Shown: positions 1 through 48,305 of the stretch, piece after piece
Layout: each line of letters begins with the position of its first letter
How positions within the stretch are numbered: position 1 is the first letter of the stretch
Source of the DNA: an uncultured Bacteroidales bacterium
Lineage (GTDB): Bacteria > Bacteroidota > Bacteroidia > Bacteroidales > FEN-979
Reading direction: 5' to 3'
Length of the DNA stretch: 48,305 nt
Assembly (NCBI GenBank): GCA_903824935.1
Contig: CAIJYT010000178.1
Location: 1 to 48,305 of the forward strand
The notes under the pieces: model-generated
What the model was told of the DNA's origin: nothing
The model's database searches: none
The model's input: the letters and a program-made list of their open reading frames with translations, nothing else
Made by a program: the position numbers and the translations under genes

Positions 1-649
1 CCCTTTCCAATGAACCCATTGCCCATTTGTGTTCCATCCTCCTTACTTTTATTTTACTGAGGATGGCCTGGGCAACCGTATCTGCTGATGAAGCAAAGCC
101 ATGATCTTCCTGCCTGACAGGGAACAAAGTATCAGCCGGGATGAAGTCCTGCCTGGCCAGTTGCACCCTGTACCTCAGCGATACCGCATCATCGCTCAGT
201 ATATCACGGTTAAACCAGGGCCAGGCCATCCATACATCCATGGGATCGGCCAGGTATGGAAAGACCGGGTGGCTGTACCTGTCCTCATCCTCCCTGACCT
301 CGAGAAAAATCATCTTCGGCTTTTTCACACTCAGCAAATCTTTTACCAGGGTGAAATACAGGTTGTCGCCATACCTGCAATACCCCAGGTTAACCACGCT
401 CAGGTGAAAAGAATCAAGCTCATGCTCTATAAGTCCGTCGTCTATCCCGTTGATGGTGTGGGAAGAACCAATAAAAGCAATATCAATGGGTTTGGGATTC
501 AGGAACATCCTGTCGTGAAGCCAGATGGCTTGGTAAAAACAATCTTCTTTCAAACCTGTGAACTTCGCACGTTCTTTTACAGGTAAAGCCAGTACTATGA
601 GCAACAGCAGGGCCAGGAACACCAGTATTTTCAGCAGCAGCTTACCCAT
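1..649 (-). CDS. Membrane-anchored SGNH/AlgX-like partner of the MBOAT acyltransferase (partial)
   Basis: An open frame starts at the ATG at 649 and runs off the left edge after 216 codons. Residues 1-23 form a hydrophobic signal anchor (MGKLLLKILVFLALLLLIVL), so the rest probably lies outside the inner membrane. A GSSHT motif near residue 62 resembles the block I nucleophile region of SGNH/GDSL-like proteins that accompany membrane O-acyltransferases (AlgJ/AlgX, DltD type). The start lies two bases after the MBOAT stop, so the two are almost certainly co-transcribed. I infer that this protein passes acyl groups to an extracellular polymer together with the MBOAT. The C-terminal half, which would carry the Asp-His block, is outside the window, so family membership is tentative. 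Confidence 0.6.
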   Translation of the reverse strand, partial: MGKLLLKILVFLALLLLIVLALPVKERAKFTGLKEDCFYQAIWLHDRMFLNPKPIDIAFIGSSHTINGIDDGLIEHELDSFHLSVVNLGYCRYGDNLYFTLVKDLLSVKKPKMIFLEVREDEDRYSHPVFPYLADPMDVWMAWPWFNRDILSDDAVSLRYRVQLARQDFIPADTLFPVRQEDHGFASSADTVAQAILSKIKVRRMEHKWAMGSLER

Positions 650-651
650 GC

Positions 652-2163
652 CTAGAATTTAAAATAGATAAATGAAACGCTGCCGAACATTCCAAAGGCA
701 AGGATCAGGATCACGAAAATGTAATATGAAATCCAGCGAACCGGCCAGGGAAAGAATCCAAACCTTGTCCATAACTGCTTTTCATAAAACCCGTATTCAA
801 GAATGCTTACCAGGGGTATCCCGGTCAGTACAATGATCAGGTCGGGAAAGCTGAAGCCCGGATATACCAGGAAGTTACCTTGAGCCAGGAGGGCAGGCAA
901 AGCAGAACTTCCATTCCAGGAAACAAGAATATTTTTCAGTATGGTCAGAGCTTCCCCGGGACTGCCAGCCCTGAAAAAGACCCAGGTAACTGAAACCAGC
1001 AAAAAGGTAATCAGGATCTGTGAAGTATTAAATAACCACCTGATGCCCGACAAGCCGGTCTTCCTGTAAAAACGTTTCCTTGCTTTGCCAGTGAACCTGT
1101 CAAATACAAGGTAGAGGGCAAACAGTTCTCCCCAGATAATATAATTCCATCCGACTCCGTGCCAGATGCCGCAAACAAAAAAAGTAAGTATTATAGCTAT
1201 TGAATAGATGAGGTTGTCGCTACGGATGCCTGCATATCTTTCGCGTGGCAGCTTCCTTGAGATTGCAAAGGCAGAAGGCAGGAAGACGTAATCTCTTAAC
1301 CAGGAAGAAAGGGTCATATGCCAGCGGGTCCAGAATTCCTGGACTGACTTTGAACTATAAGGCCGTTTAAAATTCTGCGAAAGATCGAAACCGAGAACTG
1401 CAGCGACGCCTCTGGCAATATCGATGTATCCCGAAAAATCAAGGTATACCTGGAATGCAAAGAACACTGTCGCAACAAGCAACACGGCTCCATGGTACTG
1501 ATCGGGATGACCGTAGACTGCGTTCACCAAAACCGCCAGCCTGTCGGCAATGACAAGTTTTTTAAAGAAGCCCCAGACCATGAGCCTCATTCCGCCTGCA
1601 GCAAGCTGATATTCGAAAGTTTTGTCGTTCCTGAGCTGTGCAATGAACTGACCGGGACGTTCAATGGGGCCCTGCAGAAGTTTCGGAAAGAAAGTCACGA
1701 AGTTGGCAAAATGCCCTAAATGCTTTTCGGCCTTTATGCTCATCCTTTTCACTTCGATGAGGTAACTGATGTTGGAGAAAGTAAAAAATGAAATTCCCAG
1801 GGGCAGTATCACTTTGCTGAAAAATGTTTCAGTGCCATGTCCGGGGTTTGTATAAGTGATAAAAAATTCCGAAAGGGGCATGCAATACTTAAATCCGGCA
1901 AGGATAATTACATTGATAATGATCCCAAAAAGCAGGAGCCTGCGCTTTACGGGAAGGTTTTGGCTGTTGCCTATCCATAATCCACAGGCATAATTAAAAA
2001 GTACAGACCCGGAAAGCAGAATAATATAAGCCGGATGGAACCAGCCATAAAAAAAGAGTGAGGCTGCAAGAAGCAGTATCCACCTGCCCCTTGCTGGTAT
2101 AAGCCAGTAAACCAGTGCGGTGATGCTGAAAAAGACCAGGAACGGAAGCGATGTGAACAGCAT
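652..2163 (-). CDS. MBOAT family membrane-bound O-acyltransferase (AlgI-like)
   Basis: This 503-residue polytopic membrane protein has many hydrophobic segments throughout. It has the usual AlgI/DltB-type landmarks: a TRWHMTLSSWLRDY block near residue 280 and a CGIWHGVGWNY block near residue 335, whose histidine is the presumed catalytic residue. Length and motif order match AlgI-like proteins that move acetyl groups across the membrane onto polysaccharides or wall polymers. It is transcribed divergently from gcvP and is followed after two bases by the membrane-anchored partner at 649. No polysaccharide synthesis genes are visible nearby, so the polymer acylated is unknown. Confidence 0.92.
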   Translation of the reverse strand: MLFTSLPFLVFFSITALVYWLIPARGRWILLLAASLFFYGWFHPAYIILLSGSVLFNYACGLWIGNSQNLPVKRRLLLFGIIINVIILAGFKYCMPLSEFFITYTNPGHGTETFFSKVILPLGISFFTFSNISYLIEVKRMSIKAEKHLGHFANFVTFFPKLLQGPIERPGQFIAQLRNDKTFEYQLAAGGMRLMVWGFFKKLVIADRLAVLVNAVYGHPDQYHGAVLLVATVFFAFQVYLDFSGYIDIARGVAAVLGFDLSQNFKRPYSSKSVQEFWTRWHMTLSSWLRDYVFLPSAFAISRKLPRERYAGIRSDNLIYSIAIILTFFVCGIWHGVGWNYIIWGELFALYLVFDRFTGKARKRFYRKTGLSGIRWLFNTSQILITFLLVSVTWVFFRAGSPGEALTILKNILVSWNGSSALPALLAQGNFLVYPGFSFPDLIIVLTGIPLVSILEYGFYEKQLWTRFGFFPWPVRWISYYIFVILILAFGMFGSVSFIYFKF

Positions 2164-2237
2164 GCGGAACCTTGAAAAGATTACTGATTTGAGCCACTAA
2201 ATTAGCATATTCATTTTACTTTGTGTTTGATTCTTGG

Positions 2238-2245
2238 TATTTTTG
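2238..2245 (+). promoter_or_regulatory. Bacteroidetes-type minus-7 element for gcvP
   Basis: TATTTTTG matches TAnnTTTG exactly and lies 34 bases before the ATG at 2280. No convincing minus-33 TTG was found at 19-21 bases spacing. The element falls inside the longer possible reading frame that opens at a GTG at 2223, which argues for the ATG at 2280 as the true start. Confidence 0.45.
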
Positions 2246-2279
2246 CGAATCTCAAACTGCCATCAAAAACTTTGTATAT

Positions 2280-5147
2280 ATGATCACTGACAATTTTGCA
2301 AGAAGACACAATGGCCCATTCGGAGCTGAAATTGACACCATGCTGGAGAAGATAGGGGTGAAAAACCTCGGCCAGCTGATTGACGAGACAGTTCCCGCCG
2401 CTATCAGGCTCAAGAGTTCCCTGAATCTTCCGAAGGGCATGAACGAATACCAGTACCTGAACCATATCAAGGGTATTGCTGCAAAGAACAAGTTGTATAA
2501 AACATTTATAGGACAGGGTTATTACAATACGATAACCCCTGCCGTTATTCTCAGGAACATACTTGAGAACCCGGGCTGGTATACAGCCTACACTCCATAC
2601 CAGGCAGAGATCTCCCAGGGCCGCCTTGAAGCCCTGCTCGATTTCCAGACCATGATTGGCGACCTTACCGGGATGCCAATTGCCAATGCATCACTTCTCG
2701 ACGAAGGCACTGCAGCATCGGAGGCTATGATCATGCTGTTCAATGCCCGTGACAGGGAGTCGGTCAAACGCGGTGCCGGTAAGTTTTTCGTATCCGATGA
2801 TATTTTCCCTCAAACGGCCGACGTGATCCGCACCAGGGCTGTACCCCTTGGGATAGAACTTATTTTTGGAAAGCATTCAGAATTCGTTCCTGATAATTCC
2901 TTCTTCGGATTAGTAGTCCAGTATCCCAACCAGTATGGTGAGATCTATGATTACCGCACCCTGGTTGAGAAAGCGCATGCATGCAAAGTGGGTGTTGCGG
3001 TTGCAGCCGACCTGCTAAGCCTCGCCCTGCTGACTCCCCCGGGAGAATGGGGTGCCGACGTGGTATTCGGTTCATCGCAGAGATTCGGTGTTCCTATGGG
3101 ATACGGCGGTCCTCATGCAGCTTTCTTTGCCACGAGGGAAGAATTCAAACGCCAGATGCCGGGAAGGATCATAGGCATTTCTGTTGATGCCAACGGAAGC
3201 AGGGCCTTAAGGATGGCATTGCAGACCCGCGAGCAGCATATCAAACGCGAGAAGGCAACTTCAAACATCTGCACTTCCCAGGTACTGCTGGCCGTAATGG
3301 CGGGGATGTACGGGGTTTACCACGGCCCTAAGGGGATCAAACAGATTGCAAGGCATATCAACATACTCACCGGAGTGTTATCACAGGAAATTGCTCAATA
3401 CGGGTATCAACAGCTGAACAAATATTTCTTCGACACCCTTTGCATAGAGCTTCCCGATGGGGTCCTTGCAGCAAGCCTGCAAAACAAATTCCACGAGCAC
3501 AAAGTCAACGTAAGGTATATTGACGAGAAGCATGTGGGCATCAGTGTTGACGAAACTACGGAACTTGCCGATATCAACCTCCTGCTTTCTTTATTTGCCC
3601 AGCTGAATGGGAAAAAATATACAGAGTTTGTCTGCAATCCTAAAGAATGTGAGCAGATCACGACCATCCCTGAGGGACTCACACGGTCATCAGCATACCT
3701 GACACATAAGGTCTTCAACTCATATCATTCGGAGACCGAAATGATGCGTTATCTCAAGAAGCTCGAGATCAAGGACCTTTCTTTGAACCGTTCGATGATC
3801 CCACTTGGGAGCTGCACCATGAAACTGAATGCCGCTTCGGAGCTCTTCGCGCTGAGTTATCCTGAATTCGGGGGAGTTCATCCTTTTGTCCCAAAGGACC
3901 AGGCCGAAGGTTACCAGTACCTGATAACAGAACTTGAGAAAGACCTTTGCGAGATCACCGGTTTCGATGCTGTTTCATTTATGCCGAATTCAGGCGCTGC
4001 AGGAGAATATGCAGGGCTTCTTGTCATACGCCAGTACCATATGAGCCGTGGCGACGGGCACAGGAATGTTTGTCTTATCCCATCATCGGCCCATGGAACG
4101 AACCCTGCAAGTGCAGCCATGGCCGGGATGCAGGTGGTAGTTGTGAAATGCGACGATCACGGGAATATTGACGCCAATGACCTGCGCGAAAAGGCAGTGC
4201 ATTACAAAGACAGCCTTTCGGCTCTGATGGTTACTTATCCCTCGACCCACGGGGTATTTGAAGAGAACATCCTTGAGATAGTGAATATTGTTCATGAAAA
4301 CGGAGGCCAGGTTTACATGGACGGGGCCAATATGAATGCCCAGGTAGGACTCACCAATCCCGGGATGATAGGAGCCGACGTTTGCCACCTTAACCTTCAC
4401 AAGACATTTGCCATTCCTCACGGAGGAGGCGGTCCCGGCGAAGGTCCCATCGCATGTGCAAAACATCTTACGCCCTACCTCCCGAGGCATACCCAGGTTG
4501 AGACCGGGGGAAAAACAGGCACTACAGCCGTTGCATCAGGTCCTTACGGAAGCGCTTTGATCCTAACTATTTCCTATGCATATATCAAGCTCATGGGAGG
4601 TGAAGGGCTGACCGAGGCAACTAAAATGGCTATTCTTAATGCGAACTACCTCAAATCCTGTCTTGAGCCTTATTATCCCATCCTATACTCCGGAAAGAAC
4701 GGACGCTGCGCCCATGAAATGATCGTTGACTGCAACGCTATTTCACGGCAGACGAACATAGGCGCCATTGACATTGCCAAGAGGCTGATGGATTACGGAT
4801 TCCACGCACCAACCGTTGCGTTCCCGGTACACGGAACCCTGATGGTGGAGCCTACCGAAAGCGAGCCTTATTACGAGCTCAACCGTTTTATCGAAGCCAT
4901 GGTCTCGATAAAAGCTGAGATTGACGAGATCGCTTCAGGCAAAGCAGATAAGGTTGTCAACGTGATCATGAAAGCCCCGCATACAGCGGCTATGGTGACT
5001 GCCGACGAGTGGACCCTGCCGTATTCCAGGCAGAAGGCTGCATTTCCGATGCCCTGGTCGGCCGAGGACAAATACTGGCCAACGGTAACACGTATTGACG
5101 ATGCTTTCGGAGACCGCAACCTGGTAAGCAGCTGCAGCCAGGGTTAG
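2280..5147 (+). CDS. gcvP: Glycine dehydrogenase (decarboxylating), P protein
   Basis: This is the pyridoxal-phosphate P protein of the glycine cleavage system. It decarboxylates glycine and passes the aminomethyl group to the lipoyl H protein. From the ATG at 2280 it is 955 residues, the usual length of the one-chain form, with both homologous halves present. The PLP lysine is K708 in HLNLHKTF, followed by the glycine-rich GGGGPGEGP segment, and SCTMKLNAA marks the start of the second half. A longer frame from GTG 2223 adds 19 residues unlike the family. The gene stands alone on the plus strand; gcvT and gcvH are not in the window. Its 3' end overlaps the convergent esterase by four bases. 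Confidence 0.97.
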
Positions 5148-6085
5148 GACCTGTCAAATCTTTGTTTCATCCATTCGCAGATCTCTGCGATGGCGGTTTC
5201 GGCCTGGTCGAGTATACCCAGGTATGAAAGGAAACCGTGTATCATGCTCTCATAGTTTAAAACTGTGGTTTTTACTCCCGCAATCTCCAGCTTTGCAGCA
5301 TACTGAATTCCATCATCTCTCAGGGGGTCAAATCCTGAGACCAGGACAAGGGCTCCGGGCAGGCCAGCGAGATCAACGGCATTCATAGGAACTGCATAAG
5401 GGTATACCGACAGCTCCCTCCGGCTGAGGTAATGGTCCCAAAACCATACCAGGGACTCAGCGGTTAGTGAATATCCTCCGGCAAATTCTTTGAAGGATTC
5501 AGTCGGAGGCTCATACCATGCGGTAGCGGGATAGATCAGGACCTGTGCCAGGAGTTTGGGGCCGTTTTCATCGCGGGTCTTTAATGCAAGGGCTGCAGCC
5601 AGGTTTCCGCCGGCGCTGTCGCCGGAAATAATGATCTGTGAAGGATCACCATTGACAGAGCCTGCATGATGCGAAACCCATCTCAGGGCTTCCATACAAT
5701 CATCCAATGCTCCCGGGAATTTCGTTTCGGGACTGAGGCGGTAATCCACAGACACCACAATACAACCTGCCCCGGCGCAAAAATGCGTGCATACTGAGTC
5801 GTAATGCTTCGGACGGAACAGTACCCAGCCTCCACCGTGGATAAAGAAAAGGACAGGAAAAGGGCCATTACCCCTTGGAGTGTATATGCGTAATGCCAGG
5901 TCGCCACCGGGCCCGGGAATGGTCCTGTCGGCAATGCTTTCAACTTCTTTTAAAGGCAGGTCCAGCTTTTCATATCTTGAATGGACAAGCGCCCTTGCTT
6001 CCTGGGCAGTAAGCAGCTGAACTTCAGGATCTCCGGCAGCGATAATGGCCGTCAGTAATGCTTTTGCTTTGGGATCGAGTGACAT
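5144..6085 (-). CDS. Alpha/beta hydrolase, hormone-sensitive-lipase type esterase
   Basis: A 313-residue carboxylesterase of the HSL (family IV) group. The oxyanion motif HGGGW is at residues 83-87, the nucleophile is S157 in GDSAGG, and the acid and base are probably D253 (GFDPLRDDG) and H283 (MIHGF). There is no signal peptide, so it should be cytoplasmic. Such enzymes hydrolyse short-chain acyl esters; the substrate cannot be told from sequence. It starts seven bases after the methionine-gamma-lyase-like gene and may be the last gene of that operon. It converges on gcvP with a four-base overlap. Confidence 0.92.
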
Positions 6086-6092
6086 GATAAAT

Positions 6093-7295
6093 TTATGCGC
6101 TTACCGTATCGAGACAGTGTTTGATCTTTTCCCAGCTGCGGGAGATATCATTGTCGAGGCCTACCGAGAAACGGATAAGGCCTTCAGATAAACCCATTTC
6201 CTTTTGTAAATCTTCAGGGACTTCGGAGGACGTGCTCTTGCCCGAATTGCTGAACAGTGTCTTGAAATAACCCAGGCTGACCGCAAGATAGCCAACGCCT
6301 TCAAGTTCCATTGCTTCCATGAGCTTTGAGGCCTGGACAGAAGTCCCCATGTCGATTGCGATCATGGCACCGAAACCGAATTCTTCGTTCATCATCTTCT
6401 TCAGGACTTCATGACCCGGATGTTCCGGGAAACCAGGGTAAATGATATTAGCCCCGTATTCTTTGAATTTACCCGCGAGGTAGCTGGCATTTTTGCTATG
6501 CTGTTTCATGCGGATATGCAGCGTATGCAGGTTCTTTAGAATGGATGATGAGCGCAGGGGCTCCAGCGAAGGGCCAAGCAGCATGGCGGTGCCCGTGTTC
6601 ACATCGCAGAGTGCGTCAATGAATTCCTTGTCGCCGCAGATGGCTCCTGCCACGCAGTCGTTTTTGCCGTTGATGAACTTGGTCATGCTGTGCACAACGA
6701 TATGGGCTCCGTGCTGGGCGGGGGCCACCATCATAGGTGTGAAAGTATTATCAACCATCAGTTTTATCCCATGCTCATTGGCTATCTTAGCCAGTTCGGG
6801 GATATCGCTGATCTGCAGCATGGGGTTAGTCATCGTTTCCGTATAGATGATCCTGGTATTAGGCCTGATGGCTTTACGTACATCATCCAGCTTCGTAATA
6901 TCGACGAAGGTGACATCGATATTGAACTTCTTAAGGTAATTGCTCAGGAAAGCAAAAGTGCCGCCGTAAATTGTCATGGAGCAGACCACATGGTCCCCGC
7001 TGTTTACCAGCTGGAAGATAGCGCAGGTTATGGCCGCCATTCCGGAAGCGGTAACCCAGGCCGATTCTGTACCTTCAAGAGCCGCAAGGGCATCGGCGAG
7101 ATACTTGTTCGTGGGGTTCCAGTGACGGGAGTAGAGGTAGCAACCCTCCTGCTGGCCTGCGAAGGTTTCGCTCATAGTGATGGCCTGCATGAAGGTGTAA
7201 GTGGCGGAATCTGTGATGGACGGATTCACATCCCCGTATTCGCCGAACTGAAGCAGATCGAAAATACGGGTTGAGGGATCGTTGGATTTTTTCAT
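6093..7295 (-). CDS. Cys/Met metabolism PLP enzyme, methionine gamma-lyase-like
   Basis: This PLP-dependent fold-type I enzyme of the Cys/Met metabolism family is 400 residues from the ATG at 7295. The Schiff-base lysine lies in HSMTKFINGK, with the phosphate-binding ASGMAAI segment and the YSRHWNPT block upstream. The family includes methionine gamma-lyase, cystathionine lyases and O-acylhomoserine sulfhydrylases, and sequence reading alone does not settle the reaction. A 51-base longer frame exists (7346), but a promoter-like TAACTTTG at 7321-7314 lies inside it, so 7295 is preferred. Lying next to thrH and thrC, it points to handling of homoserine- or methionine-derived compounds. Confidence 0.85.
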   Translation of the reverse strand: MKKSNDPSTRIFDLLQFGEYGDVNPSITDSATYTFMQAITMSETFAGQQEGCYLYSRHWNPTNKYLADALAALEGTESAWVTASGMAAITCAIFQLVNSGDHVVCSMTIYGGTFAFLSNYLKKFNIDVTFVDITKLDDVRKAIRPNTRIIYTETMTNPMLQISDIPELAKIANEHGIKLMVDNTFTPMMVAPAQHGAHIVVHSMTKFINGKNDCVAGAICGDKEFIDALCDVNTGTAMLLGPSLEPLRSSSILKNLHTLHIRMKQHSKNASYLAGKFKEYGANIIYPGFPEHPGHEVLKKMMNEEFGFGAMIAIDMGTSVQASKLMEAMELEGVGYLAVSLGYFKTLFSNSGKSTSSEVPEDLQKEMGLSEGLIRFSVGLDNDISRSWEKIKHCLDTVSA

Positions 7296-7313
7296 AAAAC
7301 CGGAATGTTTATG

Positions 7314-7346
7314 CAAAGTTACAAAGCTCCGGCAATCCGGGAACAA
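7314..7346 (-). promoter_or_regulatory. Bacteroidetes-type promoter before the methionine gamma-lyase-like gene
   Basis: On the minus strand TAACTTTG (7321-7314) matches TAnnTTTG exactly. A TTGT (7346-7343) lies 21 bases upstream, within or just beyond the usual minus-33 spacing. Transcription would start near 7307, about 12 bases before the ATG at 7295. Confidence 0.5.
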
Positions 7347-7372
7347 GAAAACGGCAGATATGCGAGTATTTA

Positions 7373-7978
7373 TTACAGGCTTGTATATTTTGACAGAATC
7401 GCTTTTATCTCTTCGTAATCATGGGTCACAGGGAACTGGGGATAATCATTGATCACATTCTGAGGTGGGCGGAATAAAATACCCTGTTCTGCCTGTTTGA
7501 GCATGGAGATGTCGTTATATGAATCTCCCATGGCAACCACCTGGTATTTCAGACCCTGTAAAGCCCCGACAGTCATACGTTTGGGGTCAGTCTGTCTCAT
7601 TGTAAAATCTATGATGCGGTTTGTCTCATCCATTACCAGGGTGTGACAGAACAAGGTTGGCCGGCCCAGCTTTTTCATCAATGGTTCGGCAAACTGGATG
7701 AACGTATCGGAAACCACGATAAGCTGCGTTCTTTCCTTCACCCATTGAATGAATTCAAGGGCCCCTGGCAGGGGTTCTATTCTCGCGATCACTTCCTGAA
7801 TATCATGAAGCTTCAGCCCGTGCTTATCGAGTATCTTCAACCTCATTCTCATAAGCTTATTATAATCAGGCTCATCACGGGTGGTCCGGCGAAGCTCGGG
7901 AATCCCGGTCTTTTCAGCTACGTTGATCCACACTTCGGGTGTAAAAACGCCTTCGAGGTCGGAGCAGACAATGTACAT
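7373..7978 (-). CDS. thrH: ThrH, phosphoserine phosphatase / homoserine phosphotransferase
   Basis: This 201-residue HAD-superfamily protein matches Pseudomonas ThrH in length and motifs. Motif I is DLEGVFTPE at residues 7-15, with the ThrH-specific DxEG in place of the usual DxDG. Motif II is VVSDTF and motif III is GDSYND. ThrH removes phosphate from phosphoserine and can transfer phosphate to homoserine. It sits 67 bases downstream of threonine synthase, which fits a role in supplying phosphohomoserine. No classical thrB is visible in the window. Family assignment is firm; the in vivo role is inferred from context. Confidence 0.9.
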   Translation of the reverse strand: MYIVCSDLEGVFTPEVWINVAEKTGIPELRRTTRDEPDYNKLMRMRLKILDKHGLKLHDIQEVIARIEPLPGALEFIQWVKERTQLIVVSDTFIQFAEPLMKKLGRPTLFCHTLVMDETNRIIDFTMRQTDPKRMTVGALQGLKYQVVAMGDSYNDISMLKQAEQGILFRPPQNVINDYPQFPVTHDYEEIKAILSKYTSL

Positions 7979-8045
7979 GTTTTTACATTTAGGGGTTAAT
8001 CAAAATGATGTAAGATTTACGATGTACAATGTACGAATCGTTTGG

Positions 8046-9416
8046 TCATTTATAATTTTCTATCAGCCAGGATTTGAAATCCTGGTAATTATTTGCCAGG
8101 TCAGAAAGAAATTCATGTTTATGGTCTATCCCCTGCAGACTCAGCGGCAGTTGCGGGTCCATGCCTGTGATTTTCCTTATTTCATCAGGGAATTTTGCCG
8201 GATGTGCAGTCTCCAGGGAAACACAGAGCTGGTCGGCTGGAAGCTGGTTTTCGAGACAACCGACATATCTCATCAGCCCCGCCCATCCGACTGAACCGTG
8301 TGGCTCAAGAAGCAGTTTCCATTGCTTCCACGCATCCCCTATTGTTTTACGGGTTTCCTCATCCGTTATGCTTACCGACCAGATTTCTTTTCTCATCAGT
8401 TCCATATCCGCCTTTTTCCGGATATTTCCTTTTTCATCCATGATCCCCCCGTAAACAGCGAGCAAACGCACCAGGTTGCTTGGATGGCCAACATTCATTG
8501 CACTGGAGATGCAATTGCGTGAAGGTTCAATCTTATTATATTTTCCGCTCGAGAGGTAGTTCGGGAACTCATCATTCTCATTTGTAGCAATAATGAATCT
8601 TTTTACGGGAAGCCCCATTTTCATGGCTAGCACCCCTCCCATCATATCTCCGAAATTTCCGGAAGGAACCGAGAATATAATCTGTTCGCCTGGTGATGCC
8701 AGCCTGGCATAGGCATAGAAATAATACACAGTCTGTGGGATCAGCCTTCCTATATTAATTGAGTTTGCTGATGAAAGCTGAAGATAATCCAGGCCTGGGT
8801 CGGCGAAAGCCTGTTTTACCAGGGCCTGGCAATCGTCGAATTTGGCTTCCAGGGAAAGTACTCTCACATTCTTTCCCAGGGTCGTCATTTGTTTTCTCTG
8901 GCGGTCGGTCACTTCTCCTTTCGGGAACAATACCACGATGTCGATGTTATCCAACCCGTAAAATGCGTTTGCTACGGCGCTGCCTGTATCGCCAGAGGTT
9001 GCGGTTAATATGAGCAGGTGGCGGTTCCCGGCCTTCAGGTAATGCTGCATGAGCCTGCCCATCATCCTGGCTGCAAAATCCTTAAAAGAAGCAGTAGGGC
9101 CACGGTCGAGGCGCATTACGTATTTCCGCTCACATACATGGTCGAGAGGCACATCGTAGTCGTATGCATCCCTGACTATTTTTTCCAGTTCCTGGTCTGA
9201 GATCTCTCCATAAAGAAAATGCTTTGTCACATGGAAGGCGATCTCCCAGTACTCCATATTGCTGAAACTTTCTATCTCATCAGTAGGAATCAGAGGGATG
9301 GCAACCGGCATATAGAGGCCTTTATCAGGGGCCTGGCCTTTAAGCAGGGCCTCATGAAACCTGAGGTTATCAGCATTCAGGTTGGTGGAATAAAATTGAA
9401 GTTGTTTTTCCATCAA
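8046..9416 (-). CDS. thrC: Threonine synthase
   Basis: A 456-residue PLP enzyme that converts O-phosphohomoserine to threonine. The PLP lysine lies in RGPTASFKDFAARMMG, and the phosphate-binding region TATSGDTGSAVA follows. The length matches the long, E. coli-type threonine synthase. A second ATG three bases downstream of the first (MME) is an equally good start. The gene lies between the MetZ-like gene and thrH on the same strand, forming a small threonine and sulfur amino acid group. A perfect 15-bp hairpin separates it from the gene upstream. Confidence 0.96.
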   Translation of the reverse strand: MMEKQLQFYSTNLNADNLRFHEALLKGQAPDKGLYMPVAIPLIPTDEIESFSNMEYWEIAFHVTKHFLYGEISDQELEKIVRDAYDYDVPLDHVCERKYVMRLDRGPTASFKDFAARMMGRLMQHYLKAGNRHLLILTATSGDTGSAVANAFYGLDNIDIVVLFPKGEVTDRQRKQMTTLGKNVRVLSLEAKFDDCQALVKQAFADPGLDYLQLSSANSINIGRLIPQTVYYFYAYARLASPGEQIIFSVPSGNFGDMMGGVLAMKMGLPVKRFIIATNENDEFPNYLSSGKYNKIEPSRNCISSAMNVGHPSNLVRLLAVYGGIMDEKGNIRKKADMELMRKEIWSVSITDEETRKTIGDAWKQWKLLLEPHGSVGWAGLMRYVGCLENQLPADQLCVSLETAHPAKFPDEIRKITGMDPQLPLSLQGIDHKHEFLSDLANNYQDFKSWLIENYK

Positions 9417-9429
9417 AAGAGGGTGATTA

Positions 9430-9462
9430 GCGGGGCCCTTCGCCTGCGGCGAAGGGCCCCGC
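9430..9462. terminator. GC-rich perfect hairpin between MetZ-like gene and thrC
   Basis: Arms of 15 bases (9430-9444 and 9448-9462) pair perfectly around a three-base loop. Read on the minus strand it lies just after the MetZ-like stop codon and is followed within ten bases by CTCTTTT, a weak U-tract. Read on the plus strand it is followed by TTTCAGAAATTATTTTTT. It may be an attenuating terminator for the upstream gene or a dispersed palindromic repeat; only one copy was seen in this window. Confidence 0.6.
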
Positions 9463-9471
9463 TTTCAGAAA

Positions 9472-10674
9472 TTATTTTTTGCGTTTCCCAGGCTTTCCTG
9501 CCGACCTGAATGCCTGTGCAAGATCGTCAAGAATATCCTTCTCATCTTCAATCCCTATCGAGAACCTTATCATCGATGGCGAAATCCCGGCCTTTTTCAT
9601 CTCCTTCTCCCCCATCGCCGAATGCGTGGTGGATGCAGGATGGGTTACTATTGAACGGCAGGTCCCAAGATGGGTGGCATGCGTTATGATCTTTAAAGCA
9701 TCAATAAAATTTGTCGCATCCTTATAGTTACCTTCCAGCTCAAACGAAAGAAGTGAACTGCAGCCCTTCATCTGGGGCTTGATCATCTTGTGATAAGGGT
9801 TCGATTTCAAACCCGGGTAATTCACATGTTTCACCCTCGGGTGTTTCTCGAGGAATGTCGCAACAGCCATAGCATTGGAGCAATGCTTGTCCATACGGAG
9901 CGAAAGTGTTTCAAGTCCCAGCAGGTTCAGCCATGCATTAAAAGGCGCCATGGATGGGCCTAAATAACGTATACTGCTCTGACGGATCCCGTCGATGAGT
10001 CTCTTCGGTCCGCAAATGATCCCGCCCAGGCTGGTCCCGTTCCCGCAAACATACTTCGTCGTGGAATGAACGATTACATCAGCCCCCAGGGCTATCGGCT
10101 GCTGAAGCGCAGGAGTGGCGATGGTATTATCAACAACCAGCGGAAGTTTCTTTGACCTGGCAAGTTTCGCCAGGGCCGGTATATCGGCAATAAAAAGAGC
10201 AGGGTTGCTTGGAGTTTCTACAAATAGGAATTTCGTTTTTGGAGTGATGGCATCTTTCCAGGCATTGATATCCTCGGGCTTTGTCACCCAATTGACCTTT
10301 GTAGCCATCTTCTTCAGGCCTGTATCGAAAAGCCCGAAAGTGCCTCCGTATACCCGGTTCGAAGAAACCACCTCATCCCCCGGTGAAAGCCAGTGATGGC
10401 TCAGGAGAAATATGGCCGCCATCCCTGATGCGGTTGCGATCGCGCCATCGGTGCCTTCAAGTTCTGCCATCCTGCGTTCAAACAGGTCGACAGTCGGATT
10501 GTCCCAGCGCCCATATGTATACCCCGGTTTCTCACCGGTAAATATTGCCGCAGCTTCCTTCGCATCAGCATAAGGATATGCGACCGACTGATAAAGTGGA
10601 GTGATCATCGAACCGGGATTGAAATTTACGTTCCCGGCATGAATAGCTTTTGTACTGAATCCTTGTTTTGACAT
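9472..10674 (-). CDS. O-acylhomoserine sulfhydrylase / cystathionine-synthase family PLP enzyme (MetZ-like)
   Basis: A 400-residue Cys/Met metabolism PLP enzyme. The PLP lysine is in HSTTKYVCGNG, and the TYGRWDNPT and ATASGMAAIF blocks are present. The C-terminal end is lysine-rich (GKPGKRKK). It resembles O-succinyl- or O-acetylhomoserine sulfhydrylases more than lyases, but the reaction is not certain. An AGGAGG lies four bases before the ATG, an unusually strong Shine-Dalgarno site for this genome. It is a distant paralogue of the enzyme at 6093-7295. It opens the amino acid group, 61 bases downstream of the last aromatic-cluster gene. Confidence 0.85.
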   Translation of the reverse strand: MSKQGFSTKAIHAGNVNFNPGSMITPLYQSVAYPYADAKEAAAIFTGEKPGYTYGRWDNPTVDLFERRMAELEGTDGAIATASGMAAIFLLSHHWLSPGDEVVSSNRVYGGTFGLFDTGLKKMATKVNWVTKPEDINAWKDAITPKTKFLFVETPSNPALFIADIPALAKLARSKKLPLVVDNTIATPALQQPIALGADVIVHSTTKYVCGNGTSLGGIICGPKRLIDGIRQSSIRYLGPSMAPFNAWLNLLGLETLSLRMDKHCSNAMAVATFLEKHPRVKHVNYPGLKSNPYHKMIKPQMKGCSSLLSFELEGNYKDATNFIDALKIITHATHLGTCRSIVTHPASTTHSAMGEKEMKKAGISPSMIRFSIGIEDEKDILDDLAQAFRSAGKPGKRKK

Positions 10675-10735
10675 ATTCCCTCCTTGTGTTTTTGAATGTT
10701 ATAAAATTAACGATTCCCCGGAAAAATGCAAAATT

Positions 10736-11926
10736 TTATCCTTCCCTACGTATCACCATGGCGCTGCTGACCCCTCCGCCCCCGCAGATTGCGGCAATAG
10801 CATACCTCTTATCAAGGCGCTTCAGGGCATGGTATGCAGTGACAAATATCCTTGCCCCGCTTATACCTGTAGGATGTCCAAGGGCAATGGCGCCCCCGTG
10901 GACATTAAGTTTAGAACGATCCCACTTCAGGACTTTTTCATTGGCGAGAACCTGTATCGCAAAAGCTTCATTCACCTCGATAAGATCCAAATCATCCAAT
11001 GACATGCCTGCTTTCTTTAATGCTGCCGGTATTGAATATGCAGGGCCTTCTCCCATGGTTGAAGGATCAACTGCAAGTTGTGCATACGAAACAATCGAAA
11101 AAAGAGGCTTCAGCCCCATTTCTTCAGCTTTCCTCCGGCCTGTCACCACCAGGGCCACTGCTCCGTCACTAAGCCCGCAGGAGTTCCCCGCAGTTACCGT
11201 GCCGTTAGTCCTGAAAGCAGGTTTTATCGAAGCCATTTTTTCTGCACTGACCTCATGACGGATAGTCTCGTCCTTATCAAAGATTACCGCTTGTTTCCCT
11301 TCACCACCCCTTAAAACCACCGGAACGATTTCTTCGTCAAACCAGCCATTTTTTTGCGCCTGTGAAGCTTTCCGATGACTGCCTATGGCAAATTCATCCT
11401 GTTCCAGCCTCGAAATCCCGTATTTATCAAAAAGATTTTCTGCTGTTTCTCCCATTCCCTGTCCGATCAACGGATCGATGCTGTCGCTCCATCCGTCTTC
11501 AAGTGTTTTATTCCCCATTTTGAAACCGTCCCAGCGCGCTCCCTTCAGAAGGTATGGGATGGAACTCATGCTATCAAAGCCTCCGGCAACAACTATTCCC
11601 GCTTCTCCCAGCCGTATAGACTGTGCTGCCATCGCCAGGCTCCGCATTCCCGAAGGACATGCCATATTAACAGTCACAGCCGGAACTGAAGCTTCGATAC
11701 CGCCACGGACTGCGGCAGTCCTTGCAGGATTTGGCCCGTTCCCTGCCTGCCTGCAGCTTCCAAGAATAACTTCATCCACAAGGTTCCCGCTAAGCCCGCT
11801 GCGGCGCAGGGCTTCCCTGATGACCACAGCCCCGAGCTCCCACGACGGAACATCTTTAAGGCTGCCGCCAAACCTGCCCATGGCAGTGCGGCATGCAGCA
11901 ACAACAACGATATCCTTTAATTCCAT
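10736..11926 (-). CDS. Acetyl-CoA C-acyltransferase (thiolase)
   Basis: A 396-residue thiolase II family enzyme. The acylated cysteine lies in NMACPSGMRS, the catalytic histidine in GHPTGISGAR, and the second cysteine in the CGGGG block near the C-terminus. It either cleaves acetoacetyl-CoA to two acetyl-CoA or thiolyses a longer 3-oxoacyl-CoA. A start at 11962 would overlap the SDR gene by 23 bases and add residues unlike thiolases, so the ATG at 11926, 13 bases after the SDR stop, is preferred. It is the last gene of the aromatic cluster and is the likelier of the two thiolases to finish the pathway from acetoacetyl-CoA. Confidence 0.93.
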   Translation of the reverse strand: MELKDIVVVAACRTAMGRFGGSLKDVPSWELGAVVIREALRRSGLSGNLVDEVILGSCRQAGNGPNPARTAAVRGGIEASVPAVTVNMACPSGMRSLAMAAQSIRLGEAGIVVAGGFDSMSSIPYLLKGARWDGFKMGNKTLEDGWSDSIDPLIGQGMGETAENLFDKYGISRLEQDEFAIGSHRKASQAQKNGWFDEEIVPVVLRGGEGKQAVIFDKDETIRHEVSAEKMASIKPAFRTNGTVTAGNSCGLSDGAVALVVTGRRKAEEMGLKPLFSIVSYAQLAVDPSTMGEGPAYSIPAALKKAGMSLDDLDLIEVNEAFAIQVLANEKVLKWDRSKLNVHGGAIALGHPTGISGARIFVTAYHALKRLDKRYAIAAICGGGGVSSAMVIRREG

Positions 11927-11939
11927 ACAGCAGCTTTCA

Positions 11940-12686
11940 TTATATGTACTGGCCTCCGTCAACCTTGATCACCTCACCCGTGATGTGCCTGGCCAGTCCT
12001 GAACAAAGGAATACCACCAGGTTTGCAATATCTTCGGGAGTACCTAGTCGTTTCAATACGATCTCTTCAAGGGCAGCGGCAAGTACATCTTCCCCTGAAG
12101 TCTTCATCATTTCAGTCTCTATAAGCCCGGGAGCCACAGCGTTCACGTTGACATTGTATTTGCCAAGCTCCTTTGCAACGGTCTTCGTAAGCCCTATGAT
12201 CCCTGCTTTTGAGGCTGAATAATTAGCCTGTCCGAACTTGCCCCTGAGGCCGTTGATGGAAGTAATGTTCACAATCTTGCCCGATTGCTGCTCGCGAAAC
12301 AGGGGAGCAACAGCCCTGGTATAATTGAAAAAGCCTTTAAGGTTAACACTGATCACTTCATCCCATTGTTTTTCGGTCATCTTCCACACTACCCCGTCGC
12401 GGTTGATGCCTGCATTGTTCACCAGGATATCGAGCCTGCCGAATTCAAGAACAACCCGTTTCACCGAATTCTCGGCAGATGTAAAATCTGAGATGTCCGA
12501 CTGTATGAACATGGCCTTGCGTCCCATGCTTTTGATCTTTTTAAGGATATCCACGGCATCCTCTTCGTGTTTGCGGTCTATCATAATGACATCCGCACCG
12601 CATCCTGCAAGTTTCAGTGAAATGGCGGCACCTATCCCGCTGATCCCGCCGGTCACTATTGCAGTTTGATTTTCAAGATTTATCAT
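11940..12686 (-). CDS. SDR family 3-oxoacyl/3-hydroxyacyl reductase (FabG/PhaB-like)
   Basis: A 248-residue classical short-chain dehydrogenase. It has the nucleotide-binding TGGISGIGAA near residue 12, the NNAG motif, and a catalytic Ser/Tyr/Lys set with YSASK. The C-terminus ends in the usual VDGGQYI. Such enzymes interconvert 3-oxoacyl and 3-hydroxyacyl thioesters with NAD(P)H. Between hcrB and a thiolase it is placed to act on 3-hydroxybutyryl-CoA or 3-hydroxypimelyl-CoA. The fusion protein at 19056 carries another 3-hydroxyacyl-CoA dehydrogenase, so the two may be specialised for different chain lengths or cofactors. Confidence 0.9.
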   Translation of the reverse strand: MINLENQTAIVTGGISGIGAAISLKLAGCGADVIMIDRKHEEDAVDILKKIKSMGRKAMFIQSDISDFTSAENSVKRVVLEFGRLDILVNNAGINRDGVVWKMTEKQWDEVISVNLKGFFNYTRAVAPLFREQQSGKIVNITSINGLRGKFGQANYSASKAGIIGLTKTVAKELGKYNVNVNAVAPGLIETEMMKTSGEDVLAAALEEIVLKRLGTPEDIANLVVFLCSGLARHITGEVIKVDGGQYI

Positions 12687-12707
12687 TCCAGGTATTCTAG
12701 TTTATGT

Positions 12708-13643
12708 TCAGCCCAATTGCAGTTCCTTAAAACTCCTTTCAAGGAATACAATGATCATATCTTTTCTGTATTTCCTCGAATAGGTATCGTTATCTACTAT
12801 CCTTGATTGAGATACCGCCGCTGCGGCCAGGGCCTTCAGATCATCGCCTGCCTTACCGTCAACAATTACAGGCTTTGCATGAACTCCCCCGAGGACTATC
12901 CTGATGCTACCTGCCTTTTTCACCGACACCGCAGTAGTAAGAGAAGTAAAATCCAGGGTTGCCCTCTTTCTCAGTTTTTTGTATACAGAACTGATATGAT
13001 GATTTAATGGTATGCGGATGGCTTTAATGATTGACTCAGGGCTTATTCCCCTCGGAGCCATCCCGTCGCCTGTATAGATGCTTTCTAATGGTTTTATGGA
13101 AGTGCCGCTAAAATCCAGCAGTTCAACGCATGCATTCAGGCTTATCAGGACAATCGCCATATCTGAAACGAATTTCGCGAAACAGTGCTTGCTGCCCCCG
13201 CTTGCAAGACAAACAGGACCGCTGCTTTTAAGACAATAGCCTGAGGCTTCCCTCCACCATTCGCTCTGGTTGAAATACGAACAACGGTTCCCGCAAAGCA
13301 GGTTCCCTCCAAGTGTGGCGGTTTTTCTTATAGTGGGTGAAGCAACCGATTTCACTGCCTCGGCCAGGACTGGGAAATGATCACATACGGTTGAATGCCC
13401 TGCAAGATCATCAAGACTTATCAATGATCCTATCGCCAGGGTTTCATCGCTTGCAAACACTTCCTTCAAAGCCTGTATCTCAGAAATATCGATAAGCAGG
13501 TCAGCCAAATCGTTTCCCTGGAACCTGTTAACCATTACATCGGTTCCTCCCGCGAAGTACCGGACACGGCCATTGTTCTCTCTAGCCAGCGACAGGGCCT
13601 GCTCAGCAGTTGATGCTTTGATATATGTTTTTCCCTTCAGCAT
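12708..13643 (-). CDS. hcrB: 4-hydroxybenzoyl-CoA reductase beta subunit (FAD and 4Fe-4S)
   Basis: This 311-residue protein is the FAD-binding middle subunit of the xanthine oxidase family (AGGTD near residue 31; TIRKTATLGGNL near 104). It also has the short insert that marks 4-hydroxybenzoyl-CoA reductase: cysteines 121, 137, 145 and 154. Their spacing (16, 8, 9) is that of the cluster ligands I recall for Thauera HcrB (122, 138, 146, 155). Xanthine dehydrogenases lack this insert. The extra [4Fe-4S] cluster feeds electrons inward so that the enzyme reductively removes the para-hydroxyl of 4-hydroxybenzoyl-CoA to give benzoyl-CoA. It starts 15 bases after the fused HcrCA gene, its expected partner. 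Confidence 0.9.
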   Translation of the reverse strand: MLKGKTYIKASTAEQALSLARENNGRVRYFAGGTDVMVNRFQGNDLADLLIDISEIQALKEVFASDETLAIGSLISLDDLAGHSTVCDHFPVLAEAVKSVASPTIRKTATLGGNLLCGNRCSYFNQSEWWREASGYCLKSSGPVCLASGGSKHCFAKFVSDMAIVLISLNACVELLDFSGTSIKPLESIYTGDGMAPRGISPESIIKAIRIPLNHHISSVYKKLRKRATLDFTSLTTAVSVKKAGSIRIVLGGVHAKPVIVDGKAGDDLKALAAAAVSQSRIVDNDTYSRKYRKDMIIVFLERSFKELQLG

Positions 13644-13658
13644 CTGCCCTTATACATT

Positions 13659-16463
13659 TTATTCAGCTAAATGGTTTTCTTTCATCTTTGCCAGTATATC
13701 CTCGGCGCTTACCGGCAGACTGGTTATCCTCACACCCGTTGCATTGAATATCGCATTGGCAATGGCCGGGATCACCGGGTGGATCGCCCCTTCCCCTGCC
13801 TCCTTGGCGCCAAACGGACCCTCGGGATCAATAGTCTCAATAATGCTGGCGTGAATATCGGGGGTATCAACCGAAGTCGGGATCTTATATTCAAGGAAAT
13901 TATTGTTCAGAAGCAGCCCTTTATAATATTTCATCTGCTCGCTGATGGCCTGCCCCGTACCCATATGCCAGGAACCTTCGAGCTGGCCTTCAACAGCCAG
14001 AGGGTTCAGGGCCTTACCGCAATCATGGGCTCCCCACACATCGGTCACTTTCACGTACCCTGTCTCCATATCAACTTCCACTTCGGCAATGCAGGCCCCG
14101 AATGAATACGATGGGCTTAGCCCGGCCCCGGCACCCTTGAAATCACCTCCCAGCTTAGGTGATATGTATTTTCCGCTAACGCTTACCGCTCCCCTTTTGG
14201 CAGTGAGTATCTCTACTGCTTCCATCCATGAAAGGTTTGTCGTCGTATCGTTGCTGTATATCCTGTCGTCGCTGAAATTCAGTTCACCGGGGTTTATATT
14301 ATGCTTTATTACAAGGGCTTCTGTGATCTCCTTCTTCAGGATCAATGCAGCATCTTTGGCCGCATTTCCTGCCATGAAAGTGACCCTGCTCGAATACGAG
14401 CCGAAATCGACAGGGGTCAGAAGAGTATCTGCGGCAAGCACAAAGATCTTGTCCATGCCTATCCCCAAAACTTCCGAAACTATAATGGCAAGCATGGTGT
14501 CGCTTCCCTGTCCTATATCGCTTGAACCCGAAGTAACCAGCACCCTCCCGTCAAAATCGAGCTTCAGGTGGACCACCGACTGCGGCAACTCGTTCCATAT
14601 AATAGGCAATGCGCTCCCGCTGATAAAGAATCCGCAGGCAACTCCAAGCCCCCTGCCTTTCTCGAGCTTTCCCCTGCGGTCTTTCCAGCCCGAGAGGTCC
14701 ATTACTTTTTGCAGGGATTCCCGGCTTCCGTTCGAGGTGATACGGTACTGCCCAACAGTAAGAGTATTTGAATCAAGAAAATTCTTCATCCTGAGTTCGC
14801 AGGGGTCCATCGCTATCTTTATGGCCAGGTCGTCGATCAGTGACTCCACGGCAAACCTTGAATTCACAGCCCCATGCCCGCGCATTGCTCCGCATTGGGG
14901 TTTGTTGGTGTATACGCGATATGTGCGAAATCCGAAATTGTCAAGCTTATAGGGAGCCTGCAGAAGCACCCCATTGTAATAGGATGTCACCACCCCGAAG
15001 CTGCCGTAGGCGCCCCCGTCGATTGCAACATCTGCATCAAGGACTTTGATCGTTCCCTCTCCGGAAATACCCATTTCGACTGTCATTTTTGACGGATGAC
15101 GTCCGTGGTTGGTAAGGAACACTTCTTCCCTCGACAAGCGCACCCTTACCGGCCTTCCGGTCTTGCGGGAAAGGTGGGAAACAATGATCTCATGGGGAAA
15201 GGGATCGCTTTTACCCCCAAACCCTCCGCCCAGGTATGGTTTGATCACACGTACCCGGCTCAGGGGAACTTCCATCACCTTGGCCAGGGCCCGGTGAAGG
15301 TAGTGGGGAACCTGGGTCGCCGTTATGATCGTAAGCCCGTTCTCGTCCCAGTATGCAGTGGCAGCATGGGGTTCGGTGAATCCATGGCTGAGGCCTTCAA
15401 ATTCGAAGGACATTTTACTTGTAAATTCAGCCTCTTTTATTCCCTGCTGCTGGTCGCCGAAACGCAGCTCGGCCTTTTTATGGATATTATTATTGAACTT
15501 GCCGGTTTCATGGATACGTTCATTTTCACCTGCATCGTTCAGCGAATCTTCAATAGTCAGGAATTCCCTGATGGGTTTATACTTTACCCTGATAAGCCTG
15601 CATGCTTCAGCAGCAATCTCTTCTGTATCGGCTGCAACAGCTGCAACGATCTCGCCTGCATACCTTACTTTTTCCACAGCTATTGCAGTCTCATCCTGGG
15701 AAATGGGAAGCACACCGAATTTACCGGGAATCTCACGGCCTGTTGCGATATAATGAACACCCTGCATTATCATGGCTTCGGAAACATCAATATGTTCAAT
15801 CCTCGCGTGAGAATGTATACTTCGCAGGAATTTGCAGTGCAGCGAATTCTTGAGAACAATGTCATCAGCGTATTCTGCTGCCCCCCTCACTTTCTTCTCA
15901 GCCTCAAGGTATGGTCTTGGAATTCCAACACCACCCTTGATGGCATGGGCGGGTTTGAAAGGAGATGATTTACTGACTGTTGTTGCTGAAATTTCCTTAA
16001 CATATCCAGCCACCGCTTCGATGATCTTTTTATATCCGGTGCATCTGCAGAGGTTTCCCGACAATCCTTCCTTTACTTTACGGATGAGTGCCGATGAGTC
16101 AGTTTCTCGGATCAGCGCCGGCGCCAGGCTCAGGGCTGTAAGAACCATCCCGGGTGTACAGAACCCGCATTGTATGGCCCCTTTTTCGACGAATAATTCT
16201 TGCAGCCTGTGAAGCTTCCCGTCTTTTGCCAGGGCTTCGATAGTGGTCACTTCCGATCCGTCACAGCGCAAAGCGGGAGTAATGCAGCTCAACACGGCTT
16301 TGCCATCCACAAGCACAGTACAGGCACCACAGCTCCCTTCTTCGCAGCCTATCTTGGTTCCTGTAAGCCCGGCTTTTTCACGGATCAGGTGAGCAAGAGT
16401 TTCATGCTCTGTTGCCAGGAGGTGAAATTGTTTGCCGTTGATACTGATGTTGATCTGCTGCAT
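13659..16463 (-). CDS. hcrA: 4-hydroxybenzoyl-CoA reductase, fused 2Fe-2S (HcrC) and molybdopterin (HcrA) subunits
   Basis: From the ATG at 16463 this is a 934-residue fusion. Residues 1 to about 155 are a two-[2Fe-2S] subunit (C40, C45, C48, C60 and C99, C102, C139, C141). From about residue 180 on it is a molybdopterin large subunit with GGGFGGKSD and the active-site glutamate region GPFGAKEAGEG. In known 4-hydroxybenzoyl-CoA reductases these are separate chains of about 160 and 770 residues. The next gene, HcrB, carries the diagnostic 4Fe-4S insert, and xdhC and mocA lie directly upstream. A GTG at 16487 would add eight residues. A different hydroxylating activity is possible, but the benzoyl-CoA context supports the call. 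Confidence 0.85.
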   Translation of the reverse strand: MQQINISINGKQFHLLATEHETLAHLIREKAGLTGTKIGCEEGSCGACTVLVDGKAVLSCITPALRCDGSEVTTIEALAKDGKLHRLQELFVEKGAIQCGFCTPGMVLTALSLAPALIRETDSSALIRKVKEGLSGNLCRCTGYKKIIEAVAGYVKEISATTVSKSSPFKPAHAIKGGVGIPRPYLEAEKKVRGAAEYADDIVLKNSLHCKFLRSIHSHARIEHIDVSEAMIMQGVHYIATGREIPGKFGVLPISQDETAIAVEKVRYAGEIVAAVAADTEEIAAEACRLIRVKYKPIREFLTIEDSLNDAGENERIHETGKFNNNIHKKAELRFGDQQQGIKEAEFTSKMSFEFEGLSHGFTEPHAATAYWDENGLTIITATQVPHYLHRALAKVMEVPLSRVRVIKPYLGGGFGGKSDPFPHEIIVSHLSRKTGRPVRVRLSREEVFLTNHGRHPSKMTVEMGISGEGTIKVLDADVAIDGGAYGSFGVVTSYYNGVLLQAPYKLDNFGFRTYRVYTNKPQCGAMRGHGAVNSRFAVESLIDDLAIKIAMDPCELRMKNFLDSNTLTVGQYRITSNGSRESLQKVMDLSGWKDRRGKLEKGRGLGVACGFFISGSALPIIWNELPQSVVHLKLDFDGRVLVTSGSSDIGQGSDTMLAIIVSEVLGIGMDKIFVLAADTLLTPVDFGSYSSRVTFMAGNAAKDAALILKKEITEALVIKHNINPGELNFSDDRIYSNDTTTNLSWMEAVEILTAKRGAVSVSGKYISPKLGGDFKGAGAGLSPSYSFGACIAEVEVDMETGYVKVTDVWGAHDCGKALNPLAVEGQLEGSWHMGTGQAISEQMKYYKGLLLNNNFLEYKIPTSVDTPDIHASIIETIDPEGPFGAKEAGEGAIHPVIPAIANAIFNATGVRITSLPVSAEDILAKMKENHLAE

Positions 16464-16498
16464 TTCCGGATCAATTGGCCAGGACACGTTTTAACGTC

Positions 16499-17269
16499 CT
16501 ACCTGGCTGTATTCTTTTCTTTTATAAGTTTAGCAATGATGCTGATTGCTATCTCATCGGCGCTCTCAGCATTGATATCAAGGCCTATCGGCATATCTAC
16601 ATTTTCAATTTCTTCGGATGAGGCAATTCCCTCATTCACGAAATCCTCCTTTATCCTTTTTACCTTATTCCTGCTGCCTATCAGGCCGAGATAGTAATGA
16701 GGCTTGTGAAGACAGAATGCCAGGACTTCGCGGTCGGTCGGATGATCCAGGGTTGCAATTACGATGAAAGTACCGCTATCGTAAGGCAGGCCGGGCATTA
16801 CCTTTGCAAAATCACCGGTGACCTTCGTGAATCCTGTATCGGTCCAGTTGTCGAAAATATCCCTGCGCGGATCAACGACGGTGATATCAAAATCGAGATC
16901 CATGGCGTGTTTTACGACTGCCTTCCCAACATGGCCACCACCGAATATGAATAGCTTCTTCTGAGGCATAAGCGGTTGTATAAAAATTTCAACAGTTCCC
17001 CCGCAGCACATCTGGTGCTGTTCCATCAGGTCATGTTTAAAAAGGGCGGGCTTTCTTTCTTTAATAACCTTAACGGCATCCTGTATAACAGCCCACTCAA
17101 GCGGCCCGCCTCCGACCGTTCCATAGATCTGCTCATTCTCCCAAATAATCATTTTCGCGCCTGTCTTTAATGGCGTGGAGCCCTTGGTGGAAACCACAGT
17201 GCATAGGGCTGTAACAGGGCCGCTTTTAAGCAGTTCCGATACCTTATCGTAAATTAAACAATCTTTCAT
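16499..17269 (-). CDS. xdhC: XdhC/CoxI family molybdenum cofactor insertion protein
   Basis: A 256-residue XdhC family protein. Its N-terminal XdhC/CoxI domain holds VVSTKGSTPLKTGAKMII and MCCGGTVEIF. Its C-terminal Rossmann domain holds FGGGHVGKAV near residue 130 and GLIGSRNKVKRI. XdhC proteins bind molybdenum cofactor, promote its sulfuration and deliver it to xanthine-oxidase-family enzymes. Here the client is evidently the HcrCA protein 35 bases downstream. The start overlaps the end of mocA by 26 bases, which indicates translational coupling. Confidence 0.93.
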   Translation of the reverse strand: MKDCLIYDKVSELLKSGPVTALCTVVSTKGSTPLKTGAKMIIWENEQIYGTVGGGPLEWAVIQDAVKVIKERKPALFKHDLMEQHQMCCGGTVEIFIQPLMPQKKLFIFGGGHVGKAVVKHAMDLDFDITVVDPRRDIFDNWTDTGFTKVTGDFAKVMPGLPYDSGTFIVIATLDHPTDREVLAFCLHKPHYYLGLIGSRNKVKRIKEDFVNEGIASSEEIENVDMPIGLDINAESADEIAISIIAKLIKEKNTAR

Positions 17270-17837
17270 ATTCTTCGGGGGTGTTGATGTTTGTCAGCAC
17301 CTTGTTGTTCGGCATCTCAACTCTTTTATAAGCCAACCCGCTCAGGACAAGCTTCAAATTTGCATCATTTATATGATAATTCCTTATGAAATTTATATTT
17401 TTTCTGTTCAGCAGCACAGGATGCCCTCCCCTGCCTTCAAATATGGGAGTGACATAGGCATCGTCGCTCCTTTCTTCAAAAAGGGCGTCGAGGATCTTCG
17501 AATCGACAAATGGGTTATCCACATTCTGAAAAAAACAGGAATCCGCCCCCTTTATATTTTCAAGGCCGAGTTTCAGTGAATAAAATCTCTCATATTCAGG
17601 ATGATCGTTTACAACTACTGAAACTTTCTTATGACCCGACAGAAGCTGTTTCACAGTTGAGGCTGTTTTCTCACCGACCACCACTGAAATGGCTGTGCAA
17701 CCCCAGTTTGCATATTCCGAAACTATCTTTTCAATGAACGTGACCTCCAGGCTGAAACCAAGCAGGGCCTTGGGTTTTTGCATCCTTGACGAAATCCCCG
17801 CTGCAAGAATTACCGCTGCCGTATTTTTCGTTTCCAT
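17244..17837 (-). CDS. mocA: MocA-like molybdenum cofactor nucleotidyltransferase
   Basis: A 197-residue NTP-transferase with the signature LAAGISSRMQKPKALL at residues 11-26 and an NVDNPFVD metal-binding stretch. The family includes MocA, which adds CMP to molybdopterin to make the cytosine dinucleotide cofactor, and MobA-like relatives. Lying directly before xdhC and hcrCA, it most likely makes or trims the cofactor for 4-hydroxybenzoyl-CoA reductase, an enzyme known to use molybdopterin cytosine dinucleotide in Thauera. CTP versus GTP specificity was not judged. Confidence 0.85.
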   Translation of the reverse strand: METKNTAAVILAAGISSRMQKPKALLGFSLEVTFIEKIVSEYANWGCTAISVVVGEKTASTVKQLLSGHKKVSVVVNDHPEYERFYSLKLGLENIKGADSCFFQNVDNPFVDSKILDALFEERSDDAYVTPIFEGRGGHPVLLNRKNINFIRNYHINDANLKLVLSGLAYKRVEMPNNKVLTNINTPEEYERLFNLR

Positions 17838-17855
17838 TGGTCAGGGTCCCAGGGA

Positions 17856-19034
17856 TCAGGAGAAGGCGCTCTCCCCTGTAATATCATTCCCTGTAATCAG
17901 GAGATGAATGTCGTGGGTTCCTTCATAAGTGATCACCGATTCAAGGTTCATCATATGCCTCATGATAGGGAAATCGCCTGTGATGCCCATGGCGCCAAGA
18001 ATCTGCCTCGATTCCCTGGCCACATCAAGGGCCATTTTAACATTATTTCTTTTAGCCATGGAGATCTGTGCAGGGGTCGCCCTGTCCTCATTACGGAGCA
18101 CTCCCACCCTCCATGCAAGCAGCTGGGCCTTTGTGATCTCGGTAAGCATCTCGGCCAGTTTCTTCTGGGTCAGCTGGAATGCGGCTATCGGCTTGCCAAA
18201 CTGCTTCCTTTCCTTTGAATACTGCAGGGCTGTATCGTAACAATCCATGGCAGCGCCAATCACTCCCCAGGCAATGCCGTACCTTGCCGAGCTGAGGCAG
18301 CTCAGAGGGCCTTTGAGTCCATGTATGCATGGTAAAAGGTTTTCCTTCGGGACCTTCACATTATCAAATACAAGTTCGCCTGTGAGTGAGGAGCGCAAAG
18401 ACCATTTCCTGAGAGTTTCGGGAGCGGTAAATCCTTCCATCCCCTTTTCAACCAGCAGCCCCCGGATCTTACCCTCTCCGTCCTTTGCCCATACCACGCT
18501 TACGTCGGCAATGGGGGAGTTGGTGATCCACATTTTAGAACCATTAAGAAGATAATGATCACCTTCGTCGGTGAAATGAGTGAGCATGCTTCCCGGGTCG
18601 GAGCCATGATTAGGTTCGGTGAGGCCGAATGCGCCTATCAAATCCCCTGTTGCAAGTTTAGGGAGGAATTTTCTTTTCTGTTCTTCGGTCCCGTATTTGT
18701 AAATAGGGTACATCACCAGGGAAGACTGGACCGAAGCTGCCGAGCGGATACTTGAATCACCGCGTTCAAGCTCCTGCATGATAAGCCCATAGGCGATCTG
18801 GTCCAGGCCGGCCCCTCCGTATTCAACAGGGATGTATGGCCCGAAAGCGCCTATCTCGCCAAGTTCCTTCGTAAGATGGCGGGGGAATTCATGTTTCTGG
18901 TTTGCCTCATCGATAATGGGAATGACGGCACGGTTCACCCAGTCCCTTACTGAGCCCCGTATCAGCTTATGTTCATCTGTTAAAAGTTCATCCACCCAAT
19001 AATAATCAGGCGATTGATATCTGATTGTGCTCAT
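17856..19034 (-). CDS. gcdH: Glutaryl-CoA dehydrogenase
   Basis: A 392-residue acyl-CoA dehydrogenase that oxidises and decarboxylates glutaryl-CoA to crotonyl-CoA and CO2. The catalytic base is E371 in ITYEGTHDIHLL. The block RSAASVQSSLVMYPIY holds the arginine that binds the distal carboxylate in this subfamily and is absent from straight-chain dehydrogenases. FGLTEPNHGSDP and WITNSP match the FAD-binding parts. Length and motifs are those of the decarboxylating enzyme. In this cluster it takes the glutaryl-CoA left after thiolysis of 3-oxopimelyl-CoA. No electron-transfer flavoprotein genes are in the window. Confidence 0.96.
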   Translation of the reverse strand: MSTIRYQSPDYYWVDELLTDEHKLIRGSVRDWVNRAVIPIIDEANQKHEFPRHLTKELGEIGAFGPYIPVEYGGAGLDQIAYGLIMQELERGDSSIRSAASVQSSLVMYPIYKYGTEEQKRKFLPKLATGDLIGAFGLTEPNHGSDPGSMLTHFTDEGDHYLLNGSKMWITNSPIADVSVVWAKDGEGKIRGLLVEKGMEGFTAPETLRKWSLRSSLTGELVFDNVKVPKENLLPCIHGLKGPLSCLSSARYGIAWGVIGAAMDCYDTALQYSKERKQFGKPIAAFQLTQKKLAEMLTEITKAQLLAWRVGVLRNEDRATPAQISMAKRNNVKMALDVARESRQILGAMGITGDFPIMRHMMNLESVITYEGTHDIHLLITGNDITGESAFS

Positions 19035-19055
19035 CCCTGGTATCTTAAACTGTTG

Positions 19056-21518
19056 TTATTTATATAAATTCTCAAAGTTGTTTGTCCAGCCAGGCAGATC
19101 TCCCTGTACCGAAAGGTCGAGAGGCGGATTCTTTCCGCCAATGTTGAGAAGTCGCAGTAATGCAGTCGAAATATACGGATTTTTCGAGGGATTGAAGGTC
19201 TCACCGCATTCCCTGGTCAGCTGATCATCGTTCACCCCTTCGTTGAAGGCATTCTTCTTTTGCTTGTTGTATAAGGCGACTGCGTATGGCACTGCATTTT
19301 TCTGTTTCAGCCTGGCAATTTCAAAAGCCCTTTCAAGCAGTTCATACTCATCCTCACCTGTACCGTTGGAAAGACCTAGTTCATGAGCCCTTGTCGCAGT
19401 AAGCCCCTGGAGGAAAAGTTCGTCTATAGTCGAATCTCCGAACCCAAGCCTCACCAATTCCTGAACTGCCCCGAAACCTCCGAGTATGCCGTATTCGATC
19501 TCGGGCTGGTTGTAATTTTTCTTTATACGCTGAACATTTTCGCGTTTGAGGGAGTCGAACTCGACCCCGTGGATTACCAGGTCGAATCTCTGGTTCAGGA
19601 AATAAGTGAACTCAGCACCACCACCCCATTTTTCTCCGAATACACCGAAGGTCCATACAGGCATTTCCTGGATGAACCTGAACAGTTTCATTCCTGCTTT
19701 TGTGAAGTAAGATGCGTCTTCTTCGCCAAGAAACTGGTAGCCGAGTTTTGCATCGAACCATCCCTTGTTAAATTGTCTTGCATCGGCTCCAAGCATCCTC
19801 ATCCCCTTGCCCGACGCGGTAAAGAAGAGGGAACCAAGCTGGCCTTTTTCAAAAAGTTTTATTGAAATCCCTACCGCATGGTCGAGCTGGTCGATGGTGT
19901 TCCTGTTCCACACATTCCCTCTCAGGGGATTGTCAAAAATGATGGAAGCAACCCGGTCCTTCTTAGTCGGATAAACATACCTCAGGTCGTTGTAATAAAT
20001 ATCCATTTCACCGGTACTGAAGTTCCTTTGGCTGACAGGGGTCTGGTAAATACGGCCGTAGCCCAGGAGGTTGTTCCAGCCATTCTTTTTCATGGTATGA
20101 AGGAGCAGTGGCTTCCCCGAGCGCGGTCCGGTTTTCCCGTCTGTATCATACATGCCCGGCCTGTCTTTATTTTCCGAGGCTGACCTTTTGCAAAGCGAGA
20201 TGAATCCATCTATGCCGAAATGGTCAAGGAATTTATCGATGATCTCGCAAAGCCCGTATTTGAACCTCAGCCCGACCTTGGTGGAAGTATCTATATCTGC
20301 CGCAGTGCAGTAATTGTCCTGGATAAGGTCAAGTGCATAAAGCATGACAGGTATTGCATACCGCCTGAATGTTTTACCCCCGCGGTCATCCGAAGAAGCT
20401 ATCTTTATCAGTCCCGAAATGCTTTTAATCGAAGATTCCCTGTGATCGAGGGATTTCGCCTCGCTCAACGACCAGAACTCATCCTGTCGAATATCCTGCA
20501 AAGCCACATACGATTTGCTTGCGGGATCATAGACAGCCGAGATCTTTTCACGGTTCTCGGCACCCGTCCATTTGAAGAAACCTTCCTTACCCTTGTTGTT
20601 GAGGCCCGTCTTTCCCGATTTCTCGAGGTCTTCTATCCATTGGGGATAATGCCTTCCATCCTGGTTGTAAATTACTTTAAATCGGTCATGCTCAGGGAGG
20701 GACTTGCCGAGATGCTTAGCGCATTCGGTGTAAGGCATATGCCCGGTGCGGTCCAATACCTGGAATGGGTTGGCCGTAAGGAGTTCAAACACCTGCGGAA
20801 GTTCCACCAGGTCCTGTCCTGTCTTGATATCCCATTGAATAATGGCAGCCATGCCTTCAAATATGGGGTCGGCAACATATCCATGGTGGTCGTTCCTCAG
20901 GGCAATCACTTTTTTCTCAAGTATCTGCTCTGCAAATGCAACACCGGCAGTGAAAGTCTCTTCCGTTGCATACTTGCCTTTCATGACATCGAACAGGCGG
21001 TTGGCATGAAACGGGAAATACCCGTGCCCGGTGAGAAACTTATCCCTGAGGAACATGTCGTTGAAAAGGACTGCCAGCTCTTCGGTAGTATGCGAAGATG
21101 TGTTTGAATAAACAAACACAAGTTTGCCGGGATCGGCATATTTTTCAATGTTCTCAAAGATGGATTTCTTGATATCTATGCGTTCAGTGGCAGCCTCCCA
21201 GATGATCCCGGCCTGTGAAAGCAGGCTGAAATCCTTGCTGTAGGTAACCCTGCCAAGATATTCCTTAACCTCTGCTTCCAGTATCCTTCCCCCGGAAGCC
21301 AGTCCTGAGAAATAATTCGTGATATCAATTCCCGCCCTTTCAAGGGCTGCATCAGCCACGTCAATGAATATGACATCGCTGGCCGTTTTATTGAGTATGT
21401 CGATGCCTATCCCTATCCCCATGGTACCCGAACCTACCACAGCAATCTTTTTTATGCTGTTCAGCCTGGCAACTTCTTTCTGTAAGGCTTTGTTCCCGAA
21501 TGCAAACGCAGTTTTCAT
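19056..21518 (-). CDS. Bifunctional 3-hydroxyacyl-CoA dehydrogenase / enoyl-CoA hydratase fusion
   Basis: An 820-residue fusion. Residues from about 20 to 430 are a 3-hydroxyacyl-CoA dehydrogenase with the NAD-binding VVGSGTMGIGI. From about 515 to 770 there is an enoyl-CoA hydratase/crotonase domain (RVASIIFDNP, GEKWGGGAEFTY). This order, dehydrogenase first, is the reverse of FadB. The crotonase domain is divergent: the usual GADxxE oxyanion block appears as LGADARQFNKG. It probably oxidises 3-hydroxypimelyl-CoA and hydrates and oxidises crotonyl-CoA. The long N-terminal lead before the Rossmann motif is retained; a shorter start is possible. Confidence 0.88.
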   Translation of the reverse strand: MKTAFAFGNKALQKEVARLNSIKKIAVVGSGTMGIGIGIDILNKTASDVIFIDVADAALERAGIDITNYFSGLASGGRILEAEVKEYLGRVTYSKDFSLLSQAGIIWEAATERIDIKKSIFENIEKYADPGKLVFVYSNTSSHTTEELAVLFNDMFLRDKFLTGHGYFPFHANRLFDVMKGKYATEETFTAGVAFAEQILEKKVIALRNDHHGYVADPIFEGMAAIIQWDIKTGQDLVELPQVFELLTANPFQVLDRTGHMPYTECAKHLGKSLPEHDRFKVIYNQDGRHYPQWIEDLEKSGKTGLNNKGKEGFFKWTGAENREKISAVYDPASKSYVALQDIRQDEFWSLSEAKSLDHRESSIKSISGLIKIASSDDRGGKTFRRYAIPVMLYALDLIQDNYCTAADIDTSTKVGLRFKYGLCEIIDKFLDHFGIDGFISLCKRSASENKDRPGMYDTDGKTGPRSGKPLLLHTMKKNGWNNLLGYGRIYQTPVSQRNFSTGEMDIYYNDLRYVYPTKKDRVASIIFDNPLRGNVWNRNTIDQLDHAVGISIKLFEKGQLGSLFFTASGKGMRMLGADARQFNKGWFDAKLGYQFLGEEDASYFTKAGMKLFRFIQEMPVWTFGVFGEKWGGGAEFTYFLNQRFDLVIHGVEFDSLKRENVQRIKKNYNQPEIEYGILGGFGAVQELVRLGFGDSTIDELFLQGLTATRAHELGLSNGTGEDEYELLERAFEIARLKQKNAVPYAVALYNKQKKNAFNEGVNDDQLTRECGETFNPSKNPYISTALLRLLNIGGKNPPLDLSVQGDLPGWTNNFENLYK

Positions 21519-21600
21519 GTATTCTTTGTTTATTTTTATTTCTTCTGATGAATTTCCGGATCATAGCTGCGCCAGTCACCGGTCTCTGACAGGAAGATAT

Positions 21601-22869
21601 TTACACTATTTCAACACAAACAGCTCCGCCCTGACCTCCTCCTATGCAGGCCGAAGCAACCCCTGTTTTCAATCCCTGCCGTTTCAGTTCATATATCATG
21701 TCAATTGTTATCCTGAGCCCTGTGGCGGCAATATTATGCCCCATTGCTATGGCACCACCGTTCACATTTGTTTTTTCCCTGGGCAGGCCCAGTTCTTTTT
21801 CAACCCCCAGGTACTGGGCTGCAAAAGCTTCGTTGATCTCGAAGAGGTCTATCTTTTCAATTTTCAGACCCAGTTTTCCGAGCAGGTCTTTAATGGCCGG
21901 AACAGGCCCCTGGCCCATGACTTCCGGTGGAACCGTCGAGAACTGGTACCCTTTAAGCACCGCCAGGTAAGGAATATGGTGTTTGTCGGCGAAGGCACGG
22001 TCCATGAGGATCGCCGAAGCCGCTCCGTCGCTGATCTGGCTTGCGGTTCCCGGTGTCACCAGCCCGTCGGGTCTGAGGAGTGGGCGTAAAGCCGCCAGTT
22101 CTTCAAGCTTTACATCGTATTTCACACCTTCATCCCTCCATACCGAAAGTGCATTCCCGCTCTGGTCAACGGTATCAACGGTAAAAACACCCTTCAGGTA
22201 ATTATTTTCACAGGGTGCTGCAAACCTGTTCCATTGCCTGGACTGGGCTTTGATTGCCCGGGTATGGCTCAGGAAAGCGAATTCATCGCACTGCTTCCTC
22301 GTGATTCCGCAATGTTCACCATAGAGCTCCGCGGTTTTCGGCATCAGGGTCTTAAATAAATTATGGTTGAATCCCTCCAGCAGGTAGTCCCTTGAGGGGG
22401 CATCCTCAAATTCCCATATGCTGTCCCTTTTCCTTCGCCCCTGGTGTACCAGGTTGGTCCGCGACATATTCTCGGTACCGAAGGAAATAACGGTGCTGAT
22501 TTCCTGGTTCGGCGACATGATCAGGTCGAATGCATCGGCCAGGACCTGGAATCCCGTGCCGCAGATCCTGAGTGTGGTTTTACCGGGTGAGACATTCAGG
22601 TTGGTCTTGTCATTGAATTTCTGCGCCACCCTCATCGCGACATTCCTCGGAAGATAGATCTGCTGGTTAAGGGAATCAATATAGATCATGCCGGCAACGA
22701 CCTGGTCGATTTTTACCTTGTCAAGACTGATACCCGACCTTACAATGGCTTCATAAACCGCCAGTACGGCAAGGTCTTCGGCCTGGAGATTATTGTAGTA
22801 ACCACCGTGCTTTCCTATCGGCGTCCTGGCCACGCTTACGATAACTACCTCTTTGTTTCTCTTCTCCAT
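21601..22869 (-). CDS. Thiolase, probable 3-oxopimelyl-CoA thiolase
   Basis: A 422-residue thiolase, about 25 residues longer than the acetoacetyl-CoA type. The nucleophilic cysteine lies in LRICGTGFQ, the histidine block reads GHNIAATG in place of the usual GHPxGxxG, and the second cysteine is in CIGGGQG. Its position between the ring-opening genes and the dehydrogenase/hydratase fusion suggests that it cleaves 3-oxopimelyl-CoA to glutaryl-CoA and acetyl-CoA. That substrate is an inference from pathway order. The altered histidine block separates it from the thiolase at 10736. Confidence 0.9.
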   Translation of the reverse strand: MEKRNKEVVIVSVARTPIGKHGGYYNNLQAEDLAVLAVYEAIVRSGISLDKVKIDQVVAGMIYIDSLNQQIYLPRNVAMRVAQKFNDKTNLNVSPGKTTLRICGTGFQVLADAFDLIMSPNQEISTVISFGTENMSRTNLVHQGRRKRDSIWEFEDAPSRDYLLEGFNHNLFKTLMPKTAELYGEHCGITRKQCDEFAFLSHTRAIKAQSRQWNRFAAPCENNYLKGVFTVDTVDQSGNALSVWRDEGVKYDVKLEELAALRPLLRPDGLVTPGTASQISDGAASAILMDRAFADKHHIPYLAVLKGYQFSTVPPEVMGQGPVPAIKDLLGKLGLKIEKIDLFEINEAFAAQYLGVEKELGLPREKTNVNGGAIAMGHNIAATGLRITIDMIYELKRQGLKTGVASACIGGGQGGAVCVEIV

Positions 22870-22899
22870 ATTTTAAAATACAATTTGTTTACTATTAAC

Positions 22900-22927
22900 G
22901 ATTCACGGTTTAAGATTCACGGTTTAA
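22900..22927. repeat. Tandem 14-bp repeat at a gene end
   Basis: GATTCACGGTTTAA occurs twice head to tail (22900-22913 and 22914-22927). It covers the stop codon and the last codons of the activator gene at 22910-23665. A related set occurs at 27880-27905, also on a stop codon. Confidence 0.8.
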
Positions 22928-23665
22928 GAGTACGCATCCGTATGCTGCCAGGAACTGTGAATGCTCGGGGCTGTCGGAGTCGGGGTATTTCTTTTTAAAC
23001 AGGCTGACGATCATGGGGTGCTTGGCAGGCAGCCCTCCGGTGATCACCAGATGGTCTTCAACAAGGGCCATCTCCATGGAACGCAGTATGATGGAATTGT
23101 AGATCCCGATGATGATATCGGGTAAAGTGGAGCCGTTCTTGATCATCCCTATGATCTCGGAGATTGCGAAAACGGTGCAGAAACTGTTGATCTTAACCTC
23201 CTGTTTGGCCTGTTCGGCAAAAGCGGTGAATTCTTCAGGGGTTATATCCAGCCTGAAAGCGATCTCCTCCAGGAAGGATCCAGTGCCTGCCGCACATTTC
23301 CTGTTCATCTTGAACTTGTCGACCTGCCCGTTTGCATTGACCTTGATGAATTTGGTATCCTGTCCGCCTATGTCGATGATTGAGCAGGACCGACCGTATA
23401 CTTCGTAAACCGCCTTCGACAGGGCTATCAGTTCCGAGTTTGAAACAAAAGGAGCCGAGATCTGCTCCCGTCCATATCCGCAGGTATAAACAGGATATTG
23501 AATTTCATGTGAAGCCGAAAAATGTTCAATGATCTTTGATGAAGCATTGTTGAAACTGTAACCTGATTTCACGCAATGCAGGCCGGCTATTTTGTTCTGT
23601 TCATCAACCAGAACACCTTTGGTGTAAGAAGAACCCAGATCTATGCCAAGCCTGTACTTCATCAT
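22910..23665 (-). CDS. HgdC/BcrD-type ATPase, activator of the adjacent BcrB-like protein
   Basis: A 251-residue BadF/BadG/BcrA/BcrD family ATPase (ASKHA fold). Visible are GIDLGSSYTKG at the N-terminus, the second phosphate motif DIGGQDTKFI, and the two cysteines that bridge the [4Fe-4S] cluster of the homodimer in KCAAGTGSFLEEI and NSFCTVFAISEI. It resembles the free activator HgdC of 2-hydroxyglutaryl-CoA dehydratase more than BcrA, because one short chain would form a homodimer. It overlaps the upstream BcrB/HgdB-like gene by four bases, so the two form a unit. It should use ATP to deliver low-potential electrons to that protein. Confidence 0.92.
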   Translation of the reverse strand: MMKYRLGIDLGSSYTKGVLVDEQNKIAGLHCVKSGYSFNNASSKIIEHFSASHEIQYPVYTCGYGREQISAPFVSNSELIALSKAVYEVYGRSCSIIDIGGQDTKFIKVNANGQVDKFKMNRKCAAGTGSFLEEIAFRLDITPEEFTAFAEQAKQEVKINSFCTVFAISEIIGMIKNGSTLPDIIIGIYNSIILRSMEMALVEDHLVITGGLPAKHPMIVSLFKKKYPDSDSPEHSQFLAAYGCVLLNRES

Positions 23666-24912
23666 TTTCCCGATTTGCCGGCCAGCTGTTCAACGAAAGT
23701 TTCAATAGCTATGATGCTTTGCTCCTCGCTGAAGCAGCGGGGATCGTTGAGGTCTCCGTTGATCTCGAGGTAAGAAATACCTGTTTTTTTGAACAGGCGG
23801 TTCTGCAGACCGTAACGGTTATTGGAGTTGCGGGCACAGGTTTTAGATTCATGAAAAATGATACCATCAGCAGAAAATTCTCCGAGCAGGTTTTCGAGTA
23901 CCGTTTCCTTGACTTCATCCGACCTTACAATGAACAGCTTGCAGTAGGCCAGGGCTGAGGATTCAAACGGATCGGAAGGGTCGAGGTCGTCGAAAACCCA
24001 GCTGTTGCAATAGGTTGATGCAACAACGCAGGTTTCGAGCTTTGCAAAAAGCTTGGCCATGCTGCTCAGCTTGTACCAGAGGGGCATGCCATCCCAGTAG
24101 ATCCTGTATTTTTCGCCGGGCACCGCACTGATATTTTCTTTGATCCTTTTATCCAGTTCGGCCAGGAGTATCTTATAATAATCCACGGCATAGGTTGTCC
24201 CCCTCATCACCACAATAGGGCCCATATGTATGGCCGAATCGAAAAAGTTGATGGGTGAAGGGATTTGCTTTGCTTTTTCGAGCACTTGTCTCCACAGGGC
24301 ACAGCCGTCGTGCGAAAGGCCGACCGCTTCCCTGAAACGGTCCATGTCGAATTTGACACCTGCCACTTGTTCTATCCCGGGTATGAGATTTTTATACTGC
24401 TCCGACACCGACTTGATGATCTCAGGCGAAAGTTCGGGGATTGACAATGGTGTATGAATACCGAGTATGGGAACATTGAAATGTTTTGCGTAGAACCCGA
24501 ACCAGTCGGCCACTTCCCTGCACTGGTTTGTATTGTATACAAGGATATCGGGAGCCGGGACCGACTTGAACCCGCTCTTTTGCAAAGGGGTTTCGTTCTG
24601 TAAAAATGCGCCAATATCGCTGGTGAGGTAAGAGCATATGTCGGGAGAATAGCCATGGGCAACGGCCGAAGGGATGTATTTATCGGCATTCTTTGCAGCG
24701 CCCAGCATTGCCCCGTGATTTTCGGGAAAATACACCTCGAATCCCATAGAATACAGCAGCTCGGCAGGGCCTACGCTGGTGCACCAGGCAACTTTCCTGT
24801 TCCTGGTTTCAGCCGCTTCCCTAAGCCTGGTGAAGTAACCGTCCATGGTCTTCCGCAATTCGGCTGCAGACTCAAGTTTGACAGGTTCTGTCTTTTTCAG
24901 CAATTCTTCCAT
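23662..24912 (-). CDS. BcrB/HgdB superfamily iron-sulfur protein, single-subunit type
   Basis: A 416-residue member of the 2-hydroxyacyl-CoA dehydratase / benzoyl-CoA reductase superfamily. Cluster-ligand candidates equivalent to those of BcrB are C93 (DICSYLTSD), C131 (TNQCREV) and C359 (KTCARN); further cysteines are at 44, 204, 295, 302, 324 and 393. Only one such subunit is present, paired with its own activator, unlike the two-chain BcrBC or HgdAB. This matches the layout of double-cubane cluster proteins and other homodimeric relatives. It overlaps dch by 16 bases, tying it to the ring pathway. Substrate unknown: a second reduction, a dehydration or electron storage are all possible. 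Confidence 0.85.
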   Translation of the reverse strand: MEELLKKTEPVKLESAAELRKTMDGYFTRLREAAETRNRKVAWCTSVGPAELLYSMGFEVYFPENHGAMLGAAKNADKYIPSAVAHGYSPDICSYLTSDIGAFLQNETPLQKSGFKSVPAPDILVYNTNQCREVADWFGFYAKHFNVPILGIHTPLSIPELSPEIIKSVSEQYKNLIPGIEQVAGVKFDMDRFREAVGLSHDGCALWRQVLEKAKQIPSPINFFDSAIHMGPIVVMRGTTYAVDYYKILLAELDKRIKENISAVPGEKYRIYWDGMPLWYKLSSMAKLFAKLETCVVASTYCNSWVFDDLDPSDPFESSALAYCKLFIVRSDEVKETVLENLLGEFSADGIIFHESKTCARNSNNRYGLQNRLFKKTGISYLEINGDLNDPRCFSEEQSIIAIETFVEQLAGKSGK

Positions 24913-25676
24913 TCAGCTTTTCTTTTTTCCATGAATGCAGCTATACCCTCTTTTGCATCATGGGTTTCCATCAGCTCCTTATTGTATAATTCGGAAAAGT
25001 ATGGCAGGTTCTTCTGCATGAAGAAATCAAAGGAAGCCCTTGCAGCCCTCACAGCAAACTTCAGCGATGAGGCGCTTTTCCCGAGTATGTTTTTCTTAAT
25101 CCATTCTTCCGTTGCCGCATCCAGGCCGGCCTTGTCCTCGTAAACCTCATTCACGAGTCCCATCGCTTTCGCCTCATCCGCAGTGATAATTCTGCCTGTG
25201 ATCAGCAGCTCATCAGCCCTTGCATTGCCGATCTTCAAAGGAAGCATAACCGAAGCCGGTGGCGCAAACACGCCCAGGATTATCTCGGGTTGCCCCATCT
25301 TCGCAGTCTTGTCGGCAAAAATGAAATTACATACCAGTGGAAGCTCGAAACCTCCTCCGAGGCATTGACCCGAGAGCTTTGCAAGCGTAGGAATATGCAG
25401 GTCAAGGATGGTGAAGAACATCCTGTGAAATCCTTCAAGCATCTCCCCTGCCTTATCCTTTGTATGCTCTGCCACACTGGCCCCATATGAAAAATTATTC
25501 CCGGCCCCTTCAAAGGTGATCAGTTTCACTTCCGGCCTTTCTTTGAGCGAAAGCAGGAACCCGGTGATCTCAGTCATCATGATCTTGTCGAGAATATTGG
25601 CTTTCCCGTCATCGAGGATCACCCTGGCAACGGTATTGTCAAACAGGAATTCGGTCTTGATCTTTTGCATTTCCAT
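24897..25676 (-). CDS. dch: Cyclohexa-1,5-diene-1-carbonyl-CoA hydratase
   Basis: A 259-residue crotonase-fold hydratase that adds water to the dienoyl-CoA made by benzoyl-CoA reductase, giving 6-hydroxycyclohex-1-ene-1-carbonyl-CoA. The features I associate with Dch rather than ordinary enoyl-CoA hydratases are FSYGASVAEH near residue 63, GQCLGGGFELPL near 105, and GQPEIILGVFAPPAS near 130. It starts six bases after oah and overlaps the next gene by 16 bases. Dch, Had and Oah together form the upper modified beta-oxidation that follows ring reduction in Thauera-type degraders. Confidence 0.92.
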   Translation of the reverse strand: MEMQKIKTEFLFDNTVARVILDDGKANILDKIMMTEITGFLLSLKERPEVKLITFEGAGNNFSYGASVAEHTKDKAGEMLEGFHRMFFTILDLHIPTLAKLSGQCLGGGFELPLVCNFIFADKTAKMGQPEIILGVFAPPASVMLPLKIGNARADELLITGRIITADEAKAMGLVNEVYEDKAGLDAATEEWIKKNILGKSASSLKFAVRAARASFDFFMQKNLPYFSELYNKELMETHDAKEGIAAFMEKRKAEWKNC

Positions 25677-25682
25677 GTTTTT

Positions 25683-26774
25683 TTAAGAACCCTGCTGGTA
25701 CTGGGGAGAGATGAGGCGGATCAGCTCATCGTTCCATTCATGGCCTTCGGCAAGCAGCTGTCTGACCTTTATAAAATCGCATTCCCTTTTATCCTTCGGG
25801 CCTTCATTGAATGCCCTGAACCCTGCCTTGCCTTCGGTCATCATATTGAGGGCAAGCCAGTCGCGATTGCTTTCTTTGTTCTGATCCCAGTGTTCCAGCT
25901 TGTGTTTGCGCAGCGAGTTGATAGTTTTGCTCAGGCAGTTCGGCATCAGGTACATCAGCCTTGTGCAAAGGCTTTCAACGGCTTTGTCGAGGAGAGAGAG
26001 ATCTATCTGGCCTGATTTAACAAGTTCTTTTGCTTTTAACATTTCGTCGCCGGATTTCGGTTTCCCGTACACCAGCTGCCCCCCGCTGTTCACCCACTGG
26101 TCGGTGGTTACAAGTGGGTTGGGGATGAACTCTCCGTTCACTTTCAGTGCAGGGACGACCTCGGTAAGCAGCCCGTACCTAAGGGCTTCGTGTGCCGACC
26201 ATGGATCGCATACCGTGCATGAGAACATGGCATTTTCGATGCCGACAAAAAGAGGAAGGAAATCTGTGGATCCGCCGTCAGGTGCGCTGCCATGCTTGGG
26301 TCCTGCCTGGCCGAACCTGGCAAAATCCTGGGCAATTGAAAAGTCACAGGCCATGCCTATCTCCTGTCCGCCGCCTATCCTCATCCCGTTAACCCTGCAG
26401 ATCACGGGTTTGTCGTTAATAAGAATGGATGAGACCATGTCGTTGAACAGCCTCATGTACTGCTTGTATTCCTGGGGATTGCCTGCATAATATTCGGCAT
26501 ATTCCTTGGTGTTCCCTCCGGTGCAGAATGCCTTGTCGCCTACGGCAGTGAACACCACTGCAACAACGCTGCGGTCGTTCGATGCCTGGCGCATGGCCAG
26601 TATCACTTCCTTCACCGCATCAGTGGTATATGAGTTGAACTGCTGGGGATTGTTCAGGATGATCCAGGCATTGAAAAGGCCTTTCACCGGCATGCCTTTG
26701 TTGTCAAGGCAGGGGCGCTTTTCAAACAATATCTCTTTATAAGTGACTTCTGTGAGGTTGTGGCTTGCTAACAT
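25683..26774 (-). CDS. oah: 6-oxocyclohex-1-ene-1-carbonyl-CoA hydrolase (ring opening)
   Basis: A 363-residue crotonase-superfamily enzyme that hydrates and hydrolytically opens the ring ketone to 3-hydroxypimelyl-CoA. It has the conserved stretches known from Oah/BamA: CTGGNTKEYAEYYAGNP, NGMRIGGGQEIGMACDF and FGQAGPKHGSAPDGGSTDF. It is longer than a typical enoyl-CoA hydratase, as expected for this family. BamA/oah is widely used as a functional marker of anaerobic benzoyl-CoA degraders, so its presence strongly supports the pathway call. It lies 28 bases after had and six before dch. Confidence 0.97.
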   Translation of the reverse strand: MLASHNLTEVTYKEILFEKRPCLDNKGMPVKGLFNAWIILNNPQQFNSYTTDAVKEVILAMRQASNDRSVVAVVFTAVGDKAFCTGGNTKEYAEYYAGNPQEYKQYMRLFNDMVSSILINDKPVICRVNGMRIGGGQEIGMACDFSIAQDFARFGQAGPKHGSAPDGGSTDFLPLFVGIENAMFSCTVCDPWSAHEALRYGLLTEVVPALKVNGEFIPNPLVTTDQWVNSGGQLVYGKPKSGDEMLKAKELVKSGQIDLSLLDKAVESLCTRLMYLMPNCLSKTINSLRKHKLEHWDQNKESNRDWLALNMMTEGKAGFRAFNEGPKDKRECDFIKVRQLLAEGHEWNDELIRLISPQYQQGS

Positions 26775-26802
26775 GTCAAAATGGTTTTTGTATATACTCT
26801 GT

Positions 26803-27864
26803 TTATGCCTGACCAGGGACCATTACCGACCTCCTGGTATACATATGCTTAAGCGTGTTCTGGAAAACTTCGTTGATCTTCGACAAGGGGAATGTCTCTA
26901 TAAAATCATCTATCTTCAGCTTATCTGAAGCGATCAGATCGACAACCTCCGGATAGAGTTCAGGCTTGCAGCCCCAGGTCCCAATAAGCTTTGCATCAAA
27001 CGCCATGAGATTGCTCAGGCGGACTTCGGTGCGGTCAAGGGTAAATCCGACTACAGAAAGTGTAGATGTAAAAGTGATGAGGTTGAAACCCAGTTCCTGT
27101 CCCGGTTTCGTGCCCGACATCTCGAAAATTTTCCAGCCGTAGCGTGAAACTCCCAGCCCTTTGGCGATTTCCCTCACCTGTTCTTTTACAGATTTTATAT
27201 CGAGCCCTTTTATGTTGAGAACTGCGTCAACCCCATTGCTTTTTGCCGTATTAAGCTTGACATCGTCTATATCCAGTGCAAGGACTTTTGCTCCGAAGAT
27301 CTTTGCTATCAGGGCAGCGTACACACCAACACCTCCTACACCAATTACAATTGCAAAATCCCCTGCTTCCAGTTCCGATTTCCTGATGACCTGGTAAGGG
27401 GTTGAAATTGCATCCGCGATGACGGATAGTTTTTCCAGGGTATACTTTGAAAGAAGGCTTTCAGGCACGGGGCAAAGGAACCCGCATGGCACGAGGATAT
27501 GTGAAGCAAACCCGCCGTTAAAATCATTGCCGGGCATCAGCTGTTTCTGGCACATATTACTCCTGCCTTTTTTACAAAGCTCGCACTCTCCGCATGGCAG
27601 CACTGCAGGGATGATTACGTTTTTACCAACCCATTGTTCCGGGCCCGCGAGCACTGTGCCGCTGATCTCATGGCCGAGTGTCAGGGGAAGTTCTTTCTTT
27701 GTCTTCACCCCGTAATGCCAGAAACTCAGGTCGGTATGGCAAACCCCGCATCCGGCGACCTGCACGAGAGCCTCACCCTGTCCCGGCACGGGCATTGGGC
27801 TTTCGGTATACTGCAATGGGGCATCCTGGGCTGTCATCTGCCACGAAAACATCTTACTTTCCAT
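26803..27864 (-). CDS. had: 6-hydroxycyclohex-1-ene-1-carbonyl-CoA dehydrogenase
   Basis: A 353-residue zinc alcohol-dehydrogenase-family enzyme. It has the catalytic zinc cysteine in GCGVCHTDLSFWH and the structural zinc cysteines in CGECELCKKGRSNMC. LGHEISGTV and the NAD-binding VIGVGGVGVY also follow the family. In the benzoyl-CoA pathway this NAD-dependent enzyme makes 6-oxocyclohex-1-ene-1-carbonyl-CoA, the substrate of Oah, whose gene lies 28 bases downstream. Identity as Had rather than a general alcohol dehydrogenase rests on this position and on overall resemblance. A second ATG four codons in is possible. Confidence 0.93.
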   Translation of the reverse strand: MESKMFSWQMTAQDAPLQYTESPMPVPGQGEALVQVAGCGVCHTDLSFWHYGVKTKKELPLTLGHEISGTVLAGPEQWVGKNVIIPAVLPCGECELCKKGRSNMCQKQLMPGNDFNGGFASHILVPCGFLCPVPESLLSKYTLEKLSVIADAISTPYQVIRKSELEAGDFAIVIGVGGVGVYAALIAKIFGAKVLALDIDDVKLNTAKSNGVDAVLNIKGLDIKSVKEQVREIAKGLGVSRYGWKIFEMSGTKPGQELGFNLITFTSTLSVVGFTLDRTEVRLSNLMAFDAKLIGTWGCKPELYPEVVDLIASDKLKIDDFIETFPLSKINEVFQNTLKHMYTRRSVMVPGQA

Positions 27865-27879
27865 ATGTTTTATTTACTG

Positions 27880-27905
27880 TTCACGATTCACGGTTCACGG
27901 TTCAC
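27880..27905. repeat. Short tandem TTCACG(G) repeat at a gene end
   Basis: Four TTCAC units occur in 26 bases: TTCACGA-TTCACGG-TTCACGG-TTCAC. The run overlaps the TGA of the PanE-like gene (27904-27902) and fills much of the gap to had. The unit is related to the 14-bp repeat at 22900-22927. Confidence 0.75.
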
Positions 27906-28870
27906 TTATAGTCTTTGCATTTTCCAACACCGTCTTTGCATGAAATTGCATTCACAAGATTTGTAAGCACCAGGTTTATCGGGGTCTTGATGTAATGCTT
28001 GCGTCCGTAATCGACGATCTTCCCGTTCATGTAGTCGATCTCCGTCTCCCGCTTATTGATAAGGTCAACTGCAAGTGACGGCATGTGGTTCCCGGCATTA
28101 TTAAGGTACCTGATGGCAAGCTTGATGAAGTTATCGGGAAGTTTGATCTCTTCTGCATTGGCTACCTGCACTGCTTCGTAAAGGATCTGCTCTATGATCT
28201 CAAGTGTATCTCCGTTGTTCATGGCCTCCTTCATCGTAAGCCTGGAAATGGCGCAAAGCGGGCTCAGGGCCGCATTGAGAATGGTTTTTTCCCATATCTT
28301 GTCAATAATCGCAAACGAGTTGGCCGGTTCCGTTGTGAGGCCAACACTGCTCAAGGTTGCTGCCAGCCATTTTGCCAGCTCCCCCTGTGAATCGTCCATA
28401 GAACCAATGAAATTCGGGGCATTGAAGAAGTTGATCCCCACAACGTTGGGAGCCTGCAGGTTACCGGCGAAGTTTATGACCATCCTTAGGATAGACGAAT
28501 TGGGAAAATGACGAAGGTACTTTTTCCTTATATCGATACCGTTCTGGGCGCTGAGAAGGAACACATCCTTTTTCAGGTTCTCTTTCACCATATCGACGAT
28601 CTTGTCGACATGATAGTCCTTGACAGCCGAAATGAGGATATCGAAATCATGTTCCAGCATCTCCTCAACCGAGTAATAGACATATTTGAAGAATGACTTT
28701 TTTTCAAGATGGAGGACAATCTCACTGCCTTCCTTACGAATGAGGTTTAGCTTTTCCCTGTCGAGGTCGGTAATGGCAACCTCGCATCCTGCAGCTTTGA
28801 AATGTACAGCCAGCGTCTGTCCGATCGGGCCCAGGCCGATAATCCCGATAGTGTAATTCTTGTGGTCCAT
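27902..28870 (-). CDS. Ketopantoate reductase (PanE/ApbA) family protein
   Basis: A 322-residue NAD(P)-dependent reductase. The N-terminal Rossmann motif is GIIGLGPIGQTLA, and the C-terminal helical ApbA domain holds KIWEKTILNAALSPLCAI, where the lysine matches the family's catalytic residue. 2-Dehydropantoate reductase is the best-known activity, but many relatives in catabolic clusters act on other 2-oxo or cyclic ketone substrates. Placed between the acyl-CoA synthetase and had in one transcription unit, it probably has a role in aromatic or alicyclic catabolism, not pantothenate synthesis. The reaction is unknown. Confidence 0.8.
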   Translation of the reverse strand: MDHKNYTIGIIGLGPIGQTLAVHFKAAGCEVAITDLDREKLNLIRKEGSEIVLHLEKKSFFKYVYYSVEEMLEHDFDILISAVKDYHVDKIVDMVKENLKKDVFLLSAQNGIDIRKKYLRHFPNSSILRMVINFAGNLQAPNVVGINFFNAPNFIGSMDDSQGELAKWLAATLSSVGLTTEPANSFAIIDKIWEKTILNAALSPLCAISRLTMKEAMNNGDTLEIIEQILYEAVQVANAEEIKLPDNFIKLAIRYLNNAGNHMPSLAVDLINKRETEIDYMNGKIVDYGRKHYIKTPINLVLTNLVNAISCKDGVGKCKDYK

Positions 28871-28901
28871 GTTCTATATTGTTGTTAAGAATTTCTCATT
28901 A

Positions 28902-31010
28902 CTAAAGTATGATCCTTGCATCCACAGCACAGATTGCATCATCTATAGCAAACAGTGGGTTCAGATCCAGCTCCCTGATAGCTGGGAAATCGGCACACAG
29001 CATGGAAACACGTTGTATAACCTCAGTTGCCTTCTCCCTGTTTATCCCTTTTTCTCCCCTAAACCCGTCGATAAGGGCCGAAGCTTTGATCGAGCTTATC
29101 ATCTCCATGGCTTCAGTGTCGCTTACAGGACTTATTGCAAAAGCAACATCTTTCAGGACTTCAACAAAGATCCCCCCCAGGCCGAACATCAGGATATGAC
29201 CTGTTCCTTCAGATGCCTTTGCTCCTATAATTAACTCCCTGCCTGGTTTAAGGAATTTCTGTACCAGGAATTTCATCCCTCCTCCGAGCGCCGTTTTCAT
29301 TTTCTCAACCGCAGCTTGTATTTCCCCGGAGTTTTTCAGGTTTACCGCGACACCGCCCACATCACTTTTATGAATGATGGTTTCCGAATCGACTTTGACT
29401 ACGACAGGATAACCTATCTGGGTTGCATTATAAACAACTTCCTTAACATCGGATGCCACTTTCCATGGAGTGACAGGGATTTTATATGCTTCAAGGATGG
29501 AATACACTTCATTGGCCGTCAGGACTTCCCTGTTCATGTGCTTTGCATTATCCAGTATCCTGGCAACATTTCCCCTGCTGACATCATTAAAGATCCTGAC
29601 AGTTCCTTTTTCCGAACTTAATATTTTGTTGTATCTGACCAGTGAATACATTGCCCTTGCTGCAGTTTCCGCGAAATCGAAACACGGTATCCCTCCTTCA
29701 TTGAGAATTTTTGAGGTTCCTGCCCATTTTTCCTTATCGGTCATGTAATTGCAGACGATGGGCTTGTTACCTGCCTTAGCAGCTGCCGCAATTTCGCGGG
29801 CAACGTTTTCACAGTCGACAAAAGGAGGGGTGACAAAATTCAGGTAAATGCTGTCGAACTGATCTTCGTTCATCATCACTTCAAGTGCGCTTTTAAAATG
29901 AGCCGGCCCGGCTGTGGCAACCACATCAAGAGGGTTCCTGATAGAAGCTGATTCAAGCATGCTGCCCTTAAGTGTCTCTGCAGCTTTGGCTGAAAGGGGC
30001 GGTATCACAAGCCCGCAGCTGACAAGTTCATCGATGGCAATGACTGAAGGGCCTCCGGTGTTTGTAATAATCCCGACCCTGTTGCCTTTCGGGACTGGTT
30101 GGGAAGAAAGAGCCACGGCAGCATGGCAGAGTTCTTCCTGGTTGGTAAAAGCCAGTATCCCTGCTTTCCTGAAAATGAGGTCCATGGAAATGCTGCCTGC
30201 CAGTCCCCCTATATGGGACCTGGAAGCCTCGGCTCCTTTATCAGTCCTCCCGGCTGTGATGGCAAGAACAGGCTTGCGTGCAGTAACCTTCCTTACGACT
30301 TCAATAAACTCAAGAGGATTTTCAAGGCTTTCGGCGTAAAGCACAATAGCCCTGGTACCTTCATCCTTACCGTAATAGCTGATAAATTCAGTGATCGATA
30401 CGTCGGAACCATTGCCGTTCGAGGCGTACATCCTCTGCCCTACCCCCATGTCGTAGAAGGCCTGCATCAGCACGGCTCCCACTCCGCCGCTCTGGGCAAC
30501 AACCGAGATATAACCCGGCTGCGGGTAAGTAAAAGTAAAATTGCAGTAAGCATTTATTGCAGGATCGGAATTGATGATCCCCTGGCAGTTAGGACCAACG
30601 ATACGTATCCCGTACTTTTTGGCCCTTGCCAGGAAATCGTCTTCGAGAGCCTGGCCTTCAGGTCCCATTTCCTTGAATCCTGCGGTGTTGATGATGACGG
30701 CTTTGATTCCTTTTTTCCCGCATTCTTCCACCGCATCAGGCACAAAAGGAGGAGGGATCACTATATGCGCAAGATCTACAGGTCCCGGGATATCCAGAAC
30801 CGAGGCATAAGCTTTGAGCCCGCGGATCTCATCGACTTTCGGGTTTACCGGGTAGACCGGCCCGGTGAATTTATAATGCAGCAGGTTTTTAATGATCACA
30901 TTCCCTATGGAGAGTTCCTTGGCTGAAGCGCCTATCAGTGCAACGGCCCTTGGTTTGAATAAGTGATCGAGATTATCGTTCATTGGTTTCGGGTTCTGCG
31001 GTTTGTTCAA
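28902..31010 (-). CDS. ADP-forming acyl-CoA synthetase, fused alpha and beta chains
   Basis: A 702-residue NDP-forming acetate/acyl-CoA ligase. Residues 1 to about 460 form the CoA-binding and ligase alpha part (LIGAS; the phosphohistidine loop SRSHIGGLAG near residue 267). From about 490 on there is an ATP-grasp beta part (YPVVVKVDSETIIHKSDVGGV). Both chains are in one polypeptide, as in many bacteria. The enzyme can make ATP from acyl-CoA, ADP and phosphate, or run in reverse to activate acids. It overlaps bcrD by four bases. It could recover ATP from acetyl-CoA or supply aromatic CoA esters; the acyl group is not known. An internal ATG at residue 10 is an alternative start. Confidence 0.93.
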   Translation of the reverse strand: MNKPQNPKPMNDNLDHLFKPRAVALIGASAKELSIGNVIIKNLLHYKFTGPVYPVNPKVDEIRGLKAYASVLDIPGPVDLAHIVIPPPFVPDAVEECGKKGIKAVIINTAGFKEMGPEGQALEDDFLARAKKYGIRIVGPNCQGIINSDPAINAYCNFTFTYPQPGYISVVAQSGGVGAVLMQAFYDMGVGQRMYASNGNGSDVSITEFISYYGKDEGTRAIVLYAESLENPLEFIEVVRKVTARKPVLAITAGRTDKGAEASRSHIGGLAGSISMDLIFRKAGILAFTNQEELCHAAVALSSQPVPKGNRVGIITNTGGPSVIAIDELVSCGLVIPPLSAKAAETLKGSMLESASIRNPLDVVATAGPAHFKSALEVMMNEDQFDSIYLNFVTPPFVDCENVAREIAAAAKAGNKPIVCNYMTDKEKWAGTSKILNEGGIPCFDFAETAARAMYSLVRYNKILSSEKGTVRIFNDVSRGNVARILDNAKHMNREVLTANEVYSILEAYKIPVTPWKVASDVKEVVYNATQIGYPVVVKVDSETIIHKSDVGGVAVNLKNSGEIQAAVEKMKTALGGGMKFLVQKFLKPGRELIIGAKASEGTGHILMFGLGGIFVEVLKDVAFAISPVSDTEAMEMISSIKASALIDGFRGEKGINREKATEVIQRVSMLCADFPAIRELDLNPLFAIDDAICAVDARIIL

Positions 31011-31837
31011 TTTTTTGAGCTTAATTTCTGATGACGGAAACCGCCCCAGATGGCAGCACCTATTGCACCTGCATAGATTGACTCATGATGCGCCCTTACT
31101 TCCAGGCCGAGTTTGCTTTCAGCAATGAGTTCCTGCACCGCCTGCACCATTCCCACATTCATGGCCATACCACCCGTCAAAGCCACAGGTGAAACAGCTT
31201 TTAACGAAGAAAGCAACTTGACGATCTTGTTTGCAATGGAGAGATGGATGCCCTTGATGATGTCAGGAGTCGCTATCCCCCTGGAAACCATATTGATCAC
31301 ATCGGTTTCGGCAAGCACCGAGCAAATTCCCGAAGGAGTTTCAGGCGAGTTGGACTTAAGCGAAACAGCGCCAACATCCTCAATGGAAAGCCCCAGATAA
31401 CGGCTGATATTCTCTATAAACTGCCCGGATCCCGAAGCACATTGCCCTGTCATTTTATAATCGAGCACCCTTCCCAGTTCATTGATCTTGATAGCTCTCA
31501 CGTAAAGGGCCCCCATATCGACCACCGTTACCGAACCCGGGCAGAGAAAAATCCCTCCCCTTGCATGAGTGGTCATGCTGTAGAAATGCCCGCGTTTGCG
31601 CTGCAGCATCTCCCCTTCGCCGGTGGATGCCAGGTATGCAATATCTTTCACCGACAGCTTATTCCTTTCAAGAAGGGCGTCTATCAGCTGGTCGGCCACC
31701 ATTTCGGGGTTCCTCTTCCTGATCTTTTCCATCTGCTGGTCAATAATGACGGGCTCACCGTTATAACTCAACAGCACAGCCTTTATAATGCTGCTTCCTA
31801 CGTCAACCCCGATGGTATATATACTCTGATCTTTCAT
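31007..31837 (-). CDS. bcrD: Benzoyl-CoA reductase subunit D
   Basis: A 276-residue ASKHA-fold ATPase subunit of class I benzoyl-CoA reductase. It has GVDVGSSIIKAVL at the N-terminus, the BcrD/BadG-type stretch HFYSMTTHARGGIF, and cluster-bridging cysteines in GQCASGSGQFIENI and SGICSVLAETDVINMVSRGI. Length matches Thauera BcrD (about 280). With BcrA it hydrolyses ATP to drive electrons from ferredoxin to the catalytic BcrBC pair. It is the fourth gene in the order bcrC-B-A-D and overlaps the acyl-CoA synthetase gene by four bases. Confidence 0.96.
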   Translation of the reverse strand: MKDQSIYTIGVDVGSSIIKAVLLSYNGEPVIIDQQMEKIRKRNPEMVADQLIDALLERNKLSVKDIAYLASTGEGEMLQRKRGHFYSMTTHARGGIFLCPGSVTVVDMGALYVRAIKINELGRVLDYKMTGQCASGSGQFIENISRYLGLSIEDVGAVSLKSNSPETPSGICSVLAETDVINMVSRGIATPDIIKGIHLSIANKIVKLLSSLKAVSPVALTGGMAMNVGMVQAVQELIAESKLGLEVRAHHESIYAGAIGAAIWGGFRHQKLSSKN

Positions 31838-31873
31838 TTTACTGCGGATGTTTGTTTCCCGTCCTCCGGCGGA

Positions 31874-33256
31874 TTAGTTTATTACATTTCTTCTGGCAAA
31901 CATGGCTCCACCGAGGGCTCCCATGAAAATGGAATCGGTATGTACATTGATTTTAATATCCTTTCCGTAATTCTGAATCACCAGGTCGGATACATATTTC
32001 AGAACAGCCTGGTTCCTTGCAACGCCGCCGGTGAAAGTGAACTCATTGCGTACCCCACCCGAACGCGCCAGCAAAGACATTGCACGCATAACAATAGCCC
32101 GGTGCAGGCCGGCCAGGATATCCGAGCGCTTCTGTCCCACATTCAGGAGCTCCCTGATCTCAGCCGCTGCAAACACCGTGCAGGTCGAACAGATATTCAC
32201 CTCTTTTGTCGCCTCTATGGCAAGCGGGCCAAGCTCGTTCAACGATATATTGAATTCATCGGCTATGTATCCTAGGTATCTTCCGCAGCCTGCAGCACAG
32301 CGGTCATTCATATAAAAACTTGTAACAAGCCCATGGCTGTCAACCTGGATCGCCTTGGTATCCTGCCCGCCAATGTCAAGAACTGTCCTGGTATCGGGGA
32401 ATACAGCGTGGGCGCCAAAAGCATGACAAAGGATCTCCGAGCGTATCGACTTCTCGGGGAAAGGCAGCAGAGCCCTGCCGTAACCCGTGCCTACCATGTC
32501 GGTGATATGAATATCGAGGCCGGCAACAAAACCGATATGGCCCTTCAGTGAATCATATATCCTTTTATAATTACCCTTAAGCAGGTTCAGTTCGCTGTCA
32601 AAAGCAAGGCCGGATTCTTCGGATGAGGATTCACCAAGCCCGGCATATTTATCGTTCAGCAAGGCCATGGAATGATCGACGAGCTCTCTGAAATCATATT
32701 CAGTAAGTTCGTTCTCAACTTTGGTGATGCTTTTGTCGTATACAAGCATCATTGGTTCGAAAAAATCCTTACCGAGTCCTGCAATTTCCTTGTTATACCT
32801 TTCACTGACGATATCCCTGAAAAACTGGTTCTTGCTGCCGAGCTGCCCTGTAAGAAACTCATCCAGGACCGACGGCCCTATCCTGCTTACAATACCATCA
32901 ACGTAGCCTGATATCGCATCCCTTTTTTCACCTGAAAAAGTAGTGGTTATCGTATCACGGAATTCCACGCTCAGCCTGTCGAGCCTGCGTTTGAACTGCA
33001 GGTACTGGAATACCGATTCAACATCGCGGATATACCTTTTATAATCGGGCCTGCTCTCAATCTCATCCTGAAGCTTCATCTTCAGAAGAGTGAACCTCGC
33101 ATTATAGGTGGCTTCCAAACGTGCTATCTCCGTGGCTACCGTATAATTTGCCCTGGTATTTGTTATGCCCCTGCCGATGATATGGTCATTTTCATCAATA
33201 ATGATCGCCTTTGAAGTTGTTGACCCAAGATCTATCCCCAGAAAATATTTCTTCAT
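31874..33256 (-). CDS. bcrA: Benzoyl-CoA reductase subunit A
   Basis: A 460-residue ATPase subunit of class I benzoyl-CoA reductase, close to the usual BcrA/BadF length of about 440. It has GIDLGSTTSKAII at the N-terminus and a long helical insertion (about residues 40-235) that sets BcrA apart from BcrD. A second phosphate motif LDIGGQDTKAIQV and cysteine blocks DRCAAGCGRYLGYI and ICSTCTVFAAAEI follow. With BcrD it forms the heterodimer that holds one [4Fe-4S] cluster and spends ATP per electron. It lies 36 bases upstream of bcrD and 66 bases after bcrB. Confidence 0.96.
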   Translation of the reverse strand: MKKYFLGIDLGSTTSKAIIIDENDHIIGRGITNTRANYTVATEIARLEATYNARFTLLKMKLQDEIESRPDYKRYIRDVESVFQYLQFKRRLDRLSVEFRDTITTTFSGEKRDAISGYVDGIVSRIGPSVLDEFLTGQLGSKNQFFRDIVSERYNKEIAGLGKDFFEPMMLVYDKSITKVENELTEYDFRELVDHSMALLNDKYAGLGESSSEESGLAFDSELNLLKGNYKRIYDSLKGHIGFVAGLDIHITDMVGTGYGRALLPFPEKSIRSEILCHAFGAHAVFPDTRTVLDIGGQDTKAIQVDSHGLVTSFYMNDRCAAGCGRYLGYIADEFNISLNELGPLAIEATKEVNICSTCTVFAAAEIRELLNVGQKRSDILAGLHRAIVMRAMSLLARSGGVRNEFTFTGGVARNQAVLKYVSDLVIQNYGKDIKINVHTDSIFMGALGGAMFARRNVIN

Positions 33257-33322
33257 CAGTGTTTATGTTATATTGTAAAATCCCGTCCCCGTTTTCAGGA
33301 GAGCAGGAAGGCCGTTACAGGA

Positions 33323-34606
33323 TCAAGCCGTTTTGATGATCATTTTCCTTTGCTCCAGCATCTGGAAAAATGACTCAAGCCTGTTTTTGATATTCGAGTA
33401 GGAGAAATATCTCGGGTCGACCAGGTCGGATTCAATGAACCCGATAGGTATTTCGAGTTTTTTCTCGAGTTGCTGCATGATCATCAACTGTCCTGCAGAG
33501 AAGGAATTGCAACTTTTTATCGAATTGACCAGGAAGCCGTCGGCATGGTAATCGGTGATGCATTTCGACAGCAGGTCGACTCTTTGTTGAAGATTCAGGT
33601 TGGTGTAACAGTTCATGCAGTATTCGGCAAGGCTTTCAAGTGGTTTATCGGGATTGACACGGAAACCCATATCATAAACCCCTCCCACTTTGGTGTAGGA
33701 TGAGGCTACGATCACGGCTCCCATATCATAAAAAAGTTTCCAGAATTCGCGGAAATGTGTCCAGTTGGGAGGACCTTCTACAACCAGCCTGAAGCGTTCT
33801 TCCTCCATCACACCCTCAGGTGTGATTGGGCCCAGCTTGTTCTCGATGCGTTCACGTATCTCCTTGTACAACTCGGCATAATAATCAACAGCCTGGGGTG
33901 TTCCCCTGAAGCCGCTGTTGATGGGGCCTATGTAATAAACACCGGCAAAATAGGCATCAATAGGAGAAGGACGGTGCTTGGTGGTATCAAAAATATTGAT
34001 GATGTGTTGTTCAACTTTAGAAGAATTCCGCAAGGCAGCTTTCAGTTTTTCCTCATCATATTTATTGCCCGAGACCTGTTCCATCTTGGGGATCACCTCT
34101 TCCTTCAGCTGTTTGACCATATATGCGGTCATCTCAGGTGTTATTTTATGCGCTTCCTGGTAAGGTGTATGCAGAAGGGCAACCGGCACACCGGGATAAA
34201 GGCGCTCGAGGGTTTCGAACCATTTAAGGAAAGTAAAACAGCCGGTATAGCTTAAAAGCAGCAGGTCAGGGTTAGGGATCTTTTCACCCGTGGGGCCGAT
34301 ATTGCCGTTGATCATCATCCCCACATCGCATTTTACATAGGTGCAAACATCTTCGGAATGCCCATGCTGTTCCGCATCACGGATATAATCGCCCGATTTT
34401 TTCCTCATCCCCGACTGAAGTGCATTGATCTCAGGGTATACCGGCAGCATGCCAAATGAAAGAATGAGCTCGGAGATATTACCGGGGACAAAAGTGTACA
34501 CTACCTTTTTACCGGTTTCTTTCGCAGTGCTAAGTTCCATGAAATGATTGGCTATCATCTCTTTCTGGATGATCATGCTGCGTTCTTTTGCTACATCCTT
34601 CGACAT
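33323..34606 (-). CDS. bcrB: Benzoyl-CoA reductase subunit B
   Basis: A 427-residue catalytic subunit of class I benzoyl-CoA reductase. As I recall Thauera BcrB, long stretches are nearly the same, including AEQHGHSEDVCTYVKCDVG, LLLSYTGCFTFLKWFE, VVEGPPNWTHFREFWKLFYD and INSIKSCNSFSAGQL. Cysteines in these blocks are the cluster ligands. With BcrC it binds benzoyl-CoA and performs the two-electron ring reduction to the 1,5-diene. The gene follows bcrC after 23 bases. This is the strongest single family assignment in the cluster. Confidence 0.97.
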   Translation of the reverse strand: MSKDVAKERSMIIQKEMIANHFMELSTAKETGKKVVYTFVPGNISELILSFGMLPVYPEINALQSGMRKKSGDYIRDAEQHGHSEDVCTYVKCDVGMMINGNIGPTGEKIPNPDLLLLSYTGCFTFLKWFETLERLYPGVPVALLHTPYQEAHKITPEMTAYMVKQLKEEVIPKMEQVSGNKYDEEKLKAALRNSSKVEQHIINIFDTTKHRPSPIDAYFAGVYYIGPINSGFRGTPQAVDYYAELYKEIRERIENKLGPITPEGVMEEERFRLVVEGPPNWTHFREFWKLFYDMGAVIVASSYTKVGGVYDMGFRVNPDKPLESLAEYCMNCYTNLNLQQRVDLLSKCITDYHADGFLVNSIKSCNSFSAGQLMIMQQLEKKLEIPIGFIESDLVDPRYFSYSNIKNRLESFFQMLEQRKMIIKTA

Positions 34607-34629
34607 ATGGTTTTATGATAAGCTGTTAT

Positions 34630-35814
34630 TTATTTTTTTAGCTGAAGCGGCTCTTCCCAGAGCTTGATGGAATCGGAGAATGTCCCTACCTGTTCCTTGA
34701 TTACCTTGAACTGCCCGGTATTTTCACTGTAAAGGAAACTGATAAACCGTATATTCCTGTCGTTGCACATCTTCTGCAATATAGGGTGATCGAGCAGGGC
34801 CGGGTCACAGAAACTGGGAGCGGCAAAGATCACACCGTCAACGTTCCTGCTTTTAATCAGTTCCAGAAGCCTGACTTCCTTGGGATTGCCAACATCATAA
34901 ACTGATGACGAGAAAGTGCTTTTCTCAAGATAAGCATCGGTCAATGCTTTTATAGGATCAGCTGTATAAGTATCAATGTTTCCCATGATCCATCTCGAGC
35001 CCAGGAGAAAATCGTCCTCAATAATATAACACCCTGCCATTTCGATAGTTCGGATCAGCCCAAGGGGCGGCTGCTCACAAAAAGCACCCATCACCAGGAC
35101 CCGGATTTTATCGAGAGGCTCACCGTTTTCCTCGATGACCAGGGCTATCACCTTCTCAAGGATGGCGTTATGGTCTTCCACAGGAATGACATATCCTGCG
35201 CGTACTATATTATAAACATCGGCAGCCGTCATTCTCCAGGGAAAGTCCTGCCTGATGGCATAAATACGGTGGATCAATTCACGGTTCCTGTTAAAAAGTG
35301 AGATGGAATGATTGAGCCGTTCAGGAGTAACACTTACACCGTTGATGTCAAAAACTGACTTAAGGACAGTCTGAAGTTCATGGATATAAAACTCCCCGCC
35401 TATATGGGATTTGAAATTCTGGGGAAGATCGAGATATTTCACAAAGGATCCTCTTTCAAGAAGCTGGAACATTCCCGAAAGGTTCCTGATGACATCACAG
35501 ATCGAAGGGAAGATGAAACCGTCAAAGCCTTCAAAATGATTATCCAGGACAAGTTCCATGATACTCCTTGGCATATGGCATATATACGACTGGTAATATG
35601 CATCTCCTTTAAGGATCAGCTTTTTATCTCCCCCTCCAAGGATGCCGACGGCCAGGCCGTTTGCGGCATGTATGATCTCCCGGGGAAAATATACAGGCAT
35701 ATGACCAACCAGGACACGGTCACTGCTCTTTGATTTCCAATTTTTTGCGAAGGAAAAATTCAGGTCGAAGGCCAGTTCCTCACAATGCGCGGATATTTCA
35801 GACAGGGTATTCAG
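34630..35814 (-). CDS. bcrC: Benzoyl-CoA reductase subunit C, probable non-AUG start
   Basis: Catalytic partner of BcrB. Family blocks include GDAYYQSYICHMPRS, FPSICDVIRNLSGMF, GAFCEQPPLGLIRTIE and IFAAPSFCDPALL; their cysteines are cluster ligands. The first ATG (35700) would give 356 residues and lose the N-terminus. In the same frame upstream, residues that fit BcrC continue (FAKNWKSKS, VLVGHMPVYFPREIIHAA) with no ATG, GTG or TTG. A CTG at 35814, seven bases after AAGGGA, gives 394 residues, near the family's 385 or so; a CTG at 35805 is also possible. A small sequencing error upstream cannot be excluded. It is the first gene of the 20-gene cluster. Confidence 0.9.
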   Translation of the reverse strand: MNTLSEISAHCEELAFDLNFSFAKNWKSKSSDRVLVGHMPVYFPREIIHAANGLAVGILGGGDKKLILKGDAYYQSYICHMPRSIMELVLDNHFEGFDGFIFPSICDVIRNLSGMFQLLERGSFVKYLDLPQNFKSHIGGEFYIHELQTVLKSVFDINGVSVTPERLNHSISLFNRNRELIHRIYAIRQDFPWRMTAADVYNIVRAGYVIPVEDHNAILEKVIALVIEENGEPLDKIRVLVMGAFCEQPPLGLIRTIEMAGCYIIEDDFLLGSRWIMGNIDTYTADPIKALTDAYLEKSTFSSSVYDVGNPKEVRLLELIKSRNVDGVIFAAPSFCDPALLDHPILQKMCNDRNIRFISFLYSENTGQFKVIKEQVGTFSDSIKLWEEPLQLKK

Positions 35815-35821
35815 AGTGCAA

Positions 35822-35827
35822 TCCCTT
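35822..35827 (-). promoter_or_regulatory. Shine-Dalgarno-like site for the CTG start of bcrC
   Basis: AAGGGA on the minus strand ends seven bases before the CTG at 35814. The spacing is ideal, and no in-frame ATG, GTG or TTG exists upstream of 35700 in this frame. The motif decides between CTG starts at 35814 and 35805 in favour of 35814. Confidence 0.4.
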
Positions 35828-35915
35828 ATTAAGTGAATAAATATAAATATGCTTTGTGGAACCAGTAAAGAGCGAGCTTTGGCAGCTAAGGATCAGATAT
35901 CTTCGAAAGAGCATC

Positions 35916-35946
35916 CAAATGTAAAAAAAAAAATCGATTTAATCAA
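35916..35946 (-). promoter_or_regulatory. Bacteroidetes-type promoter of the benzoyl-CoA cluster
   Basis: On the minus strand TACATTTG (35923-35916) matches TAnnTTTG exactly. A TTG (35946-35944) lies 20 bases upstream, the expected minus-33 position; the spacer contains a run of 11 T. Transcription would begin near 35909, leaving about 95 bases of leader before the CTG start of bcrC. It is the only convincing promoter found upstream of the 20 co-directional genes. Confidence 0.6.
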
Positions 35947-36021
35947 TTATTGACATAGTTCTTTTTATGATTATTTAACATAATCTTAATATCCTTTTCA
36001 TTGGATAATACATTGGATTTC

Positions 36022-36052
36022 TTGGCAGAATCCCTTATTTTTTCTACTTTCG
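36022..36052 (+). promoter_or_regulatory. Promoter-like pair before the truncated flavoprotein start
   Basis: TTGG (36022-36025), a 19-base spacer and TACTTTCG (36045-36052; one mismatch to TAnnTTTG) precede the ATG at 36074. With the bcr promoter it makes the stretch 35815-36073 a divergent intergenic region, AT-rich and otherwise empty. Confidence 0.45.
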
Positions 36053-36073
36053 CAGATTGCAAAAAAAATCCTT

Positions 36074-36100
36074 ATGAAGTATGATATCATTGTAATCGGG
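36074..36100 (+). pseudogene. 5' remnant of a flavoprotein gene
   Basis: The first nine codons (MKYDIIVIG) form the beta strand and first glycine of an FAD/NAD-binding Rossmann fold, as at the start of dihydrolipoamide dehydrogenase and similar flavoproteins. The next residues (HYGGRPW) do not continue GxGxxG, and base composition changes to that of the phage. The rest of the gene is missing from this sequence. The exact family cannot be told from nine residues. Confidence 0.55.
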
Positions 36101-36110
36101 CACTACGGTG
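36095..36110. other. Junction between chromosomal and phage DNA
   Basis: To the left lie AT-rich intergenic DNA, a Bacteroidetes-type promoter and a broken flavoprotein start. To the right lies continuous GC-rich phage coding sequence. The change takes place within about 15 bases. There is no integrase, attachment repeat or transposon end at this point, which favours an assembly chimera over a biological insertion. Confidence 0.75.
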
Positions 36111-36679
36111 GGCGGCCATGGCAGTTCGACACGCAGATGCCCTGGACAGTTGAACGCTTCACCCCCGGGGGGATGACGGCACAGGAGTGCATCGAGCATG
36201 TCTGCCAATTGAACAACGCTATGGCGGTACCCAGAGCATCTGGGGTTCTCTCCATCGTGTCGCGGAGCATCACAGAGGCAACGATTCCGCTCGGTGTGAA
36301 CCAGGTGGCAAACGACCAGACGCTTTCCTGGCCTAATTTCTACTCCATCGTTCGCTGCACCACGCAGGATGGCCAGAGCTACTACGACGCCTATGGCAAA
36401 CAGAATGGCGGGAACCTCCTAGAGGTGAGCAGTCAGCCCATGCTCTGGACCCTTAGCCAGGCCGGTGCGATGGCTGAGTCATACGCTGCCTGGTTCGGTA
36501 AGCCCCGGGCGACGGAAAGCCAAACGTGGACCCACCCTAACGCGGACACCGCACCCCCGTGGGAGGGTCTGCCCCCCTTCGCGAAGATCACCCTGAACGG
36601 GACCGGCCCCTGGCGGGTTATGTCCACCTCTCAAGACTTTGTCGAAGGCACTTGCAAGGCTGTGCTGGTGGAGGACTGA
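36101..36679 (+). CDS. Phage structural protein, N-terminus lost at the junction
   Basis: The open frame reads through from the flavoprotein remnant (ATG 36074, 201 codons in all), but only the part from about 36101 is phage. The visible 192 residues contain YGGRPWQFDTQMPWTVERF and a C-terminal WRVMSTSQDFVEGTCKAVLVED; I do not recognise the family. Its stop overlaps the ATG of the next gene (TGATG at 36677-36681), as is common in phage tail operons. The next genes are tail fibre genes, so a tail or baseplate role is likely. The native start is missing; an in-frame ATG at 36137 has no clear ribosome site. Confidence 0.6.
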   Translation, partial: HYGGRPWQFDTQMPWTVERFTPGGMTAQECIEHVCQLNNAMAVPRASGVLSIVSRSITEATIPLGVNQVANDQTLSWPNFYSIVRCTTQDGQSYYDAYGKQNGGNLLEVSSQPMLWTLSQAGAMAESYAAWFGKPRATESQTWTHPNADTAPPWEGLPPFAKITLNGTGPWRVMSTSQDFVEGTCKAVLVED

Positions 36680-37137
36680 TGACCATCTTCGTGCCTGGAA
36701 CCCCGCGAATCAAACTGACGACTGTGCTCGGGGCCCCGGTCGTCTACCTTCCGATGCCGGATCCCGGGTTCCCCACCCTCGAATGGGTGGAGAAGTCTTA
36801 CAAGACCGACCTCATCAATGGATCAGAGTCTTGCCGCAGGCTCGGCTACATCCCCGAGATCACGCTCAAGTGGGGGGCCTACGACGACCGCACCACTGAG
36901 GGTGTGGCTATCGGGCTCGCCAACGGGAATCGACCGTCCTTTGCGGACCTCATGTCGATCCTGGATAGCGCCCCCGGGTCGATTTCAATCAGCCCCGGGC
37001 CATCAGCCGGGGGCTTTGCCGCGCAGTCCTGGTCTGTGAAAACGGTCGGGGTTCTCCCCGGTGGGTTTGCCAAGGATCTGAGCATCACGCTTCGCGGCGG
37101 GACGATCTGCTCCACGAAAGTGCTGGGTAGCTTCTAA
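36679..37137 (+). CDS. Phage tail-region protein of unknown function
   Basis: A 152-residue protein starting at the ATG at 36679, which overlaps the preceding stop; its own stop overlaps the ATG of the long fibre gene (TAATG at 37135-37139). It is rich in beta-forming stretches (EITLKWGAYDD, KDLSITLRGGTICSTK) and has no membrane segment. I do not recognise the family. Translational coupling on both sides places it in the tail morphogenesis operon. Confidence 0.7.
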   Translation: MTIFVPGTPRIKLTTVLGAPVVYLPMPDPGFPTLEWVEKSYKTDLINGSESCRRLGYIPEITLKWGAYDDRTTEGVAIGLANGNRPSFADLMSILDSAPGSISISPGPSAGGFAAQSWSVKTVGVLPGGFAKDLSITLRGGTICSTKVLGSF

Positions 37138-40100
37138 TGTCAACCTCCGTCTCCTACGTCAAGGGTGGCACCAAAATCCTGTGCAGCTCTTCTGTGCTGC
37201 CCAGGCCCAGGCCCCAACTGGCCTGGCCGGTGCCCGGTTTCTCAGGCACCGATGAATCGTTCCTCTGTCTGACGCTACAGGGCATCACAGGGTCGGGAGC
37301 GGCAGGGGTGCTGGTGACTACACCTACCGCCCTCCCCGGCGGCCCTACGGCTGCCTGGACCCTCTACTGGACCTCCTACCAGGAGGTCGTCGTTGTCGTT
37401 GACCCGACGATCATCCCCCCACTTGACCCGGTGGTAGTCCCCCCGCCTGACTCAGCTTGGAATAGCCAGGTAGTCCCCAACGCAGGACTCGGTGATGGCC
37501 TGCTGCTGACTCCTCCCAATGGCTCCCAGGTCAGTTGCTACCTCGTCCGCATCGAAGCTGGGCAGACCTTCCGCTACGCAACGATCAGCACGACCACACC
37601 GATTGATACCACCCTGCTGGACATCGAACACATCCTGTCGGATGGCTGGATCACCGAGGGTTCCGAGAAGACCCAGATGCAGGGACTCTGGACGGTGGCC
37701 CAGGCAGATTACACGCGGCTCTATGCCCAGGCTTCAGCCATTTTCAACAACACGCTCGGCACGGGCGGGGCTGCGCTAGAGGCAAACGACCTAGTCGCGA
37801 CGTATGCTGCGCTGGACGCAGTCAAGGCGAACTGGGCTGTCTCTACTGTGAGCACCGACGTATCCAAGATCACCCCCAGCGTCTCGTCCCGGTGGACGGC
37901 ATGGATGAACGCGACCGCAGCCCTAACGGTGGAGATCACCTACCGGGGCCGGGGCATCTCGCAGGTAGTGGCGGCATCAACCCCGGCCTCCCCGTGGGGG
38001 CTGTTCATCCACGAGCCTGGCGCGACAACGACCATCACCGACTACTCCTCTGCGGAGCTTATCTCGGCGGGTGTCTACTCTGTCATCAAGTCCAGTTACG
38101 TCGGGAAATACTTCCTCTATGGATCGAACTTCAATTACGAGGGTGGCAGCGGGATCAACCACTTCGTGCATCTGTTCCAGTTGCGGGTGTCCTACAACAA
38201 TGCTGCCAGGTATCATCTTGAGTCACTCAAAGGTTACCGGAACTACTACCGGACCTATCACTCCGGCGATTCCTTCGGCTCGGCATATGGCGGGGGCCGG
38301 TTTGTCGTGAACGAGGACGAGGACACGGGGGCCGTCAGCTTCAGCTACGTCGCTCAGATCGCCGCGCCCACGGGCCCGGGGATCGGCGGGGTCAAGCAGG
38401 GGACCGGGCTCACCATCGCTACTGATGGAACGATCTCCCTCAACGCAGCCACAGCCCTGGTGCTGGGCGGTGTGAAGCAGGGGGCGGGTGTCGCAATCGC
38501 CACCGATGGGACACTCACCATGCCGGTGGCGACCGCATCGGTTCTCGGTGGCGTGAAGATCGGTAGTGGAATCTCGGTCGATTCTGCGGGTGTGATCTCG
38601 TCTTCGGGCGGGGGCTACACACTGCCGGTCGCAACGGCAAGCATCCTCGGCGGGGTCAAGCAGGGGACCAACATCAGTATTGATTCCGCTGGTGTGATCT
38701 CGTCCTCTGCCTCTGGCGGCGGTAGCGTGACCAGTGTCAGCGGCACGGGGACGGTGTCGGGGCTGACCCTGACTGGCACCGTGACCACCACCGGGAGCCT
38801 CACGCTGGGTGGGGCCATCACGGGTCTTGAACCGACGATCCCCGCTGGCACCGCATCCTATTTCTGGCGGGGCAACAAGACTTGGGCCGCGCTGGCATCT
38901 GGGGATGTGACCACTGCACTCGGGTTCACCCCACTCTCGCCCTCCACTGGAGTGACCTCATTCAATACACGGACTGGGGCGGTATCGCTGGCATCTGGTG
39001 ATGTGACCGGTGCGCTGGGGTATACGCCAGTGAACAAAGCTGGCGATTCCATGGGTGGGGCGCTCCAGTTTGGAACCGACATCGGAACCTCCAAACCCGC
39101 TGGTCTCTTCAAGCACGCAGACGCGGGATTCATACTCCAGGCGGGGAGTGGCTCCACCGATGATTTCGCCTTGGTGGATTACGCCTTCTCTCAGCGGATC
39201 ATGCATGTGCCGCACAACACGTTCACCGTCGTGTTCGCTGGCGCAGTGACCGGGACGAGCTTCAACGGCATGACCGGACTTGGGGCCGCATCTCCGCTGA
39301 TGGACTCGGCAGCTACGGTAGGCACCTCCACCCTCCTCTCCCGTCAAGACCACATCCACCCCAGCGACACCACCAGGTTGTGGAACACCTACCTAGTGAA
39401 TAAGTCCCTGAGTGACGCGAACACGATCACGCTCGGGACAGAGACCCACTACCTCAACCAAGCTTGCACGTATAAGCCCGCAGGGACCGACCACGCTTGC
39501 CTGACGATGGCCTATTCGACCGCGTGGGCAGTACAGCTGGCGGGGGACTGGCGGAACAACAACTGGTACGTCCGCAACCAGAATGCCGGGACTTGGGGGG
39601 CCTGGGCGACACTGCTCACCACAGGCAACATCAACACCCAGGCGGCCACCCTTCAGGCCATCTCGGCCATGCGTGGTGCGCCGATCATCGGCACATACGC
39701 TGAGATGCTGGCGAATACTTGGGTCACCCCCATCGCAAACGTGACCTTTTACTACGCGACCGACCACACTGCCAGCGATGGCAAGCCCGGCGCCTTGTAT
39801 CTCTACACTGGATCTGGGTGGACGGAGCAGACCCCATCCGTGGTGGCCGGGCGAGTCACGGCTGCGGTCATCTCGGCTGGGGCCATAGGCGCCACCTCCC
39901 TCGCTACCCGTGTCGCCCTGGTCAGTCAGGTGATCTGCTCCGAGGTGTTCCAATCGGGTGGGGCAGGCTATTCGACTTGGTCCGTCCCCGGCAACAACAC
40001 TGGCACCCCCGTGGGCTGGGCCATCTACGCGAGTCCCATCGCGACCAAATACGCAGACTCGACCACGGACAATGTGGTCGCCGAGTTTGGCGGGAACATC

Positions 40101-40682
40101 TCTATCGGGGGGATGAAAGCTGCGGTCATCGTTGACCGGATCAAGGGGAACACCTACCCGTTCACCAGCTCCGGCACCTGGACCTGTCCCGAAGGCATCA
40201 CCACCGTCAAGATGACCCTCCAGGGGCCGGGCGGGGCAGGAGCGGACGGGACGGTGGACTATTCAGGAGGAGGTGGGGGAGGCGGGGCCTTCATCAAACG
40301 GGATGTGGTTGTTGTCCCGGGGACCGTCTATGGCGTCAACATCTCCAACTACGGCTACGTCCAAGTTGTCGGAGGCGCCGTGAACCTGGTCGCATACGCT
40401 GGCTCGGCGGGGTCGGGGATCTCCGGCGGGGCCGGGGGCGCGACCTACGGTGTCACAAACGCGGTCGGGTTCCATCCGGAATTCGAGTGGTCGGAGATCG
40501 GACACATCGGCGCAACCAGCCGGGTCCGCGACGATCTCGGTGGGGAGCTGATGCTCGCCGGGGCCATCGGCGGCCAGCAGTATTCCCTCGGAGGGAATGG
40601 CGGAACAGGCGGCGGGTCCAGTCGGTCAGGAGGATCAGCCGGGACACTCGGCCAGACGGGCTACGTGAGGATCAAGTGGTAA
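37137..40682 (+). CDS. Phage tail fibre protein with GGVK repeats and pyocin-knob-like segment
   Basis: An 1181-residue fibre. The N-terminal 400 residues are unique. Four GGVKxGxxI-type repeats follow (DNA about 38383-38720), each pairing a GGVK turn with a DGTIS or AGVIS strand. Next come FNTRTGAVSLASGDVTGALG and a DHIHP motif near residue 740. A segment of the pyocin-knob type (YLVNKSLSDANTITLGTETHYLN, GTWGAWATLLTTGN; here abbreviated at its ends) precedes a C-terminal glycine-rich domain (SGGGGGGAF) that probably binds the host receptor. Such modular repeats are typical of trimeric tail fibres. The host is unknown. Confidence 0.85.
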   Translation: MSTSVSYVKGGTKILCSSSVLPRPRPQLAWPVPGFSGTDESFLCLTLQGITGSGAAGVLVTTPTALPGGPTAAWTLYWTSYQEVVVVVDPTIIPPLDPVVVPPPDSAWNSQVVPNAGLGDGLLLTPPNGSQVSCYLVRIEAGQTFRYATISTTTPIDTTLLDIEHILSDGWITEGSEKTQMQGLWTVAQADYTRLYAQASAIFNNTLGTGGAALEANDLVATYAALDAVKANWAVSTVSTDVSKITPSVSSRWTAWMNATAALTVEITYRGRGISQVVAASTPASPWGLFIHEPGATTTITDYSSAELISAGVYSVIKSSYVGKYFLYGSNFNYEGGSGINHFVHLFQLRVSYNNAARYHLESLKGYRNYYRTYHSGDSFGSAYGGGRFVVNEDEDTGAVSFSYVAQIAAPTGPGIGGVKQGTGLTIATDGTISLNAATALVLGGVKQGAGVAIATDGTLTMPVATASVLGGVKIGSGISVDSAGVISSSGGGYTLPVATASILGGVKQGTNISIDSAGVISSSASGGGSVTSVSGTGTVSGLTLTGTVTTTGSLTLGGAITGLEPTIPAGTASYFWRGNKTWAALASGDVTTALGFTPLSPSTGVTSFNTRTGAVSLASGDVTGALGYTPVNKAGDSMGGALQFGTDIGTSKPAGLFKHADAGFILQAGSGSTDDFALVDYAFSQRIMHVPHNTFTVVFAGAVTGTSFNGMTGLGAASPLMDSAATVGTSTLLSRQDHIHPSDTTRLWNTYLVNKSLSDANTITLGTETHYLNQACTYKPAGTDHACLTMAYSTAWAVQLAGDWRNNNWYVRNQNAGTWGAWATLLTTGNINTQAATLQAISAMRGAPIIGTYAEMLANTWVTPIANVTFYYATDHTASDGKPGALYLYTGSGWTEQTPSVVAGRVTAAVISAGAIGATSLATRVALVSQVICSEVFQSGGAGYSTWSVPGNNTGTPVGWAIYASPIATKYADSTTDNVVAEFGGNISIGGMKAAVIVDRIKGNTYPFTSSGTWTCPEGITTVKMTLQGPGGAGADGTVDYSGGGGGGGAFIKRDVVVVPGTVYGVNISNYGYVQVVGGAVNLVAYAGSAGSGISGGAGGATYGVTNAVGFHPEFEWSEIGHIGATSRVRDDLGGELMLAGAIGGQQYSLGGNGGTGGGSSRSGGSAGTLGQTGYVRIKW
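38383..38720 (+). repeat. Four in-frame GGVK repeats in the tail fibre gene
   Basis: Imperfect coding repeats of about 75-110 bases, each beginning with a GGxGTxAAG-like codon set for GGVK and ending near a ISS or LTM strand. Protein copies: GGVKQGTGLTIATDGTIS, GGVKQGAGVAIATDGTLT, GGVKIGSGISVDSAGVIS, GGVKQGTNISIDSAGVIS. Confidence 0.75.
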
Positions 40683-40725
40683 GCAAAGGAATCAATCAGT
40701 AGCGTCTTCAACCCCGGGAGTTCTC

Positions 40726-41124
40726 ATGGCAACAAATCTCATCTTTGACCAGGCCACCACCAACAGGCGGGAGTTCCAGTGCCTCAACGCTAACGGCACT
40801 GCCGTTAGCTTTACCGGCTGCACGCTCAACTTCTTCGCCCATCTCGGCTCCGATTACTCGGGCCCGAAGATCATCGATCTGGACAATGCGTCCAAGGGTG
40901 GCGTGCTTTTGGTGTCTGGTAGACCTGTGGTCACCTTAACCGCGCCCCAGTCCATTGCGCTGCCCCTCTACCGGGCGCCCGGCATCTCGGGTGCTGAAGT
41001 GTTGTCTGACGGGACCACTCGCTATGACACGGGCGCCTTGTGCCAGTGGTCCTTGCTGTGCAACTGGGTCAACGGTGACACCACTCTTCTCTCCAGCGGC
41101 TCCATGATCATCACCCGGCGGTAG
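40726..41124 (+). CDS. Phage protein of unknown function in the tail region
   Basis: A 132-residue soluble protein starting at an ATG ten bases after a GGGAG ribosome site. It is predicted to be mostly beta strand (NLIFDQATTNRREFQCLN, GRPVVTLTAPQSIALPLY) with four cysteines. Small proteins like this often precede fibre genes as baseplate or fibre-attachment factors, but I do not recognise this one. It lies between two fibre-type genes on the plus strand. Confidence 0.7.
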   Translation: MATNLIFDQATTNRREFQCLNANGTAVSFTGCTLNFFAHLGSDYSGPKIIDLDNASKGGVLLVSGRPVVTLTAPQSIALPLYRAPGISGAEVLSDGTTRYDTGALCQWSLLCNWVNGDTTLLSSGSMIITRR

Positions 41125-41132
41125 GAGGGGCA

Positions 41133-41417
41133 ATGTCTGACAACACCATCAGCGTAAGAGTCCTGCCACCCGCCCCGGTAGCGACGGTGCTGATTTCGGA
41201 GCAGGGCCCCCCGGGGCCAAGGGGAGAGCCTTTCTTTTTCAGACAGATTTCCGAATCTATGGAATGGATGGTCGCGCACAACCTCGGGCACTACCCGCTT
41301 GTCTCTGTGTCGGACTCGGCGGGAAGTGTCCTGATGGCCCAGGTCAACAACATCGACACAAACAATCTGACTGTCCGCTTCAATCTTCCCATTACCGGCA
41401 CGGCATCGTGCGTCTAG
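41133..41417 (+). CDS. Small phage tail protein with collagen-like motif
   Basis: A 94-residue protein with AGGAGG six bases before the ATG. Residues 24-32 read EQGPPGPRGE, a short collagen-like GPPGPRG triplet run. The C-terminal part (HNLGHYPLVSVSDSAG, TVRFNLPITGTASC) matches a small beta domain often found at the tips of phage fibres. It is probably a fibre accessory or tip protein. The next gene, a long fibre, starts 15 bases later. Confidence 0.7.
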   Translation: MSDNTISVRVLPPAPVATVLISEQGPPGPRGEPFFFRQISESMEWMVAHNLGHYPLVSVSDSAGSVLMAQVNNIDTNNLTVRFNLPITGTASCV

Positions 41418-41432
41418 ATCCAGGAGATCACC

Positions 41433-43487
41433 GTGGCTATCCCGATCATTACCAATCTTGATGGTGGGGCAAGCGTCCAGCTCCAGAACATGCTGCTCCA
41501 CATCCTCACGTCGGATCCCGGCAGCCCGGTGCAGGGCCAGTTCTGGTTCAACAGTGGGTCCAAGGTGGCGCGGTTCCACGACGGCACTGCCACCCAGACC
41601 CTGGCGATGCTCTCGACCAGGCTTGACCAGTTCGCCGCACCGACCAGCGCCCTGGCGATGAACGGCAACAAGATCACGGGCCTCGCCACTCCTACCGCCA
41701 GCGGGGACGCTGCGACCTGGGACTGGGTGAACTCAGTTGTGAACGGTTACGACTGGAAGCAGTCGGTGGCTGCGGCATCCACTGGGGCCATCGCGTTCTC
41801 CGGCTCGGCGCCTGACACGCTGGACGGTGTGACCCTCGCGGTCGGCAGCCGGGTACTCCTGAAGGCCCAGACGGGTGGGGTGGACAACGGCATCTACGTT
41901 GTGTCCTCGCTCGGCACTGGCGCGGACGGCACCTGGGTGCGTGCCTCGGATGCGAGTTCATCCGCCATGGTCACGACCGGCATGACCGTGTTCGTGGATG
42001 GAGGCACTGCCAACGGCAGCACCAGTTGGTCCTTGGTAACGGCCAGCCCAACGCTCGGCACCACGGCGCTGGTCTTCACCCAGACCTCAGGCCAGGGTAG
42101 CTACACAGGCAGCAACCTCGGGACCGGGACGGTCATCTACGCTGGGTCCAGCGGGAATCAGTTCCAGTTCAACTCCCTGGCCTCCGGCAACACTGCTATT
42201 GGTCTTGCCCTCGCTGCGGGGACCATCACTGCCACCTTCGCCCCCGGCAACGTGGACAAGAACGCTCTCGGCGGATCTGTCCTGTCGGTCGCCAACGGTG
42301 GCACCGGCTCGGCCACCCAGAACTTTGCTGACCTCTCCACCACGCAGACCATCGGCGGGGCGAAGACCTTCTCATCCACGATCACCGGCAATGTGAGCGG
42401 CACTGCTGCCAACGTCACTGGCACGGTTGCGGTGGCTAACGGTGGCACCGGGCAGACCACGGTGCAGGCTGCCATCAATAGCCTGGTCGGCGGGGCTGGG
42501 TCTTCGGGGCAGGTTCTCCGCAGCAATGGCACCAACGTGGTCATGGCCGCCCTGGCCTCCACCGATCTCCCGGCGACCATCGCTGCCGACACGACCGGCA
42601 CTGCTGCCAACGTCACTGGCACGGTCGCAGTGGCTAACGGCGGCACGGGTGCCGTCACTGCTCCTCTGGCGCGGGCGGCTTTGTCCGCTGCGGTCCTCGG
42701 GGCCAATAGCGACATCACCAGCTTGTCTGGTTTGACCACTGCCCTCACGGTCGGGCAGGGTGGCACTGGCGCGACCACGCTCACCGGGTTCGTCTACGGC
42801 AACGGGGCAGGGGCCTTTACGGCTTCCACCACCATCGCTGGTTCCGCCATCTCGGGTAACATCTCCGGCACTGCCGCGAATGTGACGGGGACGGTCGCAA
42901 TCACCAATGGTGGCACGGGTCAGACCACTCGCCAGCTCGGACTGAACGCAATCGCCGGGGCAGTTACCTCGGGCCTGGTCATGCGGGGCGACGGCACGAA
43001 TGTCGGCATGGGTTCCCTGCTCTCGTCCGATCTCCCGGCGACCATCGCTGCCAACACCTCTGGCACAGCCGCTGGGCTGTCTGCCACGCTGGCTGTCGCG
43101 AGTGGCGGCACGGGAGCCACTACGGCACCCCTGGCGCGGGCGGCATTGTCCGCTGCGGTCCTCGGGGCCAATAGCGACATCACCAGCCTCTCTGGCCTTA
43201 CCACTGCGCTCACGGTGGCGCAGGGTGGCACGGGCGCGGCGACTGCTGCTGGGTCGAAGACGAACCTGGGGTTCATGGGCCGGTATGCGGTCAACAACAC
43301 TGCCGGGGCCAGCAGCACGGTCAACCATCTGCTCAACACCACGGACATCACCGTGAGCGTCTGGGAGCTGTCGGGCAGTAAGCGGATGGTCATGTGCGAG
43401 GTGGACATCACGGATGCCAACCACATCGTCGTGTATACCGCCAACAGTCCTTCCGCCGGAGCCTACCGCATCGTTGTCATGGGCTAG
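41433..43487 (+). CDS. Phage tail fibre protein with NGGTG repeats
   Basis: A 684-residue fibre starting at GTG 41433, preceded by AGGAG. The N-terminal region (TNLDGGASVQLQNMLLHIL, DPGSPVQGQFWFNSGSK) anchors fibres in several tail types. The middle repeats a TGTVAVANGGTGQTT unit at least six times, a common triple-stranded shaft motif. Sections share near-identical DNA (42666-42722 and 43131-43187). A small C-terminal domain ends in SPSAGAYRIVVMG. The repeats give scope for length change by recombination. Confidence 0.88.
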   Translation: MAIPIITNLDGGASVQLQNMLLHILTSDPGSPVQGQFWFNSGSKVARFHDGTATQTLAMLSTRLDQFAAPTSALAMNGNKITGLATPTASGDAATWDWVNSVVNGYDWKQSVAAASTGAIAFSGSAPDTLDGVTLAVGSRVLLKAQTGGVDNGIYVVSSLGTGADGTWVRASDASSSAMVTTGMTVFVDGGTANGSTSWSLVTASPTLGTTALVFTQTSGQGSYTGSNLGTGTVIYAGSSGNQFQFNSLASGNTAIGLALAAGTITATFAPGNVDKNALGGSVLSVANGGTGSATQNFADLSTTQTIGGAKTFSSTITGNVSGTAANVTGTVAVANGGTGQTTVQAAINSLVGGAGSSGQVLRSNGTNVVMAALASTDLPATIAADTTGTAANVTGTVAVANGGTGAVTAPLARAALSAAVLGANSDITSLSGLTTALTVGQGGTGATTLTGFVYGNGAGAFTASTTIAGSAISGNISGTAANVTGTVAITNGGTGQTTRQLGLNAIAGAVTSGLVMRGDGTNVGMGSLLSSDLPATIAANTSGTAAGLSATLAVASGGTGATTAPLARAALSAAVLGANSDITSLSGLTTALTVAQGGTGAATAAGSKTNLGFMGRYAVNNTAGASSTVNHLLNTTDITVSVWELSGSKRMVMCEVDITDANHIVVYTANSPSAGAYRIVVMG
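42666..43187 (+). repeat. Near-identical direct DNA repeats in the fibre shaft
   Basis: The 57 bases at 42666-42722 recur at 43131-43187 with a single mismatch; the offset of 465 bases keeps frame. A shorter pair beginning at 42399 and 42598 encodes GTAANVTGTVAVANGGTG twice. Other copies in the gene differ at wobble positions. Confidence 0.85.
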
Positions 43488-43490
43488 TCC

Positions 43491-44060
43491 ATGAGCATCC
43501 CAGCCCTAAGCCCACTCACACTCTTGAGCCTGGCTACCGACCCCTCCACGGGGTCGGTGGGTGATCACTATTTCAACACCGCCACCTCTGCCATCAAAGT
43601 CTGTACGAATGCTACAGGACCGATCTGGGCTGCGGTAGGTAGCGGGGGAGTGTCCCTCGGCTCCGCAACCCCTCTCGTCGATGGGACCGCAGCAGTCGGG
43701 ACAAGCTCCAGCGCCAGCCATGAGGACCATGTCCACCCGAAGGCCACCCCATCGATTCAGACAGTGACCTCTTCCGCTACGGTCACCCCGGCGCAGACCG
43801 ACGACCAGGTTGTGATCACGGCCCAGGCCGCTGGGTTGACGCTGGCGAATCCCGCAGGGTCTCCAGTCCAGGGGCAGAAACTCATCATCCGCAGCAAGGA
43901 TAACGGCACGGCCAGGGCTATTACGTTCGGGAGCCAGTACCGCGCAATGGGGAATACTCTGCCAACTACTACGGTAGTGGGGAAGACCACATATCTCGGG
44001 TTGATCTTTAATTCCACAGATACCAAGTGGGACTTGGTCGCCTTGGCGCAGGAGGCTTAG
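43491..44060 (+). CDS. Phage fibre-like protein with DHVHP motif
   Basis: A 189-residue protein starting three bases after the fibre stop. Residues 55-85 (PLVDGTAAVGTSSSASHEDH, then VHP) repeat a motif found in the large fibre at 37137 (PLMDSAATVGTSTLLSRQDH, then IHP). The histidines may bind metal within a fibre trimer. The C-terminal half (GQKLIIRSKDNGTARAITFG, DTKWDLVALAQ) resembles beta-helical tail-spike tips. It is probably a minor fibre or head-tip protein. Confidence 0.75.
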   Translation: MSIPALSPLTLLSLATDPSTGSVGDHYFNTATSAIKVCTNATGPIWAAVGSGGVSLGSATPLVDGTAAVGTSSSASHEDHVHPKATPSIQTVTSSATVTPAQTDDQVVITAQAAGLTLANPAGSPVQGQKLIIRSKDNGTARAITFGSQYRAMGNTLPTTTVVGKTTYLGLIFNSTDTKWDLVALAQEA

Positions 44061-45236
44061 GTGGCAAACTACACTTGGACCGAGTGTCCGAATACCTCAG
44101 ACACCCATCGTTCAATATGTTGTTCCGATGACGGAGTCTATGTCTACGCTGGTTTTGGTGAAAAAATATTCAAAAGTTCTAATTCTGGCGTGAGCTTCAC
44201 CAATATTAGGAGCCTATCCGGTAATTCCTTTGGGATGTGCAGCAGGAATGGGAACGTCGTGTCCTACGCACTAACTTCCGGTCCTGTGTGGGTATCTACT
44301 GACTACGGGTCGAACTGGTCAAATCCAATACCTTACGGACAAGGCTGGCAATCTGCGTGTATGACACCCGATGGTAGTAAAATCTTTCTAACAACCTACA
44401 TATTTTACCCAGTTATCGTAACAACATCGGATATGAATTACCAATACCTATATGAGTTTTATCCAAACCAGACACACGCAATATTTGGAGCATATATTTC
44501 TCCAGACGGTTCCCATTTGGCGTGTTATGACGGCACTTCTTATGTTGAGCGGTACTCATCCGATGGTGGTGCGAGTTGGTCTTACGCCGGGATGTATTAT
44601 GCCTGTCCGACCAGTCAGGCTGTTTCACGGGATGGCACTAGCCGTATTTATGGCGGGAATTGGACTAGCTATTTATGTGGATCGTCGGACTTTGGCGTTA
44701 CTTGGTTCACGATCACTCGTCCTTGGGTTTGGTCACCACAATTTGTTCCCACTAATTTCGCCACAAACGGGGATGGGTCAACCATCATTATGGCTAATGG
44801 GCAGAATCCAGGCGACGTTATGTATTTATCCCGCGACTTTGGAGCTACCTGGGTTGCCACGGCAAGTTCACGTAATTGGACTTCCGTTGCTATCTCATCT
44901 AATGGCGCGGTTGCTTATGCCACCGTTTGGTATGGAAACATTTGGAAGGGCGTACTGGACCCACCTACCATTACCTCTCTTAATAATCCTTCTGGGTTGG
45001 TAGGTGCCACTATTTATGTTTACGGGACGTTGTTCACTGGAGCCACGGCTGTAAGGTTTAATGGTGTCCCCGCCATCTCTTTCGGAGTTAATGCAGACGA
45101 CCTCTTCCACGCGGTTGTCCCGGTAGGTGCGACAACTGGGACAATATCTATTGATGCTCCCAGTGGAACGGCTACAAGCACGGCTGTATTTACGGTGACC
45201 AAGCCCGGCACCTCCAAATTCTTTGAAGTTTTATAG
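44061..45236 (+). CDS. Phage-borne Asp-box beta-propeller with IPT/TIG domain
   Basis: A 391-residue protein starting at GTG 44061, directly after the previous stop. Five Asp-box motifs (S-S/T-D/N-x-G-x-x-W/F) occur: SSNSGVSF, STDYGSNW, SSDGGASW, SSDFGVTW and SRDFGATW, each marking a blade of a sialidase-type propeller. About residues 300-385 form an IPT/TIG immunoglobulin-like domain (PPTITSLNNPSGLVGATI). No sialidase catalytic set (the arginine triad) is obvious, so binding rather than cleavage is more likely. The gene is visibly richer in A and T than its phage neighbours, a sign of recent transfer. It may recognise a host glycan. Confidence 0.8.
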   Translation: MANYTWTECPNTSDTHRSICCSDDGVYVYAGFGEKIFKSSNSGVSFTNIRSLSGNSFGMCSRNGNVVSYALTSGPVWVSTDYGSNWSNPIPYGQGWQSACMTPDGSKIFLTTYIFYPVIVTTSDMNYQYLYEFYPNQTHAIFGAYISPDGSHLACYDGTSYVERYSSDGGASWSYAGMYYACPTSQAVSRDGTSRIYGGNWTSYLCGSSDFGVTWFTITRPWVWSPQFVPTNFATNGDGSTIIMANGQNPGDVMYLSRDFGATWVATASSRNWTSVAISSNGAVAYATVWYGNIWKGVLDPPTITSLNNPSGLVGATIYVYGTLFTGATAVRFNGVPAISFGVNADDLFHAVVPVGATTGTISIDAPSGTATSTAVFTVTKPGTSKFFEVL

Positions 45237-45246
45237 GAGTCCGACC

Positions 45247-45657
45247 ATGTCCATCATTTCCCCCCTCCCCGAAGATCCCCGCCCAGTGGCGGTCTCCCGC
45301 GAGACCCGCACCTACGAGGTCCGCATCATCGTTGGTCGCGGCGAGACCCCTGTGGTTATCGGTTCCCGCGAAGATTACCTACTGGACTCCGCAGGTGTTC
45401 CCATCGCCCCTCCCGCCCGTAGGCACTTCGTACGCAGGGACTTCACCACGGAGTTTCTGGAGGCCAATCCCACGATGGTGGCGCTCATGCAGACCATCGC
45501 AGACACGATGGACGCCTGGGAGGCCGAGGACGTAGTCGCGGCGAACCTAGCCGCTGGCTTATCAGTGACAACAGGCCCCCCAAGTGATGAATACCTAGCG
45601 ATGGTCCGGGCCGCTGCCGCTGCTGCGGTGGTCTCGCCCCCCGTCCTACCCGTCTAG
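45247..45657 (+). CDS. Phage protein of unknown function
   Basis: A 136-residue protein. The ATG at 45247 is preceded by TAGGAG eight bases upstream; a longer frame from 45223 overlaps the propeller gene and is less likely. It has a basic N-terminal half (RETRTYEVRIIVGRG), an acidic helical stretch (TMVALMQTIADTMDAWEAED) and an alanine-rich C-terminus. It lies between the propeller and the peptidase gene, so a tail-fibre assembly or lysis accessory role is possible. Codon use returns to the GC-rich phage pattern. Confidence 0.65.
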   Translation: MSIISPLPEDPRPVAVSRETRTYEVRIIVGRGETPVVIGSREDYLLDSAGVPIAPPARRHFVRRDFTTEFLEANPTMVALMQTIADTMDAWEAEDVVAANLAAGLSVTTGPPSDEYLAMVRAAAAAAVVSPPVLPV

Positions 45658-45677
45658 TCTTCGTCCTGGAGTGATGC

Positions 45678-46091
45678 GTGCAGAGCGGGGATCTCGTCTT
45701 CTTTCATGGGCGCGGGTTCACCAGTTGGATCATCCGCTGGTGGGCCCGCAGTGAGTGGTCGCACGTCGGGGTTCTCTGGGTGGTGCTGGGCGTGCCTCTC
45801 GTAATCGAAACTCGGTTGGGGCTGGGAGTCTCTGTCAGCTCACTTGCCAATCGCCAGATCGACCACCCCACGGTGGTCCCCTCGGGCCGCCAGCTCGACC
45901 TCGACCTCGCTCTCCGTCACTTGGGCCCATGGTATGGGGTGGACGGGGCGGGGCAGGGGGATGCAGAGGCGTTCAGCGACCGGGCAGGCTGGGAGTGCTC
46001 CGAGCTGGCTGCGGCCCTCCTTGGCCTCCAGGAGCGCATTTGCGGGTGGACGACCCAGACCCTATACGAGCGGGTCACTCGGGAGTGGTAG
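45678..46091 (+). CDS. Phage cysteine peptidase of permuted papain (YiiX/NlpC-P60-like) type
   Basis: A 137-residue protein starting at GTG 45678, about seven bases after GGAG. The sequence opens with QSGDLVFFHG. H29 in WSHVGVL, E44 in VIETR and C107 in WECSELAAALL are in the order His, Glu, Cys expected of circularly permuted papain-fold enzymes such as YiiX. Related phage and bacterial enzymes cut peptidoglycan peptides or act on lipoprotein-type substrates. Placed at the end of the late operon, a role in lysis is plausible. Its 3' end overlaps the convergent integrase gene by 17 bases. Confidence 0.7.
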   Translation: MQSGDLVFFHGRGFTSWIIRWWARSEWSHVGVLWVVLGVPLVIETRLGLGVSVSSLANRQIDHPTVVPSGRQLDLDLALRHLGPWYGVDGAGQGDAEAFSDRAGWECSELAAALLGLQERICGWTTQTLYERVTREW

Positions 46092-47286
46092 GGGCCATGG
46101 AAGCCACGATGCTGTCCACCGTGGATGAGGCTGCGATGATTGCGGCCTTGTCATTGAGATGGGTGTAGCGTTTCGTTGTCTGGTAGCTCTTGTGCCCCAG
46201 GAGTTCACCCACCTGGCCGAGGGTCAGACCGTTCGCCAGGGCAGAAGCAGCAAAGGAATGCCTCAGGTCGTGGAGCCTCAGGTCAGGGCATCCCGCTTCC
46301 ATTCGGATAGCTTCCCATAGCTTTTTCGGGTTTTTGACGCCAGTGATTGTGCCATTAGTGCGGGGCAACTGTTCGATCACAAGCATGGCTGCGGGGGGTA
46401 GGTGGATGGTCCGGACATCATCGTCCTGGTCAGTCTTGTGCTCGGTCAGCACGATCTTGTTCCCGTGAAGGTCAGTCCACATGGCCTTCGCGATTTCACC
46501 CTTCCTGGCCCCGGTGAAGATGACCAGATACAGGAAGGCGAGAGAACCGATGTTGTGCTTGTCCAGAGCCTTCTTACGGAATATAGCCTCGATCTTCCTG
46601 GACTCATCGTCGGTCTTATACCTCTTCCGCTTCGTCTCGGGGTTCTTCATTACCCCCGTCGTGAGGTTCTTCGCGCACCACTCCAGTGGAGCGATCCCGA
46701 AGCGGAACATGGTCGAAAGCAGGGCGAGAATCCGGTTCGCCTGGATAGGCCCACTTACCTCCGTGAGCTTCACATGCATGTCGGCTATGAGTCCGAAGTC
46801 CAGGTCAGAAAGCTTCGACATCGCCAACGAATGGAAGCGGGCTTTCGGCGGGGCCTTCTGCCCGGGTTCCGCAGCCGGTGCATGGAAGAATTTTTCCCAC
46901 ACACGCAAGTCCTCCCCTGCGGTTTTCTTATTCCCCCAGATGCGCTTGCGGCACTCAAAAAAGAGGTCGTCCAGCGTGTGCTCGCTCCGGCCCGCTGCCA
47001 TCTTCTGGCTGGGGTCACGACCGGCCCCGATCTCCACCCACATCTCCCCGGCCAGCTTTCTTGCCTGAGACAGGGTGATGGTGCCGTAGTCGCCGAGCTT
47101 GGGCTTCCGCTGGACCCCGGCTTTTGTCCGGTAGTAGAGGTAGAATGTCTTCTTGGTGGCGCCGCACCGTAGGTGGAGCCCCCGCACGTTTGTGTCCCAC
47201 AGCTCCTCCCCGGGGAAGGCTTTCGGGATGTTCTTGTCAGAGAGCGTCAGAGGTTCTTTCTCAGGTAGCACATTGGTAGCAGACAC
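46075..47286 (-). CDS. int: Phage tyrosine integrase, DUF4102 arm-binding type
   Basis: A 403-residue site-specific recombinase starting at GTG 47286. Residues 10-95 form the N-terminal arm-DNA-binding domain of the DUF4102 type (LTLSDKNIPKAFPGEELWD, KKTFYLYYRTKAG, LSQARKLAGEMW). The catalytic set is complete: R261 (TGARKGEI), H339 and R342 (HDLRHSF), H365 (LGHKSYQT) and the nucleophile Y374 (RYTHL). It should integrate the phage at the 3' end of a tRNA-Lys gene, as judged from the tRNA fragment just upstream. Its first codons contain one copy of a 22-bp repeat that recurs beyond the attachment core. Confidence 0.96.
   Translation of the reverse strand: MSATNVLPEKEPLTLSDKNIPKAFPGEELWDTNVRGLHLRCGATKKTFYLYYRTKAGVQRKPKLGDYGTITLSQARKLAGEMWVEIGAGRDPSQKMAAGRSEHTLDDLFFECRKRIWGNKKTAGEDLRVWEKFFHAPAAEPGQKAPPKARFHSLAMSKLSDLDFGLIADMHVKLTEVSGPIQANRILALLSTMFRFGIAPLEWCAKNLTTGVMKNPETKRKRYKTDDESRKIEAIFRKKALDKHNIGSLAFLYLVIFTGARKGEIAKAMWTDLHGNKIVLTEHKTDQDDDVRTIHLPPAAMLVIEQLPRTNGTITGVKNPKKLWEAIRMEAGCPDLRLHDLRHSFAASALANGLTLGQVGELLGHKSYQTTKRYTHLNDKAAIIAASSTVDSIVASMAPTTPE
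47260..47281. repeat. Left 22-bp arm-type repeat of attP
   Basis: This 22-base sequence recurs exactly at 47491-47512. It contains GGTAGCA twice at an 11-base pitch (GGTAGCA-CATT-GGTAGCA), one DNA helical turn, as expected for tandem integrase arm sites. It lies within the first codons of the integrase gene, about 98 bases from the tRNA-derived core. Confidence 0.7.
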
Positions 47287-47378
47287 GGTGGATTACCCCC
47301 AACCCATCGTGAACCTAAGTGATTCATTTATCAAGTGGAGTGATGCGTAGGTGACAACATGAAGGCATTGTCCTCTCA

Positions 47379-47423
47379 CTCTTAATCAGAGGGTCCCCGG
47401 TTCGAGTCCGGGAGGGACCACCA
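47379..47423 (+). other. Phage attachment core: 3' part of tRNA-Lys(CTT)
   Basis: These 45 bases match the 3' portion of a tRNA: anticodon loop CTCTTAA with anticodon CTT (47381-47383), stem TCAGA, variable GGGTC, T arm CCCGG-TTCGAGT-CCGGG, acceptor strand AGGGACC, A and encoded CCA. The sequence 5' of it cannot form the matching acceptor or D arms, and the anticodon stem has a mismatch (TCTCA against TCAGA). It is therefore an attachment core copied from a host tRNA gene, not a functional tRNA. The integrase gene starts 92 bases away. Confidence 0.88.
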
Positions 47424-47431
47424 AAAGGAAG

Positions 47432-47454
47432 GGAGCCACCATATAGGTGGCTCC
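47432..47454. terminator. Hairpin downstream of the attachment core, probable bidirectional terminator
   Basis: GGAGCCACC (47432-47440) pairs perfectly with GGTGGCTCC (47446-47454) around ATATA. T runs follow on both strands (TTTT at 47459-47463 on plus; CCTTCCTTTT on minus). It would end transcription of the minus-strand gene that stops at 47476 before it enters the attachment site. Confidence 0.6.
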
Positions 47455-47475
47455 TGGACTTTTCCGGCATGATTT

Positions 47476-47883
47476 TTAAGCCCCAGGACACTCAGGTAGC
47501 ACATTGGTAGCACCCGAGCCAGCCGCAGAGTCTACCTCGGGGATCAGCAGAATCATCTCGGTGGCCAGGTATGCCGTCAGGTAGGCCAGGGGTTCGTCGT
47601 TGGTCTGGCTCACCCGCACCCTGCACGTCTTGAGCACCATCCAGGCCATGTGGACAGCTTCGTGGATGGCAATGGGCGCCCCACCCTCGAAGACACACAT
47701 CAGCCTGTGGTTGCCCCCGCTGGCGTCGGTGACGGTGTAGCACACCCCCCGGCAGTCATCCAGGTTGGTGTCCTCACCCTTGATGGTGCTCACCGAGCGG
47801 ATGAAAGCCTTGCCCTCCTCCCGGTCGGTGACCAGGTAGACATCCACGTCGTAGACCGGGATGGTCTTGCAGAGGATGGTCAT
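47476..47883 (-). CDS. Phage protein with HEAVH zinc-peptidase-like motif
   Basis: A 135-residue protein with H74-E-A-V-H78 and a possible third ligand E97 in NDEPLAYLTAYL. Small phage proteins with this HExxH...E layout are common and unassigned. No signal peptide is visible. Its last codons (ATNVLPE) lie in the right copy of the 22-bp repeat and so repeat the N-terminal ATNVLPE of the integrase. It lies beyond the attachment core, so it belongs to the other arm of the phage genome. Confidence 0.7.
   Translation of the reverse strand: MTILCKTIPVYDVDVYLVTDREEGKAFIRSVSTIKGEDTNLDDCRGVCYTVTDASGGNHRLMCVFEGGAPIAIHEAVHMAWMVLKTCRVRVSQTNDEPLAYLTAYLATEMILLIPEVDSAAGSGATNVLPECPGA
47491..47512. repeat. 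Right 22-bp arm-type repeat of attP
   Basis: Exact second copy of the repeat at 47260-47281, in the same orientation, 67 bases past the end of the attachment core. It encodes ATNVLPE near the C-terminus of the HEAVH protein when read on the minus strand. The same repeat on both sides of the core is expected only in attP of a free or circular phage. Confidence 0.7.
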
Positions 47884-47982
47884 GCTGCCCCCTGTTCGTT
47901 TTTCAGCCTTGTACCCGGAACGTGAACACGACCGCTTGTCAGGAAAGAGGTGTAGTTTTCCTGACAGAACCCCTCGCCGTGA

Positions 47983-48171
47983 TCACTCATCAAGATCTTC
48001 TTTCTCAACGGAATAGCCGAGGGCCCGCAGCCCCGGCAAAATGACATCGTCCAAAAGCTGGGGCCAGGAGCAGTGCCCTGAAATGTCAGAGGTGTAGGTC
48101 GTCCTGATCCCGTCCCCCGTGCGGACCAGGATGAACGTGGTGAGGGCAGGGGGTTCCAGGGGATGGGTCAT
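47983..48171 (-). CDS. Small phage protein of unknown function
   Basis: A 62-residue protein. The ATG at 48171 is chosen because it overlaps the stop of the preceding gene (ATGA); a longer frame from 48267 begins inside that gene. The sequence (TTFILVRTGDGIRTTYTSD, LPGLRALGYSVEKEDLDE) has a beta-rich first half and an acidic helical end; I do not recognise it. It is in the rightward, probably early or regulatory, part of the phage. Confidence 0.55.
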   Translation of the reverse strand: MTHPLEPPALTTFILVRTGDGIRTTYTSDISGHCSWPQLLDDVILPGLRALGYSVEKEDLDE

Positions 48172-48305
48172 TCGTGCCCCCGCACCTTCGCCGGAGACTC
48201 GACCTCGAAGTAACGACGCCTCTCGACGGAGAAGTTCCGGACCAAATCTTCCCCGGCGATCTCCCACGAAACGATCAGGCCGCCCAGTGCAGGCTGGCCG
48301 CCGAG
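48168..48305 (-). CDS. Phage protein, C-terminal end only (cut by the right edge)
   Basis: A frame open from the right edge encodes 45 residues (ALGGLIVSWEIAGEDLVRNF, RRRYFEVESPAKVRGHE at its end) and stops with TGA overlapping the ATG of the next small gene. The overlap and codon use support it as a real gene. The visible part does not identify a family; its start lies outside the window. Confidence 0.5.
   Translation of the reverse strand, partial: LGGQPALGGLIVSWEIAGEDLVRNFSVERRRYFEVESPAKVRGHE

Follow-up and report, generated by a model that had tools for sequence, protein, structure and literature searches.

A probable benzoyl-CoA degradation cluster with an exchangeable reductase in an uncultured Bacteroidales bacterium

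The window, the 48,305-base stretch of DNA analysed here, very probably holds a complete benzoyl-CoA catabolic cluster from a member of the Bacteroidales with heme-copper oxidases, and the ring reductase is an exchangeable part of that cluster. Anaerobic breakdown of aromatic compounds centres on benzoyl-CoA reduction, and uncultured Bacteroidales may join the organisms that mineralise aromatic carbon without oxygen. In the passages cited here, ATP-dependent class I and ATP-independent class II reductases serve as lifestyle markers of facultative and obligate anaerobes, respectively (PMC5109826, PMC5736913), with class I enzymes in Ferroglobus and deep-sea Chloroflexi as known exceptions (PMC5736913, PMC12521323). 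A single Bacteroidales family that has either class, or both, beside a cluster that otherwise changes little offers a natural experiment on the choice of class.

Gene content, host and predicted pathway

The window is contig CAIJYT010000178.1 of assembly GCA_903824935.1, a metagenome-assembled genome (MAG) of 3.63 Mb, 95% complete and 1.5% contaminated. The twenty consecutive minus-strand genes described in an earlier note on this DNA are all present, with intergenic gaps of at most 82 bases, and the gene families that it listed agree with profile searches (NCBIfam/Pfam), which yield an anaerobic benzoyl-CoA degradation cluster of 20 genes. The span it gave, 10736-35946, holds at the left end, but the right end is better placed at about 35814, the start of BcrC. 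Four genes had been left unnamed: a trio (22910-23665, 23662-24912 and 27902-28870) and an ADP-forming acyl-CoA ligase (28902-31010).

34630..35814, minus: bcrC, class I benzoyl-CoA reductase subunit C (TIGR02263 403 bits; likely CTG start)
33323..34606, minus: bcrB, active-site subunit (TIGR02260 640 bits, cut-off 487)
31874..33256, minus: bcrA, ATPase/activase subunit (TIGR02259 424 bits, cut-off 578, best hit)
31007..31837, minus: bcrD, ATPase/activase subunit (TIGR02261 310 bits, cut-off 313, best hit)
28902..31010, minus: acdAB, ADP-forming acyl-CoA ligase (CoA_binding, Succ_CoA_lig and ATP-grasp_5 domains)
27902..28870, minus: ApbA/PanE-family NAD(P)-dependent 2-hydroxyacid dehydrogenase-like protein, trio (TIGR00745 162 bits, cut-off 141)
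26803..27864, minus: had, 6-hydroxycyclohex-1-ene-1-carbonyl-CoA dehydrogenase (TIGR03201 453 bits, cut-off 339)
25683..26774, minus: oah, ring-opening 6-oxocyclohex-1-ene-1-carbonyl-CoA hydratase (TIGR03200 586 bits, cut-off 464)
24897..25676, minus: dch, cyclohexa-1,5-dienecarbonyl-CoA hydratase (TIGR03189 215 bits, cut-off 292, best hit)
23662..24912, minus: HgdB/HadB-like 2-hydroxyacyl-CoA dehydratase subunit, trio (sequence and AlphaFold model fit to HadB)
22910..23665, minus: activase, ATP-dependent electron activator of the HgdB-like subunit, trio (TIGR00241 164 bits, cut-off 125)
21601..22869, minus: thiolase 1 (TIGR01930 306 bits, cut-off 241)
19056..21518, minus: 3-hydroxyacyl-CoA dehydrogenase/enoyl-CoA hydratase fusion (family search)
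17856..19034, minus: glutaryl-CoA dehydrogenase, probably decarboxylating (432 bits to 1sir versus 240 to 3mpi)
17244..17837, minus: MobA/MocA-like molybdenum cofactor nucleotidyltransferase (family search)
16499..17269, minus: XdhC-like molybdenum cofactor maturation factor (family search)
13659..16487, minus: 4-hydroxybenzoyl-CoA reductase (HCR)-like gamma-alpha fusion, HcrC-HcrA (TIGR03194 801 bits; 590 bits to 1rm6_A)
12708..13643, minus: HCR-like beta subunit, HcrB (HCR cysteine insert)
11940..12686, minus: SDR (FabG-like) dehydrogenase (family search)
10736..11962, minus: thiolase 2 (TIGR01930 453 bits, cut-off 241)
36094..48305, no strand: probably mis-joined phage-like DNA, outside the cluster (overlap with contig C188; GC 0.35 to 0.62)

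The bcrC, bcrB, bcrA and bcrD genes are encoded together, and each has one of the four Bcr models as its best NCBIfam hit. BcrB, Oah and Had score above the curated cut-offs (640/487, 586/464 and 453/339 bits); BcrD (310/313), BcrC (403/421, scored on a truncated ATG frame), BcrA (424/578) and Dch (215/292) fall below theirs, each being the best hit nonetheless. Had, Oah and Dch are all linked to the reductase genes. No ATG, GTG or TTG occurs at the expected start of bcrC; the frame upstream of the ATG stays open and resembles relatives that start with TTG, and a CTG at 35814, which aligns by eye with those TTG starts, is likely the start codon. In BcrB, C93, C123, C366 and E59 are invariant in all 45 alignment rows and correspond, via alignment to MbdO, to the ligands of the active-site [4Fe-4S] cluster in BzdO (Cys95/128/380 and Glu65 in the cited part of PMC11971306); BzdO His131 has no counterpart in the aligned BcrB of the window or in MbdO. 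Five cysteines of BcrC are invariant in 44 rows and a sixth is kept in 37 of 44, without a one-to-one pairing to the six BzdN cysteines, the double-cubane cluster ligands used as reference.

The HCR subunits score under the NCBIfam equivalog cut-offs (alpha 801/995, beta 209/405 and gamma 151/258 bits) and are therefore called HCR-like; the alpha and beta models are the best hits, and the gamma model ranks third for its stretch. Four insert cysteines of the HcrB-like protein align gap-free to 1rm6_B, an insert that we take to supply the ligands of an extra [4Fe-4S] cluster. Among the seven family relatives examined at this slot, identity of the hcrAC-like gene is 70-82% in G012, G016 and G028, and only 40-42% in G009, G018, G023 and G026, where it may therefore be another molybdenum enzyme. 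The glutaryl-CoA dehydrogenase is probably of the decarboxylating type, with 432 bits to 1sir, presumably the human decarboxylating enzyme, compared to 240 bits to 3mpi, presumably the non-decarboxylating enzyme of Desulfococcus. A probable, putative role of acdAB is to activate the aromatic acid; its slot is occupied by an AMP-forming ligase in other lineages. Neither a ferredoxin, an electron donor, a benzoate transporter nor a typical benzoate-CoA ligase was found within the 20-gene cluster.

This gene content supports the previously claimed pathway from 4-hydroxybenzoyl-CoA to acetyl-CoA and CO2, in which we infer activities, reaction direction and physiology from sequence. The HCR-like enzyme would dehydroxylate 4-hydroxybenzoyl-CoA to benzoyl-CoA, and BcrCBAD would reduce the ring in an ATP-dependent reaction. 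Dch would then hydrate, Had oxidise and Oah open the ring to 3-hydroxypimelyl-CoA, which the dehydrogenase/hydratase, the thiolases and the glutaryl-CoA dehydrogenase would convert to acetyl-CoA and CO2.

The class I pathway of Thauera and Magnetospirillum comprises bcrCBAD, dch, had and oah. The cluster resembles it in the scores of BcrB, Oah and Had above cut-offs, in the adjacency of the four Bcr genes and in an HCR beta insert as in 1rm6, but differs in its Bacteroidota host, the extra trio, the ADP-forming ligase in the operon, the lack of a ferredoxin gene in the cluster, the fusion of HCR gamma and alpha, and the class II swap in some relatives.

The host had been called a member of the Bacteroidetes, and the phylum, Bacteroidota, holds by kinship to public MAGs of its genus and family that carry the label Bacteroidales; the caveat that the host might belong to a phylum in which the pathway is already described did not materialise. 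G003, of the same genus as the window's genome, has the cluster too and matches, with 100% identity over 19.5 kb, contig CAIWXI010000010 of a public MAG labelled 'uncultured Bacteroidales bacterium isolate Kiruna_bin-10044', and we therefore place the host in the Bacteroidales. The window's own genome has three heme-copper oxidase matches.

Distribution in the phylum and the class I/class II exchange

Clusters were found in 42 named loci, 32 of them labelled Bacteroidota by NCBI, and linkage of these genes is seen in dozens of other assemblies, which is beyond chance; a search for linked bcr, oah, dch and had in the phylum, as the earlier note suggested, thus finds the trait more widely than it assumed. 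Oah exceeds its cut-off in 14 of the 61 relatives, all 14 in the window's family, and in none of 14 control genomes. Of 395 genomes sampled from the phylum, 3 have BcrB above its cut-off, namely that of the window and two single-contig genomes, which both carry the linked cluster; in the controls the count is 0/14.

Reductase genes from Bacteroidota are already in print, and the claim that no experimentally described example exists therefore stands, as far as the literature searched reaches, for cultured or biochemically tested organisms but not for MAG genes. The Vicingaceae MAG KA17 is described as having benzoyl-CoA reductase genes, called Bzd-type (PMC8470020), and koll-22 MAG 18 as expressing anaerobic benzoyl-CoA genes (PMC8099898). 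Both are Bacteroidota, like the window (the Vicingaceae placement was checked), but belong to the order Flavobacteriales, and the passages cited are brief mentions without cluster anatomy, trio or exchange. Neither an in-place class I/II exchange nor the trio is described among the matches listed in open-licence PubMed Central literature, and as far as that literature reaches both are new points.

In genus g5, of the window's family, three of the four cluster-bearing genomes lack bcrCBAD and have a class II (bam) operon at that position. BamB is present in 4 of the 61 relatives (G009, G018, G024 and G027) and not in the window's genome; in G011, also of g5, BcrB, BcrC and BamB were all not found. 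Compared with 4z3w_A, a class II benzoyl-CoA reductase that we take to be the Geobacter enzyme, BamB of G018 reaches 1281 bits over residues 1-650 of 668 (next best 220 bits), and its gene adjoins acdAB-apbA-had-oah-dch-hgdB-activase. In three g5 MAGs bamB is divergent from acdAB. G009 has bam beside full-length bcr, with bamB oriented as in g5 and bcrCBAD lying between bamB and acdAB; BamC- to BamI-like genes follow bamB, with Hdr/Nuo-like electron-transfer genes among the genes of this class II tungsten-enzyme set (the BamC-like protein, whose name rests on position, length and a ferredoxin-like N-terminus, has no NCBIfam or Pfam hit). BamB of G018 and these genes of G009 resemble BamBCDEFGHI of Geobacter metallireducens, but here bam occurs only in relatives, next to genes that accompany class I elsewhere.

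Class II is nested inside class I in the tree: the class II rows group together (100/99) within a clade of 12 rows (100/100) that also contains eight class I rows, and the AU test rejects those eight as one clade (p 0.005). A nine-row test with G023 added gave p 1e-42; we rely on the eight-row test, which is fairer. The polarity of the exchange rests on family members, which were identified by their Oah; BcrB served as query for the deeper outgroup loci, which are therefore class I by construction. A plasmid collection was discarded as a source of named proteobacterial outgroups: its 11 records share 22-25% identity and, where annotated, belong to the dehydratase family.

Each of the ten BcrB genomes has 2 to 4 PF00115 matches; G018 has 2, G024 and G011 have 1 each, and G027 has none. 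An oxidase-bearing family with bam contrasts with the ascription of class II to obligate anaerobes in the cited passages (PMC5109826, PMC5736913). Oxidases are also present in 20 of the 23 family members without the cluster, and oxidase content is therefore uninformative as a reason for which class is kept.

Could the cluster, or the exchange, be an artefact of assembly or binning? Mis-joins do occur in this bin, since the window contig is probably a chimera beyond 36094, and the double locus of G009 is known from one assembly. However, much the same gene set is linked in many MAGs and two single-contig genomes, which also answers the earlier concern that the cluster itself might be chimeric, and the divergence of bamB from acdAB recurs in three g5 MAGs, with the same orientation around bcrCBAD in G009; we consider an artefact highly improbable. 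It is scarcely credible that the Bcr homologues act on another CoA thioester: their activity is a prediction and superfamily members catalyse varied reactions, according to the cited part of PMC11971306, but Dch, Had and Oah are linked to them and BamB is exchanged for them at the same locus.

The HgdB-like, ApbA-like and activase genes

The trio consists of a HadB-like dehydratase subunit (HgdB-like), a D-mandelate-dehydrogenase-like oxidoreductase (ApbA-like) and an activase, and is kept through the class I/II exchange. To our knowledge it is absent from the clusters of Thauera, R. palustris and Azoarcus. The HgdB-like gene is found in the same 14 of the 61 relatives as Oah, and beside benzoyl-CoA genes in 31 of the 37 loci in which at least 9 kb of sequence follows bcrB; G220 has it without BcrB and without any cluster gene within the 40 kb read. 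The ApbA-like protein and the activase are fused in eleven loci.

The (R)-2-hydroxyisocaproyl-CoA and phenyllactyl-CoA dehydratases are HadBC and FldBC with their activators. An AlphaFold model of the HgdB-like protein fits HadB (3o3m_A) with Z 46.1 and an rmsd of 2.3 over 395 residues, and the three cluster cysteines and the dehydratase-type Ser46 and Glu64 are kept; a double-cubane protein is disfavoured, with HadB ahead by sequence and fold, though DCCP fits too (Z 32.7). C124 and C163 of the activase are present in 22 of 22 rows. The solved structures nearest to the ApbA-like protein include D-mandelate dehydrogenases, with ketopantoate reductases nearly as close. Fold, cysteines, Ser46/Glu64 and activase thus resemble HadBC and FldBC, but a HadC/FldC-type subunit is undetected and a CoA ligase adjoins instead of a CoA transferase. 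A BcrC query, which could miss a very distant subunit, finds only BcrC itself in the window's own genome and no BcrC-like protein in the four g5 genomes; BcrC as partner of the HgdB-like protein is weakened by this absence in 4/4. With the second subunit undetected, the HgdB-like protein and activase are not filed as an (R)-2-hydroxyacyl-CoA dehydratase, although they may work like one.

Tentatively, we suggest that the trio makes a further benzoyl-CoA-type substrate from aromatic 2-oxo or 2-hydroxy acids. A wider proposal, which we hold more tentatively, sees the cluster as a modular oxidiser of aromatic acids: its CoA ligase (AMP- or ADP-forming) and its reductase (class I or II) would have been swapped in place, with the trio kept as an entry module from phenylpyruvate or 4-hydroxyphenylpyruvate. 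An NADH-dependent D-2-hydroxyacid dehydrogenase, the CoA ligase and a single-subunit (R)-phenyllactyl-CoA-type dehydratase with its activase would convert these acids, from Phe and Tyr, to cinnamoyl-CoA and coumaroyl-CoA, and thiolysis would give benzoyl-CoA and 4-hydroxybenzoyl-CoA. In the cited passage a dehydratase route to benzoyl-CoA is postulated for benzene degradation (PMC13416013), and the trio would be a candidate for a route of this kind.

It is rather doubtful that the trio is instead an (R)-2-hydroxyacyl-CoA dehydratase system for a non-aromatic acid, such as lactate or 2-hydroxyglutarate, that merely shares the operon. HadB, its nearest solved relative, acts on 2-hydroxyisocaproyl-CoA, and the closeness of ketopantoate reductases to the ApbA-like protein would suit such a role, but the top matches of the latter are dehydrogenases of an aromatic 2-hydroxy acid and the location beside benzoyl-CoA genes in 31/37 loci argues for an aromatic substrate. 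We also think it unlikely that the trio serves electron supply or maturation of benzoyl-CoA reductase rather than a separate substrate route. Its place inside the cluster, its ATP-dependent activase and the exact co-occurrence of the HgdB-like gene with Oah would fit; retention in g5 with an unrelated class II enzyme and no BcrC-like protein (0/4), the dehydratase-type Ser and Glu, and the isolated gene of G220 speak against it. As to the suggested aromatic-acid entry, no aromatic amino-acid genes were recognised among the N-termini of 19 ORFs beside other loci; four of these ORFs were family-scanned and are two 2-oxoacid:ferredoxin oxidoreductase genes (G119) and two bam genes (G009).

The right arm of the contig

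A mis-join at 36094 probably attaches 12 kb of phage-like DNA, which would make the contig chimeric; the cluster is not. Positions 36043-36093 overlap exactly, over 51 bases, the end of contig C188, in which intact lpd follows, and GC is 0.35 to 0.62. A native prophage is disfavoured: none of 40 relatives matches 36200-44000, and a megablast search of 50,697 phage records gave no hit to 36200-48305. For the 1181-aa protein at 37137 there are 49 matching phage records, of which the ten listed align over only 8% of its length and are mostly tail fibre proteins.

The twenty-gene cluster, its host and its right-hand border

The gene calls, together with NCBIfam family assignments, bear out the claim of the earlier note that twenty consecutive genes of a benzoyl-CoA pathway lie on one strand; the intergenic gaps are at most 82 bases. 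The features of the window are as follows.

10736 to about 35814, minus strand: the twenty genes of the cluster
34630-35814, minus strand: bcrC
36043-36093: 51 bases identical to the end of C188, another contig of the same MAG
36094-48305: high-GC phage-like DNA with tail-fibre and head-decoration matches
46075-47286: integrase

NCBIfam names the reductase genes bcrC, bcrB, bcrA and bcrD; an ADP-forming acyl-CoA ligase (acdAB), an ApbA/PanE-family protein, an HgdB/HadB-like protein and an activase; had, oah and dch; the beta-oxidation genes (two thiolases, a hydroxyacyl-CoA dehydrogenase/enoyl-CoA hydratase fusion and glutaryl-CoA dehydrogenase); an SDR; and a fused gamma-alpha subunit and a beta subunit of 4-hydroxybenzoyl-CoA reductase (HCR) with two molybdenum-cofactor genes. 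BcrB, Had and Oah exceed the curated cut-offs, BcrD falls 3 bits below its own, and BcrC, BcrA, Dch and the three HCR subunits fall further below. In alignment, the HCR beta subunit has the four insert cysteines of 1rm6_B, which we take to be ligands of its extra [4Fe-4S] cluster. The glutaryl-CoA dehydrogenase scores 432 bits to 1sir, presumably the human decarboxylating enzyme, but 240 bits to 3mpi, presumably the non-decarboxylating Desulfococcus enzyme. The bcrC gene has no ATG start and seems to begin at the CTG at 35814, which corresponds to TTG starts in relatives. The bcrC of G003, a compared genome, likewise lacks ATG, GTG or TTG at this position; TTG is used by some relatives.

The window is one (C178) of the 289 contigs of a MAG of 3,633,084 bases, with a completeness of 95.15% and a contamination of 1.47%. 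By genome kinship G003 belongs to the same genus, and over 19.5 kb one of its contigs matches CAIWXI010000010, a record labelled uncultured Bacteroidales, at 100% identity; the Bacteroidetes host proposed earlier is thus supported. The isolate name fen_979 suggests that the family may be GTDB's VadinHA17.

Near 36.1 kb, GC rises from 0.35 to 0.62. C188 continues past the shared 51 bases as an intact lpd gene, and the region upstream of bcrC in G003 also contains a similar lpd start, separated from bcrC by one gene for a 255-aa protein; from the overlap and the G003 arrangement, we infer that lpd is the native neighbour of the cluster. The phage-like DNA was probably joined by the assembler via the 51-base overlap, and it may instead be a genuine insertion in a strain variant. 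The contig is probably chimeric right of 36094, and the cluster itself is not.

Distribution in Bacteroidota

With BcrB as query, we found 42 loci in named genomes, 32 of them labelled Bacteroidota at NCBI (12 Bacteroidales) and the others Chlorobiota (3), Ignavibacteriota (3), Zixiibacteriota (1), Pseudomonadota (1) or without phylum (2). BcrB is above cut-off in 3 of 395 genomes sampled across the phylum, namely the window's own, G119 and G354, the latter two being single-contig genomes each with a linked cluster, and Oah is above cut-off in 14 of 61 relatives, all inside the family and in five genera. Because of these counts and the linked clusters in single-contig genomes, the trait is patchy but real in the phylum; the search for linked clusters in Bacteroidetes that the earlier note proposed thus found them in G119, G354 and many Bacteroidota-labelled loci. 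One record labelled Gammaproteobacteria (L059, isolate J025) has bcrCBAD 64-80% identical to that of the window, and is either a mislabelled bin or a transfer.

The earlier statement that no experimentally described Bacteroidetes example was known to its author needs qualifying, since the trait is already in print, in passing: the text available of PMC8470020 ascribes a four-subunit Bzd-type benzoyl-CoA reductase to a Vicingaceae MAG with NarG (Vicingaceae belong to Bacteroidota by taxonomy look-up), and that of PMC8099898 has a Flavobacteriales MAG expressing enzymes of anaerobic benzoyl-CoA degradation. Krumholzibacteriota hold class I clusters according to an excerpt of PMC10936416. As excerpted, PMC5736913 and PMC5109826 place class I (ATP-dependent BcrCBAD) reductases in facultative and class II (BamB-type) reductases in obligate anaerobes, with exceptions in PMC5736913 and PMC12521323. 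Three heme-copper oxidase matches in the own genome agree with the class I rule; by such matches, 20 of 23 cluster-free family members also fit.

Exchange of class I and class II reductases

BcrB and BcrC were not found in four cluster-bearing genomes of one genus of the family, g5 (G011, G018, G024 and G027). G018, G024 and G027 have the gene order acdAB-apbA-had-oah-dch-hgdB-activase, at 76-86% identity to the window, and next to this block a divergent bamB (product 661-668 aa; the G027 copy is truncated by a contig end) takes the position of bcrCBAD. The G018 BamB scores 1281 bits to the solved class II enzyme 4z3w_A, with a second-best match of 220. BamC-, BamD-, BamE- and BamF-like genes follow bamB in G018 and G024, and a NuoE-like BamG also in G024. 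In G011, whose part of the cluster is on a contig of 3.3 kb, neither reductase was seen. Only one other of the 61 relatives has BamB: G009, which holds both reductases, with full-length bcrC, bcrB, bcrA and bcrD between acdAB and bam genes that start next to bcrC in divergent orientation and run through NuoF-like and 2Fe-2S (NuoG-like) BamH/BamI candidates.

We built a tree from six proteins common to the loci (20 rows, 2405 columns). Its three class II rows form one clade (100/99), which is nested in a larger clade of 12 rows (100/100) that also contains G009 and eight class I rows. The class II rows, G009 and G026 form a five-row clade (95/95) whose internal order is not resolved; monophyly of the eight class I rows is rejected (p 0.005), and a 35-row quick tree is concordant. 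Since BcrB served as query for the deeper outgroups, these are necessarily class I; the family members were found via Oah, with no selection for class I. The simplest history would be an ancestral class I cluster, acquisition of bam adjacent to the class I genes, and then loss of bcr in g5, with bam lost in G026 or never gained there. We found no account of this exchange, or of the trio of genes described below, in the literature searched.

A g5 cluster (L029, 17543-19699) and a Zixiibacteriota cluster (L081, 6512-8377) encode long proteins with N-termini similar by eye; for the L029 protein, neither NCBIfam (at E 1e-15) nor Pfam (at E 1e-5) gives a match.

A conserved putative dehydratase trio and the CoA ligases

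We considered the 37 loci in which 9 kb or more follows bcrB; 8 of the named loci come from genomes that were also examined under a G designation. Of the 37, 35 carry the ApbA-like gene, 31 the HgdB-like gene and 23 the activase, a count affected by the activase lying near or past the flank end in the window's family. In L050, L057, L058 and L084, no HgdB-like gene was found within the stretch covered. L061 (bcrC-bcrB, with bcrA/bcrD not found) and L073 (bcrA/bcrD separated from bcrC-bcrB by other genes) lack all three trio genes and appear, from gene order, to be decaying or rearranged clusters. In eleven loci, the ApbA-like protein and activase form a single ORF of 601-642 aa:

L060, L062, L069, L070, L072, L075, L076, L077, L079, L082, L085

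The HgdB-like gene is present in the same 14 relatives as Oah and in none of the remaining 47; it is present in 14 of 43 family genomes. The exception in the 395-genome sample is G220, which has it without BcrB and with no cluster gene within the 40 kb read around it; the completeness listed for the genome of this orphan (L095/L096, G220:C37:34722-35921) is 100%.

The HgdB-like cluster cysteines C93, C131 and C359, with S46 and E64, are kept in 34 of 34 rows and align with HadB; we take S46 and E64 to correspond by role to HadB Ser37 and Glu55. The best structural match of the predicted model, whose mean pLDDT is 84.9, is HadB (Z 46.1, rmsd 2.3, 395 residues), followed by BzdO (Z 44.2), MbdO (38.9) and DCCP (32.7). 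Apart from BcrC, no HadC-type partner was found in the own genome. The ApbA-like protein keeps K195, N199, S265, E277 and N110, presumably the catalytic residues of ketopantoate reductase; by sequence and fold its top solved matches are D-mandelate dehydrogenases, with ketopantoate reductases just behind.

As the trio was kept after the switch to class II, a function in support of the class I enzyme is improbable. A putative route would reduce an aromatic 2-oxo acid to the (R)-2-hydroxy acid, activate this with CoA, dehydrate it to a cinnamoyl-type CoA ester and thiolyse the ester to benzoyl-CoA or 4-hydroxybenzoyl-CoA; such chemistry is postulated for benzene degradation in the portion available of PMC13416013, where a phenyllactyl-CoA dehydratase is sought. 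Against the 4-hydroxy branch stands the HCR slot, where in 4 of 7 family relatives read the gene shares only 40-42% identity with hcrAC of the window, so that a different molybdenum hydroxylase may be encoded there:

L025, L030, L032, L035 (G009, G018, G023, G026)

In G119, a two-gene 2-oxoacid:ferredoxin oxidoreductase (POR/Kor-like; L086, 4813-7753) directly follows hcrAC-hcrB and is a possible candidate electron source for Bcr.

The ligase slot behind bcrD was read in 44 loci: 19 have the ADP-forming and 20 the AMP-forming type, 5 have neither and, at the thresholds used, no locus has both. Adjoining the ADP-forming ligase in L075 (17097-17564) and L082 (13778-14245) is a 155-aa ORF like the C-terminal part of an AMP-forming ligase (that of L075 is 39% identical over 150 residues to the L076 ligase), which would be either a leftover or a reused domain. 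Because the slot is mutually exclusive and carries this ORF in L075 and L082, the two ligases are predicted to activate, probably, the same acid.
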